NCBI RefSeq assembly: GCF_016808335.1
Contig: NC_053146.1
Coordinates: forward strand, 40,730,470 to 40,794,469
Length of the DNA stretch: 64,000 bases
Origin: Panicum virgatum
Taxonomy: Eukaryota; Streptophyta; Magnoliopsida; Poales; Poaceae
Reading direction: 5' to 3'
Part shown: in pieces, positions 1 to 64,000 of the stretch
Position numbering within the stretch: the stretch's first letter is position 1
How the letters are laid out: each line of letters begins with the position of its first letter
The notes under the pieces: model-generated
Databases searched by the model: none
Told to the model about the DNA's origin: nothing
The model's input: the letters and a program-made list of their open reading frames with translations, nothing else
Program-made: the position numbers and the translations under genes

Positions 1-350
1 ACTTATATTCAAATTAATTTTTATAAGGCTATAGTTGGATTAACTAGATGTTGATCAGAGATTTTTGGAGCACTTTCCCTTTAATATTACCAACATGAAG
101 TGAAGAGATGGATTAGACGCATCATGTGCTTGAGAAATAACATTGCAGTTCCTTTTTGTGTCATTGAGATATTTTATTTGGAACTGCTAAAAGACACTCA
201 ATTGTGGTGGTGAGTTTGGATATTCACACTCACGGATGGTGAATAGTTTAGGAAAAATAATAATTTATGTGCTTTTACATCCTTTAACAACTGAATTTCA
301 GTTTAGACAAGTTAGTTTATGTTGGAGTTGTTGATGGCTCTTAAGTAGTA
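1..350. other. AT-rich flank left of the CACTA element
   Basis: No gene or clear repeat is seen. The last three bases, GTA, are the left copy of the 3-bp target duplication of the element that follows. Confidence 0.6.
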
Positions 351-378
351 CACTACTAGAAAACGGGCCATCGGTCCT

Positions 379-461
379 GGCCAAAGGTACCAGCTGCTGT
401 TGCAGCCGGTACCGATGGTCCCCATCGGTACCGGCTGCAACAGCAGCTGGTACCTTTGGCC
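379..461. repeat. Perfect 40-bp inverted repeat with a 3-bp loop
   Basis: Arm 379-418 is the exact reverse complement of arm 422-461, separated by TCC. It lies 28 bp inside the CACTA left end and would form a long perfect hairpin in single-stranded DNA or RNA. Confidence 0.95.
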
Positions 462-490
462 ATCGACCGACCTAGTGGAGGGCAATTGGC

Positions 491-556
491 ACCGGGTGGT
501 GGTTCCAACCGGTTCCAATGCGTCACCATAGGAACCGGTCTGAACCACCACCCGGT
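491..556. repeat. Second subterminal inverted repeat of the CACTA element
   Basis: Arms 491-516 and 531-556 are reverse complements with two mismatches in 26 bases, around a 14-base loop. Together with the preceding hairpin this makes a hairpin-rich left subterminal region, probably the binding zone for the element's second protein. Confidence 0.85.
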
Positions 557-735
557 ACCAAATGAAGGCGGCGCTAAAGGCACCGGTTTATAGGAATAAC
601 CGGTTCCTATGGTAATGAAACGTGGCAGCTGCCAGGAGCTCGGGCCTAAGGCACCGATTGGTGCCTTGACCCGGTGCTATTGAATTAATTTTAGCACCGG
701 GTCATTGAAATCAACCGGTGCCTTTGGCCCGAGCC

Positions 736-743
736 TATAAATA
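736..743 (+). promoter_or_regulatory. TATA box of the CACTA transposase gene
   Basis: TATAAATA sits about 400 bp before the transposase start, followed by a pyrimidine-rich stretch suited to transcription initiation. No closer TATA box with such context is seen. Confidence 0.55.
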
Positions 744-1155
744 CCCCAGCCTCTCCCCCTCTCAAGTTGTCGTGAACTCACTGTTCATGACAGCTGAGTG
801 GGGTGAGGGGAGGCGAATTTTTGTTTTTTTTTGAAAAAAAAGGTTAGTTATTTTTCTTTATAACTTAGCAATTAATTTTTAGAAACAGTTATTACTTGAT
901 TTAGTTTATATATGTGATAATTATTTTTATTTGTAGCATCTTATTGTAGTTATATATGTTATCAATTTATTTGATATTTGAATACTATCAAATTATTGTA
1001 TTTATATGTTTTTTCAATTTATTTGATAAGTGAATAGTATCTATTTATTATAGTTATTTGTATTATCAATTATATAAATATATTGTTATAAATTGGTAGT
1101 ATGAATGAATTATTTGTATAGTACAATGATGTATATAAATGTATTGTGGACCCAG

Positions 1156-4100
1156 ATGAGTCGGCAATGGATGTACATGGCCGACCGGCGTTCAAAGGAG
1201 TTCATGGATGGCGTGCATGAATTCATAGAAGCGGCCGAGAAACACAAGTATGGCGGTTTCGTTCGTTGTCCATGCAAATTCTGTAAGAATGAGAAGGATT
1301 ACTCATCATCAAGAACCATCCATAGTCACTTGTTCAATAGTGGTTTCATGCCGAACAACTATGTTTGGACCAAGCATGGCGAAAGAGGAATTGTGCTGGA
1401 TAATAATGTAGAAGAAGATGACAGGATTCCTGACTTTGCAGCCAATTATAATTCCTTTTTCAATGACACTGCAATGGGTGAGCCTGAAGAAGATACTGAA
1501 GGATACGTTGTAGAAGATGATCTTGGTCAGATGCTGCGCGAAGTTGAGGAAGGTTGCGAAACAGAAAAGAAATCGAGAGATCTGAAGCGTATGATGGAGG
1601 ACTACAGAACATTGTTGTACCCTGATTGCAAACAAGACCAAAAGAAGTTGGGTACCACATTGGAATTATTGCAATGGAAGGCATCAAATGGTTTGTCTGA
1701 CAAGCATTTGAGGAGTTGCTGAAACTTATAAAAAACTTACTCCCTGAGGGTAACACCTTGCCGGAGACAACATATGAGGCAAAAAAAGTTGTTTGTCCTT
1801 TAGGATTAGAGGCACAGAAGATACATGCTTGTCCTAATGACTGCATCCTATATCGAGGTAAGTATGAAAATTTGGATTCATGCCCTATATGCAACGCATG
1901 CCGGTATAAGATCCCTCGAGATGATCCAGGCGACGTTGAGGGGATGCGTGTCAAGAAGAGGGTGCCTGCCAAGGTGATGTGGTATTTTCCTCTAATACCA
2001 CGTCTGAAATGTTTGTTCATGAACAAAACGAATGCTAAATTGATGCGATGGAACAAAGAAGAACGTAAGCAAGACAATATATTGAGACACCCCGCTGATG
2101 GGTCGCAGTGGAGAAAAGTGGACAGAACATTCCCAACATTTGCAAATGATGCGAGGAATATAAGGTTCGGCTTTAGTACGGATGGCATGAATCCTTTCGG
2201 TGAGCAGTGGCCATAGTACCTGGCCTGTGACACTCTGTATATACAACCTTCCTCCCTGGTTGTGTATGAAGCGGAAATTCATTATGATGCCGGTGCTTAT
2301 CCCCGGCCCGAAGCAACCCGATAACGATATAGATGTGTATCTGAAACAACTGATTGAGGATCTTCTATTGTTGTGGAAAGATGAGGGTGTTCATATGTGG
2401 GATGCGCACGCAGAGGATCATTTTAACCTGCGTGCATTGCTTTTCCTAACCACCAACGATTGGCCAGCACTAAGTAACCTCTCCGGACAATCCAATAAGG
2501 GTTATAGGGCATGCACCCATTGTTTAGAAGAAACCGACAGCATGTACCTCAAGCACTGTAGGAAGATCGTGTATATGGGTCATCGTCGATTTCTTCCGAT
2601 CAAGCACCCATTAAGGAGGAGGCATGCTCACTACGATGGAAAGGCAGATCATCGTACCAAGCCTTGGCACCGTTGTGGGAAAATGGTGTTTGAAATGGTC
2701 AAAGATATAAAAGTAGTATTCGGAAAAGGACCCAACAGCAGATCAGTGCAAAGTGATGACGGACGTGCACCTATGTGGAAGAAGAAGAGTATTTTTTTGG
2801 GAGTTACCTTATTGGGAAGTCTTAGACGTCCGCCACGCAATTGATGTGATGCACCTAACAAAAAATTTTTGTGTGAACCTTCTAGGCATCCTTGGTGTCT
2901 ACGGTAAGCCAAAGGATACATTGGAAGCGCGGCAAGATCTTCAACGTATGAAACAACGGGCCGCCCTACATCCAGAAAAAAGGGATAAAGGACGTCATTA
3001 TCTAGGTCCTGCATGCTACACTCTTAGTAAGGAAGAGAAGCAAAGTATGTTCGACTGTTTGAACAATATAAGGTCCCATCAGGCTACTCTTCGAATATAA
3101 AGAGGCTACTGAACTTGAAAGAGAAGAAATTCGCACACGTAAAGTCCCATGACTGTCACGTGTTGATGACGCAATTGATTCCAGTTGCACTTAGAGGTAT
3201 TCTACCAGCTAATGTTCGAGCAACAATCATAAAGCTATGCGTATTTCTCAACACAATTTCTCAGAAGGCAATCGATCCATCGAGTTTAAGCAGGCTACAA
3301 GAGGATATTGTCCAAAGTTTAGTCAGTCTTGAAATGATATTTCCTCCATCATTCTTCAATATTATGACGCATCTTCTAGTTCATCTGGTCAAAGAGATTG
3401 GTATTCTCGGTCTTATTTTCCTTCATAATATGTTCCCTTTTGAACGATACTTTGCAGTCCTAAAGAAATACGTTCGTAATCGGGCTCGTCCAGAAAGAAG
3501 CATTGCGAAGGGTTACGTCACAGAGGAGGTCATTGAATTTTGTGTTGACTATGTGGAAGAACTCTGTCCAATTGGGATTCCAGTATCACGTCATGAGGGG
3601 CGGCTGATTGGAAAGGGCACACTTGGAAGAAAATCAGTAAATGCCACAGATCATGCCACGTTGAGCAAAGCACATCTCACAGTTCTGCAACAATCAGCCT
3701 TGGTGGCTCCATACATGGAGGAGCACATGCAAATTGTGCGAGGTATATACCCTTTGAAGTCTGAGACATGGATTATAAAACATCATAACGATACATTTGC
3801 CACCTGGTTGCAGAAGGAAGTCATGGCCGACGATCAAATTCATGAGCAGCTAGCTTGGATGGACAGGGGTTTGGCAAATTCAATCCTGATGTACCAAGGA
3901 TATGAAATTAATAGTTCCACATTACATACAAGAGCCCAAGATAACAAGAGCACCAATCAAAATAGTGGTGTCCGTATAGATGCCACCGACTCTAGTGGCC
4001 AAACGAACTCATATTTTGGTTACATTGAAAAGATCTGGAAACTCGACTATGGGCCGTTGAAGATACCTCTATTTCATTGTCAATGGGTTAAACTCACAGG

Positions 4101-4482
4101 AAAAGGTGTCGATATTGACGAGTACGGAATGACAACGGTAGACCTCAAAGAGCTTGGCTATCGAGACGAACCATTCGTCCTAGCTAAAGATGTCACTCAA
4201 GTTTTCTATGTGCAGGACATGTCTAGGAATAAATCAAGTTTTATAGGTGCCGGAGATGAGGCAAAGCGTCATATTGTTCTGGCAGAAAAAAGAAAAATTG
4301 TGGGAGTCGACGATGTCACAGATGAAGAAGAATACAATAAGGTTGAAGATATGGCTCCGTTCGCAGTGGAGGTTGACACAAGTATTCTTTTAACCAAAGA
4401 GGAGGATCCGTACGCACGTCATGATCATAATGAAGGGACGATTGTAAAGCGAACCATCGTTAATATTCCCTTAGTTGAATGA
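1156..4482 (+). pseudogene. CACTA TNPD-type transposase, frameshifted
   Basis: This is the left-half gene of the CACTA element. In order it shows the transposase-associated N-terminal domain (CPCKFC cluster, 1156-1400), the Transposase_21/TNP2 catalytic region (about 1800-2900, in three frames), DUF4218 (about 2990-3550) and DUF4216 (about 4000-4220). The intact family protein would mediate excision and integration at the CACTA ends. The reading frame breaks four times: near 1705, near 2205, near 2790 in a T run, and near 3075. The longest unbroken piece (455 codons, 3115-4482) holds most of DUF4218 and all of DUF4216. The start is set at 1156 because the usual family opening (MxRxWMY) begins there. 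The pieces join cleanly at each break, so these are single-base losses or gains rather than introns. No working protein is expected. Confidence 0.88.
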
Positions 4483-5396
4483 TTATGTCTTGTAATATTT
4501 TCTGTGAACATTATTAGATTTCTTATGCAATGATTTGATTTATTGGACAATTAAATGATTTATTATGCAATTATTTGATTTATTATGATTTATTATGCAA
4601 TTAAAATGATTAGTTATCACCTAAATGATTTATCATGTAGTATTTAGAATTATTTTGCATTTAAATAATTTATTATGCAATTATTTGATTTATTATGAAA
4701 TTAAAATAATTAGTTATGCACCTAAATGATTTATTATGTAGTAATTAAAACTATTGTGCATTTAAATGATTTATTATTGTGGACCTAAAACCATAGTTAA
4801 TATTTTCTTAGTTGAATGATTTACTAGGCAGTTAATAAATTTATTGTGCAAATAACAAATTTATTAGACAATTATTTTAACTATTAGACAATTATTTAAA
4901 TTATTAGATAATTATCAGATTTTCTAGGCAAATATCAGATTTATTATGCAAATATCAGATTTATTATGAATTATGAGGCAATTAATAGATTTACAAGAGA
5001 AAAAGAAAAGAGAACCTTTGGTACCGGTTGGAAAATCCAACCGGTACCTTAGGGTCCTATTTGGGTAAAGAAAAAAGTGGGGCGTTGCGCGGGAGTCGAA
5101 CCGTGGCCGCGGAGCCCAAATTACCGAGCGTTACCATTGAGATACTGAAGAATTCCGTTCAAACTGGGTCAAAGAGTCGTGAAAAGTGAACTTTAAATGG
5201 CCTAAAGTACCGGTTTTGGATATCCATCCGGTACCATAGGGTCTTTTCATTTCCCGCCCGTTGGGCCCTTAGGCACCGGTTGTGCGGAGACCCGGTACCT
5301 AAGGCCTCGCCTAAGGCACCGGTTGGAGATACAACAGGTACCTAAGGCCTACATAGGTACCGGTTGAGTTTTTGACCCGGTACCCTTGGCCAAGGG
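4483..5396. repeat. AT-rich spacer and internal CACTA repeat cluster
   Basis: 4483-5010 is AT-rich with reiterated TTATTATG-like words. 5017-5395 holds repeated palindromic words such as GGTACCGGTTGG, like those at both element ends. No gene is seen. The cluster sits immediately upstream of a TATA box and may mark the promoter of the second element gene. Confidence 0.7.
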
Positions 5397-5403
5397 TATA
5401 AAT
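5397..5403 (+). promoter_or_regulatory. TATA box of the second CACTA gene
   Basis: TATAAAT follows the internal repeat cluster and is followed by a GC-rich, then pyrimidine-rich leader. If used, the leader to the coding start at 7213 would be about 1.8 kb or spliced. Confidence 0.45.
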
Positions 5404-7040
5404 CCGTTACCTTCTTCCTCCATTCTCCACTGCTCACCAGCGCACTCCTCCGGTCGACCGCCGCCGCCCTCCATCTCCGCGCGCGCACCGTCGCATAGTC
5501 CGCGTGCACCACCGCTTCTCTGCGCTCAGCCCGTTGCGTCGTCCGCCCGCTTCTCACCCGCAACGCCACCTCCACAAGCTCCGCCGCGCATGCCGCCGCC
5601 GGACCTCGACGCCGTCGACCCTGCACAGCCTCCCCGCTTGAATCCAAGTCTCAGTGAGCATTCACGCAACCCTCTCTACCCCCTGCGCTAGTTATCTTGG
5701 CATGGGAACCCTCACCTAGGACGGAACACCTTCGCCGGCGTTCCGCCGCCAAAGCTTCGCCATGGCAGATGCCCAGCAGCACCGCACGACCACGCTCGCA
5801 CCTCGCTCCGGTCTGCCTTAGCACCATGCGCGCTCACGTACGCGTTTGAACCCACGCTCTTGCCCAGAACCGCCAGAACCCGTGCGCGCCGGCGAGCCCC
5901 GTCAAGTAGAGCCGCCCCTCGCCATGGCAAGCCTCGGCCAAACCCTAATCCGCCGCCCCGTTTGCCCAGACGAGTTCGCCGTCGCACGAACTCACTCCCA
6001 GGCCAAGCCCTGCTCATCTAGACCCCCGGAGGGCCGAGTTCGGCCATCTCCGGCGAGCCCCGCTCCGCGCCACCGCGGACAGAGCCGCCGGCGGGCGACC
6101 CCTGCCGCTCCCGCGCGCGGAGTATGTCTGGGCCGTCCGATCGGCAACAGACGCGCCAGATTAGACCCAGCGCAACGCTTTGCCGGTCTTTTTGCTAAAT
6201 AGCCCTCGGGTTTTTCCCGAATTAACCCGCGGTCCACACTGCAGTTCAAAAATTCCAGAGAGGCCCTTTTTCTTCTGTTTAGGACCCTAAGCTTTCTAGG
6301 TTTTGAACCCGCCGTCCAGCCCTCTTTTTTTTTCAATCTAGTCCTCAAATCTAAGGTTTAATTATGATCTAGCCCCTGGTTTCTTGCAAATAAGCCCTTA
6401 GAACCTTGTTTTAGCCATATCTTTAACATTTTGACTCATGTATTTAGTTATAAGAGAGACTTTATTAGAGAGACTTTATTAGAGAGACTTGTATTTAGCC
6501 ATATCTTTAACATTTTGACCCATGTTTCATCTTGCAAATAGTGTACAATGTTTTCATTATATATAGTGTATAATTTAGTTATTAGAGAGACTTTATTTAA
6601 TCATGTATTTAAATAGAGAGTGCATAATGCTTGTATTTATGTATTTATCATGTATTTCTGTAACTCATGTATTTATCATGTAACTCGTGTAACGACGATG
6701 AGTGACGACGACGAGTAACGACGACGAGTAATTTCGTATTCGCTCTCTAACTCACGCATTCGCCATCCCTCGACCCTCGACCCCGACTCTCAACCCCGTC
6801 CCTCGACTCTCGACCTCGACCCTCAACTCTAGACCTCGACCCTCAACCCTCAACCCCGTTCCTCGACCCCGTTCCACCACCACCACCACACACACACACT
6901 GTCTAATACACTCTAACACACACACACACTCTCTCTCTCTCTAACACACTCTAACACTATTGTATAAAGTATCGACCCTCGAGACACACACACACACTCA
7001 CACTAACACACACACACACTGACTCACACACACACTCACT

Positions 7041-7082
<42 letters not shown>

Positions 7083-7212
7083 GTCCCTCTAACATACACA
7101 CACACACTCTCTCTCTCTCTCAAACACGCATATTCGTTCAAAGAATTGAATTCTCCTGCTTCATTTAAGGATGGACACATACTCTAACACATTTTTACGG
7201 TTTCAGTTAAGG
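5404..7212 (+). other. Leader region of the second CACTA gene, with microsatellites
   Basis: A GC-rich part (to about 6180) contains several short open frames rich in Pro, Ala and Arg on both strands, none resembling a known family. From about 6880 to 7126 it becomes a compound microsatellite of CA/AC and CT/TC dinucleotides. I see no supported gene. Confidence 0.5.
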
Positions 7213-10200
7213 ATGGACCCCTTCGGTGATGAGCAGGCCGCCGGGCAATACATGTTGGACGCATTAAACGAAGATATGAGGGCCAACACCACCCAGCCAA
7301 TCGCTGAAGAAGATGCTCGGATAGCTGATTTGTTCCTGAATATGTCTGGAGATGCCAATGAAGAAGATGATGACTTTGCGCCGCCGCCCAATCAATAGCA
7401 GCATGTTCCAGTATGAATCTTAAAACTATATGCATGGTGACTTCGGTAGATTAGTTTTGCGATTAACATATCTTTTCTGTAATTTAGTCGACCTCCGCAT
7501 CGACTTCGTTGAGCCAGTCAAAAGGGAGACGCCGGCCAACCAAGAAAATGGAGAGAAGACAGGTCATCACACAAGTGGACGCAGAGGGCTGTCCAAGTGC
7601 TCCAGAGGATGCTAGCACAAAATTTGTCAACCAATGTGGGGTTATTGTTCGGGCAAGAATTCCGATCACCACAAGACTATGGAAAACGACCAAACCCGAA
7701 GAACAGCAACACGCCGTGCCTGCACACCAGAAGGAAATGCTATGTGCAGAACTCAAGGATATGTTCACTCTTTCTGAAGGAGTTGACCAAGAACTTGTGA
7801 AGAAATGTGCCTTGAGAAAGATGGCCCTTGCCTTTGCAAATTTTAAGAAGAAGTTGTACACTAATTACATCAAGAATGATAAGGAGCCGAACTGGGACGA
7901 TCTTCCTCAGGTTAAACCATACTGGGAGAAGTTCAAACAATACAAACTATCAGAGGAAGCCCAAAAAAAATCCGAACAAGCCAAGGTGAATGCAGCAAAT
8001 AAGAAGTACAGCCACCACCTTGGGGCTGCCGGGTACAAGAAGTCATTTAAAAAATGGCAGAAGATGGAGCAGGACCTTATGGATAGAGGCATCATGCCGA
8101 TGACTTGGGATTGGCCGGATAGATCCAAGTGGTGGTTATTTGCTAATGGCGTGACACTAAACCAGTTGGATGGAAATTTGGTCGTGCCCGAGCATATGCA
8201 AGAAGTGTCCCGCGATCTAGTCACAGCAATAGATGAGACTCAACAAGGAACATTCCATCCTCAAAGGGAGAATGATGAGCTGACAAGGGCATTAAAGAAT
8301 CTGGAACACCCTGGACGAGCCCGCGGCATCGGCGTGGTCCCATGGAAAGTTGCTTGGGCCGGAGATCCCTCTTACAAGACTCACCGAAAGAGCAAAGCCG
8401 AACAGGAAGAGAAACTTCGTGCCATAGAAGAAAAGATGAACAAGAAGGTTGCGTCCTTGGAATCTCAGATGGACGCCAGGGTCAATGAGGCGGTGCAGCT
8501 AGCTCTGAGCCAAAGGGGCACTGTTGGGTGGCACCCGGATGTTGTGATAAGCCCGGCCTTTCAGCGACACAGCAGCTGTGCATCCACGGCGGCGTCCGAC
8601 GTACAAGCGGAACAACAACCCCAGATTGAGCCAACGGCGGTAGATGACCAGAGGTATCCAGTGGATGGTGTCACCATGCCGACACCGTGCGAGCTTCATG
8701 TGCGAGCAAGAAATATATCCATTCATGTCGCATACGGGTCAGCCCTGCCCCTTAATCCTTCTACTACAATTCATGGAAGGCCGATATCCCCTGGCTACAC
8801 CTCCGTCACAGTCGAGCAGATAGTTGGAAACAATGAGGATCTTGAGCTCGACTTCGTTGGAGGGGATGGAGAGAAGACATTGGGAGACGCACTGCACGGG
8901 GTCGTTCTATGGCGCAAGGCCGACATCAAACTTACTGCAAGCACAACAGCTCCCGTGCAGACCGATCGCCCGTCTCCGCGGCCTACCTCACCGCCATCCC
9001 CACTACCACCTCCTTCACCACCGTCTCCGCCGGCGCAAAGGGCCACGAGTACTCCAACTCCTCCTGCACCAGAAAAGGGAAAGAAAAAGACAGCATCCCT
9101 CCCAGCGGCTGGACCCTCAAAGAAGAAGCAGAAAACGGTCGAAAGACAATTAACCTACGAGAAAACTGCTGAGGAGTTGGAAGAGGAGACTGCTCGATAT
9201 ATAAAAGAAGAATTGAAGCCTAAAGTCCCCCCGCCGAGTGAAAAAGTACCTCTAGAACTAGGGAAAAAGCTTCTCGCAAACCTAGACAACCCACCAAAAC
9301 CGAGAAGCTTACCCTCGGACTATAATCGTACTCTGACAAAGGCACACAAGGTGAGAAATCTGAAGAAAAAATGTGGCAAGACCATTCCTCAGCTTGGCAC
9401 ACAACAAAAAGAACTCGAGCCCCTCCGGGTGCCAGGGTTGCCACTCCTACACCCGACGGACGTACAACTCCAGGCAGACCTACAGGCCGCATATTTCTTT
9501 CTGAAACTGGATTAATGCTAGAGGAGGCAACGGGGCATGTGGAGGCAAAAATCCCTGTCGCTCGCGCTATTACTCCATTCCAGCATGGAAAACCTTTTGT
9601 CACTGAGGAAGAGGAGAAAAGTCTAGGCACGCAGATGTTCAATTTGCATAGATGGTACCTGCAAATGGCGAATGACGAAGGGAAAATGTTTGGAGTCAAG
9701 TATCGTGACCATGATTTCTTCCGCGGGGAGGACGACTTCTGGGTGTACTTCCAAAATTTATATCACATTTACCATCGACAAGCCCTCAACGCCTCTATCA
9801 TCACCATTTGGGTTTTGTAAGTATCACTTACCTCTACATTAATACTTTTTGTTAACAAGAACATAATTATATGTGTGCATTATAAAATTTCTATTGCATC
9901 GTTTAGACAGGAGACCCAAAGAAGCCGAAAACATGGATGGCACCATCAGATCGGCTTCATGTCTCCTTTGCTAGTCAACCAGAAATTGATCAACGAAAAT
10001 TACAAGGAAACGTACCAAAACATGTACGATTCGTTGACTAGGCAAAATTACAAATCCTATATATTCATACCATACAACTTTGGGTAAGCCTTGGTCGACT
10101 CAATCCTCTGTTATATTACTAAATAAATACTAAGTTGTCTAATACATTTATGTATATATCCTATCTATATCTGCAGTTATCATTGGATTTTACTCATACT

Positions 10201-10839
10201 TTCTGTAGAGACCGGCAATCTTATAGTCTTTGACTCAATGAGAAATCTAAAGTCCGCAATCCAACATATCATAGACCCCTTAAACAGGTAAGTTCAGTTT
10301 GCACAATCAAATTCTTTTTCTGTTAATAACAATTCCTGAATATCAAACTTAACTTTGAGAGCAGGGTTTGGAAAAAATTTGTGAAAAATTGAGTATATAA
10401 TCCGGTATGTTCATTCATAAAGATTTGTCTAGTTAAGTATATAATCCCAAATTGTTCTAAATTGAGTAATTTATTTGTTTCTCCTTAAGTGTGCGAGACA
10501 ACAACAAGGAACTGATTGGTGTGGGTACTACGTATGCGACTACTTGCACATCATGACTCCATGCAGGAAGGCTACTGATGAAGAAACGAGAGTACGTCCA
10601 AACCGTTCACTAGTATATTTTCATAATTATACTAACGCACATGACGTTAATCCTTTTTTCCTAAATGATAGATGTCTCAAATAGGGGATGAATGTTACTC
10701 TACTGATCGTTACTCTACTGATCGGATCAACGCCGTGTGCGAGCAGCTCGCCGGATTCATTTTGAACAAGATCTTGGATCCTAGAGGCGAGTTCTACCAC
10801 GACGGTCACATATATAGAGGACTTCCATCGACCTCCTGA
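7213..10839 (+). pseudogene. Second CACTA gene: plant-transposase domain fused to ULP1-like protease
   Basis: The inferred exons are 7213-7410, 7488 to 9816 (one frame change near 9400), 9911-10083, 10177-10287, a short exon from 10365 (uncertain end), 10490-10591 and 10672-10839. The middle exon encodes a Transposase_24 (Ptta/En/Spm plant transposase) domain at about 7600-8300 with its WDWPDRSKWW motif, then a coiled coil and a Pro/Ser/Lys-rich linker. The last exons form a C48-type (ULP1, SUMO-protease-like) domain. The candidate triad is all present: His in YHW (10181), Asp in VFDS (10232) and Cys in WCGYY (10520). An in-frame TAG at 7396 lies four codons before the first donor, and the frame change near 9400 is a second lesion. 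The family protein probably binds subterminal repeats. The protease role in transposition is not established. Confidence 0.8.
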
Positions 10840-11361
10840 GGGGACTAGTAGTTGAACTGCTAACATGACTTGTACATTTGTAAATATTTTTAAACATTAT
10901 GCCTTGATGTTTGTAAATTTGTAAATATATTAGTTCATCTAATTAGCTTAATTATATGCTCGCATTTCACTTTTAGTTAGTTTCAAATATTCTCTGAAAA
11001 CGAACACGAACGACCAATGAACGTATAGTACTGTAGAGCTTAAGTGCGTTTAGCAATTATAAAAAAATAAACAGTAATAAATATAACAAATAAAATTGGA
11101 CTTAGGAAAAAAAAGGAAAATGTCATTGGTACCGGTTGGAAATACCAACCGGTACCAAAGGAGCTGCCACCTTACGTCAGCGTGGCAGCATCTTTGGTAC
11201 CGGCTAGTCTTTCCAACTGGTACCAATGGAAGCCTAAGTCACTGGTTGAAAAACCCGGTGTCTTAAGGCGAGGCCATTGGTCGCGGTTGCGGGGCACCGG
11301 TTGGGAAACCGGTGCCTTTGGCCCTTCTCAGTCGGTGCCCAAGGCCCGTTTTCTAGTAGTG
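10840..11361. repeat. Right subterminal region of the CACTA element
   Basis: After an AT-rich 3' part, 11127-11361 is packed with inverted words (GGTACCGGTTGG / CCAACCGGTACC and GCACCGGTTGG) matching those at the left end, and ends in the exact terminal repeat. No gene is seen. Confidence 0.8.
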
Positions 11362-11364
11362 GTA

Positions 11365-11808
11365 GGGACAAGAACAAAGAGCAAAATAGAGGAGCAAACA
11401 ACAAACAAGGGAAACAGCTCAGGTTCAACAGTGTGGCTGCACTTTTTCATTCATTCACACACACCCACACTACACTTACTTCTATTTATAGATTTCAACC
11501 ACCGACGTAGCTACTAGCTGGGAGAGTTTTAGAATAAACCAGAGTTTCATAACTCTTCTAGAACCGACATTGACAGTAAAATATCAGGTACTAGTCAGTA
11601 CAAAACAAGGACTACTACGTATATTTTGCTGCTCGTTTACTTCAACTTTTTGAGTTCGGTGGCTAGCACACTGAACATACTTTACACAATTCTAGAATAC
11701 CTTCAGGATAAAAGGAAATGGATTGCGTACTCCAACACACAATTCTTGAATACCTTCAAGATAAAGGAAATGGATTTCGTACTGCAACTGTCCAACATAC
11801 TCCTCAAT
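11365..11808. other. Intergenic sequence, nothing recognised
   Basis: No coding signature survives on either strand. Short open frames here are shadows of the copia scrap that follows. Confidence 0.4.
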
Positions 11809-12196
11809 TTATTTTCCTGTGACCCCAATAAGAACTTTGCCGTGCACAAATTTCTCTCTTGGCAATGCCTTGGTGAATATATCAGCAAAATGCTGATCAG
11901 ATTGGCAAAACACCATTTTAACTTCTCGGCCCTCAGCTGCTTCCTGAATATAATGATACTTGATCGCAATCTCCTTGGTCCTTTGATGATTCACAGGATT
12001 TTCACTTATCCTTTGCAGCAGAATAATGCAGTTCACTTGGACTACTCATAAATCTTGATAACATACTAGCAGCATACATAGTACCAGGTCGTGTTGCGGT
12101 CAAATATAATAAGTTTCCAACCAGACTTCTGTAAATTGTCAAATCAACCTTACTTGCTCCGTCATTTGTCTTCTGTTTCATAAGGCATTGTAACAC
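11809..12196 (-). pseudogene. Ty1/copia polyprotein fragment (end of RT to RNase H)
   Basis: Reading leftward, the first piece (12196-12002) has the copia hallmark YRSLVGNLLYLTATRP and SRFMSSPS. The second (12036-11809) has the RNase H end with the QHFADIFTKALPREKF signature. The two pieces are in different frames. Neither end of a copia element nor an LTR is recognised nearby. Element A begins at 12189, at the upstream edge of this scrap, so A may have inserted into it. Confidence 0.85.
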
Positions 12197-14605
12197 CCGG
12201 ATACTCCGGCCATTGGCCCGGATACTCCGGACGTGGAGTTTTTATTTCCATAATTTGGTCATCTGGACCCCCACAATCATTTAAATAGAAAATATCACTC
12301 TCTCTCTCTCTCCCTCACTCTCACTCTCTCCCGTTACCTCTCTCTCCCTCACCTCCCTCACGAGCTCTCCCTCTCCTCCCTCTCCCCTAAGCTCTAGATT
12401 CCGAAATCTTTCATTTCAACTTGATTCCAAGGCCAAGGGAGCTTCACTCGGTGTGGGGGATCATCTTCTACAAGTATTCCACCTTGGGGCGACATCGTTT
12501 TCGAGTTTTCTTGCAAGAGGAGCTAGCTCAAGGTACTAGAAGCTAGGGTTCGCCGATTTGGTTGTTTTAGGATGTTCTAGGTGATTTCCTTTAGTCAATC
12601 ATCTCTATATGCATCCTTGAGCTAGGATTCAAGAGGGTTTCAAATTTGGTGTGTTGGTTTTGCCAAAATCAAGAATTCAGTTTTTGGGGCGAAAATGCTA
12701 TCGGGTCCGGAGACTCCGGGTTTTGGAACACTCCGGGCGAAACTCCGGGTATAAGCCCGGATACTCCGGGTTTGGGTCACTCCGGGGGAAACTCCGGGTA
12801 TAGGCCCGGAAACTCCGGACTTGGGGGTCCAGATACTCCGGGTATTCGTCAGATACTCCGGATTTTTGGGGAATATTTTGGGCCAGGGAGTGCAATTTTT
12901 GTGTAAAATACTAGTAGTCGCATCTAGTCATTGGCTATTTTAAGATTTCAACCCATGCATGCATTCTCATATCATTTGCATACGTGTAGACGCCGCCGCC
13001 GAGGGAGCCGTGTACGAGGTGATCGCCGAGCCACAGGAGCTGCAGGGGCAAGTTCAGCAGGAAGAACGACGTGAGCACCCGGCCCAAGGCCCAGCTGAGC
13101 CCAGTGTCGAGCAGCAGCCCGAAGGCAAGCCCCGGTGCACATCCTATTATTTTAAGTTATGACACCTATATATGTTTCTAATACTTATGCATTAAGTTCA
13201 GGAATTGTTTGGAACCCTAGTTGCATGATCCCTAGGATTCCCTGAGTTATACTAGTATGTATAGGACGATAGAAGTGCTATGCTTAATGTTTCCGGTAGA
13301 AGACGAGTGGTCTCCTGCACTCGCGAGATATAGGATAGTTTTATGTTTCCATATATGAATTACTAATCTTCGGATAAAAGTCTTGGAATGAAAGAAAGAA
13401 TAGAATCTGAGACCGGGCGGGAGAAGTGTAGTTCCGCCTGTGTCGGTTAAGGACCGAGCCGTTGTTGGCCCTGCTGATCATGTTTGAATTGTACTAGCCG
13501 CATGCCGGGAGTAGGAGCTAGTCGAAACCGGTAAGCCGAGTACTGCTTTGCTTCGAAAGTACAGGAACCCGCACCCAACTCCTGGGGCGAGTCGAGTAGT
13601 CGCGGAGAATTGAGGATGCATATGTTTACTTTTGGTGGTCTCACGTTGAGCTCGGCTGACCATATGTCGTTGGGCTGGTTCCTGTAGTTCGAGGCGGGGA
13701 GGTGAAAGGTTGGTGCGTGGGGTCCGACGGGGCTTTTGGGTGCCGTGTTGGTTAGGTCCACCTTGCAAAGGTTAAATCGAATCGATTCGCCGTCAGTCGC
13801 TCTCGGATATGAGCACCTTGGTCACTGCGTCGCAGCGTAGTGTTATAACGAGATGATGAGTATATTTATATACATATGATGATGAACACCTTTAATTATT
13901 GTTGATTGCACCACCATGTCTGCTATAGTTGGTCCATGCAAATATTAGAATAGAGTTAATTTGTATATAATCTTGGGCTAAAATAAGGAAAGTAAGGAAT
14001 TACTTTAGTCGTTGTTTTCTGCAAAATAACCACCAGCCAAAAGCCTTGCATGTCTAGATATGTGGGCTAAGTTATACCCACTGGTCGGGTAAGTCTTGCT
14101 GAGTATTAGTTGCTTAGGGCTTTGTTGGAAAAATGATTTCAGGACCCGCACACGTGGACTTCTGTCCGTGTTGCGCCAAGTTTGTTCGACTGGATGCGGA
14201 TGGGTGGAACGTCGAGGACCCAGGTGCGTAGCTTTGGGGTGTTGGAATTGCATACTCGTGGGCTGAGTGTGTAATTCTTTGTCGTTCTTATACATTGTAG
14301 TGGGCAGATTTCATGTGTATCAAACTTTGTATAAAAGGCAGCTGCACTCGTATAATATTATGTATTTCGAACTCGGTTTGTAAAACTCCTTGTTGTTATC
14401 GTATGCCACTCTTGTATATTTTCAAACATGGATTGTGCTTGTACCATCTGCGCCCACCTTCGCGTGGGACTACCGGTGTTGTTTCGATCGGGCCGTGGGT
14501 TGAGAAAGGATCGCCAAATTAAGCCGTTAAGCTAATGTGCCCGATGTGTTCAAATGACAGTCATTACGCTTAATTAGAGTTTTAATTTGGCGGTTCCGTC
14601 ACGGG
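12189..14605 (+). mobile_element. Insertion element A (TGTAACACC...GTCACGGG), superfamily not assigned
   Basis: The promoter-side end reads TGTAACACCCGG and the far end reads CCGTCACGGG. A CAT triplet flanks both ends (12186-12188 and 14606-14608), giving a possible 3-bp target duplication. Two related elements lie at 32101-35390 and 54366-56938. All three have like termini, 3-bp duplications and one small split gene. Element A also has a TTTAAATAG box near 12279, a CT-rich leader, and a cluster of ACTCCGGG words at 12702-12862 repeating its own terminal motif. No transposase, reverse transcriptase or long terminal repeat is visible, so it is non-autonomous or an unrecognised type. Confidence 0.65.
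12990..14231 (+). CDS. Small split gene of element A: acidic exon, GC-AG intron, terminal exon
   Basis: Only the last two coding exons are called: 12990-13124 (135 nt) and 14143-14231 (89 nt, ending TAG). The first is rich in Glu, Gln, Ala and Pro. The intron (1018 bp) starts with GAAG|GCAAGC, a GC donor, and ends TTTCAG. The phase is 1 on both sides of the acidic exon, and splicing keeps the frame open to the stop; the terminal exon includes a CPCC motif. The same exon plan occurs in elements B and C. A likely leader exon ends near CAAG|GTACTAG (12531), but its frame shows no ATG, so the start is unresolved. Function is unknown. The peptide may be a captured host tail or an element-specific acidic protein, and I know of no transcript evidence. 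Confidence 0.5.
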
Positions 14606-14608
14606 CAT

Positions 14609-15424
14609 AAGAGGGCTGCAGGAAAACAATTCTATGCAGGAGGCATACGATTCGTGCCACGTGGACAGCTCATGTATCCAAGCGCATACGACAGATGCGG
14701 CTCCTGCTGCTAGGACGCAATCCCCGTGGCTCCTGGCGCAGGGCAGCTCGGCTCACAAACGTTCGGCTCCTTCCTTCCAAAGCTAAAGGACTATTCTTAT
14801 CTCTTGCCCGATCTGTTCTCCTAGGATCGTGAGACTCGCGACACCTTCGTCTGCAACTTGCCGGTGCAATATTAGCTCCTCGGAAGTCGGAACCCCGTGC
14901 CTGTCGAGTAGGGCGCAGAGGGATTCTTCCGATTCGGAGGTCAGTGTTGACGTGATCGCCTTGTCCGCCGGCCATGACGACGCGGCGGCGTCGCTGTCGC
15001 TGAAGAAAATTGCAGAGGTGGCCGTGTCGCCATCCGCTGCCTTCTCGAGGTCCACCGACATGACGGAACAAGAGAAGGAGGCTGCCATTGGTCTTGGAAC
15101 TTTGGAAGTGGGTTGGCTTTTGGGGGTAATCAGGCGAGTGATTTCTATTTATCCACGTCGTGGTTGAATGGTTGTTGAAGACGAGCACGGCGGTTGTTGG
15201 GAGCAGGACGTGCGCTCCCTCCGGCGTCCGTTGTATTTCTATCTATCCATGCTGTGGTTGAAGACAGAGTACGGCGCCGCGCGGTTGTGCAGTCGATTAG
15301 CATTGTTCATTGCGCCATCAGCGTTTATCAGACCTCCTGTCCTTCATTGCCCCCGTATCAACTTCTAGGAACCCCCCGGGAACATGACACTGCCTTTTTT
15401 TTGTGCATCGTCATCTAAATGTTC
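14609..15424. other. GC-rich stretch, possible gene fragment
   Basis: Both strands are open for about 100 codons around 14783-15167. The minus frame is Ser/Asp/Glu-rich. I do not recognise either product and see no splice structure, so no gene is called. Confidence 0.3.
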
Positions 15425-15800
15425 ACCAAAGGTCAGTTTTTGTTTTTTTAGTTTCAGTCATAAGAGCCATCAAATCGTATGTTTAAATGCTAATTAGAAT
15501 TACTAAATATAAATTTATTACCAAACTAATTTCATAAGTTGTGACTTAATCAAAAGATGAATCTATAAAGATTAATTAGTTCATAATTTAGCCAGTAATT
15601 GCTATAGTAACCATCGACTAATCGTGCATTAATCATATTTAATGAATTCATCTAAAGCCCCTAGTTGCAACTTATGCAATTAGTTTTATATTAAGTTGAC
15701 ATCCGAATATTCGAATTTACATCCAAACATTCGATGTGACAGTTATTTAAAAAACAAATGAGGTCTAACTATTCGATGTGACAGCTACTTTAAAAAAATA
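15425..15800. mobile_element. Decayed MITE-like AT-rich sequence
   Basis: AT-rich, with the wording (GATTAATTAGTTCATAATTT, GCTATAGTAACCA) typical of small non-autonomous DNA elements of grasses. Clean terminal repeats and a target duplication were not found, so the limits are approximate. Confidence 0.4.
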
Positions 15801-16880
15801 GACGAGACCTAACTTTGCAAGGTTTTGACATGTCATAAGGAGTGTACATTTCGTTGGATGATAATTCAATTAACTCTATTTGCAACTGGGCTGCTTCTGA
15901 AGATGGAAAAAAGAAAAGAGCAAGGTGAAGAAATCAAATTTTGTAGCTAGAGAGAGGAAAAAAAACATTACCAGTACGTTCCAATAATGATACATGACAT
16001 GTCAGCGTGTATTATTACATACGTTAAGGTTAGCCTGAAAGGACCGGTAGCACGCTCTAGCCTAAGAGGGGAAGGGGGTGAATTAGACAACTAAAAACTT
16101 AGACCTATGGCTCCAACTAGTTTGCACAAGATTAAACTAAATCAAGCTATCTAGATGTGCAACTATGGTTGTTCTAGTGTGAAACTCCTATCCCAAAAGA
16201 GTTTAGCAACCTATAGCCTTTTCTATCAAGAAATTACTCTATGAAAGTAAAGGCATACAAATTGCTAGTATGAAATGCGGAAGCTTAAAGTGCGGGATAG
16301 GAGATAGCAAACTCTTGACGCGGGTGTTTATCCCGTGGTTCGGTTAGCCACAAAGACACACCTACACCCACGTTGTTGTAGCACTCACTAAGAGTATTGC
16401 TACTCGGTCACCAAGTCTCTTCCGTGAACACAATCACGGTCACCTTGGCCCCGGGTTCCACTAAGGAGCTTCTCTACTAAGGATGAGGGTCTCCACGTCC
16501 CCCGCAGAAAGATATCGTCGCCGCTCCACACCAAGTCGGAGTGTCGATGACGTTGCCGGCGAGCTTCACAGCTCCAAGGAGCCGGCGCACCAAGCTCTTC
16601 TTTTAGTTCACTAAAGAACCACAGCACAAAGACTCAAGGCCTTACAATCCCACTCACTAAGAGCTAATCTAGCACTCACACTTTACAAGGATAGTGCTAA
16701 TGGCTAAGGATATGATCAATGGGCTCTTGTATGGCTTGGAGATGATCTTGGGTGTGTGTGTGACTTCTACCAACTCCAGAAAGTTTCAAATGGCCGGGGG
16801 ATGCCATATATATAGGCCTCCAAGTCGTGGAGCCGTTGCTCCAATGGTCAGCAGAAATCTGCGTATGGCTCTGGCAGGGG

Positions 16881-18006
16881 TAGCCCTGCTAATGGGTTGG
16901 AACCCGCACCATACCCAACCCCACCCAAAATTAACATATTTAGATACCCAACCCCACCCAACCCAATTAGTTAATTTCTCAACTCTAACCAACCCGCCCC
17001 ATTATAAGCGGGTAACCCATAAAAACCCATGGGTTCTACTATGCAGAGGAATTTAGTGGTTCTACACTTAATGTGGGGACCACATATATGTCTAGTCACA
17101 CTACTTTGCACAGAGTATCTGTCAGTCATATTGACTCATCTCTAAAAATTTCAGTCAATTTCGATAAAATTTTATAGTGTGAACGCGAGGTTTTAATTCC
17201 AGGGTCCGGCTCTTGATGTGGAGTTCACGTGTAGTTCTAGCCACGCTATTTTGCACAGAGTAGCTACCAGTCGTACTGAGTCATCTCCAACAAATTTCAG
17301 TCAATTTCGATAAAATTTTATAGTGTGAACGCGAGATTTTAATTCTAGGGTCCGACTCTTGATGTGGAGCCCACGTGTAGTTCTAGCCACGCTGCTTTGC
17401 ACAGAGTAGCTGCCAGTCATACTAAGTCATCTCCAACAAATTTCAGTCAATTTCGATAAAATTTTATAGTGTGAATGCGAGGTTTTAATTCTAGAGTCCG
17501 GCTCTTGATGTGGAGCCCACGTGTAGTTCTAGCCACGCTGCTTTGCACAAAGTATCTGCCAGTCGTACTGAGTCATCTCCAACAAATTTCAGTCAATTTC
17601 GATAAAATTTTATAGTGTGAACGCGAGGTTTTAATTCCAGGGTCCGGCTCTTCATGTGGGGCCCACAGGTAGTTCTAGCCACACTGCTTTGCACAAAATA
17701 GCTGCCAGTCGTACTGAGTCATCTCCAACAAAATTCAGTCAATTTCGATAAAATTTTCTGATATAAACACGTGGTTTTAATTTCATAGTCCAGCTCTCAC
17801 GTGGGACCCACATTTATATATAGTTATACTATTTTGTAAAAAATATCCATTTCAACCCACCCCAACCCGCATCAACCCGCATTTATATAGAACCCGCCCC
17901 GACCCACCTCATTAACTAATACAACCCATTTTAAATCATCCAAACACACTCCATTTCAAAACCCACCCCATAAAACCCATTTCAACCCAACCCATTAGCA
18001 GGCCTA
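16881..18006. mobile_element. Non-autonomous hAT element carrying a tandem array
   Basis: Terminal inverted repeats: the left starts TAGCCCTGCTAATGGGTTGG, and the right, inverted, starts TAGGCCTGCTAATGGGTTGG. They are flanked by an exact 8-bp duplication GGCAGGGG (16873-16880 and 18007-18014), which fits the hAT superfamily. Length is 1126 bp with no transposase. The interior is mostly a 146-bp tandem repeat bordered by AACCCACCCC-type sequence. Confidence 0.88.
17080..17845 (+). repeat. 146-bp tandem repeat, about five copies
   Basis: Units begin at 17080, 17226, 17372, 17518, 17664 and (partial) 17809, a spacing of 145-146 bp. Each unit has CACGTGTAGTTCTAGCCAC, TTTGCACAGAGTA, and a shared AAATTTTATAGTGTGAACG-type core. 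Related units in the opposite orientation occur at 31800-32100 and 35391-35470. Confidence 0.9.
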
Positions 18007-18791
18007 GGCAGGGGTAGCATCGATTCATCCGGTCACTCTAAGACCCGAAGTAGCCATTGAACTCCTGACAGCTGACATAGTGATCATCGGTTGAACCGAT
18101 GCTTGACCGTCGGTTAAACCGGTCACTCACAGTATTCAACTGGCCGTTGGCCTTCTTCTCTTCTGCTGACATCATTACACCGGTGCTTTGCTCCGATGCA
18201 TCACCGGTTCAACCGGTGCTGAAGGATCTTCTCCTGGGCGCTTGACATCGTCTCTGGATCATAGTACGCCCAATGCACCGATGCCTGTCGTGATGCCGTC
18301 GGTTCAACCGGTGCCTTACAATCACCTGGGCGTCGGATCGTCCGACAACCATCGGATGCACCGATGCTTAGGCTTCGGTTCAACCGGTGCTACTGATTTC
18401 AGTAGAACTCGTCCAATTCAGCGTTTCTTTGAGTTCTTGCTTCGTGTTTTGCTTTGCGTGGCCTTTTTACTTCATCCCTGAGATCTAGAAATGTTCACTT
18501 AACAATACCATTAGTCTCATTGATTGCGTTGTCATTCGATCACCAAAATCACTCGAAATGGCATAAATGGTGCCATGTTCGTTACAGAGACCAAGAGAAA
18601 TAAAACACGTTGCTGTGCTCGGAGAGTCGGACAATCGGAGTCGGTCGGTCAGATATACTCGTGCATACTCTCCGAGTCCTATCCATATGCGGTTGGCTTT
18701 GGCTTGCAACCCCGACGCGTGTGAGAGCCTCGATATAACAGTTGTCGTGGAGACGATGCAATGCCGCAAGAGTTGTACAACATCAGTAGCC

Positions 18792-19161
18792 ATGGCGCAG
18801 CTGCACGCAGCAACAGACAGCGACGGCGGCGATGCCCTCATCGACATTGTCGTCGAAGCTGCCGGACACGGACCCACCAGCAGGGACTGCCCCGTGTGCA
18901 TGGAGCCGGCCGAGAGGGTGGCCGTCGGCCCGTGCGGCCACGGCGAGGTCTGCGTCGACTGCGCCTTCCGCATGCGTTTCGTTGAGCGGGACTGGCTGTG
19001 TTGCATCTGTCGGGCGTTCTGCCCCACTGTTGTCCTCACGAAGCCGGCCACCGCAGCCGGCGGTGGCGGCGAGCAGCAGGACGATGGAGCCGCCTCCCCG
19101 GCCTGCCCCTGGCGGCCGGCGGCGCGGGCAAGGTGGGCACGGCCCTCTCGTATCACAGAGG
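18792..19161 (+). pseudogene. RING-finger membrane protein gene, 5' part, split by a retrotransposon
   Basis: The start ATG at 18792 opens a C3HC4-type RING: CPVC (residues 33-36), CGH, CVDC and CCIC, all zinc ligands present. Related plant proteins are probable E3 ubiquitin ligases. The RING frame gives way to another frame near 19100, because the part that lines up with the downstream half (AGGAGKVGTALSYHRG) is one frame over. The gene then stops at the LTR boundary, where the target duplication AGAGG begins. The remainder resumes at 31319. Upstream ATGs in the same frame (18567, 18758) are possible, but 18792 gives the tightest fit to the RING. Two separate lesions make this a pseudogene. 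Confidence 0.72.
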
Positions 19162-19950
19162 TGTTGGGGGTGCCACCTTCGGCCATCGACCGAAGGTCCG
19201 TGCGCAATTTGAATGCAACGACAAGGTCTCCTCCCGGCTCGGCAAGCCGAGTAGTCAAAGGGCTTCAAGCTTCGGGCGAAGACCGATGCGCCTACGGCGA
19301 AAACCGATTCGCCACAGGCGAAGACGAAGAGAGGCGAAGAGTGACGAAGACCGAGGCGCCTACTGCGAAGACCGGTTCGCCTACGGCGAAGACCGGTTCA
19401 CCACAGGCGAAGACGAAGAGAAGCGAAAAGTGACGAAGACCGAGGAGCCTACGGCGAAGACCGGTTCGCCACAGGTGAAGACCGGTTCGCCACAGGTGAA
19501 GACGAAGAGAAGCGAAGAGAAGCGAAGAGAGGCGAAGGCCAGGGCGCCGACTACGAACTCGAAGACCAGAAGGGAAGGCGTCGGAGAGTAAGCGCTTCGA
19601 AAGCCGCAAAGGGAATCTTGTAATAGGCCCAATGGGCTGTAATGGGCCCAATGGGCAGAAGAGGCTCGGATGTAATTTACCAAATGATGTAAAAATACGT
19701 TTGTACCCTGGGAATATTTGGGGAATATAGTTGTTAGGGGGCATTACGGTGTAATAACGGAGGGTGGTAGGTGAACCGTCACCTATAAATACCCGACCCC
19801 TGTACATTGATGGGACACATTGAATACAGAGAGAGAATCCAACTTACTGTGCGAAGCCTCGTTTCTGGCTTGGAGTTGTTCACTTCGACTGGTGCGCTCT
19901 TTCTTCACTGTTGTAGTGTTCGTCCGTTCCGGAAGCACTCTCCACCAACA
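19162..19950 (+). repeat. 5' LTR of the gypsy element
   Basis: 789 bp, TGTTGG...CCAACA, with a TATA box (TATAAAT, 19784). The first part contains a minisatellite of GCGAAGACCGGTTCGCC-type words (about 19265-19520), and differences in copy number explain the length difference from the 3' LTR. Confidence 0.95.
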
Positions 19951-19993
19951 GTTTGGCGCCCACCCGTCGGTTCGACACACCACGCCACACCAC

Positions 19994-21926
19994 ATGGCGG
20001 CGAAGAAGAAGGGAGACGCTACTACCACTTAGACAGACACGACAACAACGACGACAACTCCGCAAGACGAAGCTGCCCCCGGACAAGAGCCCGCAACCGG
20101 CAACGAAGACATCACCATCGAAGACATCGCAGAAGGTCAACACGAAGTCGATCTACTGGACCTTGGCATCTCTGCCGAAGACATCGCTGCAATGCGAAGG
20201 GTTGATGCTCGCCTCGAAGAGGCACGAAGAGCCAAGATACAAGCTCTTCAGGAAGAATCTACGGAGCCTCAAATCATCACGAGGGCGAAGGGGAAGGAAA
20301 TAATGTTGACTGAAGCAGAAAGGCAAGAGCAGTACAACAAGCTGCAAGAAGAAGATCTTCGCTGCAAGGCGTTAGAAGAGAAGATCAGAGCACAACGACT
20401 GATGCTTGAAAAAATTCAGGCACCGCAGCCGCCGCAGCCACTGCCGAAGGGCACGGTCGCAAAGAACCCACCAAGAAACGCAAGGGTCCGAGCAAGGACT
20501 ATACCAGTCGAAGAGATCTCTGACCAGTCTGAGCCAGAGGAGGATGGGTATTATCGAAGGGGCCACCCGCGAAGAACGCCATTATCCGAAGAGTTGGAAG
20601 AGATACAACGGCCTCATCACCTCAACCCAGCAGTACTGCCTCAGTTTGATGGTGAGTCCGACCCCGAAGAGTTTCTCCTAAAATACGAAGCCACCATAGA
20701 GGCGGCCGGAGGAGGCACAGCGTGCAAGGCGAAGGCACTTGTCCTCGCGCTGCGAGGACTGGCTCAGCGATGGTATGCAAACATACCCCCAGGAAGCATT
20801 CTATCCTGCGACTTCCATAACTTGAAGCAAGGAAGCATGACTTTACAGGAGTACCATCAGAGCTTGATAAAGCTTCGCGCAAGAGGGCCAGATGTCACTG
20901 ACCAGAGCATTATCGACTCAGTAGTCAATGGGATCAGCCTCGGCCCATGTGGGGAGTACTTAACCCGACGAAGGCCGAAGACAGTTACCAAATTGTTCGA
21001 GATAATGCAAGAATATTGCATATTAGACCGTGCGAAGAGGCAGAAGCTCGAAGAAATGAATGAGAAGAGGAAGTCAAGGAATAGCGAGAGGTCGCACCAG
21101 AAGCCATGGCATTCCGACCTCTCGAAGTAAAAAACTATCAATAGCGTCTCTGAGGAGGAGTCACGTGAAACCAGGCACCACAAGAACAAGGGCGGCAGAG
21201 ATCACCGCAAAGACAGATCTAGCCGCAAAGACAGATCTAGCTGCGAAGATAGATCTAGCCGCGAAGATAGGCCCAGCCATGATGACAGGTCCAATCGCGA
21301 AGATAGATACAATCGCAAAGACCGCTACCAGAAAGGCCGAAGAGAAAAGGGTGGCCGAAGGGAAAAAAAATACCATTTTGCTATTTCCATGGGAAGGACC
21401 AAGGTCATTGGACCAATGAATGCCCAATCGCAATTGAAACGAAGGCAAAGCTCGAACGCAAAAATGCACAATCAGCAAAACCAGTAAATTACACTTCGCA
21501 ATCACCGCATCCAGTTCCTCTTCCACAAACCACCTAGACCCCAACACCAAATTGGCCAGTATCATATCCAGTTTACAACTACAACCCATCATACACACCT
21601 CCAATGTCATTGCCTTCGCAACAATCCATGCCACCACCTTCGCACCAGTCGATGCCGATGCTACCCGCTCCGCAGTACGCCAACACATGGTCAAGGAGCT
21701 CCACGCCTTTACCCCCACCACCGAAGCTCGAGACAGGACAGATACCGGAAAGAGGGGGCGACGGACCCTCCGGCAGCATGGTTAACATCATCAACGCCAT
21801 CTCCGGAGGATCCAATGAACCAGTTCATGAGACGAAGAGGCAACGCAAAGAATACTTCAGAACTGTCTCTCATGTGAGCGAAGGCAAATGTTTCCAAACT
21901 CCGTGGTCGCATGTCCCGTACACTTG
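19994..21926 (+). pseudogene. Gypsy gag, interrupted
   Basis: The ATG at 19994 opens a Lys- and Thr-rich start, but an in-frame TAG at 20030 cuts it after 12 codons. The frame then runs open to 21130, covering an acidic/coiled region and the Retrotrans_gag capsid domain (about 20640-21030, with RWYANIPPGSI and MTLQEYHQSL words). Past 21130 the frame changes and becomes repetitive (Ala-Lys-Ile-Asp units, 21200-21330). A zinc knuckle of the C-x2-H type follows near 21372-21430. The capsid packages element RNA in the intact family. The gene is then cut by the nested CACTA fragment. Confidence 0.8.
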
Positions 21927-22607
21927 GATTTCCAACTGTAGGGCCCCCATGTTATTCAAATAACTTTGCGAAACAAAATAAAAAGTTCATGAGGTTCGAA
22001 CCCATGAGCTGCTCTACTGTTTATGGCGGACTAGTCACCACAATGAAATTTGATTTGTACAAGATCAGTATTTTACTAATTTTAAATAAACACATTGTTT
22101 TTATTGCTCCTCAAATTGTCCTGTGTGTTTACATAACAGACATGGGAAAAGTCATATTTCCTTCCGTTAGCTCCCGTTACTTGGCTGATGATCATCTTTT
22201 CTCTGCACAGTAAACAAAAAGCTTGCCGTGTGCACTTATGACCACTAGGGAAATTTTCCCAGAATTTTACCGTGCGTTATAACCCATCCCATGTGTTCAA
22301 TTGCAACACAAGGAAAGATAAGATAAATATGATCCCGTGTGCAGAAAAATGTTTCCCGAGTGTCCATTAACAACACATGGGAAATATTAGAAAGTTACCA
22401 AGTGTCTTTTAAAATCCCGTGTGTTCAATTGCAACTCTAGGAAAGATAAATATGATCCCGTGTGCTGAAATAGTTTCCCGTGCGTTGATTATAAACACAT
22501 GGAAAATATTAGGAGATTACCAAGTGTTTGTAGAAAACACACGGGAGTCCCTCTTGACACTAGGGAGTCCCTCTTGACACTAGGGAGCGTTGCCGATTCT
22601 AGTAGTG
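21927..22607 (+). mobile_element. CACTA-type fragment nested in the gypsy element
   Basis: The right end reads GATTCTAGTAGTG (to 22607), the inverse of a CACTA terminus. GAT flanks both sides (21924-21926 and 22608-22610), a possible 3-bp duplication. The left end does not begin CACTA, so it is truncated or mutated. Inside, a subterminal unit of about 130 bp (TGTGTTCAATTGCAAC, GATCCCGTGTGC, TTACCAAGTGT) occurs twice, and a 20-bp unit ending in GACACTAGG is duplicated at 22545-22584. No transposase is present. Confidence 0.6.
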
Positions 22608-25170
22608 GATCTTCGGCTACAACACTACCCTCACAATGATCCCCTTGTCATCAGAGCCAACATTGGCAAGAATTCAGTACACTTCGCTGGGAATGACGTC
22701 GGAAGGATATTGGTCGACAATGGCAGCTCCGCAGACATTCTGGTATGGCAGTGTTTCGTCAAGATGAGGTTCACAGAGCAAGCTCTGAAAAAATCGCAAT
22801 ACCCTCTCATTGGCTTCGGAGGCAAGAGAATCGAGGCCCTCGGCAAGATAGAGCTCAACGTCACATTCGGCGAAGGTGTCACGCAAAGAACCGAAGCAAT
22901 AACCTTTGACGTAGTGGACATCAACTATGCATACAATGCCATCTTCTGCCGCAACACCGCAACACCCTGGTGAAGTTTGCAGCTGTAATCCATCAGCCAT
23001 ATCTATGCATGAAGATACCTTCGGCAGGGGGAGTCGTGACCGTCTACGGCAATCAAGAAGAAGCGCGTAGGTGCGAAGATAACGCGTATAGCACCAACAA
23101 AACTGTGCATACCATTGAGGCTACCGAAGAGGACACAAGAACATTTGTTGCCAAAGACATGCGAAGAGACCATAAAAATGAAGGGGTCTCACCAGCAGAA
23201 CATACAAATAAGGTACCATTATGCGAAGATGTGCCTGATCGTCTGGTGATCATCGGCAAGGAGCTCGAGGAGCACGAAGTGGTAAGACTCATACGGTTTC
23301 TGAGGAACAATCAAGACGTCTTCGCATGGTCTTCGTCCGACCTCCGAGGAGTCAGTCGAGAAGTCATTGAGCATACGCTTACAGTCAACCCGAAGGCAAA
23401 ACTGATAAAGCAGGGGCAGAGGTCAATGTCCGAAGAGAGGAAGAAAGCATCATAGGGTGAGGTGCAGAAATTACTAGACGCAGGTGTCATTCGCGAGTTG
23501 CAATACCCAGAGTGGTTGGCAAATGTGGTCATGATACTGAAGAAGAATGGGAAATGGAGAATGTGCATCGACTTCACCAACCTCAATAAGGCTTGTCCGA
23601 AGGATGAATACCCTTTGCCTCGCATCGACACATTGGTCGATGCGGCGGCAGGCTCAGAAATGCTGAGCATGCTGGATTGTTTCTCCGGCTATCACCAGAT
23701 TTTCATGAATAAGGGGGACGAAGAGAAAACTAGTTTCACTACTCCCTTTGGGACATACTGTTACATCAGGATGCCAGAAGGCCTCCGCAACGCAGGCTGT
23801 ACATTTAACAGAATGATCAAGAAGGTGCTCGGGGATCAGCTAGATAGAAACATCTCTGCATATATGGATGACGTGGTCGTTCGAAGCAAGAAAAAAGAAG
23901 ATCACATACAAGATCTTCATGAAACATTTGCAAACCTTCGCCGGCACGGGCTAAAGCTAAACCCTGAAAAATGTGTCTTCGGTGTTCGAAGAGGCAAGTT
24001 GTTGGGTTGTATGATCACAGAAAGGGGTATAGAGGCGAACCCTGAGAAGATCGAGGCAATCAGGCGGATGAAGCCGCCAACCATAAAGAAAGGAGTTCAA
24101 AAATTGACAGGTCGATTGGCTTCGCTGAACATATTCATCTCCAGGTCGGTAGAAAAGTCTCTCCCGTTCTTCAAAGCACTAAAAGGAGCTGGCAACATGC
24201 AATGGGGCGAAGAGCAAGTGAAGGCATTTGAAGCCTTGAAAACATTTATAGAAAACATGGCAGTCATGTCCAGCCCTTCTAAGAAGGCAGAGCTCTTGCT
24301 GTACATCGCCACTTCGGGTGCCGCGGTCAGTGCAGCTCTCGTCGAAGAGAGATTAATCAAAGGCGAACTTAAGCAAGTCCCCATCTATTTCGTCTCCGAA
24401 GCCCTGAGTGGCTCGAAACTACTATACTCCGAAATGAAAAAAAAATGGCTTACACAGTAGTCATGGCTTCGCGCAAACTTCGCTACTATTTCCAGAGTCA
24501 CAAGATAAAAGTTCCAACTTCGTTCCCTCTTTGGGATATGTTTGAAAACAAGGAGGCCTCTGGCAGAATAGGCAAATGGGCTACAAAACTAGCGGAGCAT
24601 ACAATTGACTTCGTCCCCAAAACAGCAATCAAGTCCCAGGTCTTGGCAGAGTTCATTGCAGACTGGACTCCAGCGGTGCCTTCGCAAGAAACACCGAAGT
24701 TAAAATCAATATGGCAGCTTGAATGTGACGGGGCATACCAGAGAGATGGGGCAGGGGCTTCGGCAATCCTCACTGCCCCATCGGGCACACAATTGAAATA
24801 TGCAACGAGGCTAGACTTCAAAGGGTGCACAAACAATGTTGCAGAATACGAAGGCCTGCTCCTAGGTCTTCGCAAGGCAAGAGCACTGGGAGCGCGAAGG
24901 CTGTCAATCAGATCCCACTCGGAGCTAATCACTGGACACATCAATAAAACCAATAGAGCACTAAAGCCGGAGCTGTCAAAGTATCTGGCAGCCGTCCGAA
25001 GCATGGAGAGGTTTTTCCTCGGATTCAGCATATGGAGCTTCCCAAGATCGCAAAACAAGCAAGCCGATATACTGGTGAAGGCTGCAGCTCAATATGATCT
25101 GCTGCCACCAGATGTGTTCTTTGAAACATTGAAGCAGAGCTCTGTCAACTACGCCGAAGAGCCTGTATAA
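22608..25170 (+). pseudogene. Gypsy pol: protease, reverse transcriptase, RNase H
   Basis: The protease has its DNGSSAD active site near 22720. RT (about 23460-24060) carries the YMDD box (23860) and SMLDCFSGYHQI. The RNase H tether and RNase H proper (24720-25130, CDGAYQRDGAGAS and NNVAEYEGLLLGL) follow. Lesions: a frame change near 22970, an in-frame TAG at 23453, a frame change in an A run near 24440, and a TAA at 25168. Each domain is individually recognisable and keeps its catalytic residues. In the intact family this polyprotein copies element RNA to DNA. Confidence 0.9.
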
Positions 25171-25212
25171 TTCATCAACGCCATAACCAGCGAAGACTGG
25201 AGGGCAACCATA

Positions 25213-26424
25213 ATGGCCTATCTGCGAGGGCATTTCGTCCCTGAAGATGACAAGGAAGAAAAGAGAATGGCTCTTCGTGCTCGCAACTACAAAATCATCA
25301 ACGAAAACCTATATCGAGGGGGTCTCTGCGCGCTCCTCCTGAAGTGCATCTCTTGTGAAGAAGACCGACAGTTGCTCGAAGAGATTCACGCAGGCATGTG
25401 CTCTTCGCACATTGCAACAAGGGCATTGGTAGGCAAAGCCTTTCGTGAAGGCTTCTATTGGCCTTTGGCGGTTGCAGACCCGCACGAAGTGGTCCGAAAA
25501 TGCTCAAATTGCCAAAGGCATGCACCATACAGCAAATTTCCACCAGACGAAGTGCAGTTATTGCCTCCGGTGTGGCCCCTCGCTCGATGGGGCATCGACA
25601 TTGTAGGGCCTTTGCCCACGGCGCCAGGAAACTACAAGTATGCTGCAGTCGCAGTAGAATATTTCTCGAAGTGGGTCGAAGCCAAGGCTCTCAGAGATAT
25701 CACAGCCGAAGCCTTGCAGAAGTTCTTCTGGGAAAACATTGTGTGCCGCTTCGGCGTACCAAAAGAAGTCACCGTAGACAACGGCAAGCAATTTGATTGC
25801 ACCACATTCAGAGACTTCACCACGCAGCTTGGGACGAAGCTATGTTTCGCTTCGGTCTATCACCCGCAATCGCACGGCGTGGTGGAAAGGGCCAACGGCA
25901 TCATCTTCGCATGCATAAAGAAGAATATCACCGAGTTGCCGATGGGGAAGTGGATAGATGAGTTATCAAGGGTAATTTGGTCACACAATACGACAGAGTC
26001 AAGGACAACGAAGTTTACTCCGTTCAAGCTCTTATACGGCGAAGAAGCTGTCACGCCCGAAGAAATCAAGCTCAAATCTTGGAGGACGTCCGAAGGGACG
26101 GACAATATAGAGGAAGACATAAAGCCTTCAATCGACACAATCGAGGCAGCAAAGATGCAAGCAGCAATCAACCTCGGCAAATACCAAGAAGAAACTCGAA
26201 GATGGAAGAACAAGAAGGTGAAACCCAAGGAGATTCAAGAAGGGGATCTTATGCTTTGCAGAATCCCGAAGGCCAAACAGAAAGGGAAGATGCATAGCAA
26301 GTGGGATGGACCATTCATTGTCGCCTCCATGGTGAGACCAAAAGCCTGCAGACTTCGCACACTGGAAGGGGTCGAAGACCCATACTCATGGAACAAAGAT
26401 ATGCTGCAAAAGTACTATGTGTAG
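25213..26424 (+). CDS. Gypsy integrase, open frame
   Basis: A 403-codon open frame that continues the same frame as RNase H after one stop. It contains an H-H-C-C zinc region (ending CSNCQRHA, near 25500), the catalytic D (GIDIVGPLP, 25590), D (VDNGKQFD, 25778) and E (HPQSHGVVERAN, 25884), and a C-terminal chromodomain-less tail with KWDGPF near 26300. It would insert element cDNA if expressed, but it lacks its own start signals because it belongs to pol. It is the least damaged part of the element. Confidence 0.88.
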   Translation: MAYLRGHFVPEDDKEEKRMALRARNYKIINENLYRGGLCALLLKCISCEEDRQLLEEIHAGMCSSHIATRALVGKAFREGFYWPLAVADPHEVVRKCSNCQRHAPYSKFPPDEVQLLPPVWPLARWGIDIVGPLPTAPGNYKYAAVAVEYFSKWVEAKALRDITAEALQKFFWENIVCRFGVPKEVTVDNGKQFDCTTFRDFTTQLGTKLCFASVYHPQSHGVVERANGIIFACIKKNITELPMGKWIDELSRVIWSHNTTESRTTKFTPFKLLYGEEAVTPEEIKLKSWRTSEGTDNIEEDIKPSIDTIEAAKMQAAINLGKYQEETRRWKNKKVKPKEIQEGDLMLCRIPKAKQKGKMHSKWDGPFIVASMVRPKACRLRTLEGVEDPYSWNKDMLQKYYV

Positions 26425-26850
26425 GAACAATGTAAGAGCCCGCGGAGAAAAAATAACCGAAGGGGCTCAACAGTTTAGTATTTATTTCCGCAATTTTTTA
26501 TTTTATTTTTTGTTTGCGAGAAATTCGCACAATGTATCGAAGGGACCGTACACTTTTCCTCATGGGGGAAGCCTTCGCACGTTCACTCTGGACGTCGGAG
26601 GTGTGAGGTTTTTAATGAGGCAGAACCCTGTGTAACCCCTTGTGAAATATAAGCAAGGCCCCCCAAAAAGAAAAACCTCTCAGGAACAGGAATATGGTAA
26701 AGGCACCGAAGCGTCTATCCCTCTTCGCCAAGCGAAGAGGGGAGTCATCGGCGCATAAAACAAGCGATGAAGCTTGAAAGAAGTAAGCACGGGAGGCAAT
26801 CCCAGATAGGGGCTTCGCTCCCCTTAGCTTTACTTCCAACTAAATAACAA

Positions 26851-27084
26851 AGTCCTTATGAGTGAAAAGTCTAAGGCAGAAAAGTCCTTGCGAGCGAAGA
26901 GCCCAAGGAAGAAATTCGAAGACATAAAAGTCCTTATGAGCGAAAAGCCTAAGGCAGGAAAGTCCTTGCGAGCGAAGAGCCCAAGGCAGAAATTCGAAGA
27001 CATAAAAGTCCTTATGAGCGAAAAGCCTAAGGCAGAAAAGTCCTTGCGAGCGAAGAGCCCAAGGCAGAAGTTCGAAGACAAAAA
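26851..27084 (+). repeat. 78-bp tandem repeat, three copies
   Basis: AGTCCTTATGAGYGAAAAG recurs at 26851, 26929 and 27007, with a degenerate fourth start near 27085. It lies between integrase and the antisense genes of the gypsy element. Confidence 0.9.
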
Positions 27085-27454
27085 ATCTTCATGAGTGAAG
27101 ATCCCAGGGCAGGAAATCTCGCGTGAAAATTCATCGCCCCCCACAAGTCGAGCAAAGGGGGGTGGCGCTTTGCAAAACATACATACACTCGACTGCGGCG
27201 TCGATGACTTTCATCCTCTCGCCCGTGCAAAAGGGAGGTGGCGCTTCGCAAAATACAAATTTGCACAGGCGAAGGATAAAACTAGGAAGCATAAATATAT
27301 TCATTTGTATATAAAAAGAACAGTTCGCATTACAAGAAAAATTACACTTCGCAATAATAGCGAAGAAAACGCACGTGTACACTTCGCACAAAAAGCGAAG
27401 AATGGTACAAATTTCTTCCCTTCGCGCTAAGTCGAAGACTCCATGAAAAATAAA

Positions 27455-28016
27455 TCATGAAGTTACATCTGAAATTTTTTCGTCGAAGATAAGGCGGTCC
27501 AAGTCAGATATGACTTCGCGGACAGCAACATCTATTATTTCTTCGGGTATCTGGCGAAGAAATGCTTCAAACTCAACCCCTGCAAGTGAGGGCACCCCAT
27601 CGTTAAGAAGAGCCTTTGTCAAAAATCCCTTGGTGATGATACATGAATTCATGCGGAGCAACCATGTCTTCAACAGGCTCCGGCTTCCGCTCTAGAAGGC
27701 CCATGGGTGCTTTATAAGGCCTATCGGTGTCCAAAAGACGTTTTATTTCACGGCGAAGCCGGCACTCAGACAGAACTTTTGCGTGTTCTTCGGAATTGCG
27801 CTGGAATTCCGCGAAGAAACGTTTTGTATCGGCGTTCCAATAGTCATATACGCGTTCTCGGTCAGACCAAAACTCATCAAATGAAAGCCAAGGGCGACGG
27901 GCACGGAACTTCTCCCAAGTTAAACCAGAAATATAAAAATTCCCGCGGTTCAAGCGCCAAGGAATAATACCTTCGATGATCCGCGCAGGGGCCAACGCAG
28001 GGTCATGCACAGACAT
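27455..28016 (-). pseudogene. Second antisense gene of the gypsy element, frameshifted
   Basis: Two overlapping minus-strand frames (28016-27603 and 27673-27455) read as one protein if a frame change occurs near 27640. The first has an aromatic, charged block (WEKFRARRPWLSFDEFW) and the second ends at 27455. Extra genes opposite to gag-pol are known in Tat-lineage elements. I do not recognise a function. Confidence 0.5.
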
Positions 28017-28114
28017 CGAAGGCGTTAGATACAGTGATACTCGAAGGCGTTAGATACAGTGATACTTCTATTTTCAAAACTACACTACTACAAAAATCAC
28101 TAGGCCTTCAGTCA

Positions 28115-30086
28115 TCACACCTCGCCGATCTTCGGCGCATCATCTGCTTGCCCCCCGCCATCTTCGCCCTCGCCATGACCAGGGGCTCCGTCTTCGCCGC
28201 CACCGGGAGCGCCGCTGCACAAGTTGCCGGCTTCAGCCTCGCCAAGGAAGCCTCGAGCGAAGATTTCTGCCATCTCTTGAATCTAAGAGAAATCAAGCAT
28301 GTCGATAAGCGAAGACGGTAACAAAAAGTGAACCTTGAGAAACACGAAATAGTACCTGATCTTTCATGCGCTCCAGCTCAACATCGACAAGTAGCCACCC
28401 CTTTTCATGGAAGTACTTCGCGAAGTTCTTGGCGATATTCTTCGGCAGGGCAGAAAGGGCTTCGGGGTGCAAGGAGTCCAGCGAAGGCCATTCAAAACAT
28501 GAGTCCCGAAGAAGTCGCAGCTGAGCCTTCACGATGCCCGTCGAAGAGGCACTGCTCTCCGCTGGAAGCAAACGGCAGACGGCAGCACTAATAGTACGTG
28601 CTGCAACCCTAGCGGACAGCTCGCATTTGAAGTCTGCGCCAGATCTGGCCATCGCCATGGAGGCACGGATCCAGTGGAAGAGCTCCGCCACTTCGATGTT
28701 CTCCTCTTGCGATATCTCCGGAGGGTCAATAGCGAACTTCGCGAGCAGGCCGTGAATGTCAGTTTGCACCAAATCTGCGAAGGAGTTGATAGCGGTGTGC
28801 CATCGCTGAACAACATCTTTCCCACGGGCACGTTGAGCTTCGGTAACCCTCCGAGCTTCTTCGGCTTCAGCTTTAGCTTTTTCAGCATTTTCCTTGGCCT
28901 TCTCCACAGCAAGTGCGTCCCGGCGAGCAGCCTCGGCTGCCTCGGCATGGTTCTTCGCCTCAGCACGGGCAGCAACGAGTGCCTCCTCGAGAGCAGTTTT
29001 TTCCTTTTCTAGGGCTACCACACGCTCCTCCATTCTCGTCAACTACGAAGTTCGTTCGTTGTCAATCCTGAGTTGACGGGAGGCGCTACGCGAAGCGACG
29101 AAGGCCTTTAAGGAGAGGTCTCCGACGTCTTGAAGAATTTGGCTCACTCCGGTCGACATCAGGCTCTTCTCCATAAGGGGAAACCCGAAGGAGGAGCCGG
29201 TTTCGGCGAGGAATCTCCTCTCCCGATCCCTGCTCGAAAACCGAAGACTGCCGACGATGTTGTCCCCGATCAGCTTCGCCTCCGGCATCTCGAGAGCGGC
29301 AGCCACCTCAACAGGGTCGGAGGTGCTTACGTGGTAGCCGCTGCTCTCTGTCGAGGTGAACGTCGCGGGCCTTCGGCTGGAAGATCCGGCGGCAGGAACC
29401 CGGCCGCCCTCGCCGACAGCGACGGTCGGGGCCGTCTCGGGGGCAGTGGCATGTCCCTGAGGACCAGGACCGGACCCCTCCACTTCCTCGCCCAAATTCC
29501 CAAGCTTCTGAATAACCAAAGGGTGGCGCTTCGTCTCCGGATCGAGGGGAACCTTGTGATAAAACCAGAATGAAGACCAGTCCCCCGGCCACTTATTCTT
29601 CGACGCCCCGACGGGGCTGGGAGCAGTATGTTGAAAGGAGAAGGTGTAGCACCCGTACTGGGGCTCCATCTCCATTGAGATACCGTCAGAGCCACGAACG
29701 GATATGCTATTCGGCTGGTAGTGCACTCGCATCACCCGAGCGAAGTTCTCCGAGGTCGGGGCGATGTGACAGGTCTTCGACAACCACATGAAAAGGTTGA
29801 CGCGGGCGAAAGAGTTCGGGGTCATGTGGTGTAGGAAGACGCCGTACCGGGCGAAGATGTCGACGACAGTGGGATCGAGGGGGAAGCGAAGCCCAGCGGG
29901 AAAGAAGTCCTTGAAGACGACCACTTCATCTTCTCTTGGCTTCGCGTAGGTGTCCGTCTCTGGTGGAACATGTCCAAGGCCAGGAGTCAGTACCCCTTGG
30001 TTCTCCATTTCTCCAAGCATCGCCAGAGTCATCTTTGTCAGACCGAAGAAGGTGGTAGGCAGGAACTTGCTCTTCTTCGGAGCCAT
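28115..30086 (-). pseudogene. Spliced antisense gene of the gypsy element with one stop codon
   Basis: Begins with ATG at 30086 (MAPKKSKFLP). The N-terminal half resembles the putative gypsy-type transposon domain found in Tat-type antisense genes (RYGVFLHHMTPNSFARVNLF, SFWFYHKVPLD). The C-terminal half is a long Glu/Ala/Lys coiled coil. A single in-frame TAG (29043-29045) separates them. A 73-bp GT-AG intron (28355-28283) joins, in phase 0, to a last exon (28282-28115) with a Gly/Glu/Asp-rich tail that ends in TGA. It is transcribed opposite to gag-pol. The function of this class is unknown. Without the TAG it would be a long, intact protein. Confidence 0.65.
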
Positions 30087-30555
30087 CGCAGGACCAAGCG
30101 AGTTCGCCGTGGCGCAAACGATGGGAGAGGAACTAAAACTGAGACGAAGAGGAACAAAAGCAGAGTGAAGCAAGAGAATTCGGCGCCGGAAAGCAAAGAA
30201 AGCGTACCATCCCCCGCCCGAGCACCCCCACTTATATAGGGGGGGACGTGAAAAATCTGTTTTACCCCTCTAGAATTTTCGCGGAGGGATCGCGCGGGGA
30301 AGGGCAATGTCGGATTTTCGCACCGGAAGCCTCGTGCGACGCGTCGAACAAAAAAGTCAAATTAATTTTGATTAACTCTTTAATGCATTTACTAATATGC
30401 CTCGATGTCTGGTCTGTTGCTTAGCAGGTGAACTGAAAAGACTCAGGCCTCGACGGACCGCGAAGCGATCGGTCAAGGCCCGAAGGGTGGCGCTATGGGA
30501 GAAGAAGTCGAAGTCGCCGCCCCTCCAAGGATGGGCAACGACTCCGAGGGGCTAC

Positions 30556-31313
30556 TGTTGGGGGCGCCACCTTCGGCCATCGACCGAAGGCCCGCGCGCA
30601 ATTTGAATGCAACGACAAGGTCTCCTCCCGGCTCGGCAAGCCGAGCAGTCAAAGGGCTTCAAGCTTCGGGCGAAGACCGAGACGCCTACGGCGAAAACTG
30701 ATTCGCCACAGGCGAAGACGAAGAGAGGCGAAGAGTGACGAAGACCGAGGCACCTACGGCGAAGACCGGTTCGCCACAGGCGAAGACGAAGAGAAGCGAA
30801 GAGTGACGAAGACCGAGGCGCCTATGGCGAAGACCGGTTCGCCACAGGCGAAGACGAAGAGAAGCGAAGAGAGGCGAAGACCAGGGCGCCTAGGGCGAAG
30901 ACCAGGACGCCGACTGCGAACTCAAAGACCAGAAGGGAAGGCGTCGGAGAGTAAGCGCTTCGACAGCCGCGAAGGGAATCTTGTAATAGGCCCAATGGGT
31001 TGTAATGGGCCCAATGGGCAGAAGAGGCTCGGGTGTAATTTACCAAATGATGTAAAAATACGGTTGTACCCCAGAAATATTCTGGGAATATAGTTGTTAG
31101 GGGGCATTACGGTGTAATAACGGAGGGTGGTAGGTGGACCGTCACCTATAAATACCCGACCCCTGTACATTGATGGGATACATTGAATACAGAGAGAGAA
31201 TCCAACTTACTGTGCGAAGTCTCGTTTCTTGCTTGAAGTTGTTCACTTCGACTAGTGCGTTTTTTCTTCACTGTTGTAGTGTTCGTCCGTTCCGAAAGTA
31301 CTCTCCACCAACA
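30556..31313 (+). repeat. 3' LTR of the gypsy element
   Basis: 758 bp, matching the 5' LTR apart from minisatellite copy number and scattered substitutions. A TATA box lies at 31147. It is followed directly by the right AGAGG duplication and the resumed RING gene. Confidence 0.95.
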
Positions 31314-31622
31314 AGAGGCATGGCTGCCTACTTCGACGACCGAGGCCAGTATGATAGGGTGAGGAAGAAGTGCCTGGAGGTGGTGGACTCAGCTCAGAAC
31401 CGCCGCCACGCATCCCAGGACTCGCCCGCGGATTTGTTGATTTTGATGATAATTGTTGTAGGTGGGAGTACGCTATTTGGGCTCGTAACGGGTGTTGTCA
31501 TCGCGATGCACGTGGCTCAAAATTGGCATATGAGAATACTCATTGCGGCCGCAGGCGGCCTTCTCTTCGGTGCGGCTGGATACGTCCCTTTCATGTTCAT
31601 TCAAACGAGTCCCGAACCATGA
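31314..31622 (+). pseudogene. RING-finger membrane protein gene, 3' part
   Basis: This continues the gene opened at 18792 after the retrotransposon. The frame reads MAAYFDDRGQYDRVRKKCLE, then two hydrophobic segments (about 31435-31515 and 31525-31600), and ends with TGA at 31620. So the ancestral protein was an N-terminal RING followed by two C-terminal membrane segments. The frame matches the frame one over from the RING at the left break, consistent with one earlier frameshift. A neighbouring short 3' flank leads into the 146-bp repeat array. Confidence 0.72.
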
Positions 31623-31739
31623 CTCATTTGTACTACTATATGTATTCCCTACATCCAAAAATATTATATTTGGTCCAAAATCAAGAGAAAAAATATTTTT
31701 TTCAAACTGCGGATGCGTCATCATGTAATCTCTGAATGG

Positions 31740-32100
31740 GGGTGCAAGGCATCCGTTGACACGGATTTTGACCCTTCCCTATTACCACCCCTATACACAT
31801 AAAATTGTATATTAACTAACATATTACTCAGCATAGTGTGGCTAGAATTACAGGTGGACTCCATATCAAGAGCCGGATTCTGGAAATAAAATTTCGCGTT
31901 CATACTATAAAATTTTATCGAAATTGACCGAAATTTTTTGGAGATAATTTAGTATCTGTCAGCTACTCTATGTGAAGCAGTGTGGCTAGACCTACACAAG
32001 GGCTCCACGTAAAGAACCGGACCTTGGAAATAAAATCTCTTGTTCACACTATAAAATTTTATAAAATTGATTGAAACTTTTAGAGATGACTCAATATGAC
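31740..32100 (-). repeat. Second site of the 146-bp repeat, left of element B
   Basis: About two and a half units in the opposite orientation to the hAT array (CCACGTAAAGAACCGG and CCATATCAAGAGCCGG are about 144 bp apart). The array continues on the far side of element B at 35391-35470. No hAT ends are seen here. Confidence 0.8.
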
Positions 32101-32370
32101 CGTGAAGCGTCCCCTCATAAGAGAAGACTTAAATGTGATACAAAGCACCAGTCCCAGGAGGCTGATGCCACATTTATTACATCAGATGGTTCAAAACCGT
32201 ACAAACCTTGGAGGACACTCGATACAGATGATGATAATTATTAACCAAGCTACAACATAACACCAGACTGCAAACCACATAGGGTCTACTACGGGCTCAG
32301 AGTACTGCGACAGCGGAGGCATCTCAACGGGGCCGGTACCACAGGCAAGGTTGGGTGTAGAACGATAACC

Positions 32371-33617
32371 CTACTCGGCGTCGTCTGGAACGAAGTCCGG
32401 GTCTTCTTCTGTAAAAAGTGAGAATGGGGTGAGTACGAACGTACTCAGCAAGTCCAACCACACCCACGGAGGGGTTAAATCAGAATAATATGCCTAGGTA
32501 AATCAAGGATAAGGTTATGGTTTAATTTGCAGAAAAACGATATTTTATGCAGGGGTTTGTTTTAAAGAAAACCTTTATGAAAATCAATTTCAGAAGTAAC
32601 ACGGAGTTTCCAATTTTTAAACTGCTACCGGACTCCCCGTCCGTCGTAGCACACGGCACAACTGCCGGAACCAATTCCAAAACAACTCACACCAGCCCAT
32701 CCCAAAGAAACACTAGTTATGTGACCACACCGTAACTCGCCCAATACCGTGGGCACGGACTATTCGAATAGATTCTTAACTCTGCAGAGGTGTGCAACTT
32801 TACCCACAAGTAGGATACCACAACTCGAACACCGTCGTGTCGGTGTAGATCCCAACATAGCCATTACCCACCATAGCTAAGCCTGACTAGCCATCACGGG
32901 ATGTACCAAGGGGTCATCGACCGTTCACTTAGGTATAACCGGGCATAAGTCACTCGGGCTTATCCCTTTTCCTTAGTCACCCGTTGCTCTCAGCTCTCCT
33001 GATGGCTATCACACCAACTAGTGGGATTTATGCTACGCCGTTGCCCATTCAACGGTCGAGTGGTTTGCACGATAGTGGAGTTAGGTGAGATGACACACCA
33101 ACTCGGTCCTTAGACACGACAAGATGGATATCTCCCTTCTTTGCCCTGCCACACAGGCATAAGCACACCAATCGGCAGTTCACACAGAAATGCCGTCCAT
33201 CCCGTCCGTACTCATCTTTCGAAAATCCACATTTTATTCCCTTCCCACACGCACACATTTTCTTTATCAAATAAATTATATTATGAGTAGAGTCCTAAGC
33301 GTTCTAATATCGATTAACGTCCAAGCAAAATCGGACGTTAATCTAGGTGGTCAAGGAATGGTCATCACAAATCAAGGGGTGGCTATCCAACCGTGTTTTC
33401 ATGCAAGCAAAACATATGCAATTTTATTAAAACAGGCCATTTGGTTGTGTTCATAAAAACTAGGACAGAAACATGCATCAAAGGATGGGATTGAACTTGC
33501 CGTCTTTGTAGCCTTCGGGGAGGTCCTGTCCTTCGGGCTCAGGGTCGCGGAACTGGTCCTCGTTCCCTTGCTCGCAGTATTGCTCGTTAGCGGGCTCTCC
33601 TTCGATCACACCGTGGT
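32371..33617 (-). CDS. Small split gene of element B
   Basis: The acidic exon 33617-33501 (117 nt, rich in Glu, Gln, Asp, Gly) is followed by an intron of 1092 bp that starts GACG|GCAAGT and ends TTTTTACAG. The terminal exon 32408-32371 (38 nt) reads EEDPDFVPDDAE and stops at TAG. The phase is 1 at both borders, as in A and C. The hairpin GAGTAC-GAAC-GTACTC lies at 32431-32446, about 20-35 bp upstream of the last acceptor. A leader exon with a good GT donor (34445) and an upstream TATA box would supply the missing first base. I found no ATG in the needed frame, so the start is unresolved. Confidence 0.5.
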
Positions 33618-34602
33618 CTACGACGCAAACAAACAAGCACACAGTCAAGACACAGAAAAATAAAGATTTATCGTTGAGCTCGAATCGGAAATAATTAAGA
33701 TATGGAGATAGGAGTAATATTTTTGGGTGGTTTCCTAATGGCACGGCCAAAACTATATTAGAAATGGCGTGATCGGATTTGGAGGCACTCGAAGAATTTT
33801 TTTTTGGCGCATGAAATGATAGGTTAAGGAGGTGTTTAAGGGCTAAACTGTGGTTAGGGAGAGTCGAAAATAGGATGAGTGGGTAGTATATGATTTTATA
33901 GGAATTTAGGGAAAAGAATCCATGGAATCAGAGTTTATTTGTGTGAGATATGGCTTATAGTGTGTAGCTACCATTTAATTCCGAAAATTAAAATGACGTG
34001 ACTAGTTCATACTGGATTAGTATGTCGCGTGTGATAGGTGATTTGGTTTGTGCGCATGTGCAACAGAACTAGTGGCCCATTAGTCCCCGCATGAGCCCAC
34101 AAGTGGACCAGCCCAGAAAAAAAAGAATCAGGCGAGAGGCACGGTCAGCACTGGAGGCCCTCGTGCTCCTCTGGTCGAGCACGCCATGGCCAGAGACAGG
34201 AGCTCGCCGGAGCTCCGACGAAGTGATGATTCCGGCCACCATTCCTAAAACTGAGGACATAGTTAGAGAGAGGAGGGAAAGGGGGTTCGATCTTGGGGCT
34301 TCCCAACGAGGGCTGCTGCGGAAAGAGGAGGGAGCCACGGGCGGCCATGGGTGGCGGCCGGCGAACTCGTGGAGGGCTCTGTACAAGAAGGGATAGGGAG
34401 GGTCGCAGCTTGGGAGAGGTGGAGGAAGGTGTGGAGATGCTCACCGTTGAGGGAATTGGACCGAGATGGCCTGAGTGAGGAGATCGACGACGGTGTCTGA
34501 GGCTCTGTTCGCGGAGCAGAGGAAGAAATTGGGAGAGGCAGAGAGCTGGCGGAGCGGCGCGGCTTGGCGAGCTTGGTGATGGCGTGGAGAGCAGCTTGGG
34601 GC

Positions 34603-34612
34603 GCTTTTTATA
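34603..34612 (-). promoter_or_regulatory. TATA box in element B
   Basis: On the minus strand it reads CTATAAAAAG, followed by a C/T-rich leader and a canonical donor AACG|GTGAGC 160 bp on. It would drive the split gene. Confidence 0.5.
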
Positions 34613-35393
34613 GGCAAGGAGAGGCGGTGGAGGAGGGAGGCACGGCTGCGAGCTCTGTAGCTCGCTAATGGCAGTGGGGCACCGCGTGTGCGGCCAGCCC
34701 TGCTCGCCGGCGAGCGTGAGCGCCTAGGCAGGGATGGGACGGGGCAGGGCCAGTGGCCGCAAGCGGGGAAGGCGACGTCCGGGGGCGGTGGCCGGCTAGC
34801 GAGCATCGCGGGGCGCCATTAATGGCGCTCCGGCCACTTGCTCGTGTCGCGAAGCGGCGGCGCTGTTCGGGCAGAGCGCTCGGCGAGCGGCGAGGCGAAG
34901 CAGGTGACGGGACGCGTCGAGCAGCGACGAGCGGCGCGGCGGGCGTCCTGGGCACGCGGAGCGCGTGGGTACAGGCACGCGGCAGGGCGAGAACACGCGC
35001 GGGGCAAGCTCAGGGACGTGCGCGCGCACAGGCAGGAAACAGGGGAGAAGGAAGGGGAAAGAAGAAAAGAGAAGAAAAGAAGAAAAGAAAAGGAAAAGGA
35101 AAATGAGGAGGAGAGAGAGAAAAAAAAAAGAGGGAAGAAAAAGAAAAGAGGAGCGCGGCGGGATTCGCGGCGGACGGTCGCGCGTGGGCGACAGGCAGCC
35201 GAGCGGCGCGGGATGGGACGGCGGCGAGGAAAAAGTGGAAGGGTTTGGTCGGTGCTTTGAAATCGGATGACAGAACAGCGGGTGAACTGGGAGAGGATTA
35301 CGGTTCAGGGTTTAAGGGGGAGTCGAGCTCAACGACAAAGAAAACAGTTTTAGCGCACGATTTAATTTAGTGAATTTTCGGGATGCTACAGAC

Positions 35394-36279
35394 CGGCAGC
35401 TACTCTGTGCAAAATAGTGTGTGGCAAGATCTACACTATAAATGTTTTGGGAAACAGGTTTTTAGTGGGTTGTAATCATGGTTTGGCTAATAATTTATTA
35501 TATTATGAGCTCAAATATTTAAGCTGGGTTGGTGTGTGGTGGTGATAATTTGAATTGGAGTGAGTAATATTAATTTTTCCTCGTGAGAATGAATTGATAT
35601 AGATATAGTTTAGTTCCTCATCCATTTTACACTAGCTTTGCCCCCCTTCCTCCCCTCACGGCTAGTGAACGTGCAACTCGTTGTACCCACTCACGCTAAG
35701 TGGCAAGCTGCCGCCTCCCCGGCCTCGACAGGGGGAGCCACCCCTCCATGCTTCGATGCGGTAGTGACCCGACCTCATAGCCAACCTTTCTCTGATTTTT
35801 TTTCAATTGCGTGCTAGAATAGGTCTGACAAATATTTTCATTTTTTGGTATTTTTCAGGCGAGCTAGGCAGCTTCCTCTAGGAATGGATAGTTTCAGAGG
35901 TGGCCGCTTATGCCGGCCGGCCGCGTGTTGAGATGCCCTATTTCTAGAGGCGCTTGTGCAATGGTGATTTCCAAATGCCATTGCTTAAGACGACTTCCTT
36001 TGCCCTTTGGAAATAGGGGGTATTTCTACATGCGGTCAGTAGAACTGACTCTTATGCTAAAAATGTGGGGGCACCTGTAAAATGTGAGCGATATATGGTC
36101 TCCAATTGTATTGTATGACTAATGATGTATAATATAAAATTAATACAACTACTGGTGTACACAAGCTGGTGTAATCAGTATTATTGCTTTCACCCACTAT
36201 TGTTCTGAATTCATTTTTGTATAGAATCATCGGTAACACAGGTATGTAGATACTTGTAGAGTTTAGCGAATCAACCATA
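35394..36279. other. End of repeat unit, then unrecognised sequence
   Basis: 35391-35470 completes the 146-bp repeat interrupted by B. From 35471 no gene or repeat class is recognised. Confidence 0.4.
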
Positions 36280-38560
36280 TATTTGTTGATGCCTTTTGGG
36301 ATCAACACACGGATGCACTCGAACATACGCCGCGAGGAGGAGCTCGCTGCAGCACCTCCTACGTGGACCGGTCAGACCGGTTTCACGGAGCGGTCAGACC
36401 GGTCGCCGCCGGTAAGATCGAGGACGAACCTACGAACGTTAGCCCGGGAAGACCCGTCGGAGTAGGCGCACGCAGGGTTGTTTTAGGGTTGCCAGGCCAC
36501 CTAGAACGCCCTCAATCGACGTAGAAACGAAGGATGAATAACAAGTAGTAGATTAAAAAAGCTAGTGCAAGAGAAAGTAAAAAAATAAAAGTTTTTTGTA
36601 TTTGATTGACTGGATGATGACTCAATCGGCCGTGACCCTTTATGTTTATAGGGTGGGATGGACTTATCCCGAAAGAAATTCTTTTTACAGATCTAGATCT
36701 TAAAAAATCCTAATTGTACTCGGATTCCGGGTGGACCGGTCGGACCCACCGGTCAGACCGGTCGGGGTTGCCAGACTGGCTACAATGCCAAGACCGGTCA
36801 GACCGCTCATGAGCACCGATCAAATCGGTATGTTCAACATGTGTCAATTTTGGTCATTAGCATATGCTCCCCTAATTTTTCGTGATGCTTGCCTACCAAA
36901 AAACAAGCCTCTGGACCAAAATTGTCTAAGGACGATGATAAACATCCATCGGCCATTTTTTTTGTTCTAAGGGCAATAAAATTTATCGGTCATATCTTGC
37001 TTCTTCTTCAAGCTGATGACGAAACAACTTGCTTAGGCCTCCATACCTATTTTATGGTTGCCGACCTTACTGGTACAACCTCCTCTTGTTGTTCCATAGA
37101 CTCTTTCTTGCGCATTCGTTACAACCTCATCTTTTGGGTGCAAGATAAGCCTGAGAGACACCACCCCGGTTGTAAATATTGGTTGTCATGCTTCATATCT
37201 TTCTCACCATCTTGGCTGCAATTAGGTTTGCTTTTGACCAGATCATCGCTAGCAACAATCGGTCTTTGAGAAACACCATAATTTGGACATGTAGAAGAAT
37301 ATTGAATAAAATATGGATGCATATACATTTTACTATAGTCCAAAGGTGTATAATAGTAAGGATACGACCAAAACCATGGAGCAATCGGCTTACCAAATAA
37401 ATATGGTGCAAAAGCGTTATTACCTTGTCGCAAATAAGAAGCTGATTGCTCGCGATGCTTCGATGATGAATTTGTATCTTTAGCTTGATCTAATCGTTTC
37501 TCCTGTTTTTGAGTAGCTCCTTTCTCTTCATACTTGGCTAGGACTTCTTTGAAACTCGGCCTTTTCTTTTTAATGTTTCTAGAATTTTTCCTAGAGCTCC
37601 CAGAGGGACATGTCAGACCAGTTTCTAGACCGGTCAGACCAGTCTGTAGACCCATCCTTTTTTTGCTGCTCGTGCCCCCCGAACACTGGGCTCTGGACCA
37701 GTCAGACCGATTTCAAGACTGGTCAGATCGGTCTTTACATATGTGGCGCCCTTCTTCTGATCTTGCCCCCCGAGTGTTAAACCTTTCGATGAAGTTTCAG
37801 GGAATCTCTTCACTGGAATTTATTTGTCTCAGAGATTTTGGCCTAAATCCACCAATGATCACATTCTTTCCCTTTGTTGATTCGGCTTGATTCGGCCGAA
37901 TTAAAACCTTAGGATTCTATAATTCAACAGTATGCATAGGGAAATAATTATTATCAATTTACATTTATAGAACAACCAATCGTCCTTCGTTAACGGCCGA
38001 TTGAATTCGTCTCTTAAAAATGTTGCTATCATTGGTTGCATGAGAGAATGAATTATACCATTTGCAATAAGCATGCTACTTTAATTCCTCAAGTGGTGGA
38101 ATAGCATGAGATAATTTAAAGCATCCCAATCTATTTAATTCATCAAATATGCGATCACATTTGGATACATCAAAAGTAAACTTAATATTATCTTGCCGAT
38201 TTTTCTGAATCGGCTTGAGAGAACCGCAAGTGCAAGGTTTATCATTAGAAGGCCAAGCAAATTCAGCAGCATAACCATCCTTACCTTCATCATTCGAACA
38301 ATTTGATTCACAACCAAGAACATAAACAAGACGATTAGGTTTTTTATTGGACTTTTGCAAATTTCAAGCTTCTTAAGCTCGGCTTTCATTAGCCAGAGTC
38401 TTTTGCAGAACTTGACTAACATCTAGAAATTTTTATCCATCTAGCTTTTCTTTATGAAAATCAAGTAAATCAGACCGGCTACAATGCCCAGACCGGTCAG
38501 ACCGCTCATGAGTACCGGTCAGACCGGTCTGTTCTGACCTGTGCCAATTTTGGTCATCAA
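36280..38560 (-). mobile_element. Decayed LTR-retrotransposon sequence with GACCGGTC phrases
   Basis: Contains a gag-like pseudogene on the minus strand, and clusters of the self-complementary phrase GACCGGTCAGACCGGT at 36369-36399, 36733-36817, 37605-37735 and 38470-38530. Limits are approximate. No LTR pair was found. Confidence 0.55.
37119..38360 (-). pseudogene. Retrotransposon gag-like fragments
   Basis: Piece 38360-38076 includes the wording KFTFDVSKCDRIFDEL and ends SHAIPPLEELK, as in gag-like proteins of grass gypsy elements. A further stretch to about 37980 keeps a damaged zinc-knuckle-like part. Piece 37655-37119 has RPSFKEVLAKYEEKGA and a Tyr/Pro-rich block (WFWSYPYYYTP). The pieces are in order but in separate frames with stops. 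Confidence 0.6.
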
Positions 38561-39150
38561 TAATATCCAAATGCGGATTTGAATTCAAACTATTTGATTT
38601 ATATTCGTATTAGAGACTATATCTGAACCCCCAAATTTGTATTCGTTGCTTGGTCATGGCGTACGTGGTTGTTGCGGCGAACCAAAGTTTGGCCTAGTCC
38701 CTTCGGCAGCCTCGATGGGCAATCTATCTGGTTCGCCCATCATGCTTGCCCCCACCAAGTGCGGCGATCCAGTGTGCGTGCGGGTGAATCTTTTTTGTAG
38801 AGGACCAATTCCTGTGTAATTTTCAATTTACCAGGGTCTTGTTTTTATAGTCTTGGGCTTCTAGCTCCTTGCTGCAAACTAAGACCCTGTTTGCAAACTA
38901 AAACAATGAAAAAAAGACGGGACCGCTTGATCTGTTTCCGCCCCAGGTTGACTGTCCGTGGAGCCCGTGGGCTGCTAGCTGCAGCAGCCGGCAGAAGTAG
39001 ATAAGAGCAGCTTCATAGGTGAGCAAGGTATTCTGTTGCTTTTTGTGTTGTTGAATGGCCTGAGACGACAAAGCTCGCACGAGTCGAGAAGCAATGCAAG
39101 CCGGACCGGTGTGCAGACTGCAGTGCATGGTTGGCGCATACATGCCGTTA
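38561..39150. other. Intergenic sequence, nothing recognised
   Basis: Short open frames only. No repeat phrase or domain was recognised. Confidence 0.4.
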
Positions 39151-39359
39151 AGGGTGCAAATAGGTGATTGTTAGATGCACCTCTAACTCTTTTTAGTTTA
39201 AAATTTTGTACTAACCCTCCAAATTGATATCTCGTTTTGGAAAATTAGTTCAAAATTTTGTACTAACCCTCCAAATTGATATCTCGTTTTAAAAAATTAA
39301 TACAAAATTTTAAACTAAATAGGATTGCTGGAGCACCTAAAGTTATCAATCGACACCCC
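39151..39359. mobile_element. Small MITE-like element with an internal duplication
   Basis: The ends read GGGTGCAAATAGG and, inverted, GGGGTGTCG, and the interior is AT-rich. A 39-bp unit (AAAATTTTGTACTAACCCTC...) occurs at 39200-39238 and 39252-39290. No target duplication was found. Confidence 0.4.
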
Positions 39360-41890
39360 TACGTGCCGTCCTACAGCGTCGGATGTCATGTTCGACATGT
39401 CGCTTTGTGGAGAATGGGCAGAGGCAACTGTTTGACCGCCATCTTTTTGCTTGCCCTCTTGAAGCCTACTGCTGTAGTACACATCTGCGCTGCAGGGCCA
39501 GCCCTTGGAACGAAGCACAGAAATGAAATCGGATACGGGCCGGCAAAAGACAATACCTAGGCATGCAGTTAGATAGCCTATGTACTACTGCACAGTGATG
39601 CCCTGCACACTATCTAGCACATGGTCTTCCGGCCGCAGTTATGCCTCCGCTCACGAACACGAAGAGAAACGGCGGCCGGCACTAGGGCGCCGACTATTGC
39701 AAAACAGGTCATCTCAAACATTTTACCACCGTCGGTTCAAATTGAGCAGACGGTGATAATCTATCACCGTGGTTGCCTAAATGTGATTGTAGCCATCACC
39801 GATGGTTCATTTACGATCCAGCGGTAATGAAATACCCCCTTATTTCTCATTTCCACTCTCACTCATTGTTGACGGCCATTATTTCCCATTTTGACCGTCA
39901 ACTTCTCGGGAATAATATGAGCTTTACACCATATTCCATATATATCTTGCTTATTTCTAACAAGTGCAATAAGTTTTGGATAAGTTGTGGTCGCAGGAAC
40001 TAGTGTACCAAAAATCAAGAAAAATAGACAAAATACCAGGCCGACCGGCCTACCCTAGGCCGGCCGGCCTAACACCTCAACATACCATACCACGAAACTT
40101 TGCCAAAGTGATCATGAGCACAAATCCAAGCCAATCCAATTTGGTTCCGTCCAAAATTCACAAACAAAGACCGAAAGGCTTGAGCAATTGAAGGTTTGGT
40201 CAACTTTCAGTGTCCAAACGCAGTTTCAAGACCTAAACCGCCTTGAGCAAGAATGTGCAACCATTGATTGATGCGTCGGTAGAACGGAGGGCCGAGAGGA
40301 GCCAAATCCAGGCCGGCCGGCCTAACAATCACGTGCTTTGGACCCAATCCTCTTCCACCGACTTCCAGGAGACAATCCAAGCCGTCCACAAAAAGTCGGT
40401 GGCCAGATGGTGGGATCCCCAGGCTGGCCGGCCTAGGAGAGGCCGGCCGACCCCACCTTGCAACGGCTCATGCTCAACTTCGCATGGAAGTTACATCAAC
40501 CGTCCTAATTGCTTACAACACACGCACTCACTTCGTACCGACCTTGGAGCACTATAAATAGAGAGCAACACCCTCACTCTCATGACACACCAAAGGAGCT
40601 CTCTTCTCTCATTCTTAGTTTGTAGAGTAGGTTAGGTAATCTAGGAGTTAGAGTCGAGTCGAGCTTGTCTCGGGATTCCGGAGTCGTCATCGGAAGTCGG
40701 TATAAGCTATTGTATCTTTTCCTTTGACATTTATCAATATAAGTTATCTTCTTTATCTTTTCGAGTCAGCTTTACTTTCCACATTTATTTATCTTTCCAA
40801 GTTATCTTACTTGTGTGCGGAAGTAATTCTCTAGCTTAAGCTTTGTACCTATCTTGTTTATCGGGATCTTACCTTACGTGTTTTCTCGCCCGGACTAGGG
40901 AGGCTCAAGTTAGTTCCCTAGGTTGAGGGGGTTTCTCTTGCTTGCTATAAGAGAAATCTTAACAATGAGAGCAGACGTGGTGTCTGAGCTCAGTGTTAGC
41001 TAGAAAGTGTGTTCCACCCCACGGTAACATTGTGGTAGGCGGCAGGTGGTGATAGCCCTGTCCGTCCTTTGTAGTCCACCACGTTCGGGTGTTTTCATAG
41101 CAGTAGTTGCAGGTTGCCGTTGGACTCCCCTCTCACCCCTTTCTGAAGTCCTTCTTCTTCCGGCCGCCGAAGTAAGCTCTAGGTTCCTGATAACTAGTTA
41201 GAATCAAGGTTTAGTCTAGAGAGGCTAGCTCGATAGTTTAGAAGTGTTTTAGGAGTCTTTCTTGCTCGTTGTCCTCCCAGCTACTTACCTCTCTAAGGAT
41301 TAGAGTCTCCTGTGTCAAATGGTCTTTGTTGGCCATTATCTTATCCTATCATATCAGGCTTACCCCCACTAAGTTAGTCGGTTGATATCTCTAGTAAAGT
41401 TTGTCATTCGATTCTTCGATACTCTTTATCCATAGTGCTTCCCTGAGGAAATATACGATACCCTAGAATACTCCAAGGTGAAGTGCTACAGCGGTGATTC
41501 TGTGCGCCTGCGGAATCCATATTCTATTGAGCGTAAGAAACGCCAACACTCATCCTCTCACCCCCCCTCTCTCTCATATTCCTCTCTCTCCCTCCCCATC
41601 CGCATCCTCTCCCCCTGTCCGCATCCTCTCCCTTATCCCCTTCCCCTCCCACCCCTCCGCTCCATATCCCAACCGCACCCTCCGTTCCTCCCTTCCCTGC
41701 TCCTCCTCCCCTCCCCCGCCGCCCCTCCGCTCCATGTCTCGACCACCCTCCGTTCCTCCCCTCTGTGCTACTCCTCCCCTCCTTGGCCACCTTGCGGGGC
41801 TGTGTGGGTGAACACGAGGTATGGCCACTGGCGAGCACGCTGTGCCACGGCGAGGCACGGTGGGCGAGCGCATGGTACGGCGCGGGGCGG
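39360..41890. repeat. Unclassified repeat region with CCGG phrase and TATA box
   Basis: 39690-39840 has ATCACCG/CGGTGAT words of a kind seen at CACTA subterminal regions. 40040-40450 repeats GGCCGGCCGGCCT-type phrases. A TATAAATA at 40553 with a following leader looks like the transcription start of an LTR. The wording near 41480-41549 resembles the end of an LTR, but no partner LTR or duplication was found. 41549-41890 is pyrimidine-rich low-complexity DNA whose Pro/Ser-rich open frames I do not take as genes. Confidence 0.4.
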
Positions 41891-42732
41891 CTCGTTTTTT
41901 ATTTTTATTTTCTTATTTCATGAATATGGTATCACCATCGATTGTAGACTAGTGGTGATGTCGTTTTTTATCACTGTCAACCCTAATTCAACTGTTTCTC
42001 AAAATGGCGGTGATGCCATTTTTCACCTGTTGGTGATAGGGTGTGTTGACACAAAAATCCGGTGGACGGGATCTCTGTCTGCGCTCCATGTACGCTAGGG
42101 TTGTCAGTATTTAGCCACCAAGTCTGATCAGAGATACCCCAAGCAGTAGGATTGTAGGTAGGGAATCGCCGAGTGCTGGAACCGATGGTGCAAAGAACAC
42201 AAAGTTTTAGACAGGTTCAGGCCACGAGATGCGTAATACCCTACGTTCTATGTGGTTGTTTGTATTGCCTTGGATGAGATGATCTTTTTCGAGGGGGCTC
42301 TGCCCGATCTTATATAGTCCGGGGGGACATGGTGACATGAAAATCCTAACTGAATACTACTCAAGTTGTCCTTCCCAATTATTATCCTCTATATACCGTC
42401 TCCTCTTCAATTTTTTCACCGTATTTTAATTTCATTTTACATAACTAGTAGAAATGGTCCTTCTATGAAGTAACGATGTCATTTATTTTTTCCAAAAATA
42501 ATACACGTCTTTCTTTTCCTTGTATAAAATAATAATATCAATTATTATTCTTCCAAAAAAATAATGACACGAATAATTGGTGAATGCGTGTGCAAAGTAA
42601 AGTAAAGTTTGTGCCAAAGAAAGGTAATATGCAATACAATATGTGGGTATAAGAAATTGCTAGTGCAAAAAAGTTTTAGCATTTTGGTGAATTAGATTAA
42701 AAAATGGCTCACCTCTTCCTTTCCTCAAATCT
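41891..42732. other. Repeat debris: CACTA-like words and an LTR-like fragment
   Basis: 41930-42050 again has GGTGATG/CATCACC words. 42090-42330 has wording familiar from grass retrotransposon LTRs (GACAGGTTCAGGCCACGAGATG). No boundaries or coding capacity were recognised. Confidence 0.35.
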
Positions 42733-43429
42733 GAGGATGGAAACAGTTCGGATTCACATGGAATCGGATTCAGATAGCATTTTTTATCACATTTTAAATC
42801 GAATACAGATACGGATTCGGATATTCTTTGATACGAATACAAAATGGATGCCTCAGATTCGGATTCTAATTCGGATATTGACTTGATATATGAGCTAACG
42901 TTTAGCTATTTTCTTTATTAGTAGTTTTAGATTATAAAATCGTTATACATGTACAAACTAAAATATAATAATATAATAAAGATATCTAGTTAAAAATAAT
43001 TTATTTATCATTAATAAATAAATACATAAAAAATAAAATTAGAACTAAAAATATATTGCAATAAACATTTAAATAATTTTATTATATATAAATAAAAAAT
43101 ATAGAAGTAATTTAGAGATAAAATAAGAATATTTAAAAGTAAATTTAATCTTTTATATTATATCTTTATTATAAAAATTAATAATATGTGTGGTAAGAAA
43201 TAAATATAATTTTTAAATAGTTTTTGAATGAAAACAGATACGGATAGTGTCGGATATTGTCGAATACGAATCTGGAATCGGATAGAGAAAATCAATGAAA
43301 ATCGGATTCGGATGTATCCACTTTACTACCAAATTAAATTCGAATACGGATACGGATATTTATATTAATATTTAAACGGATACAGATATCGGATAATTCA
43401 GATATCTGCTATGCATTTTCCATCCTTAG
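42733..43429. mobile_element. Non-autonomous hAT element rich in CGGATAC words
   Basis: Flanked by an exact 8-bp duplication TCAAATCT (42725-42732 and 43430-43437). The ends are GAGGATGGAAA and, inverted, CTAAGGATGGAAA. Both flanks of the interior carry many CGGATACGGAT/ATCCGAATC words, and the centre is AT-rich. About 700 bp and without a transposase. Confidence 0.85.
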
Positions 43430-43900
43430 TCAAATCTATGGATTTGATAAGTAGGACATCTGTGAAGAGTAAGATAGGTTTAATATTGGTGCAAAATAGT
43501 TTGAATTGTTTCAACTTTTATAGTATAGAATGATAAATTTAGATAGATTACCAGTAGATCGTCCATCTGCCAATGAGTCGTCGATTTTGCGCTCAATATC
43601 CAGGGCGGCGGTTCGCGAACTGGTACGGTGGTCCCATCAAACAAACAAACAAATAACAAACAAACCCTCGAACGGCATTACGAAAGAAATCGAAGTTGCA
43701 TTTTGCCTCCCCCCCTGCATGCAGGCGTTGCTGTTAGCTCTAGCAGATGGATCTGCATGCGGATGCACGGTTATCTCGCCGATCTCATCCGAGTTCTCTC
43801 TTCCGTCTCTTCTTCAATTCTCTCAGCTCCTGCTTGTTCGAAATCGTTGGTTCGAGCGCACGCGAATGGGCAGGTTGTTCGCGTCGTTCGGCGATCTTTC

Positions 43901-43908
43901 TTTTTATA
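43901..43908 (+). promoter_or_regulatory. Possible TATA box of the LBD gene
   Basis: TTTTATAG about 165 bp before the start codon, followed by a GC-rich leader. Confidence 0.4.
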
Positions 43909-44070
43909 GCCCACTATTCTCACGGTGAGGACGAGAGGCAGGCAGGGCGAGAGAGACCTGGCCCCGCGCCCCTCTCTCCATCTTCGAATTCCCCTCTCCC
44001 CTATCCCTACGACGCCGCCGACGCCGACGCCGAGGGCCCCGACCTCGCCGGCCGCGCACGCGTGCGTACC

Positions 44071-45129
44071 ATGTCCTCCTCCTCAAAGCCACCACCACTC
44101 CTCCGCCTCCACGTCGACACTGCCGCCGCCACCACCACCGCCAACGGCTCGGCCGCCTCCTCCGGCTCCAAGTCCTCCTCCCGCTCCCCGCGCCCCTCCG
44201 CCGCCGCCGCCTCCGGCCCCGGGGGCGGCCAGAACCAGGCATGCGCCGCGTGCAAGTACCAGCGGCGCAAGTGCAACCCGGACTGCCCGCTCGCCCCCTA
44301 CTTCCCCGCCGACCAGCAGCGCCGCTTCCTCAACGCGCACCGCCTCTTCGGCGTCAAGAACATCCAGAGGACGCTGCGCTGGATCGACCCGGAGCGCGGC
44401 CCCGACGCCATGCGCGCCCTCATCTACCAGTCTGAGGCCCGCGCCGCGGACCCCGTCGGCGGTTGCGTCACCATCATCGAGCAGCTCCAGAGGCAGATCG
44501 AGCGCACCGAGTTGGAGCTCGCCTACGTTAAGCAGCAGATCGCCTTCTACCGCCAGGCCGCCGCCGTCGACCCGCTCGCGGACCCGGCGATGATCCTACC
44601 TCCACCTGATGCAGCCGCCGCCGTGGCCGGCCAGGACCACCAGGACAATGCCGCCGCCGTCGCTGTGGGCGCGCTCTACGCCGGTCAAGAACCCGTCCCG
44701 CCAGGCGCCGCCGGGCTAGTCTTCCAAGACCAGCAAGGTTACCACCACCACCATGTCCTCAAGGCCGACCAACAGAATCATCCACCGCCGCAGCAGCTCT
44801 ACAATTACTTCTGCTACGACGGGACGGCTGCCGACGAGAGTACCCAAGATGGGAGCGTGCAGCAGTTTGGAGGTTTTGCCGACACCGGTGGTCTCAAGAT
44901 TGGGTCGCCGACGTTGGCGACCCTCGGCGAGCAGCTGGAGCAGCAGTGCCAGCTAGACGCGTTCGACGTCAAGCCACCGGGCTTGCGGGCGACAACGGAA
45001 CGCCTTGGCCCTGCTGACGAGCTCATGCGTCCAGCCGAAGATCACCACGACGTCGATCAGCACATGGAGGAGCCGGCAACAGCGGTGGCGGCGCCATGCC
45101 ACTTGGAGTTAGGCTTCTCCTCCTTCTAA
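44071..45129 (+). CDS. LOB-domain (LBD/ASL) transcription factor, class I
   Basis: A 352-residue single-exon protein. After a Ser/Ala-rich head comes the LOB domain: the zinc-like C block C-x2-C-x6-C-x3-C (Cys58, 61, 68, 72; CAACKYQRRKCNPDC), the GAS block (FLNAHRLFGVKNIQRTL...) and a coiled-coil tail (QLQRQIERTELELAYVKQQIAFY, about residues 140-165), which is what defines class I. The long tail is Gln/His/Ala/Pro-rich, as in activation regions. LBD proteins bind DNA as dimers in the nucleus and control organ or pollen development. The spacing and the KYQRRKCNPDCPLAPYFPAD wording look closest to the LBD22/LBD27 branch, from memory only. The frame is open upstream to 43747, but the ATG at 44071 lies just ahead of the conserved part and follows the leader, so it is preferred. 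Confidence 0.92.
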   Translation: MSSSSKPPPLLRLHVDTAAATTTANGSAASSGSKSSSRSPRPSAAAASGPGGGQNQACAACKYQRRKCNPDCPLAPYFPADQQRRFLNAHRLFGVKNIQRTLRWIDPERGPDAMRALIYQSEARAADPVGGCVTIIEQLQRQIERTELELAYVKQQIAFYRQAAAVDPLADPAMILPPPDAAAAVAGQDHQDNAAAVAVGALYAGQEPVPPGAAGLVFQDQQGYHHHHVLKADQQNHPPPQQLYNYFCYDGTAADESTQDGSVQQFGGFADTGGLKIGSPTLATLGEQLEQQCQLDAFDVKPPGLRATTERLGPADELMRPAEDHHDVDQHMEEPATAVAAPCHLELGFSSF

Positions 45130-46050
45130 TGCATGGGAGATGCATCATTGATTCATCCATGACCATGCATATATACACATTTAAAAGCATCCTGATTTAT
45201 TTTATTAGGATTCACAATGTTTGTTGCATGTCTCAGTTTTTTTGTTAGAGAGAGTATGTTAATTCGGCTAGATAATAATTGTTAGGTCATCAAACACATT
45301 AGTTTAGATTATGTCGTCATTGATTTTCCTCGCCCTTCCATCAGTCCTTGATGAACAAGCGGTGGTAGCGGAAACAATCTTTGAATAAAATGCCACTGAG
45401 TAAGAGTTTTTCACTGCCATTGTTGAGCTTCCCCTTACCGTATACCTAATTGAATATTATGCAGTATAATTGTCCAAAGAAAAGAATAAAGTACTCCAGC
45501 TTTCCATGTGCACATCACATCTACTAGTGGATCGTCACTAATTATAGATCGAATGAGAAGGTACAAATAAATGTCATTCTTAACAATGGACAGGTACAAA
45601 CTACTACATGGTATGATCTTTCCGAAGCAATGTTTTAAATTCCAGAATATAAGATTAAAAGCAAGCCTTCTCCATCCGTAATAGCGCGCTGCAATAGGCA
45701 GCTATTTCTGATGCAACCATCGTCGTGGCAGCTCTATATATGGAGCCGATATAGCCGCTATTTAAAACCATTGTTTTGTAGAAAATAATTTCATATTATA
45801 TTTAGCATATCTAGTTATCTACTAATAACTCAACGTAGAATGCACAATTTCACTAGATCCTGAATATTTAATATAGTTTGCTAATAAAACGGAGAACAAA
45901 TATTAGTTCAACATGTACGCTACCAAACTCGTGAAAGAATCTTTGCTACACAGATCAAGTTTTGACTTATTTATGACAAACGGAACAAGACTAATAATTG
46001 TTAATGCTACAAAGTAGCAAGTAAAACGGAACAAGACTTTACAGGATGAC
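45130..46050. other. 3' flank of the LBD gene
   Basis: AT-rich, with no gene recognised. The sequence just before the LINE relic (45900-46030) has no coding signature. Confidence 0.4.
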
Positions 46051-46996
46051 ATAGGGAAGGCTCTCCTAAATGTTGACATAGCGAAGGCTTTTGATACAGT
46101 TAATTGGCGGTTCTTGCTGAGTCTACTTCGACACCTTGGATTCTCCTGACGATGGCTGGATTGGATTTCTCTCATATCTACAGCCAGTACAAAAGTTATT
46201 ATGAATGGGTGACCGGGGACAAGGATCTGTCATGCTAGCAGATAGTCGAGGTCTGCTGCAAATTCTGCACCCAAAAATTAAAGAGAGGGCTTTCATGTAT
46301 GTGGATGATGTGGTCATTTTCTTGTCTCCAGTGCAGCAGGATTTGGTACTCACTAGGGCCATCCTAGAGATTTTTGCTGGGGCGTCAGGCCTAAAAACCA
46401 ACATGGCAAAATCCCTGATCTCGCCGATCCAATGTGACCTCCAAGATACGGTGTCATTGCTCACTTTTCTTCCAGGGAGAGTTGACCCTTTTCCTATTCG
46501 ATAACTGGGCATCCCACTTGATGTGAAGAAGCTAGGCAAGTCTGCTTTACAACCTTTGATCGATAAAGTTGCTAATCGGCTACCGACTTGGAAGGCCGCC
46601 CTGCTTAATCGTGCTGGCAGAGTTGTTCTAACCAAGAGCACCTTATCGGCTATCCCAACTCACACGGCTTTGGCAGTCACCATCTCCCCATGGGTTATCA
46701 AGAGCATTGACAGTCTTAGGCGGGGTTTTTTGTGGCAAGGAGCTCAAACAGCTGAAGGCGGCCACTGTCTTCTAGCTTGGCCTAGAGTTTGCATACCGTC
46801 GGAGCTAGGTGGCCTGGGTATTGTCGACCTCCAACGTTTTGGGTATGCACTGCATATGCGATGGTTGTGGTTGAAGCGCACGGGCGAGGCCAGGTCTTGG
46901 CATCAGTTACCTCATGAAAAGGAGAGTGTGATTCAGGACATGTTTCAGGCTTCAATCTATATTGAGTTGGGGGATGGGCATTCGGACTTGTTTTGA
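46051..46996 (+). pseudogene. LINE (L1-type) reverse transcriptase relic
   Basis: The order is NVDIAKAFDTVNW (46066), a stop at 46147, the FMYVDDVVIF catalytic box (near 46294), LKTNMAKS, then the RT thumb region LPTWKAALLNRAGRVVLTKS and a GGLGIVDLQRFGYALHMRWLW block, in different frames. Plant non-LTR elements have this motif order. The 5' half, the endonuclease and a poly(A) tail are missing. Confidence 0.88.
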
Positions 46997-48406
46997 ATTG
47001 GACTGACCGAGAAACGAATCAAAAGTCAATGTACCGTAGAAAATGTCCGTGTTTTAGAAATAGGTAAAGATAAAAATAAAAATAAAGATATTATATACTG
47101 ATACTTTACTTGCTGCTTGTATAATGATTTTGATGTACTGTAAAATCACTGATAAAGCAAATTGATACTCATAATGACTTTGTGCTGTAGAAGGTATCCA
47201 AATCTGAATTGAAACTATTCTTTGTATATTTATTTGTATCCGATAACATTCGAATTTAGATAATTAAAATATGGTAAATTGTGCTATCCAAATTATATTT
47301 TGTCCATATTCTATCCGAATCCATCCCCTAGCCTTCGAGCCCCATAATATTCGTGGCCAGGTGCTTCCGGATTTTTTTTTTATAATCCCCGGTGCTTTCG
47401 GATTGGTAATGTACGGATCTGCTCTGAAAAATGTATAGGTCAGCACGCGTACTAGTGGGATTGCAAATATAGTTTGCTTCTTGAATATTTGTGGACAGCC
47501 TTAACGTTCCAACCCTCCACAGACACACACGAGCGACGGCCGCGGCGGCGAAACGAGAGCCTTCCGGCTCGATCGATCGATCGATCGGTTGCATTCTTGC
47601 AGGTTCCAGTAAGAAGTGCCTGCCCCTACCGATCGACCAATTCGTTCTCTGTTTGTTCAGAAAAAGAACAGAGAAACAAACTAACGCGCTTTGCTTATTC
47701 CACGCGGGGCCTCGATCGCCAACCTTGTCCCGTAGCGCTCACTGGAGCGCCCGGAGGCGACAACTAAGAAGAGTCCAAGCCGATCACCGTACTACCGGCG
47801 GCGGCCGGCGAGACGCCGAAGCGCACGCACGCACGCAAGATTACAAGACTGCATCCCGATGCATGTAGATGTAGGTGACTTTGTTTGCTTTGCTACCTGA
47901 ACCTTCCATGTACATTCTGATTTTAGGTTTATAATTAATAATTAATTAATCAGTACTGATATGTCACAAACTAAATCCCGGTTGGAACTCGTCAGAAACG
48001 CACGGCGCCGGAGAATATTTAGACGTGGCACGTGTGTGTAGACAGCTGATGCATGACTGAAACGACTGGAAACGGAACGGGACAGCTACATGTTACACGG
48101 AATCCAGGGTAGCTTCCCTGCGAATCAGACATGGAAGGCTACTTGGCGGCCAAGTCCCAGGGGTCACGCGTATATATACAATAATGTCGAGACATGCATG
48201 CGGATTATTGTTAATACGCTAAACCTAGTCAGCACGAAGAATCATCATCATTATGAAAAAGCGTTTTAGTCATGACCTCATGATGACGACGACGACGACG
48301 ACCTGGCCCACGTGTGTGATGGTGTGCTGACACACAAGTAATACATATCCTGGAAAGCGCCCCCAAAAGTCTAGATAACCTGAATAGATTATAATGAACT
48401 AACCCA
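46997..48406. other. Intergenic sequence upstream of the DUF4408/DUF761 gene
   Basis: No gene is called. 48190-48365 resembles 51360-51510 (GTCAGCA, GATGACGA, TCCTGGAAAGCG), marking the left edge of a tandem duplication. CACGTGTGTG occurs at 48028 and 48310. Confidence 0.45.
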
Positions 48407-48639
48407 CTCCCTCTGTCCCTTTTTAAGTATCATCGTCGGTGTGCGTGCCATAAGTTTGACTCGATTTGTAGAAAAAACGTGCAATATTTATATCTCCAAA
48501 TAAATTTGTTAAAAAAACTAGATTAAAAGATCTATCTAATGATATTAATTATGTATCATAAATATTAATATTTTTTTATATAAAATTAATCAAAGTTATT
48601 TCTCGGAAAGCGAAAGCGACGAACGGAGAACGGAGGGAG
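48407..48639. mobile_element. Stowaway-type MITE (copy 1 of the duplicated segment)
   Basis: Ends CTCCCTCTGTCCC and inverted CTCCCTCCGTTCTCC, an AT-rich middle, and TA at the right border. It lies immediately before the shared wording CTATAGAAGCTAGC, the same relative place as the MITE at 51678. Confidence 0.85.
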
Positions 48640-49342
48640 TACTATAGAAGCTAGCGTACGGAAGCATGCAAATAAAAAAAAGGTTGAGATTAATCATACT
48701 ATTGTCAGTACCTAACTTCAATAAAGACAACAACGACATCTGCAAATTAATAAAAAATGGTCTCAATCGGTTAAGCATGTGCACACTGATGGCCTATGAC
48801 ATCGACAAAATAAAAGTAGGAGTGGTCATTTACAAAAAAAAAGAAGGCTTATGAGGAAAATCACAATGAATTACCGTAGAATTCATGAATGCTTTCGGTT
48901 AACGGAATCAATTCGGGTATAATTTTCCTTGAGTTTGTTTATCTCTCACACCTCAAATTATTTTTCGCAATTTAAGTCTTGAATATGGCTTGGTCTAAAA
49001 TAACATATATTTGAAACAATTGCTTGTATGTGCAGTTTCCCAACTAAATGCCCTTACCAACAGCGTTGTTTCCTTCCATAATTTATTTTTAAACAATAAA
49101 ACCGTCAATCTTGAGATTGCATCACCTCCAAAATTCAGTTGCACCGAAGAAAACAAATATCCTGAATTGAAAGTAGGAAAAATACTAGATAAGTTCATTC
49201 CCATGGGAACCAAAAACCAATCATGTGAAGATACGTACGTGCCTGGTCCATTCTTGACCGGCCGCTTTGCCCAGGTCACACTGACATGGACAACTTCTTC
49301 GGCCGTGCTACTTCTCAACCAGAAAACGAGTTAATTGAGGCC

Positions 49343-49350
49343 TATTTAAA
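49343..49350 (+). promoter_or_regulatory. TATA-like box of the DUF4408/DUF761 gene
   Basis: TATTTAAA 138 bp before the start codon, with no better box nearer. Confidence 0.45.
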
Positions 49351-49487
49351 CTCCACCCGTGCGTACTCGAGCCCCCACACGAAGTCTAAGTGGTAAAGCC
49401 TCTTTGCTGTCAAGCCGTTCTCGGCCTCGAGAGCAGCAGTGCAGCGCGGGGAAAGAGCGAAGGAGAATCCCACCGAGCTTGGCAACG

Positions 49488-50144
49488 ATGGCGGTGGCGT
49501 GGTGGTGGCCGTCGTCGCTGCCGGCGTGGCTGGGGTACGAGGCCGTGTGGTTCGTCGCGCTCAACGCCGTGGTCGCCGCCGTCGCCATCCTGTCCTCCCG
49601 TGCGCGGCCATCCCAGGCGGCGACGCCACGCCGCGGCGGCGGGGTCACGAGCAGGGCCTCCTCGGCGGTGCTGCAGAGCCTCCGCTCCTTCTCCCTCTTC
49701 TCCTTCCCGTCCGCCTGCATGTCGTTCCTCCAGCCCGACGCCGCTGCGCCCGCCTATCAAGAAACAGAGGAGCTGGTGCGTGTGCGTTCGCCCACCAACA
49801 AAAACAAGCCGCCGTCGACGCGCGCGCTCGTGCTCGCACCACCGCCACCCTCGGCGGCGGCAGCTGAGGAGGAGGACGACGACGAGGAGGAGGACCCGAA
49901 CGCGATGAGCATGGACGAGGCCTACGCGCTCGTCCTTGCGTCGCGGCAGCGGCCGGAGCGGGAGCAGGAGGAGGAGGCGAGGCGGTCCGAGGTGGATGCC
50001 AAGGCGGAGGAGTTCATCCGGAGGTTCAAGGAGGACCAGCGGCAGCAGCGGCTCAACTCCATCTTCAACTACACCCAGATGCTCAAACAACGTGGGCTCG
50101 CCGCCGGCCGCCGGCCGCCGGATGCGAGGCCAGATCAGCTTTGA
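49488..50144 (+). CDS. DUF4408/DUF761 plant-specific protein, intact copy
   Basis: A 218-residue single-exon protein. The N-terminus (residues 10-40, WLGYEAVWFVALNAVVAAVAIL) is a hydrophobic, probably membrane-anchoring segment typical of DUF4408. A low-complexity middle holds an Asp/Glu run near residue 130. The C-terminus (about 165-200) is the DUF761 motif VDAKAEEFIRRFKEDQRQQRLNSI, then YTQMLKQRG. Family members are poorly understood small proteins with growth or stress links. The start at 49488 is chosen because the conserved N-terminus begins there, although the frame is open further upstream. A related scrap (50740) and a broken copy (53976) follow downstream. This is the only copy that looks functional. 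Confidence 0.85.
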   Translation: MAVAWWWPSSLPAWLGYEAVWFVALNAVVAAVAILSSRARPSQAATPRRGGGVTSRASSAVLQSLRSFSLFSFPSACMSFLQPDAAAPAYQETEELVRVRSPTNKNKPPSTRALVLAPPPPSAAAAEEEDDDEEEDPNAMSMDEAYALVLASRQRPEREQEEEARRSEVDAKAEEFIRRFKEDQRQQRLNSIFNYTQMLKQRGLAAGRRPPDARPDQL

Positions 50145-50739
50145 CTCACTGACGTATTCAATTCTTTTAGATTTTGTTTGGTCCGCATTTTTATGGGGGC
50201 CAGCTATCTTTTGATTTGTTGTTTCTTGTTTGTTTGTACATAAGCTAGCATATACTGCAGGTGTACATATATCTTGTAGCTTGGACAAAACATTAGTGGT
50301 GCTAATATGTTTCTATCTCTGAAGTAAGGATGGAAAAGGTTAGCATTCGTAGGAGTACAATGTACACTAGTTTTACTAGATGGCCAAGGGCACTCGGAGC
50401 GGCGTACGTTGAGCCATGACCTGAGGATAAATAACTAATGACGATGAATGGCTCATTCCATGAGCCATGCTGCCATGGTGACTATGCAAAAGCAATATGC
50501 TGATGGAAAGCTGCCCTAATCGAGGAAGTTCATACAACGACGTAACATGAACTGATTAGCAAATTAAACTAACCTGACGATGACTTGCCTGAAACTCGAG
50601 GCATTATTCAAACAAGGAAAGAATATTAAATGTAGTACTGACAAGTTGTAAGGAAATTTCATTCATTTTACACAGCACTCATAAGACGTAGAGTCTATGG
50701 AACACACTTCTATATGTGGCACATCCACGAGGCAAAATA
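50145..50739. other. 3' flank of the DUF4408/DUF761 gene
   Basis: No gene is seen. The end of the 3' untranslated region is also found, decayed, near 50970-51000. Confidence 0.4.
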
Positions 50740-51000
50740 CCAACATCTGCTAGCTATGGATCGGTTGTCGTGGCCAAAGCAGAGGAGAGGGAGGAGGGCA
50801 GGAGGCGGCTAGGTGCTCCGTGTCCGTGGTGGATGCCATACCAAGGCGGAGTTCATACCGACTTCCTGAGGTTGAGGAGGACCACCTATACGGATCGTCA
50901 ATTCGGCCACCCCTAGACGCTTATGCTGGTCAAGCTCGCCGCCGGCGTCCCGGCCATATCTGCAGCTTTGACTCACGTTTTCAATTCGTTTGCCTGCAGT
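50740..51000 (+). pseudogene. Decayed 3' scrap of a third DUF4408/DUF761 copy
   Basis: Blocks match the end of the gene at 49488 in order: GTGGATGCC, AAGGCGGAG, AGGTTGAGGAGGACCA, CTCGCCGCCGG, CAGCTTTGACTCACG and TCAATTCG. The last two lie at and beyond the stop codon of the intact gene, so the copy includes non-coding sequence and was DNA-duplicated, not retrotransposed. Indels break every frame. Confidence 0.72.
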
Positions 51001-51677
51001 GCAGGCGTTTTTAATTTTTTCAAGAAAAATAATCAGAAACGTGTGGCACCAGACAATATCCAGGCAAGACAGCGACGTGTGCCGATGGCACTTGTCATCC
51101 TAGTGTGTGCAGCTGGCTAGTAGAGCTGAAATGTCAGCAGATGAATCATGAAACAGTAAGATTCACACAGTGACACATGGCAAGCTTAAAAATTACTAGC
51201 ACAGTAGAATGGACAACATTTCTATTCAGAATTAATTTGGAACTAACGTTAAGTAGAGTCTAGCTAGCTAGCAAGTTCATACGAGCAGTAGCAATACTGC
51301 TGCTCGACGTATGACAATTCTCCAGACTCCGGGTAACGTGATCAGCCTTCTAATTAGCTGTTTATATCGACATGCATGCACGTAACTACACTACACCCAG
51401 TCAGCATAGAGAAGAGTCAACGACAAATGCTGGGTCAATGCAAGAGCTCGTGAAGATGACGATGACACATGGCGGCGATCCCACCAAAGCAATCTCCTGG
51501 AAAGCGGCTCTTTCTTTTCGGCAGACGTAAAAGTAAAGCAGGACGGTCTCGCAATGAGTATGCCGACAAGATGCCCACTGTAACGTTTAACTAATTCAGA
51601 TTTACTCCTTTTAAGATGACTTAGATCTTTTAATACAATATCTAACTAATTAAGCTAAGATTAATAACTTTTTGATA
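51001..51677. other. Start of the second duplicated segment, no gene
   Basis: 51360-51510 resembles 48190-48365 upstream of copy 1. Nothing else is recognised. Confidence 0.45.
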
Positions 51678-51912
51678 CTCCTTCCTGAAAAATACAACTC
51701 TCGCTTTAAAAAATAATAAATTGATCAATTTTTAAAAAAATTACTAACATTATATCTCCAAATAGATTTAGTATAAAATACATTATATAATTAAATTAAG
51801 AATATATTATTTTATAATCTAAATATTAATATTATTCTCTAAATAGATGATTAAATTTAAAATTGTTTGACTACCTAGTAAGCGAAACTTGTATTCTACG
51901 GGACAAAACGAG
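51678..51912. mobile_element. Stowaway-type MITE (copy 2 of the duplicated segment)
   Basis: TA at 51676-51677 and 51913-51914. The ends CTCCTTCCTGAAAAATACAA and inverted CTCGTTTTGTCCCGTAGAAT are the Stowaway style. Right of it lies CTATAGAAGCTAGC, as after the MITE at 48407. Confidence 0.85.
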
Positions 51913-52046
51913 TAAGCAACTGTAACGAACCTATAGAAGCTAGCTAGCTGACGGAAGTATGCAAAACCTGCGGCGACGGCGAAACAAGTTAAAAAAATGA
52001 ATAAACTAGTGACGAGATGTGCTTGCCGAGTCAGAGCCTTAAGCTG

Positions 52047-52290
52047 GGCTTTGTTTAGTTCCGCGAAAAGTTCTCAAAATTTTTCACTAACGCACATTAC
52101 ATCGAATTTTACGATACATGCATAGAGTATTAAATGTAGTTAAAAATATAACTAATTGCACAGTTTGGTTGTAAATGACGAGACGAATCTTTCGAGACTA
52201 ATTACTCCATGGTTGAACAATAGTTGCCAAATAAAACCGAAACGTGCTACAACAATTTTTTCGCGAACTTTTCACGAACTAAACACACCC
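52047..52290. mobile_element. MITE with GGGCTTTGTTTAGTTCC ends
   Basis: The left end GGGCTTTGTTTAGTTCCGCG is the approximate inverse of the right end GAACTTTTCACGAACTAAAC. About 245 bp, AT-rich, a very common grass type (probably hAT-derived). A clean target duplication is not seen. It is absent from duplicate copy 1. Confidence 0.75.
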
Positions 52291-53808
52291 GTGCTCACTA
52301 ACCTTTCGGTCGTGTCAGGCTGTCAGCCACTTTAGCTCTAGTTAGCTCCAGATTAGTCTGGGGCAACTGTGGTGCTGCATTTGTATATCTTTGTTTCGTA
52401 GTCGTACTACTTTAAAATATGATTATCCACTCTACGTCTCACATGAAAAATAATATATTTAGGTACATCAGTGGCGAAGTTAGAGCAATTTGGAGAAATG
52501 TGCACATATCTTGTGAGTGTATAGGGTTGAGACATTGGAGGTGTAAATATAGTGAAAATTTGGACATAACTATTATTTTTTTCATTTTTTAGAGGGTGCA
52601 TTAGCATCCGCTAATCATCATATAGCTTCGCCCCTAGGTACGATAATGAAATGTTTCATTCGGAGGGAGGATATTTCATTAATGAAAATGTACTTTTAGT
52701 GTATTCTGATTTTAAATTACACAGTTAGCTTCTGACCACTTCAGATTTGCGACCAAACAGAAGTCAAGTGATTGGTGATCCCAACCAACTACAAAGGGCT
52801 AGTTTGGAAACTCAATTTTTTTTTTTGGAATCCCTGACTTTTTCTAGGATGAGCAATTTATGAGGATGTCATTCGAATAAGACATTTAGTTTATTAATGG
52901 GTGGTTTTCCTTCTCTCGATTTAGCTCCCCTTATTTCCAAATTAGTCCTTAAACTAGGGGATTTCATTTGACTAGGCCAAACAATATAGTAATTTCAGCT
53001 CCTTTCACTCCCCCACTACTTAAATTTGTCCAGTTTAGAGAATCTCCAGCAAATTAATTATCTCACATATCTTATATATTTTGTCTCTCCATCACCAATA
53101 ATAATTTTATACTTTTAGTAACTAATGTTGTAGCAGATTACTCAAAAAATAGGATGGGTGGAGAAATCCCTACATTTGAGCAAGAGAGTAGCGATGGAAT
53201 TGGTAATCTGCTGAAGCAACTCCTCCCATTACCAAAAGAATAGATTTTTATTATTGGGGAAGGATTAATATAATCTACTGCAGATGCTCTTATCTCCTAA
53301 TAAAAATTGTTTGTTTATCCTCGAACAAGTTTTAGCTTCAGATTTTGTGGGGTTAATACATGACACCAGATCCTTCCTAACATTTGATTGGATGTCTGCA
53401 CCCACAAATTCTGGCCAGAACCTAAACTTGTACGTTAAGAAGACAAATTTTACTAGTAGGTGGTAGGCGTAGATCAAACCACTTTGAACAATTTGAAGAT
53501 TAAAACAAGCAGAAATTTTGTTTAGAGGTCGGTTGGATATAAAACGAATCATTTGGGTTATAGCAAAATGGATTTTACCCTAAGGAAGAATATATGTTGT
53601 TATTTAATAAAAGTAGGAAAAAGCTGGTAGAATAATTATCGTGGAGGAAATCAATCACTCTAAGTAAAGACTCTAACCTTGACTGCATTGCTCTACTAGT
53701 CTACTCCAGGTGGATCTAGTACGCGCCGAAATGGGCGCCTTCCCCTGCAGCGCTTGTTTTTTTTAAAAAAAAATTCCTCTGCATCTATTCTAATCCACCC
53801 CCACACGC
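52291..53808. other. Upstream region of duplicate copy 2, no gene
   Basis: AT-rich, with no protein signature. It accounts for much of the extra distance between duplicate copies. Confidence 0.4.
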
Positions 53809-53816
53809 TATATATA
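53809..53816 (+). promoter_or_regulatory. TATA box of DUF4408/DUF761 copy 2
   Basis: TATATATA 167 bp before the start codon, well placed. Confidence 0.5.
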
Positions 53817-53975
53817 CCCTACCCGCAACTGCCCAAGCAAGCAGAGCCTCTCTTCCATTCTTGCCGTCAATCTCCTCCTGTCCTGCCTTTCCTGAGTTCG
53901 AAGCAGAGCAAGCAAGAGAAAAGCAACCGCGCCAAGCAGCAGAGAGCGCGGCCGATCGTGTTGGCCGGCGCGCAG

Positions 53976-54365
53976 ATGATGGCGGCGGTGTGGCGGTGGC
54001 TGCCGGTGCCTGCGTGGCAGGGCCCCACCGCGCTGTGGTTCGTCTTCCTGAATGCGGTCGTCGCCGCCGTCGCCGTCCTGTCCCGGCCCCGGCCGCCGCT
54101 GGCGTCACCCCGCCGCGGCGCGGGAATCACACGCAGGGCCTCCTCGGCGGTGTTGCAGCGCCTCCGCTGCTTCTCCATCTTCTCCTTCCCCTCCGCCAGC
54201 TTCAACACCCCACCGTTCCCGCAGCCTGACGCCCCCGCCGCCGCCCAAGAATCAGAGGAGCCGGCGACGGCCCGGGCCGTGATCAGGTGGCAATCGCCGA
54301 GCGCTGCGCTCCCCTCGCGCCGTCGCCCAAGGCAGAGCTCGTACAGGTGGCGGAGGGGGGCGAAG
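53976..54365 (+). pseudogene. DUF4408/DUF761 copy 2, 5' part
   Basis: ATG ATG GCG at 53976 opens a close relative of the gene at 49488 (PAWQGPTALWFVFLNAVVAAVAVLS, then ASSAVLQRLRCFSIFSFPSAS). Near 54280 the frame that aligns with copy 1 changes by one, and at 54365 element C cuts in after GGCGAAG. The remainder lies at 56942. The frame change and the insertion both disable it. Confidence 0.85.
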
Positions 54366-56938
54366 CATGTGAGACCGCCCAATTTAATACTATTTTAAAC
54401 GAACCGCCAGTCATTGTCTTCCAGATAAGAGTTAACACGTGCCTGCCAGAGAGCGTGCCACGTGTTACCTCACATCTAGAGACACGAATAACCGACACGT
54501 CATTCGCCTAAAATAATATTAAATCTGGTAGTCCCGGTATGTGTTCCAACATACGCCCAGAATCAGCATATACACATACCGTTTACAATCGAATACATCA
54601 CCAAAGAACCACAAAGAGCAGTTTTACATTACCTGAGTTCAAAACTTAACATTACCAGGTCAGCATAGGAAGGTTCAAACTATTCACCATTACAAACCTT
54701 AGCCTCACAGAAGCCATATTATACAGAAACTTAAAGATTATTATATTTACATGCTCTCACGAAGCTCGATTATGATAAAACCGACTACGATGATGATATC
54801 TTGCTCAAGGACACCATCCCAGCTTCAACGTCCTACTCCTCCCCCGCACTTGGCTCGGCGGGGTAGAAGTGGCCGAACACCACTTCCGGTTCACCTGCAA
54901 CTAGGGTTAGAAGCACCCTGAGTACAAAGGTACTCGCAAGACTTACACGATTAAATAAATAAAGATCATGCAAAGGCTCGAGTAAAAGCTTTAAGATTAA
55001 GTAATTATTGCATAAGCATGAGCTCTCTAAACTAACACCTAGTACAATTAATTAATGTTGCCCGAACACCATTAAATTTTAGTAGAACATATTAAGAATA
55101 ACATAGTGATTCCCGAGTTACTAAAACCCACTTCAACATGACCGTAACTCTACGAGGAGTTCATGGGATAAAGAGCGTGCTCATAACCGAGACCGCGGCA
55201 ATTCGAATTGATTCAAACCTTGCAAGGGTGTACTACTTTACCCACACGACGCGAGGACCATGCGACTCACCCAACCGATTACGTCGGGCAAGTGGGTACT
55301 CACGTCAACCGTTCCCAACAAGGCTCAACCGTTGAGGGTACGCCCAGTTTGCGTGTGGAGACTTAGTTCCACCGATGTCATCTCTAATTTTTTTCCTTTA
55401 CATAGTTCCACTCGGGGACCCACTAAGCCTCCCTGCATAGCCCTTAGCCACATATCTGGGACCGGGCCTCAATGATCAAGTCAAAGAAGGTAATTGGCTC
55501 ATCCGTACTATTATATTGGATATGTGGTAGCACGGAAAGGTGCTCAAAACCAACTTCATCCACTGGGTCCTTAATCAATCCAAGCGGACTATGCCCATGT
55601 GACTTCATTCTCTAGGCCCTACTATTACTCCTGTCTACCAAACTCTTACCACCAAGCCGAACCAGTGCAACAAGGATAACCGGTAAATGTGATCCTCCAA
55701 ATTATTCCTGTCTAGCGAGCAAAAGAAGTACTCTAAGCAGGGCTAAGCATCTAGTCAGGTTAAGTGATTAACTGACTAACTAGTGCCAAGAACGAGGATA
55801 ACAAATCAAGGAAGGATAATGCACGCATATAGGTACAAGAATGCAATACATACATAAAATACATATAACCCCAACATAACCCGATGAGATAACTATCTGA
55901 CTCAGATTAAATAGGAGCAAGGAATCATGCTTAGCTGCTTGCCTCGGTTAGCTTCGGGCTCGACCGCGAACTGGACTCCGGGTTCAGGCTCGACGGACTC
56001 GGCGGGCTCCACGGGTTCGTTCTCCGACGATTCGGTCACTATAATGCATGAATGTGATGCATAAATTAGTACGATGCTATGCTTATGCATAAAATAAACT
56101 GCATGAAATGATATGCGGGAAAAGATGTACATGAAACAACGTTTTGAATATGCAATTCTGACAAAACCGGAGATTCCGGTTTGACAAAACCGGAAGTTCT
56201 GGTTTCAAAACCAGATGTTCCGGTTTTCAAAACTTGACAGACCAAAACTGGAAGTTCTGGTTTCTAAAACCTACAGTTCCAGTTTCAGCGGGTTACTTGC
56301 GAACTGTCCGCTCCAAAGAGCCGGATTGTCCGCGACTCGACTTTCGACGCGGCGACCATGGCGCAGCGGCGGCACGGTCGTGTTCCGGCGGCAGAGCAGG
56401 GCCGGAGCGGGCCGAAGGTGGCACGCACGGGGGTGTCTAGGGTGAGACAAAGCTTACCCCACAACTGGACGGCGAAGAGAGGCGACGAGAGAACACCGCG
56501 ATGGCGACAAGCGGTGGCGGGCGAAGGCGCTCGCCGGCGGCCCTGCACGGTGAATAAAGAGCCCGAGTAAGGAGGGGAATCGAGCGAGGAGAAGGAGAAG
56601 ATGCTCCCCACGTGAGGTATCGAGCCACGGCTCACCGGAGACGACGAATCGATGGTGAGGGCGGAGCTCGAACGGCGACGGCAATGGGGAACGGGGAAAG
56701 AGCTAGGGTTTGGGTTTGAGGGGAAAGGGCCGGTCGAACCTTAAGGCGAGGAGAGGAGTGAGGGGGCGGCACGGAAGCCGAGGATGGCCGGTGCGTGTTG
56801 CGAGGATGGCCGGCAGTGGTGGCGATGTGCGGCGCGCCGCGATTCGTGCTCTGCCCACGAAGCAGCGCAAAACCGAAAGTTTCGGTTTTTGAACCCGGAG
56901 GTTCCGGATTTTGAATTTTTCACCCCCTAGATGTTACA
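54366..56938 (-). mobile_element. Insertion element C, related to A and B
   Basis: On the minus strand it begins TGTAACATCTAGGGGG (56938) and ends GGTCTCACATG (54366). AAG flanks both ends (54363-54365 and 56939-56941), and its removal restores the open frame of the disrupted gene across GGCGAAG/GCGAGG. Words like CCGGAAGTTCYGG occur at the promoter-side end and again at 56164-56286. 2573 bp, with no transposase and no LTR. Like A and B it holds the acidic-exon gene. Confidence 0.82.
54833..56038 (-). CDS. Small split gene of element C
   Basis: Acidic exon 56038-55943 (96 nt, Glu/Pro/Val-rich), then an intron of 1048 bp starting CGAG|GCAAGC and ending GTTGCAG, then terminal exon 54894-54833 (62 nt) with stop TAG. 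Phase is 1 at both borders, and spliced frames stay open, as in A and B. A hairpin GAGTAC-AAAG-GTACTC lies at 54920-54935, just upstream of the last acceptor. The beginning of the gene is not identified, and no function is known. Confidence 0.5.
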
Positions 56939-56941
56939 AAG

Positions 56942-57201
56942 GCGAGGATCCGAACAGGATGAGCATGGATGAGGCCTACGCGCTGGCGCTAGCGGCGCGG
57001 CGGCGGCCGGAGCGGGAGACGGAGGAGGAGGCGAGGAGGCCGGAGGTGGACGCCAAGGCGGTGGAGTTCATCCGCGGGTTCAAGGAAGACCTGCGGCAGC
57101 AGCGCCTCAACTCCATCCACAACTACACCCAGATGCTCAAGCGGCGCGCTTTCGGCGGCGGCGGCGGCCGGCAGCCGGACGCCCGGCCAGATCATTTTTG
57201 A
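56942..57201 (+). pseudogene. DUF4408/DUF761 copy 2, 3' part
   Basis: Resumes after element C with GEDPNRMSMDEAYAL and carries the whole DUF761 motif (VDAKAVEFIRGFKEDLRQQRLNSI), ending with TGA at 57199. It is nearly undamaged, so the insertion is probably not very old relative to the duplication. Confidence 0.85.
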
Positions 57202-57292
57202 TTCCGCTAACGTGATCAATTGTTCACATGTTGGTCATCATTTTTCTGGGAGACCAATTCTGTTTTGAGTTATCGTTCTCTACATAGTATAA

Positions 57293-57537
57293 GAGCAAAG
57301 CTAATAATACAGCCATCAAGCCGGCTGTAAGGATTTTTGCAGCCTTCTCTAAGTCCACCTATATAATAGTTAGCTCTTCACAATTAATACGTGGCCCATT
57401 TGTTTCTCTCATAGATTTTTTTGGTTCTTGTGCCCAAACCGACTGTAAGCTTACAACCCGCTTATCCTCTCTCTCTCTTCTCTTCTCTCCTCCACCTCAT
57501 CATTTAGCCGGCTTACAGCCAACCATAATACTTGCTC
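57293..57537. mobile_element. MITE with TAA duplication
   Basis: TAA at 57290-57292 and 57538-57540. The ends GAGCAAAGCTAATAATAC and inverted GAGCAAGTATTATGG flank a CT-rich interior with AGCCGGCT words. A 3-bp TAA duplication suits a PIF/Harbinger (Tourist-like) origin. Confidence 0.7.
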
Positions 57538-57688
57538 TAAGCAGTTTGGTCAGATTGCTTGTATAGTTTGGACAGATTGCCGTGCATGTTTTGCTTAATT
57601 TTCGTTCTGCGCATTTGCGCCTAAGCTAGTATTTTATTGTAATCCCATTTCATTTGTTCTTTGAAAGGGGTAACTAAATAATATAGAG

Positions 57689-58304
57689 TAAAATACATCG
57701 CTAGTCCTCAAACTTGGCTCGAGGTATCATCCCGGTCCCCAAACTTTTAAAATGCACAATCAGATTCTCAAACTTGCTAATCATATCATGTGAGGTACAA
57801 ATCAAAATTGTTTAAGCTTAATCGAATGTTATATAATTTGTTTAAAAAATTATATATGTACAAAAACAATTCATACCAATTTACTTGTACAAATATATTC
57901 AAATACAAAAGATCTATAAAAAATAGTAAAACAAGCAACTTTGTAAAAAAAAAACTAGCAAATAAAGATGACAAATTTTGGAGGAAATATTGGATAAGAA
58001 AATATTTGGTATAAAGTTTTGAAATAATTTTTTGAAAAATAGAAAAATATAAGTGTTGGGTAGAAAATTACAAAAATAAAATTTGGACCCACATGTAAAC
58101 TCTACATAAGTTAAATATTTCCACTTTATATTTAAAAATGATAATTTGGACTGGACTTAACATGATACAATTAGCAAGTTTGAGGATCTAAATGTGCATT
58201 TTGAAAATTTGAGAATCGGGATAACACCCGACCCAAGTTCGAGGACCGACGATGCATTTTACATAACACCCGACCCAAGTTTGAGGACCGGTGATGCATT
58301 TTAC
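57689..58304. mobile_element. MITE with a tandemly doubled right end
   Basis: The left end GTAAAATACATCGCTAGTCC is the inverse of the right end ...GGACCGACGATGCATTTTAC. The 42-bp right end occurs twice in tandem (58221-58262 and 58263-58304) with a few differences. The interior is AT-rich and foldback-like. Confidence 0.75.
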
Positions 58305-59301
58305 GTAATAATATATATATGTGTCAATGGGATAATTTAGTGTATATTGAATGGGAAAATCAGCAGCACGGAAAAGGAATTCACATTTTAAATATTTTAT
58401 TACCAGAACACAAGATTCGTAATGAAATTGTGCACAATGGAATGAAATTGCAACCAAATTAGACAACCCAAAGTTGCCCCTTTTGTAAATAGAGGAATTA
58501 TAATAAAACAAAATATATGGAAAATGGTTGCATTCATTATCTCAATGTATAAAAGGGAATCATTTTCCTTTACGTAGGAAAAGAAAAAATAACACTCCTC
58601 CGTTTTTAGGGCAACTATAGCAAACATGACAAGGAAGATAAGCCGATTGAATCTGGTGCCCAAGGTCAAGAGAATAAGAGTATTTTGCTAAATTACAGGC
58701 CTTCCCACACATAGGTACTAATATAGATGTATGATACTCACCACACTTTTATCTTGATATTGATAAGATTACCATGTGCGTATTGCTATTCAAATGCATA
58801 CCATGTACGATTGAAAAAAAATATTTACCAATAAAATACAGTGTGCTTAGTCAAAAAATTTGATCTCACCTTGATACCTTATAAAACAAAATTCCTAAAT
58901 ACATTCTAGAATGATCACATACCAACATATTTATATTTTTATGGTTGGAACATGAGATTCTTGGTGGCATTGTACAAAAAATACCATAAATTATGTGGAA
59001 ATCTTGCGAAATTCACTTGTAAGCTGTAACTAACATTCACGCAAAAGCTCCCTTAAAAAAACATACACGCTAGCTAGAAGAAATGGAAAAGAAGTCTTCT
59101 TCTTTTTTCTTCAAAAATTTCGTCTTCTTAGGAAGAAAAGGAAAACGTAAGCGATAGATTCCTTTTCTTAGCTAGAAGGAAATGATATTCATTCTTTGGG
59201 GATGAAGAAAATGAAAATATTCCTTCCGCGTGATGATCACAGACAGTGGCTGGGCCTGCGATCCTGTGATGATACCAAGCTAATGAAAACCTCAGACTAA
59301 A
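58305..59301. other. Intergenic sequence, nothing recognised
   Basis: AT-rich with no domain on either strand. Confidence 0.4.
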
Positions 59302-59334
59302 AGGCCCAATTTATATTAGGGGCCCAAAGCCCAA
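59302..59334 (+). promoter_or_regulatory. Cluster of GGCCCA site-II-like elements before the GTPase gene
   Basis: AGGCCCAAT (59302) and GGGGCCCAAAGCCCAA (59319-59334). Such GGCCCA motifs are known in promoters of plant plastid and ribosome-related nuclear genes, which fits the gene's proposed role. Confidence 0.5.
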
Positions 59335-59487
59335 AAGCGGTTTGCTCTCCTATTACGATTTCGGATTTCCGTCCCTCCTTTCATTTCGAAATTACGTCGA
59401 ACACCTTGTAGGCAGCAGGAACCCTGTCCTCTCATGTCCGCCCCCTGACACCCACCGCCGATCACGCACCGGCGGCGGCACGGCAAG

Positions 59488-61757
59488 ATGCTTCCCCGCG
59501 CGCGGCGCCTACACCCAGCCCTTCACCGCCTTCTCCTCCCAACCACCCCTGCACCCTCACATGCTCCACCGCGCCGACCTCACCACCCCGCCGCCGCCCA
59601 AACCTCTAAACCCTCCCCAATCCCCTTCCGCCGCCACCTATGTTCCCCGCCGCCGCCGGCACCGCAGCCTCCAGCGGTGGTCTCCTCTGACCTCCCAGCC
59701 GTCAGCGCCAAATCTGTCTGCCCGGGATGCGGCATCACCATGCAGTCCTCGGACCCCGCCCTACCGGGGTTCTTCTCGCTCCCCTCCCCCAAATCCCCGG
59801 ACTACCGCGCGCGCCTCGCGCCAATCACTGCCGACGACACCCGGATTTCCGCCTCCCTTAAGTCCGGTCAGCTCCGGGAAGGATTAGAGCCCTCGCGGGG
59901 CGCCGAGCTGGCCGCGGCGGCGACTGAGACGGCGGAGGGCAAGGTGTTGGTGTGCGCGCGGTGCCACTCGCTGCGGCACTACGGCCGCGTCAAGCACCCC
60001 GACGCCGAGCGCCTCCTGCCGGATTTTGATTTCGTCGCAGCCGTCGGCCCGCGCCTCGCGTCGCCGTCGGGGGCCAGGTCGCTCGTGCTACTCCTAGCGG
60101 ACGCCTCGGACTTCGACGGCTCCTTCCCGCGGGCCGTCGCGCGTCTGGTGGCCGCCGCCGGCGAGGCACACAGCGCGGACTGGAAGCACGGGGCGCCGGC
60201 TAACCTCCCGCGCGCGCTGCTCGTGGTCACCAAGCTCGACCTGCTCCCAACGCCGTCTCTGTCCCCCGACGACGTGCACGCGTGGGCTCACTCCCGCGCT
60301 CGCGCCGGTGCGGGTGCCGATTTGCGGCTCGCCGGGGTGCACCTGGTTAGCGCCGCGCGCGGGTGGGGCGTGCGCGACCTGCTCGACCATGTGCGCGACC
60401 TCGCCGGGGCGCGCGGGAATGTCTGGGCCGTCGGCGCGCGGAACGTTGGCAAGTCGACGCTGCTCAATGCGATTGCCAGGTGCTCTGGCATAGTCGGGCG
60501 ACCCACCTTGACGGAGGCACCAGTTCCTGGAACAACCCTTGATGTGATTAAGGTGGACGGCGTTCTTGGAGCTCAAGCAAAGCTGTTCGACACACCAGGA
60601 CTTCTCCATGGGCATCAATTGACATCCAGACTGACAAGCGAGGAGATGAAGCTGGTTCAAGTGAGAAAGGAGATGCGCCCCAGGACCTACAGAGTAAAGG
60701 TCACATTTATTATTGTTATCGTCCCTAATGATGTGTCTCAGTATGTCCAATGGACTGCTGCTGCCCATTTTCTTAAGTTAGACAAAGTTTGCTGCTACTG
60801 GATTAATCCTGCAAAATGATGGACATCCACTCAAATGTAGCAGCAATTGTTGTGAAACTGAACTTGTCGATTTACAGGTTTCGAATTGGACTGGGTAATG
60901 GATAATAATTAAATTTATGAAGTTTCAATTAGTAGATTGTGATGTGCTTCATTTTACATTGTTGATTTAATCCCAAGTTGTTAAGGAGCGTCAATAGATA
61001 CAACTTTTGTGGGTTGTAGCTCAGGATGATTCACTAACCTGCATTTGTGCACTTGTCAAATGATTGATATTGGTATGATTTGTTCTTGAATCATTTACAG
61101 ACAGGACAGTCTATACATATTGGTGGATTGGTGCGCCTGGACATTGAAGAGTTAACTGTAGGATCAATCTACGTTACAGTATGGGCATCACCACTTGTCC
61201 CACTTCACATGGGAAAGACAGAAAATGCAGCAACGATGATAAAAGAACACTTTGGCTTACAACTACAGGTAGCATTTTTTAGTGCAGCATTGCATGTTTT
61301 TGTTTCCTAGAATATGGTACTATTACCTTGCATAACTACAATGCCATTGTTGTTCTGGTAATTGCAGCCTCCCATAGGCCAGGGTCGGGTAAAGGAGCTC
61401 GGTAAATGGGTGAGGAAACAGTTCAATGTTTCTGGGAACAGTTGGGATATGAACTCTAAGGATATAGCCATTGCTGGTCTTGGCTGGTTTGGAATTGGAC
61501 TGAAAGGAGAGGCAGTGCTGGGATTATGGACATATGATGGTGTTGATGTCGTCTCCAGGAGCTCCCTAGTCCATGAGAGGGCTTCAGTTTTTGAGGAAGC
61601 TGGTTTCACAGTTTCACAGATTGTCTCTCAGGCAGATAGCATGACCAATAAACTGAAGGGCACCAAGAAGACAAACAAGAAAAAAGAGAACAAGATGAGT
61701 ACTTCACCCATCACAGCTCCAGAAACTGCAAAATCTGCTTCCACCATAGATGCTTGA
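59488..61757 (+). CDS. Circularly permuted GTPase of the YqeH/BPG2 group, organellar
   Basis: Three exons, 59488-60693, 61101-61268 and 61368-61757, give 587 residues. All introns are GT-AG and phase 0. The Arg/Pro/Ser-rich N-terminus looks like an organelle transit peptide. Zinc-finger cysteines are CPGC (78, 81) and CARC (156, 159). GTPase motifs are in permuted order: TKLD (G4, 248-251), SAAR (G5, about 288-291), GARNVGKST (P-loop, 316-324), PGTT (G2, 347-350), DTPG (G3, 368-371). All key residues are present. Relatives (bacterial YqeH, plant BPG2 and NOA1/RIF1) act in ribosome assembly of chloroplasts or mitochondria. From memory the length and finger wording fit the BPG2-like/At4g10620 branch. 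A C-terminal domain with a Lys-rich tail follows. It lies alone, with no nearby partner genes. Confidence 0.9.
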
Positions 61758-64000
61758 GTGTTTTCATGCAGTCTTGTGACCGGAGTACTGCTTCGGTGGC
61801 CATGTTCTAGGTGACTGGAGTATTGCTTTGGTGATCATGTTCTAGCCCACAATGTTCTGCTTTGGCCCTAGAAGCTGTAACTCAATTCAGAAGCATACAT
61901 AGGCTTTGACCCACAATGTTCTTCAGAAGGGGCTTGTGTCCGTTGAAGGTTTCCTGGTAGGGAACTGGGTTTTCTAACGCCTTAAATTTTGAACCTTCAC
62001 TTATTTGTTTGGATGGTAAGACCTATCTGGAGAGTCAGTCAGTCATTTAGGAGTACTCCATATGACATGTTTGTGAACTTATAATAGTTCAACACGAGTA
62101 CTTGTGTTCCAGGTTTACATTTGGGTTTTGTCATATATTTTGGATTTTACAATTGTTTTACAAAGTTATAGTTCTGGACCATCATATTGGTTCCACAGTC
62201 ACCTCTGCCTTGTGTTAACATCGCCTAAGACTATAAATTCAGTGGGCATCTCTTACAGACCACAGCTTGTCTTCGAATGATTTTTTTCTTTAATTTCTGT
62301 TGGAATCAGTGATAGTTTGTTGTAAATCTTTTATATTCTCTGCAGTGAATTTCAGCACTATTTCTTTATTATCATTCATTATCCTGTGCTTCTCAGGTGG
62401 CTCTGAAGTCTGAACTCTGAAGCACCATAGCATGTTAGATACAACACTACTTGTGTAATGAGAAGGCTTGTGTAGATTGAGGCACATCGCATAGTGGGTA
62501 CACTAATCATTTGTACCTGCATCTCAAAAATAAAATCATATGTATATGCAGTATGGGCACGGTATCTCTCGGTTTATCTCTGCTTTGCCTTTTATGAGTG
62601 TAACAAAAATATATAGTTCATCAACAAAACATATGCTCCAGTCAAAAATATATAACTTGTTACTTTTCATGGTTTTCAAGGGCAACTTTGACTGCTATTT
62701 TTCCATGTAAAAGTTAGAGATCTTGATTAAAGTGTCATATATTTCTGTGTAAGTGTGGGTGCAAACCAAGATATCTCCTGATTTTTTCTATGGTAAGGTT
62801 AGTTCCTTCACCAGATTTGATTTCTCAATACTGAAATCTGGTCGCGCTATAGAACAGGCAGCATGGCCATGTAATTCAAAAAAAAAACAACGATCTTTAA
62901 ACGAGAGATAGTTTTGCAAAAAAAACCCTCGAGGTTATCTGAAATTAACCTACAGTCCGGACACCCTCTCTGATACTTTTGCAAGACAACCCTTAAAAGT
63001 TTGATCAATCAACCCGCAGTTCAAGTGCCTTAGTGACTTTACCGAAAACACCTTATTTTCTCCCGAAACAAACCGTATCCGCTTTTCTTGGATATTTTAC
63101 AAAACAAACCTCATTACCTCATGAAATGAATCTGCAATGTTTTCCTTGATTATTTTACAGAAGAGTCATCATTTTCATATGAAATAAACCAGTTGCACTT
63201 GCACATATCATGAAGGGCATATTTTGAAAAGACTCTCCCTCTCTTATGTTATACCCAAACAAATATACATCCCAAATCAAATAGACGACGAGGGCCATTT
63301 GTGCGTGGCAACGCCACGCCCTGTTCTAGTATATACTTACTTTAGTTCCAACAAATTTGTCTTAGTTCCAGTGAGTAATAATCCACTAGAACGCGCGTGC
63401 AGCATTTGTTAGAATATGCACGCACGAGACAATATAATGAGATCAACACCACCTAATACACGTGTCCCATTTCTTACTGGCTAAGTCTCCAACGGCAAGG
63501 ACCATGAAGAAGAAGAACAAAGCAAGCTTCAGATTTTTTTTTTTTGAAAGGCCAATCAAGTAAGGTCAAATGCGTCAAAGATGCATGGCGCGGCTCGTTA
63601 ATTAACTACACCCGACTTTACTAGAAAGACAACGGGGAGACACGATTACATATTCTTGAGCCAATTTGTGATGCCGCTGTCACGTTGGTTTGCCCAGCCT
63701 GCCTGCCGGCCGCCGGTACAGCTTTCGTGCCAAGGCTCCTCAAGAATCTCGTGATGTGGAGTGTCAGCACACCATGCATGCACACGCTCCTGTCAGTTGA
63801 GAAAGCAGGGCTCACTTCACCTAACACTCCTTTTTTTTCTTTTTTCTTTTTGCGAGTGTAGCACTCCTTCATTCGTTTGCATCTTTGGGTTTTTTTCTTA
63901 TTTGTAGTGGAAAAACAATTATGGCCTTTGCAGCGTGTGATTCACACAAGCTAATAAACTCGTAGTGCATTTTTGCAGCACAAATGTGAACACTCAAGTG
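61758..64000. other. 3' flank of the GTPase gene and intergenic DNA
   Basis: No further gene is recognised. A stretch at 62900-63230 has the ragged wording of a decayed MITE, but its ends are not clear. Confidence 0.4.

Follow-up and report, generated by a model that had tools for sequence, protein, structure and literature searches.

Three insertions, A, B and C, in a 64,000-nucleotide stretch of Panicum virgatum DNA (the whole stretch analysed, hereafter the window) are solo long terminal repeats (LTRs) of three Ty3/gypsy retrotransposon families. Taken as a whole, the data are very probably best explained by a small, spliced accessory gene that resides in these LTRs. The usual view of LTRs is that they are promoters and terminators. 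If a conserved gene that is both spliced and coding does lie in the LTRs of abundant plant elements, it would be a new accessory function, and solo LTRs would be potential small genes scattered over the genome. An earlier sequence-only reading had proposed three elements here, and when the sequences were re-read they were present at about the places it gave. Their features are as follows.

12184..12188 (left) and 14604-14608 (right), no strand: target duplication of A, 5 bp, GGCAT
12189..14603, + strand: element A, solo LTR, 2415 bp, TGTAACACCC...GTCACG; 5/5 duplication, same-strand paired copies in the genome
12280..12287, + strand: TATA-like TTTAAATA of A, a possible promoter by prediction only
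12990..13124, + strand: A exon 2, 135 nt, acidic; coding constraint over copies
13125..14142, + strand: A intron 2, GC-AG, 1018 bp; splicing seen in a relative
13761..13816, + strand: conserved block in A intron 2; the stretch around it (LTR positions 1560-1640) has a mean pairwise difference of 0.053
14143..14231, + strand: A exon 3 to the stop inclusive, GPAHVDFCPCCAKFVRLDADGWNVEDPGA and stop
32098..32102 and 35391-35395 (other copy), no strand: target duplication of B, 5 bp, GACCG, read from the sequence
32103..35390, - strand: element B, solo LTR, 3288 bp, TGTAGCATCC...GACGCTTCA; compared with the LTR-primer-site junction of a paired copy
32371..32408, - strand: B exon 3 to the stop inclusive
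32409..33500, - strand: B intron 2, GC-AG, 1092 bp; predicted, by architecture
32762..32808, - strand: conserved block in B intron 2
33501..33617, - strand: B exon 2, 117 nt, acidic
54368..56938, - strand: element C, solo LTR, 2571 bp, TGTAACATCT...GTCTCACA; sits between two parts of a gene copy
54833..54894, - strand: C exon 3 to the stop inclusive, GEPEVVFGHFYPAEPSAGEE and stop
54895..55942, - strand: C intron 2, GC-AG, 1048 bp; 11 spliced C-type proteins
55177..55246, - strand: conserved block in C intron 2; LTR positions 1690-1765 have a mean pairwise difference of 0.056
55943..56038, - strand: C exon 2, 96 nt, acidic

In all three elements exon 2 is joined to exon 3 in equal phase, which yields one open frame with its stop at a fixed place. 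Here the sequence-only reading was accurate: the acidic exons of 135, 117 and 96 nt lie in one phase where it had put them, the introns of 1018, 1092 and 1048 bp, of the rare GC-AG type, begin at G/GCAAGY donors and end in AG, and the stops are in the matching frame in A, B and C. Upstream of exon 2 we predict an exon 1 with GT donors at about 12532 (A), 34445 (B) and 56636 (C), and first introns of about 457, 827 and 597 bp, respectively. The same split-gene features were found in 27 copies of A type, 21 of B type and 30 of C type in this genome, window copies counted (the B set is 20 fetched copies plus the window copy) and some of them decayed, and are therefore not a product of chance. Exon 2 is free of frameshifts and stops in 20/27 A, 28/30 C and 21/21 B copies, and the exon 3 stop is in place in 26/27, 27/30 and 21/21. 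Among the 27 A copies, five have a stop inside exon 2 and four have one inside exon 3. The peptides of A, B and C are all acidic and cannot be confidently aligned between families, so the case for common descent of the families is made by the architecture and by the core of intron 2.

For the start codon of the small gene, the sequences of A and C offer possible candidates only. AUG is absent from exons 1 and 2 of all three window copies, and no in-frame AUG precedes donor 1 in 25 of the 30 C copies, those in which the donor was found. Some AUG lies within 250 nt before donor 1 in 22 of the 27 A copies, so a leader free of AUG, as in the window copies, is not general in A. When the frame is read back up to 150 nt without splicing, an in-frame AUG appears in 21/27 A and 29/30 C copies, and a start within intron 1 is thus possible; the B window copy has no in-frame AUG within 40 codons.

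The exons of A and B evolve as coding sequence. The sequence-only reading had proposed comparing Ka/Ks between exon copies, and the comparison, which uses pooled pairwise counts and is not tree-based, revealed constraint in A (dN/dS 0.32; pS 0.31, pN 0.12) and B (0.19) but gave 0.68 for C. Informative sites by codon position were distributed 17/19/44 in the 27 A copies (shuffle P printed as 0.0000, 20,000 shuffles) and 3/7/14 in the 21 B copies (P = 0.0068; P = 0.0113 for divergence). Non-coding windows of A (52 windows) reached at most 0.44 in one phase, against 46/90 = 0.51 for the exons in the same alignment. In the 30 C copies the sites were distributed 14/13/19 (P = 0.47 and 0.12), and non-coding windows reached 0.48 in one phase, above the C exons (19/46). 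Exon 2 of C gave a dN/dS of 0.56 with P = 0.027 for sites; exon 3 gave 1.03 with sites at 8/3/4. The C copies differ less among themselves, and solo copies may decay freely. The counts exclude exon 2 of the A copies L006 and L016, which have frameshifts, and exon 3 of A copy L017, which is lost; codons with in-frame stops were masked, as were, in C, those past the exon 3 frameshift in L047 and L049. Indels shorter than 30 nt are four in A exon 2 (two of them of 3 nt), none in A exon 3, none in C exon 2 and one in C exon 3; the roughly 1-kb intron 2 has 48 in A and 39 in C.

In A and C, most of intron 2 is itself slow to change. Its donor dinucleotide is GC in 75 of the 78 copies (A 25/27, C 29/30, B 21/21), the exceptions being GT in L012 and L041 and AC in L006. 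Differences between A copies are mostly 0.12-0.13 in intron 2 (0.17 in its last 55 nt), 0.17 in exon 2 and 0.30 in intron 1; the corresponding values for C are 0.065-0.096, 0.093 and 0.173. The conserved block was the slowest-changing of the stretches measured in A and C copies, and it can be aligned between families (B-C 81% over 47 nt, A-C 75% over 56 nt). The nucleotide sequences had been described as otherwise far apart; they are largely diverged, but this block still aligns. The low divergence of intron 2 and its alignable core suggest that the intron carries something of its own, most simply an RNA signal for full-length RNA. A palindrome resembling GAGTA...TACTC also occurs in A, B and C and in many copies, some 16-25 nt upstream of acceptor 2. 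Shuffled sequences reached its stem length in 158/300 (A), 82/300 (B) and 16/300 (C) cases, so the length is not unusual and no structure is claimed here. Scans of the viral_contigs and genome_contigs collections for the hairpin-like acceptor motif found nothing.

Constraint on the frame does not by itself require a protein that acts elsewhere, and the main role of the small frame could be in cis: as an upstream open reading frame it would govern how gag is translated. The LTR position would place the frame within the 5' leader of the gag-pol RNA, and the position of its stop is fixed, which is consistent with such a role. However, dN/dS is low across the A and B peptides, which suggests that the peptide sequence itself is important. 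A cis role is still compatible with this, and we consider it unlikely as the main function, though it deserves serious consideration.

If the exons were instead a spliced untranslated leader, splicing would serve to remove AUG-rich sequence before gag, and the acidic frame would be a by-product of purine-rich splicing enhancers needed beside the weak GC donor. The AUG-free exons 1 and 2 of the window copies are consistent with this, as are the copies' differences in intron 2, mostly no greater than those in exon 2, and the lack of a significant codon signal in C. Yet third codon positions are the most variable in A and B, with the low dN/dS values given above, exon indels shorter than 30 nt are few in A and C, and the stop is kept in nearly all copies of each family. 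Together these observations make an untranslated leader improbable and favor a coding gene.

Is the GC-AG intron removed? The search covered 5.8 billion predicted proteins. When the query was the unspliced A frame, none of the best 120 of 304 relatives contained exon 3. The spliced A peptide recovered 47 proteins, and one of these, P0121, joins exon 2 to exon 3 exactly as predicted; in another, P0127, exon 3 is preceded by intron sequence. Residues 1-58 of P0121, up to the end of exon 2, are 98% identical to a genomic copy at C8:2979342-2979515. Where that copy has the GC-AG intron, P0121 continues straight into exon 3. The copy has the donor CAAG/GCAAG and, about 1 kb on, TTTCAG/GACCC followed by 28 of the 29 exon 3 residues of P0121. 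A query with the spliced alignment of B and C recovered 300 proteins, and the best 120 comprised 11 C-type and 109 B-type proteins. Among the matches listed, nine of the 11 C-type proteins pass from exon 2 to exon 3 at exactly the predicted place, and in the other two (P0147 and P0184) the acceptor is 6 nt upstream. In P0132, P0135, P0151 and P0221, exon 2 is preceded by other sequence. That all 11 are joined is not a splicing rate, because a spliced query ranks unspliced C-type proteins lower. Exon 3 of B was absent from all 109 B-type proteins listed, and no spliced B product was seen. No Pfam family was found for P0121, P0151 or the B peptide, and Rfam at gathering scores returned nothing in the window.

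As judged from these database sequences, whose source contigs are of no stated kind, the joins show removal of the GC-AG intron in A-type and C-type relatives; in B, the shared architecture predicts it. The proposal that a spliced product is under selection is therefore largely borne out. Joins are present in A and C relatives and constraint in A and B, but no spliced B product was seen and the codon signal of C is not significant.

It might be objected that the spliced database sequences derive not from RNA but from DNA copies that lost the intron through reverse transcription. P0121 and the C-type proteins do come from contigs of up to 6333 bp that carry no RNA or DNA label in the database. 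However, the genome yielded no such copy among the best 150 places for either protein searched: no place extended past residue 63 of 85 for P0121 (best 150 of 4382 candidates) or past residue 56 of 64 for P0151 (best 150 of 2250). Moreover, P0121 and P0145 lack intron 2 but still contain the last part of intron 1. We regard intronless copies as a poor explanation, with little probability, and in either case RNA must once have been spliced at these sites.

The sequence-only reading had taken A, B and C to be independent elements of a superfamily it could not name. This proved incorrect: they are Ty3/gypsy solo LTRs, and full gag-pol copies are present in the same genome. We searched the 1.13-Gb assembly that includes the window and obtained 53 match rows for A, 41 for B and 49 for C (best 40 candidates scored per DNA query), mostly on contigs C1 to C18. 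Many of these matches are same-strand pairs, that is, direct LTR pairs around an internal region. Start to start, the pairs span about 7.4-8.9 kb in several cases for A, 7.8 kb in three cases for C and 10.2-10.4 kb in many cases for B, and some other pairs are wider. C-like exon 2 sequences also occur as same-strand pairs about 5.4 kb apart (C9:483059/488528 and C12:23310754/23316160), many others being about 8.4 kb apart; the closer pairs may be short non-autonomous elements that share this LTR gene.

The internal regions identify the superfamily. An A-type region (L028) encodes gag (6.6e-17), protease, reverse transcriptase, RNase H and integrase, and a C-type region (L060) has gag, zinc knuckle, protease, reverse transcriptase, RNase H and integrase domains. 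In the latter, the integrase zinc-binding and SH3 domains pass and the integrase core falls under the curated cut-off. Both types follow the Ty3/gypsy order of gag, protease, reverse transcriptase, RNase H and integrase. A B-type piece (L108) has gag, zinc knuckle, protease and reverse transcriptase, with gag, protease and reverse transcriptase the only domains looked at as a test of domain order. The C-type region also matches a chromodomain at E = 6.4e-4 and 20 bits, under the curated cut-off of 25.1, and the A-type piece has none; the three families are tentatively read as chromoviruses. In the flanks of the internal regions, primer sites resembling TGGTATCAGAG, which we take to match the initiator tRNA, come after the LTR ends, and purine-rich tracts come before the LTRs. 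A, B and C in the window lack such a following primer site and are therefore solo LTRs.

The target duplications agree with this assignment. They had been reported as 3 bp, whereas A (GGCAT) and B (GACCG) each have one of 5 bp, and in C three of five positions match. B, whose LTR end was set at 32103 from the LTR-primer-site junction in a paired B copy, has both TG...CA ends and a 5-bp duplication. A has a perfect 5-bp duplication but a CG terminus, and its related copies terminate in CA; C has a CA terminus, and four other C-type copies have 5/5 duplications. When 31 A- and C-type rows were scored, with the best of alternative LTR ends taken, seven matched at 5/5, many rows being halves of pairs; copies with 5/5 duplications include L005, L006, L037, L045, L046 and L047. 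A small DNA transposon family with 3-bp duplications and a captured host gene, for which the 3-bp matches and a short inverted similarity between element ends might speak, is virtually impossible given the paired LTRs around gag-pol, the primer sites, the 5-bp duplications and the lack of a Pfam match for the peptides. The paired copies, 5-bp duplications and internal gag-pol likewise rule out a DNA transposon with a 3-bp duplication and a transposase. The sequence-only reading had held that membership in a known LTR element would tell against its gene. In form the elements are indeed such pieces, but the spliced gene persists, being inside the LTR.

Several other features of the window were observed. 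A gene with a DUF761 domain lies at 49350-50141 with a related copy alongside at 53700-57172, and solo LTR C sits inside this second copy; an exact empty site for C was not obtained from the paralogous gene, as its flank is too diverged. A tandem repeat of about 146 bp occurs at 17058-17875 and, in the opposite orientation, at 31835-32062, and the two arrays flank an element at 19162-31193. The B insertion adjoins or falls within the second array. The flanked element, which is probably gypsy-type, has repeats at 19162-19830 and 30556-31193 that are 95% alike, with reverse transcriptase at 23456-24457 and integrase at 25171-26421. Transposon remains at 1105-4479 contain Transpos_assoc, DUF4218 and DUF4216 domains and are presumably CACTA-type. 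A LOB domain frame (E = 2.9e-35) lies at 43744-45126 and an MMR_HSR1 GTPase domain frame at 59449-60816.

A gene split within an LTR raises the question of how its intron survives reverse transcription. We propose that transcription would start in the LTR and produce a leader with two introns. Removal of both would join the small coding exons, and the spliced RNA would be the messenger for a short acidic protein. When intron 2 is retained, the conserved non-coding block and a complete LTR copy would be kept, and this RNA may serve as genome RNA; reverse transcription needs a complete LTR copy, which the unspliced RNA would supply. GC donors are weaker than GT donors. A weak donor would be expected to keep splicing partial, so that some RNA stays unspliced and the intron is not lost at reverse transcription, and if partial splicing is required, a GC donor should stay constant across diverged families, as it does. 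In its broadest form, the proposal is that grass Ty3/gypsy elements carry an old three-exon LTR gene, that its GC-AG intron is a deliberately weak switch which apportions RNA to a small regulatory protein or to packageable genome RNA, and that the LTR serves as promoter and as gene at either end of the element. This could go either way, and we lean slightly against it. The most likely role of the protein, proposed by analogy with retroviral accessory proteins, would be that of an accessory factor acting on the element's own RNA or on its expression, but this is tentative and rather doubtful.

In the literature searched (titles and abstract openings, with most subscription journals outside it), we found no plant element described as having an intron or a gene within its LTR, and searches of papers for printed sequence gave nothing useful. 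The Tekay/Del clade has long LTRs, and its chromoviruses resemble the A, B and C families in Ty3/gypsy domain order, TG...CA ends, 5-bp duplications and the weak chromodomain match of the C type. An LTR-resident spliced gene was not met for this clade in the literature searched, PMC6317226 included. Additional open reading frames of plant LTR retrotransposons share with the A/B/C gene conserved frames beyond gag-pol, but according to a review they lie mostly between pol and the 3' LTR (PMC7264820), and the phrases "in the LTR" and "within the LTR" are absent from its text.

Partial splicing of retrotransposon RNA has precedents. BARE1, Ogre, EVADE, Bagy2 and CRR are plant LTR retrotransposons whose RNA is partly spliced (PMC3735527, PMC12786077), and BARE1 forms separate RNA pools in barley (PMC3735527). 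In these accounts the introns lie in or between gag, pol or env, whereas the intron of A, B and C lies in the LTR. An accessory protein encoded in a long LTR and made from spliced RNA is known from mouse mammary tumour virus, in the case of Sag (PMC3026287). Sag has its frame in the 3' LTR, and in A, B and C an LTR intron divides the frame; the likeness drawn here is one of placement. Spliced RNAs can also encode proteins that handle unspliced RNA, in retroviruses and in Cer1 of C. elegans (PMC3026287, PMC12786077). The spliced RNA of Cer1 encodes a nuclear protein needed for export of the unspliced RNA (PMC12786077). Host and element differ from ours, and the likeness drawn between Cer1 and A, B and C is one of RNA strategy.
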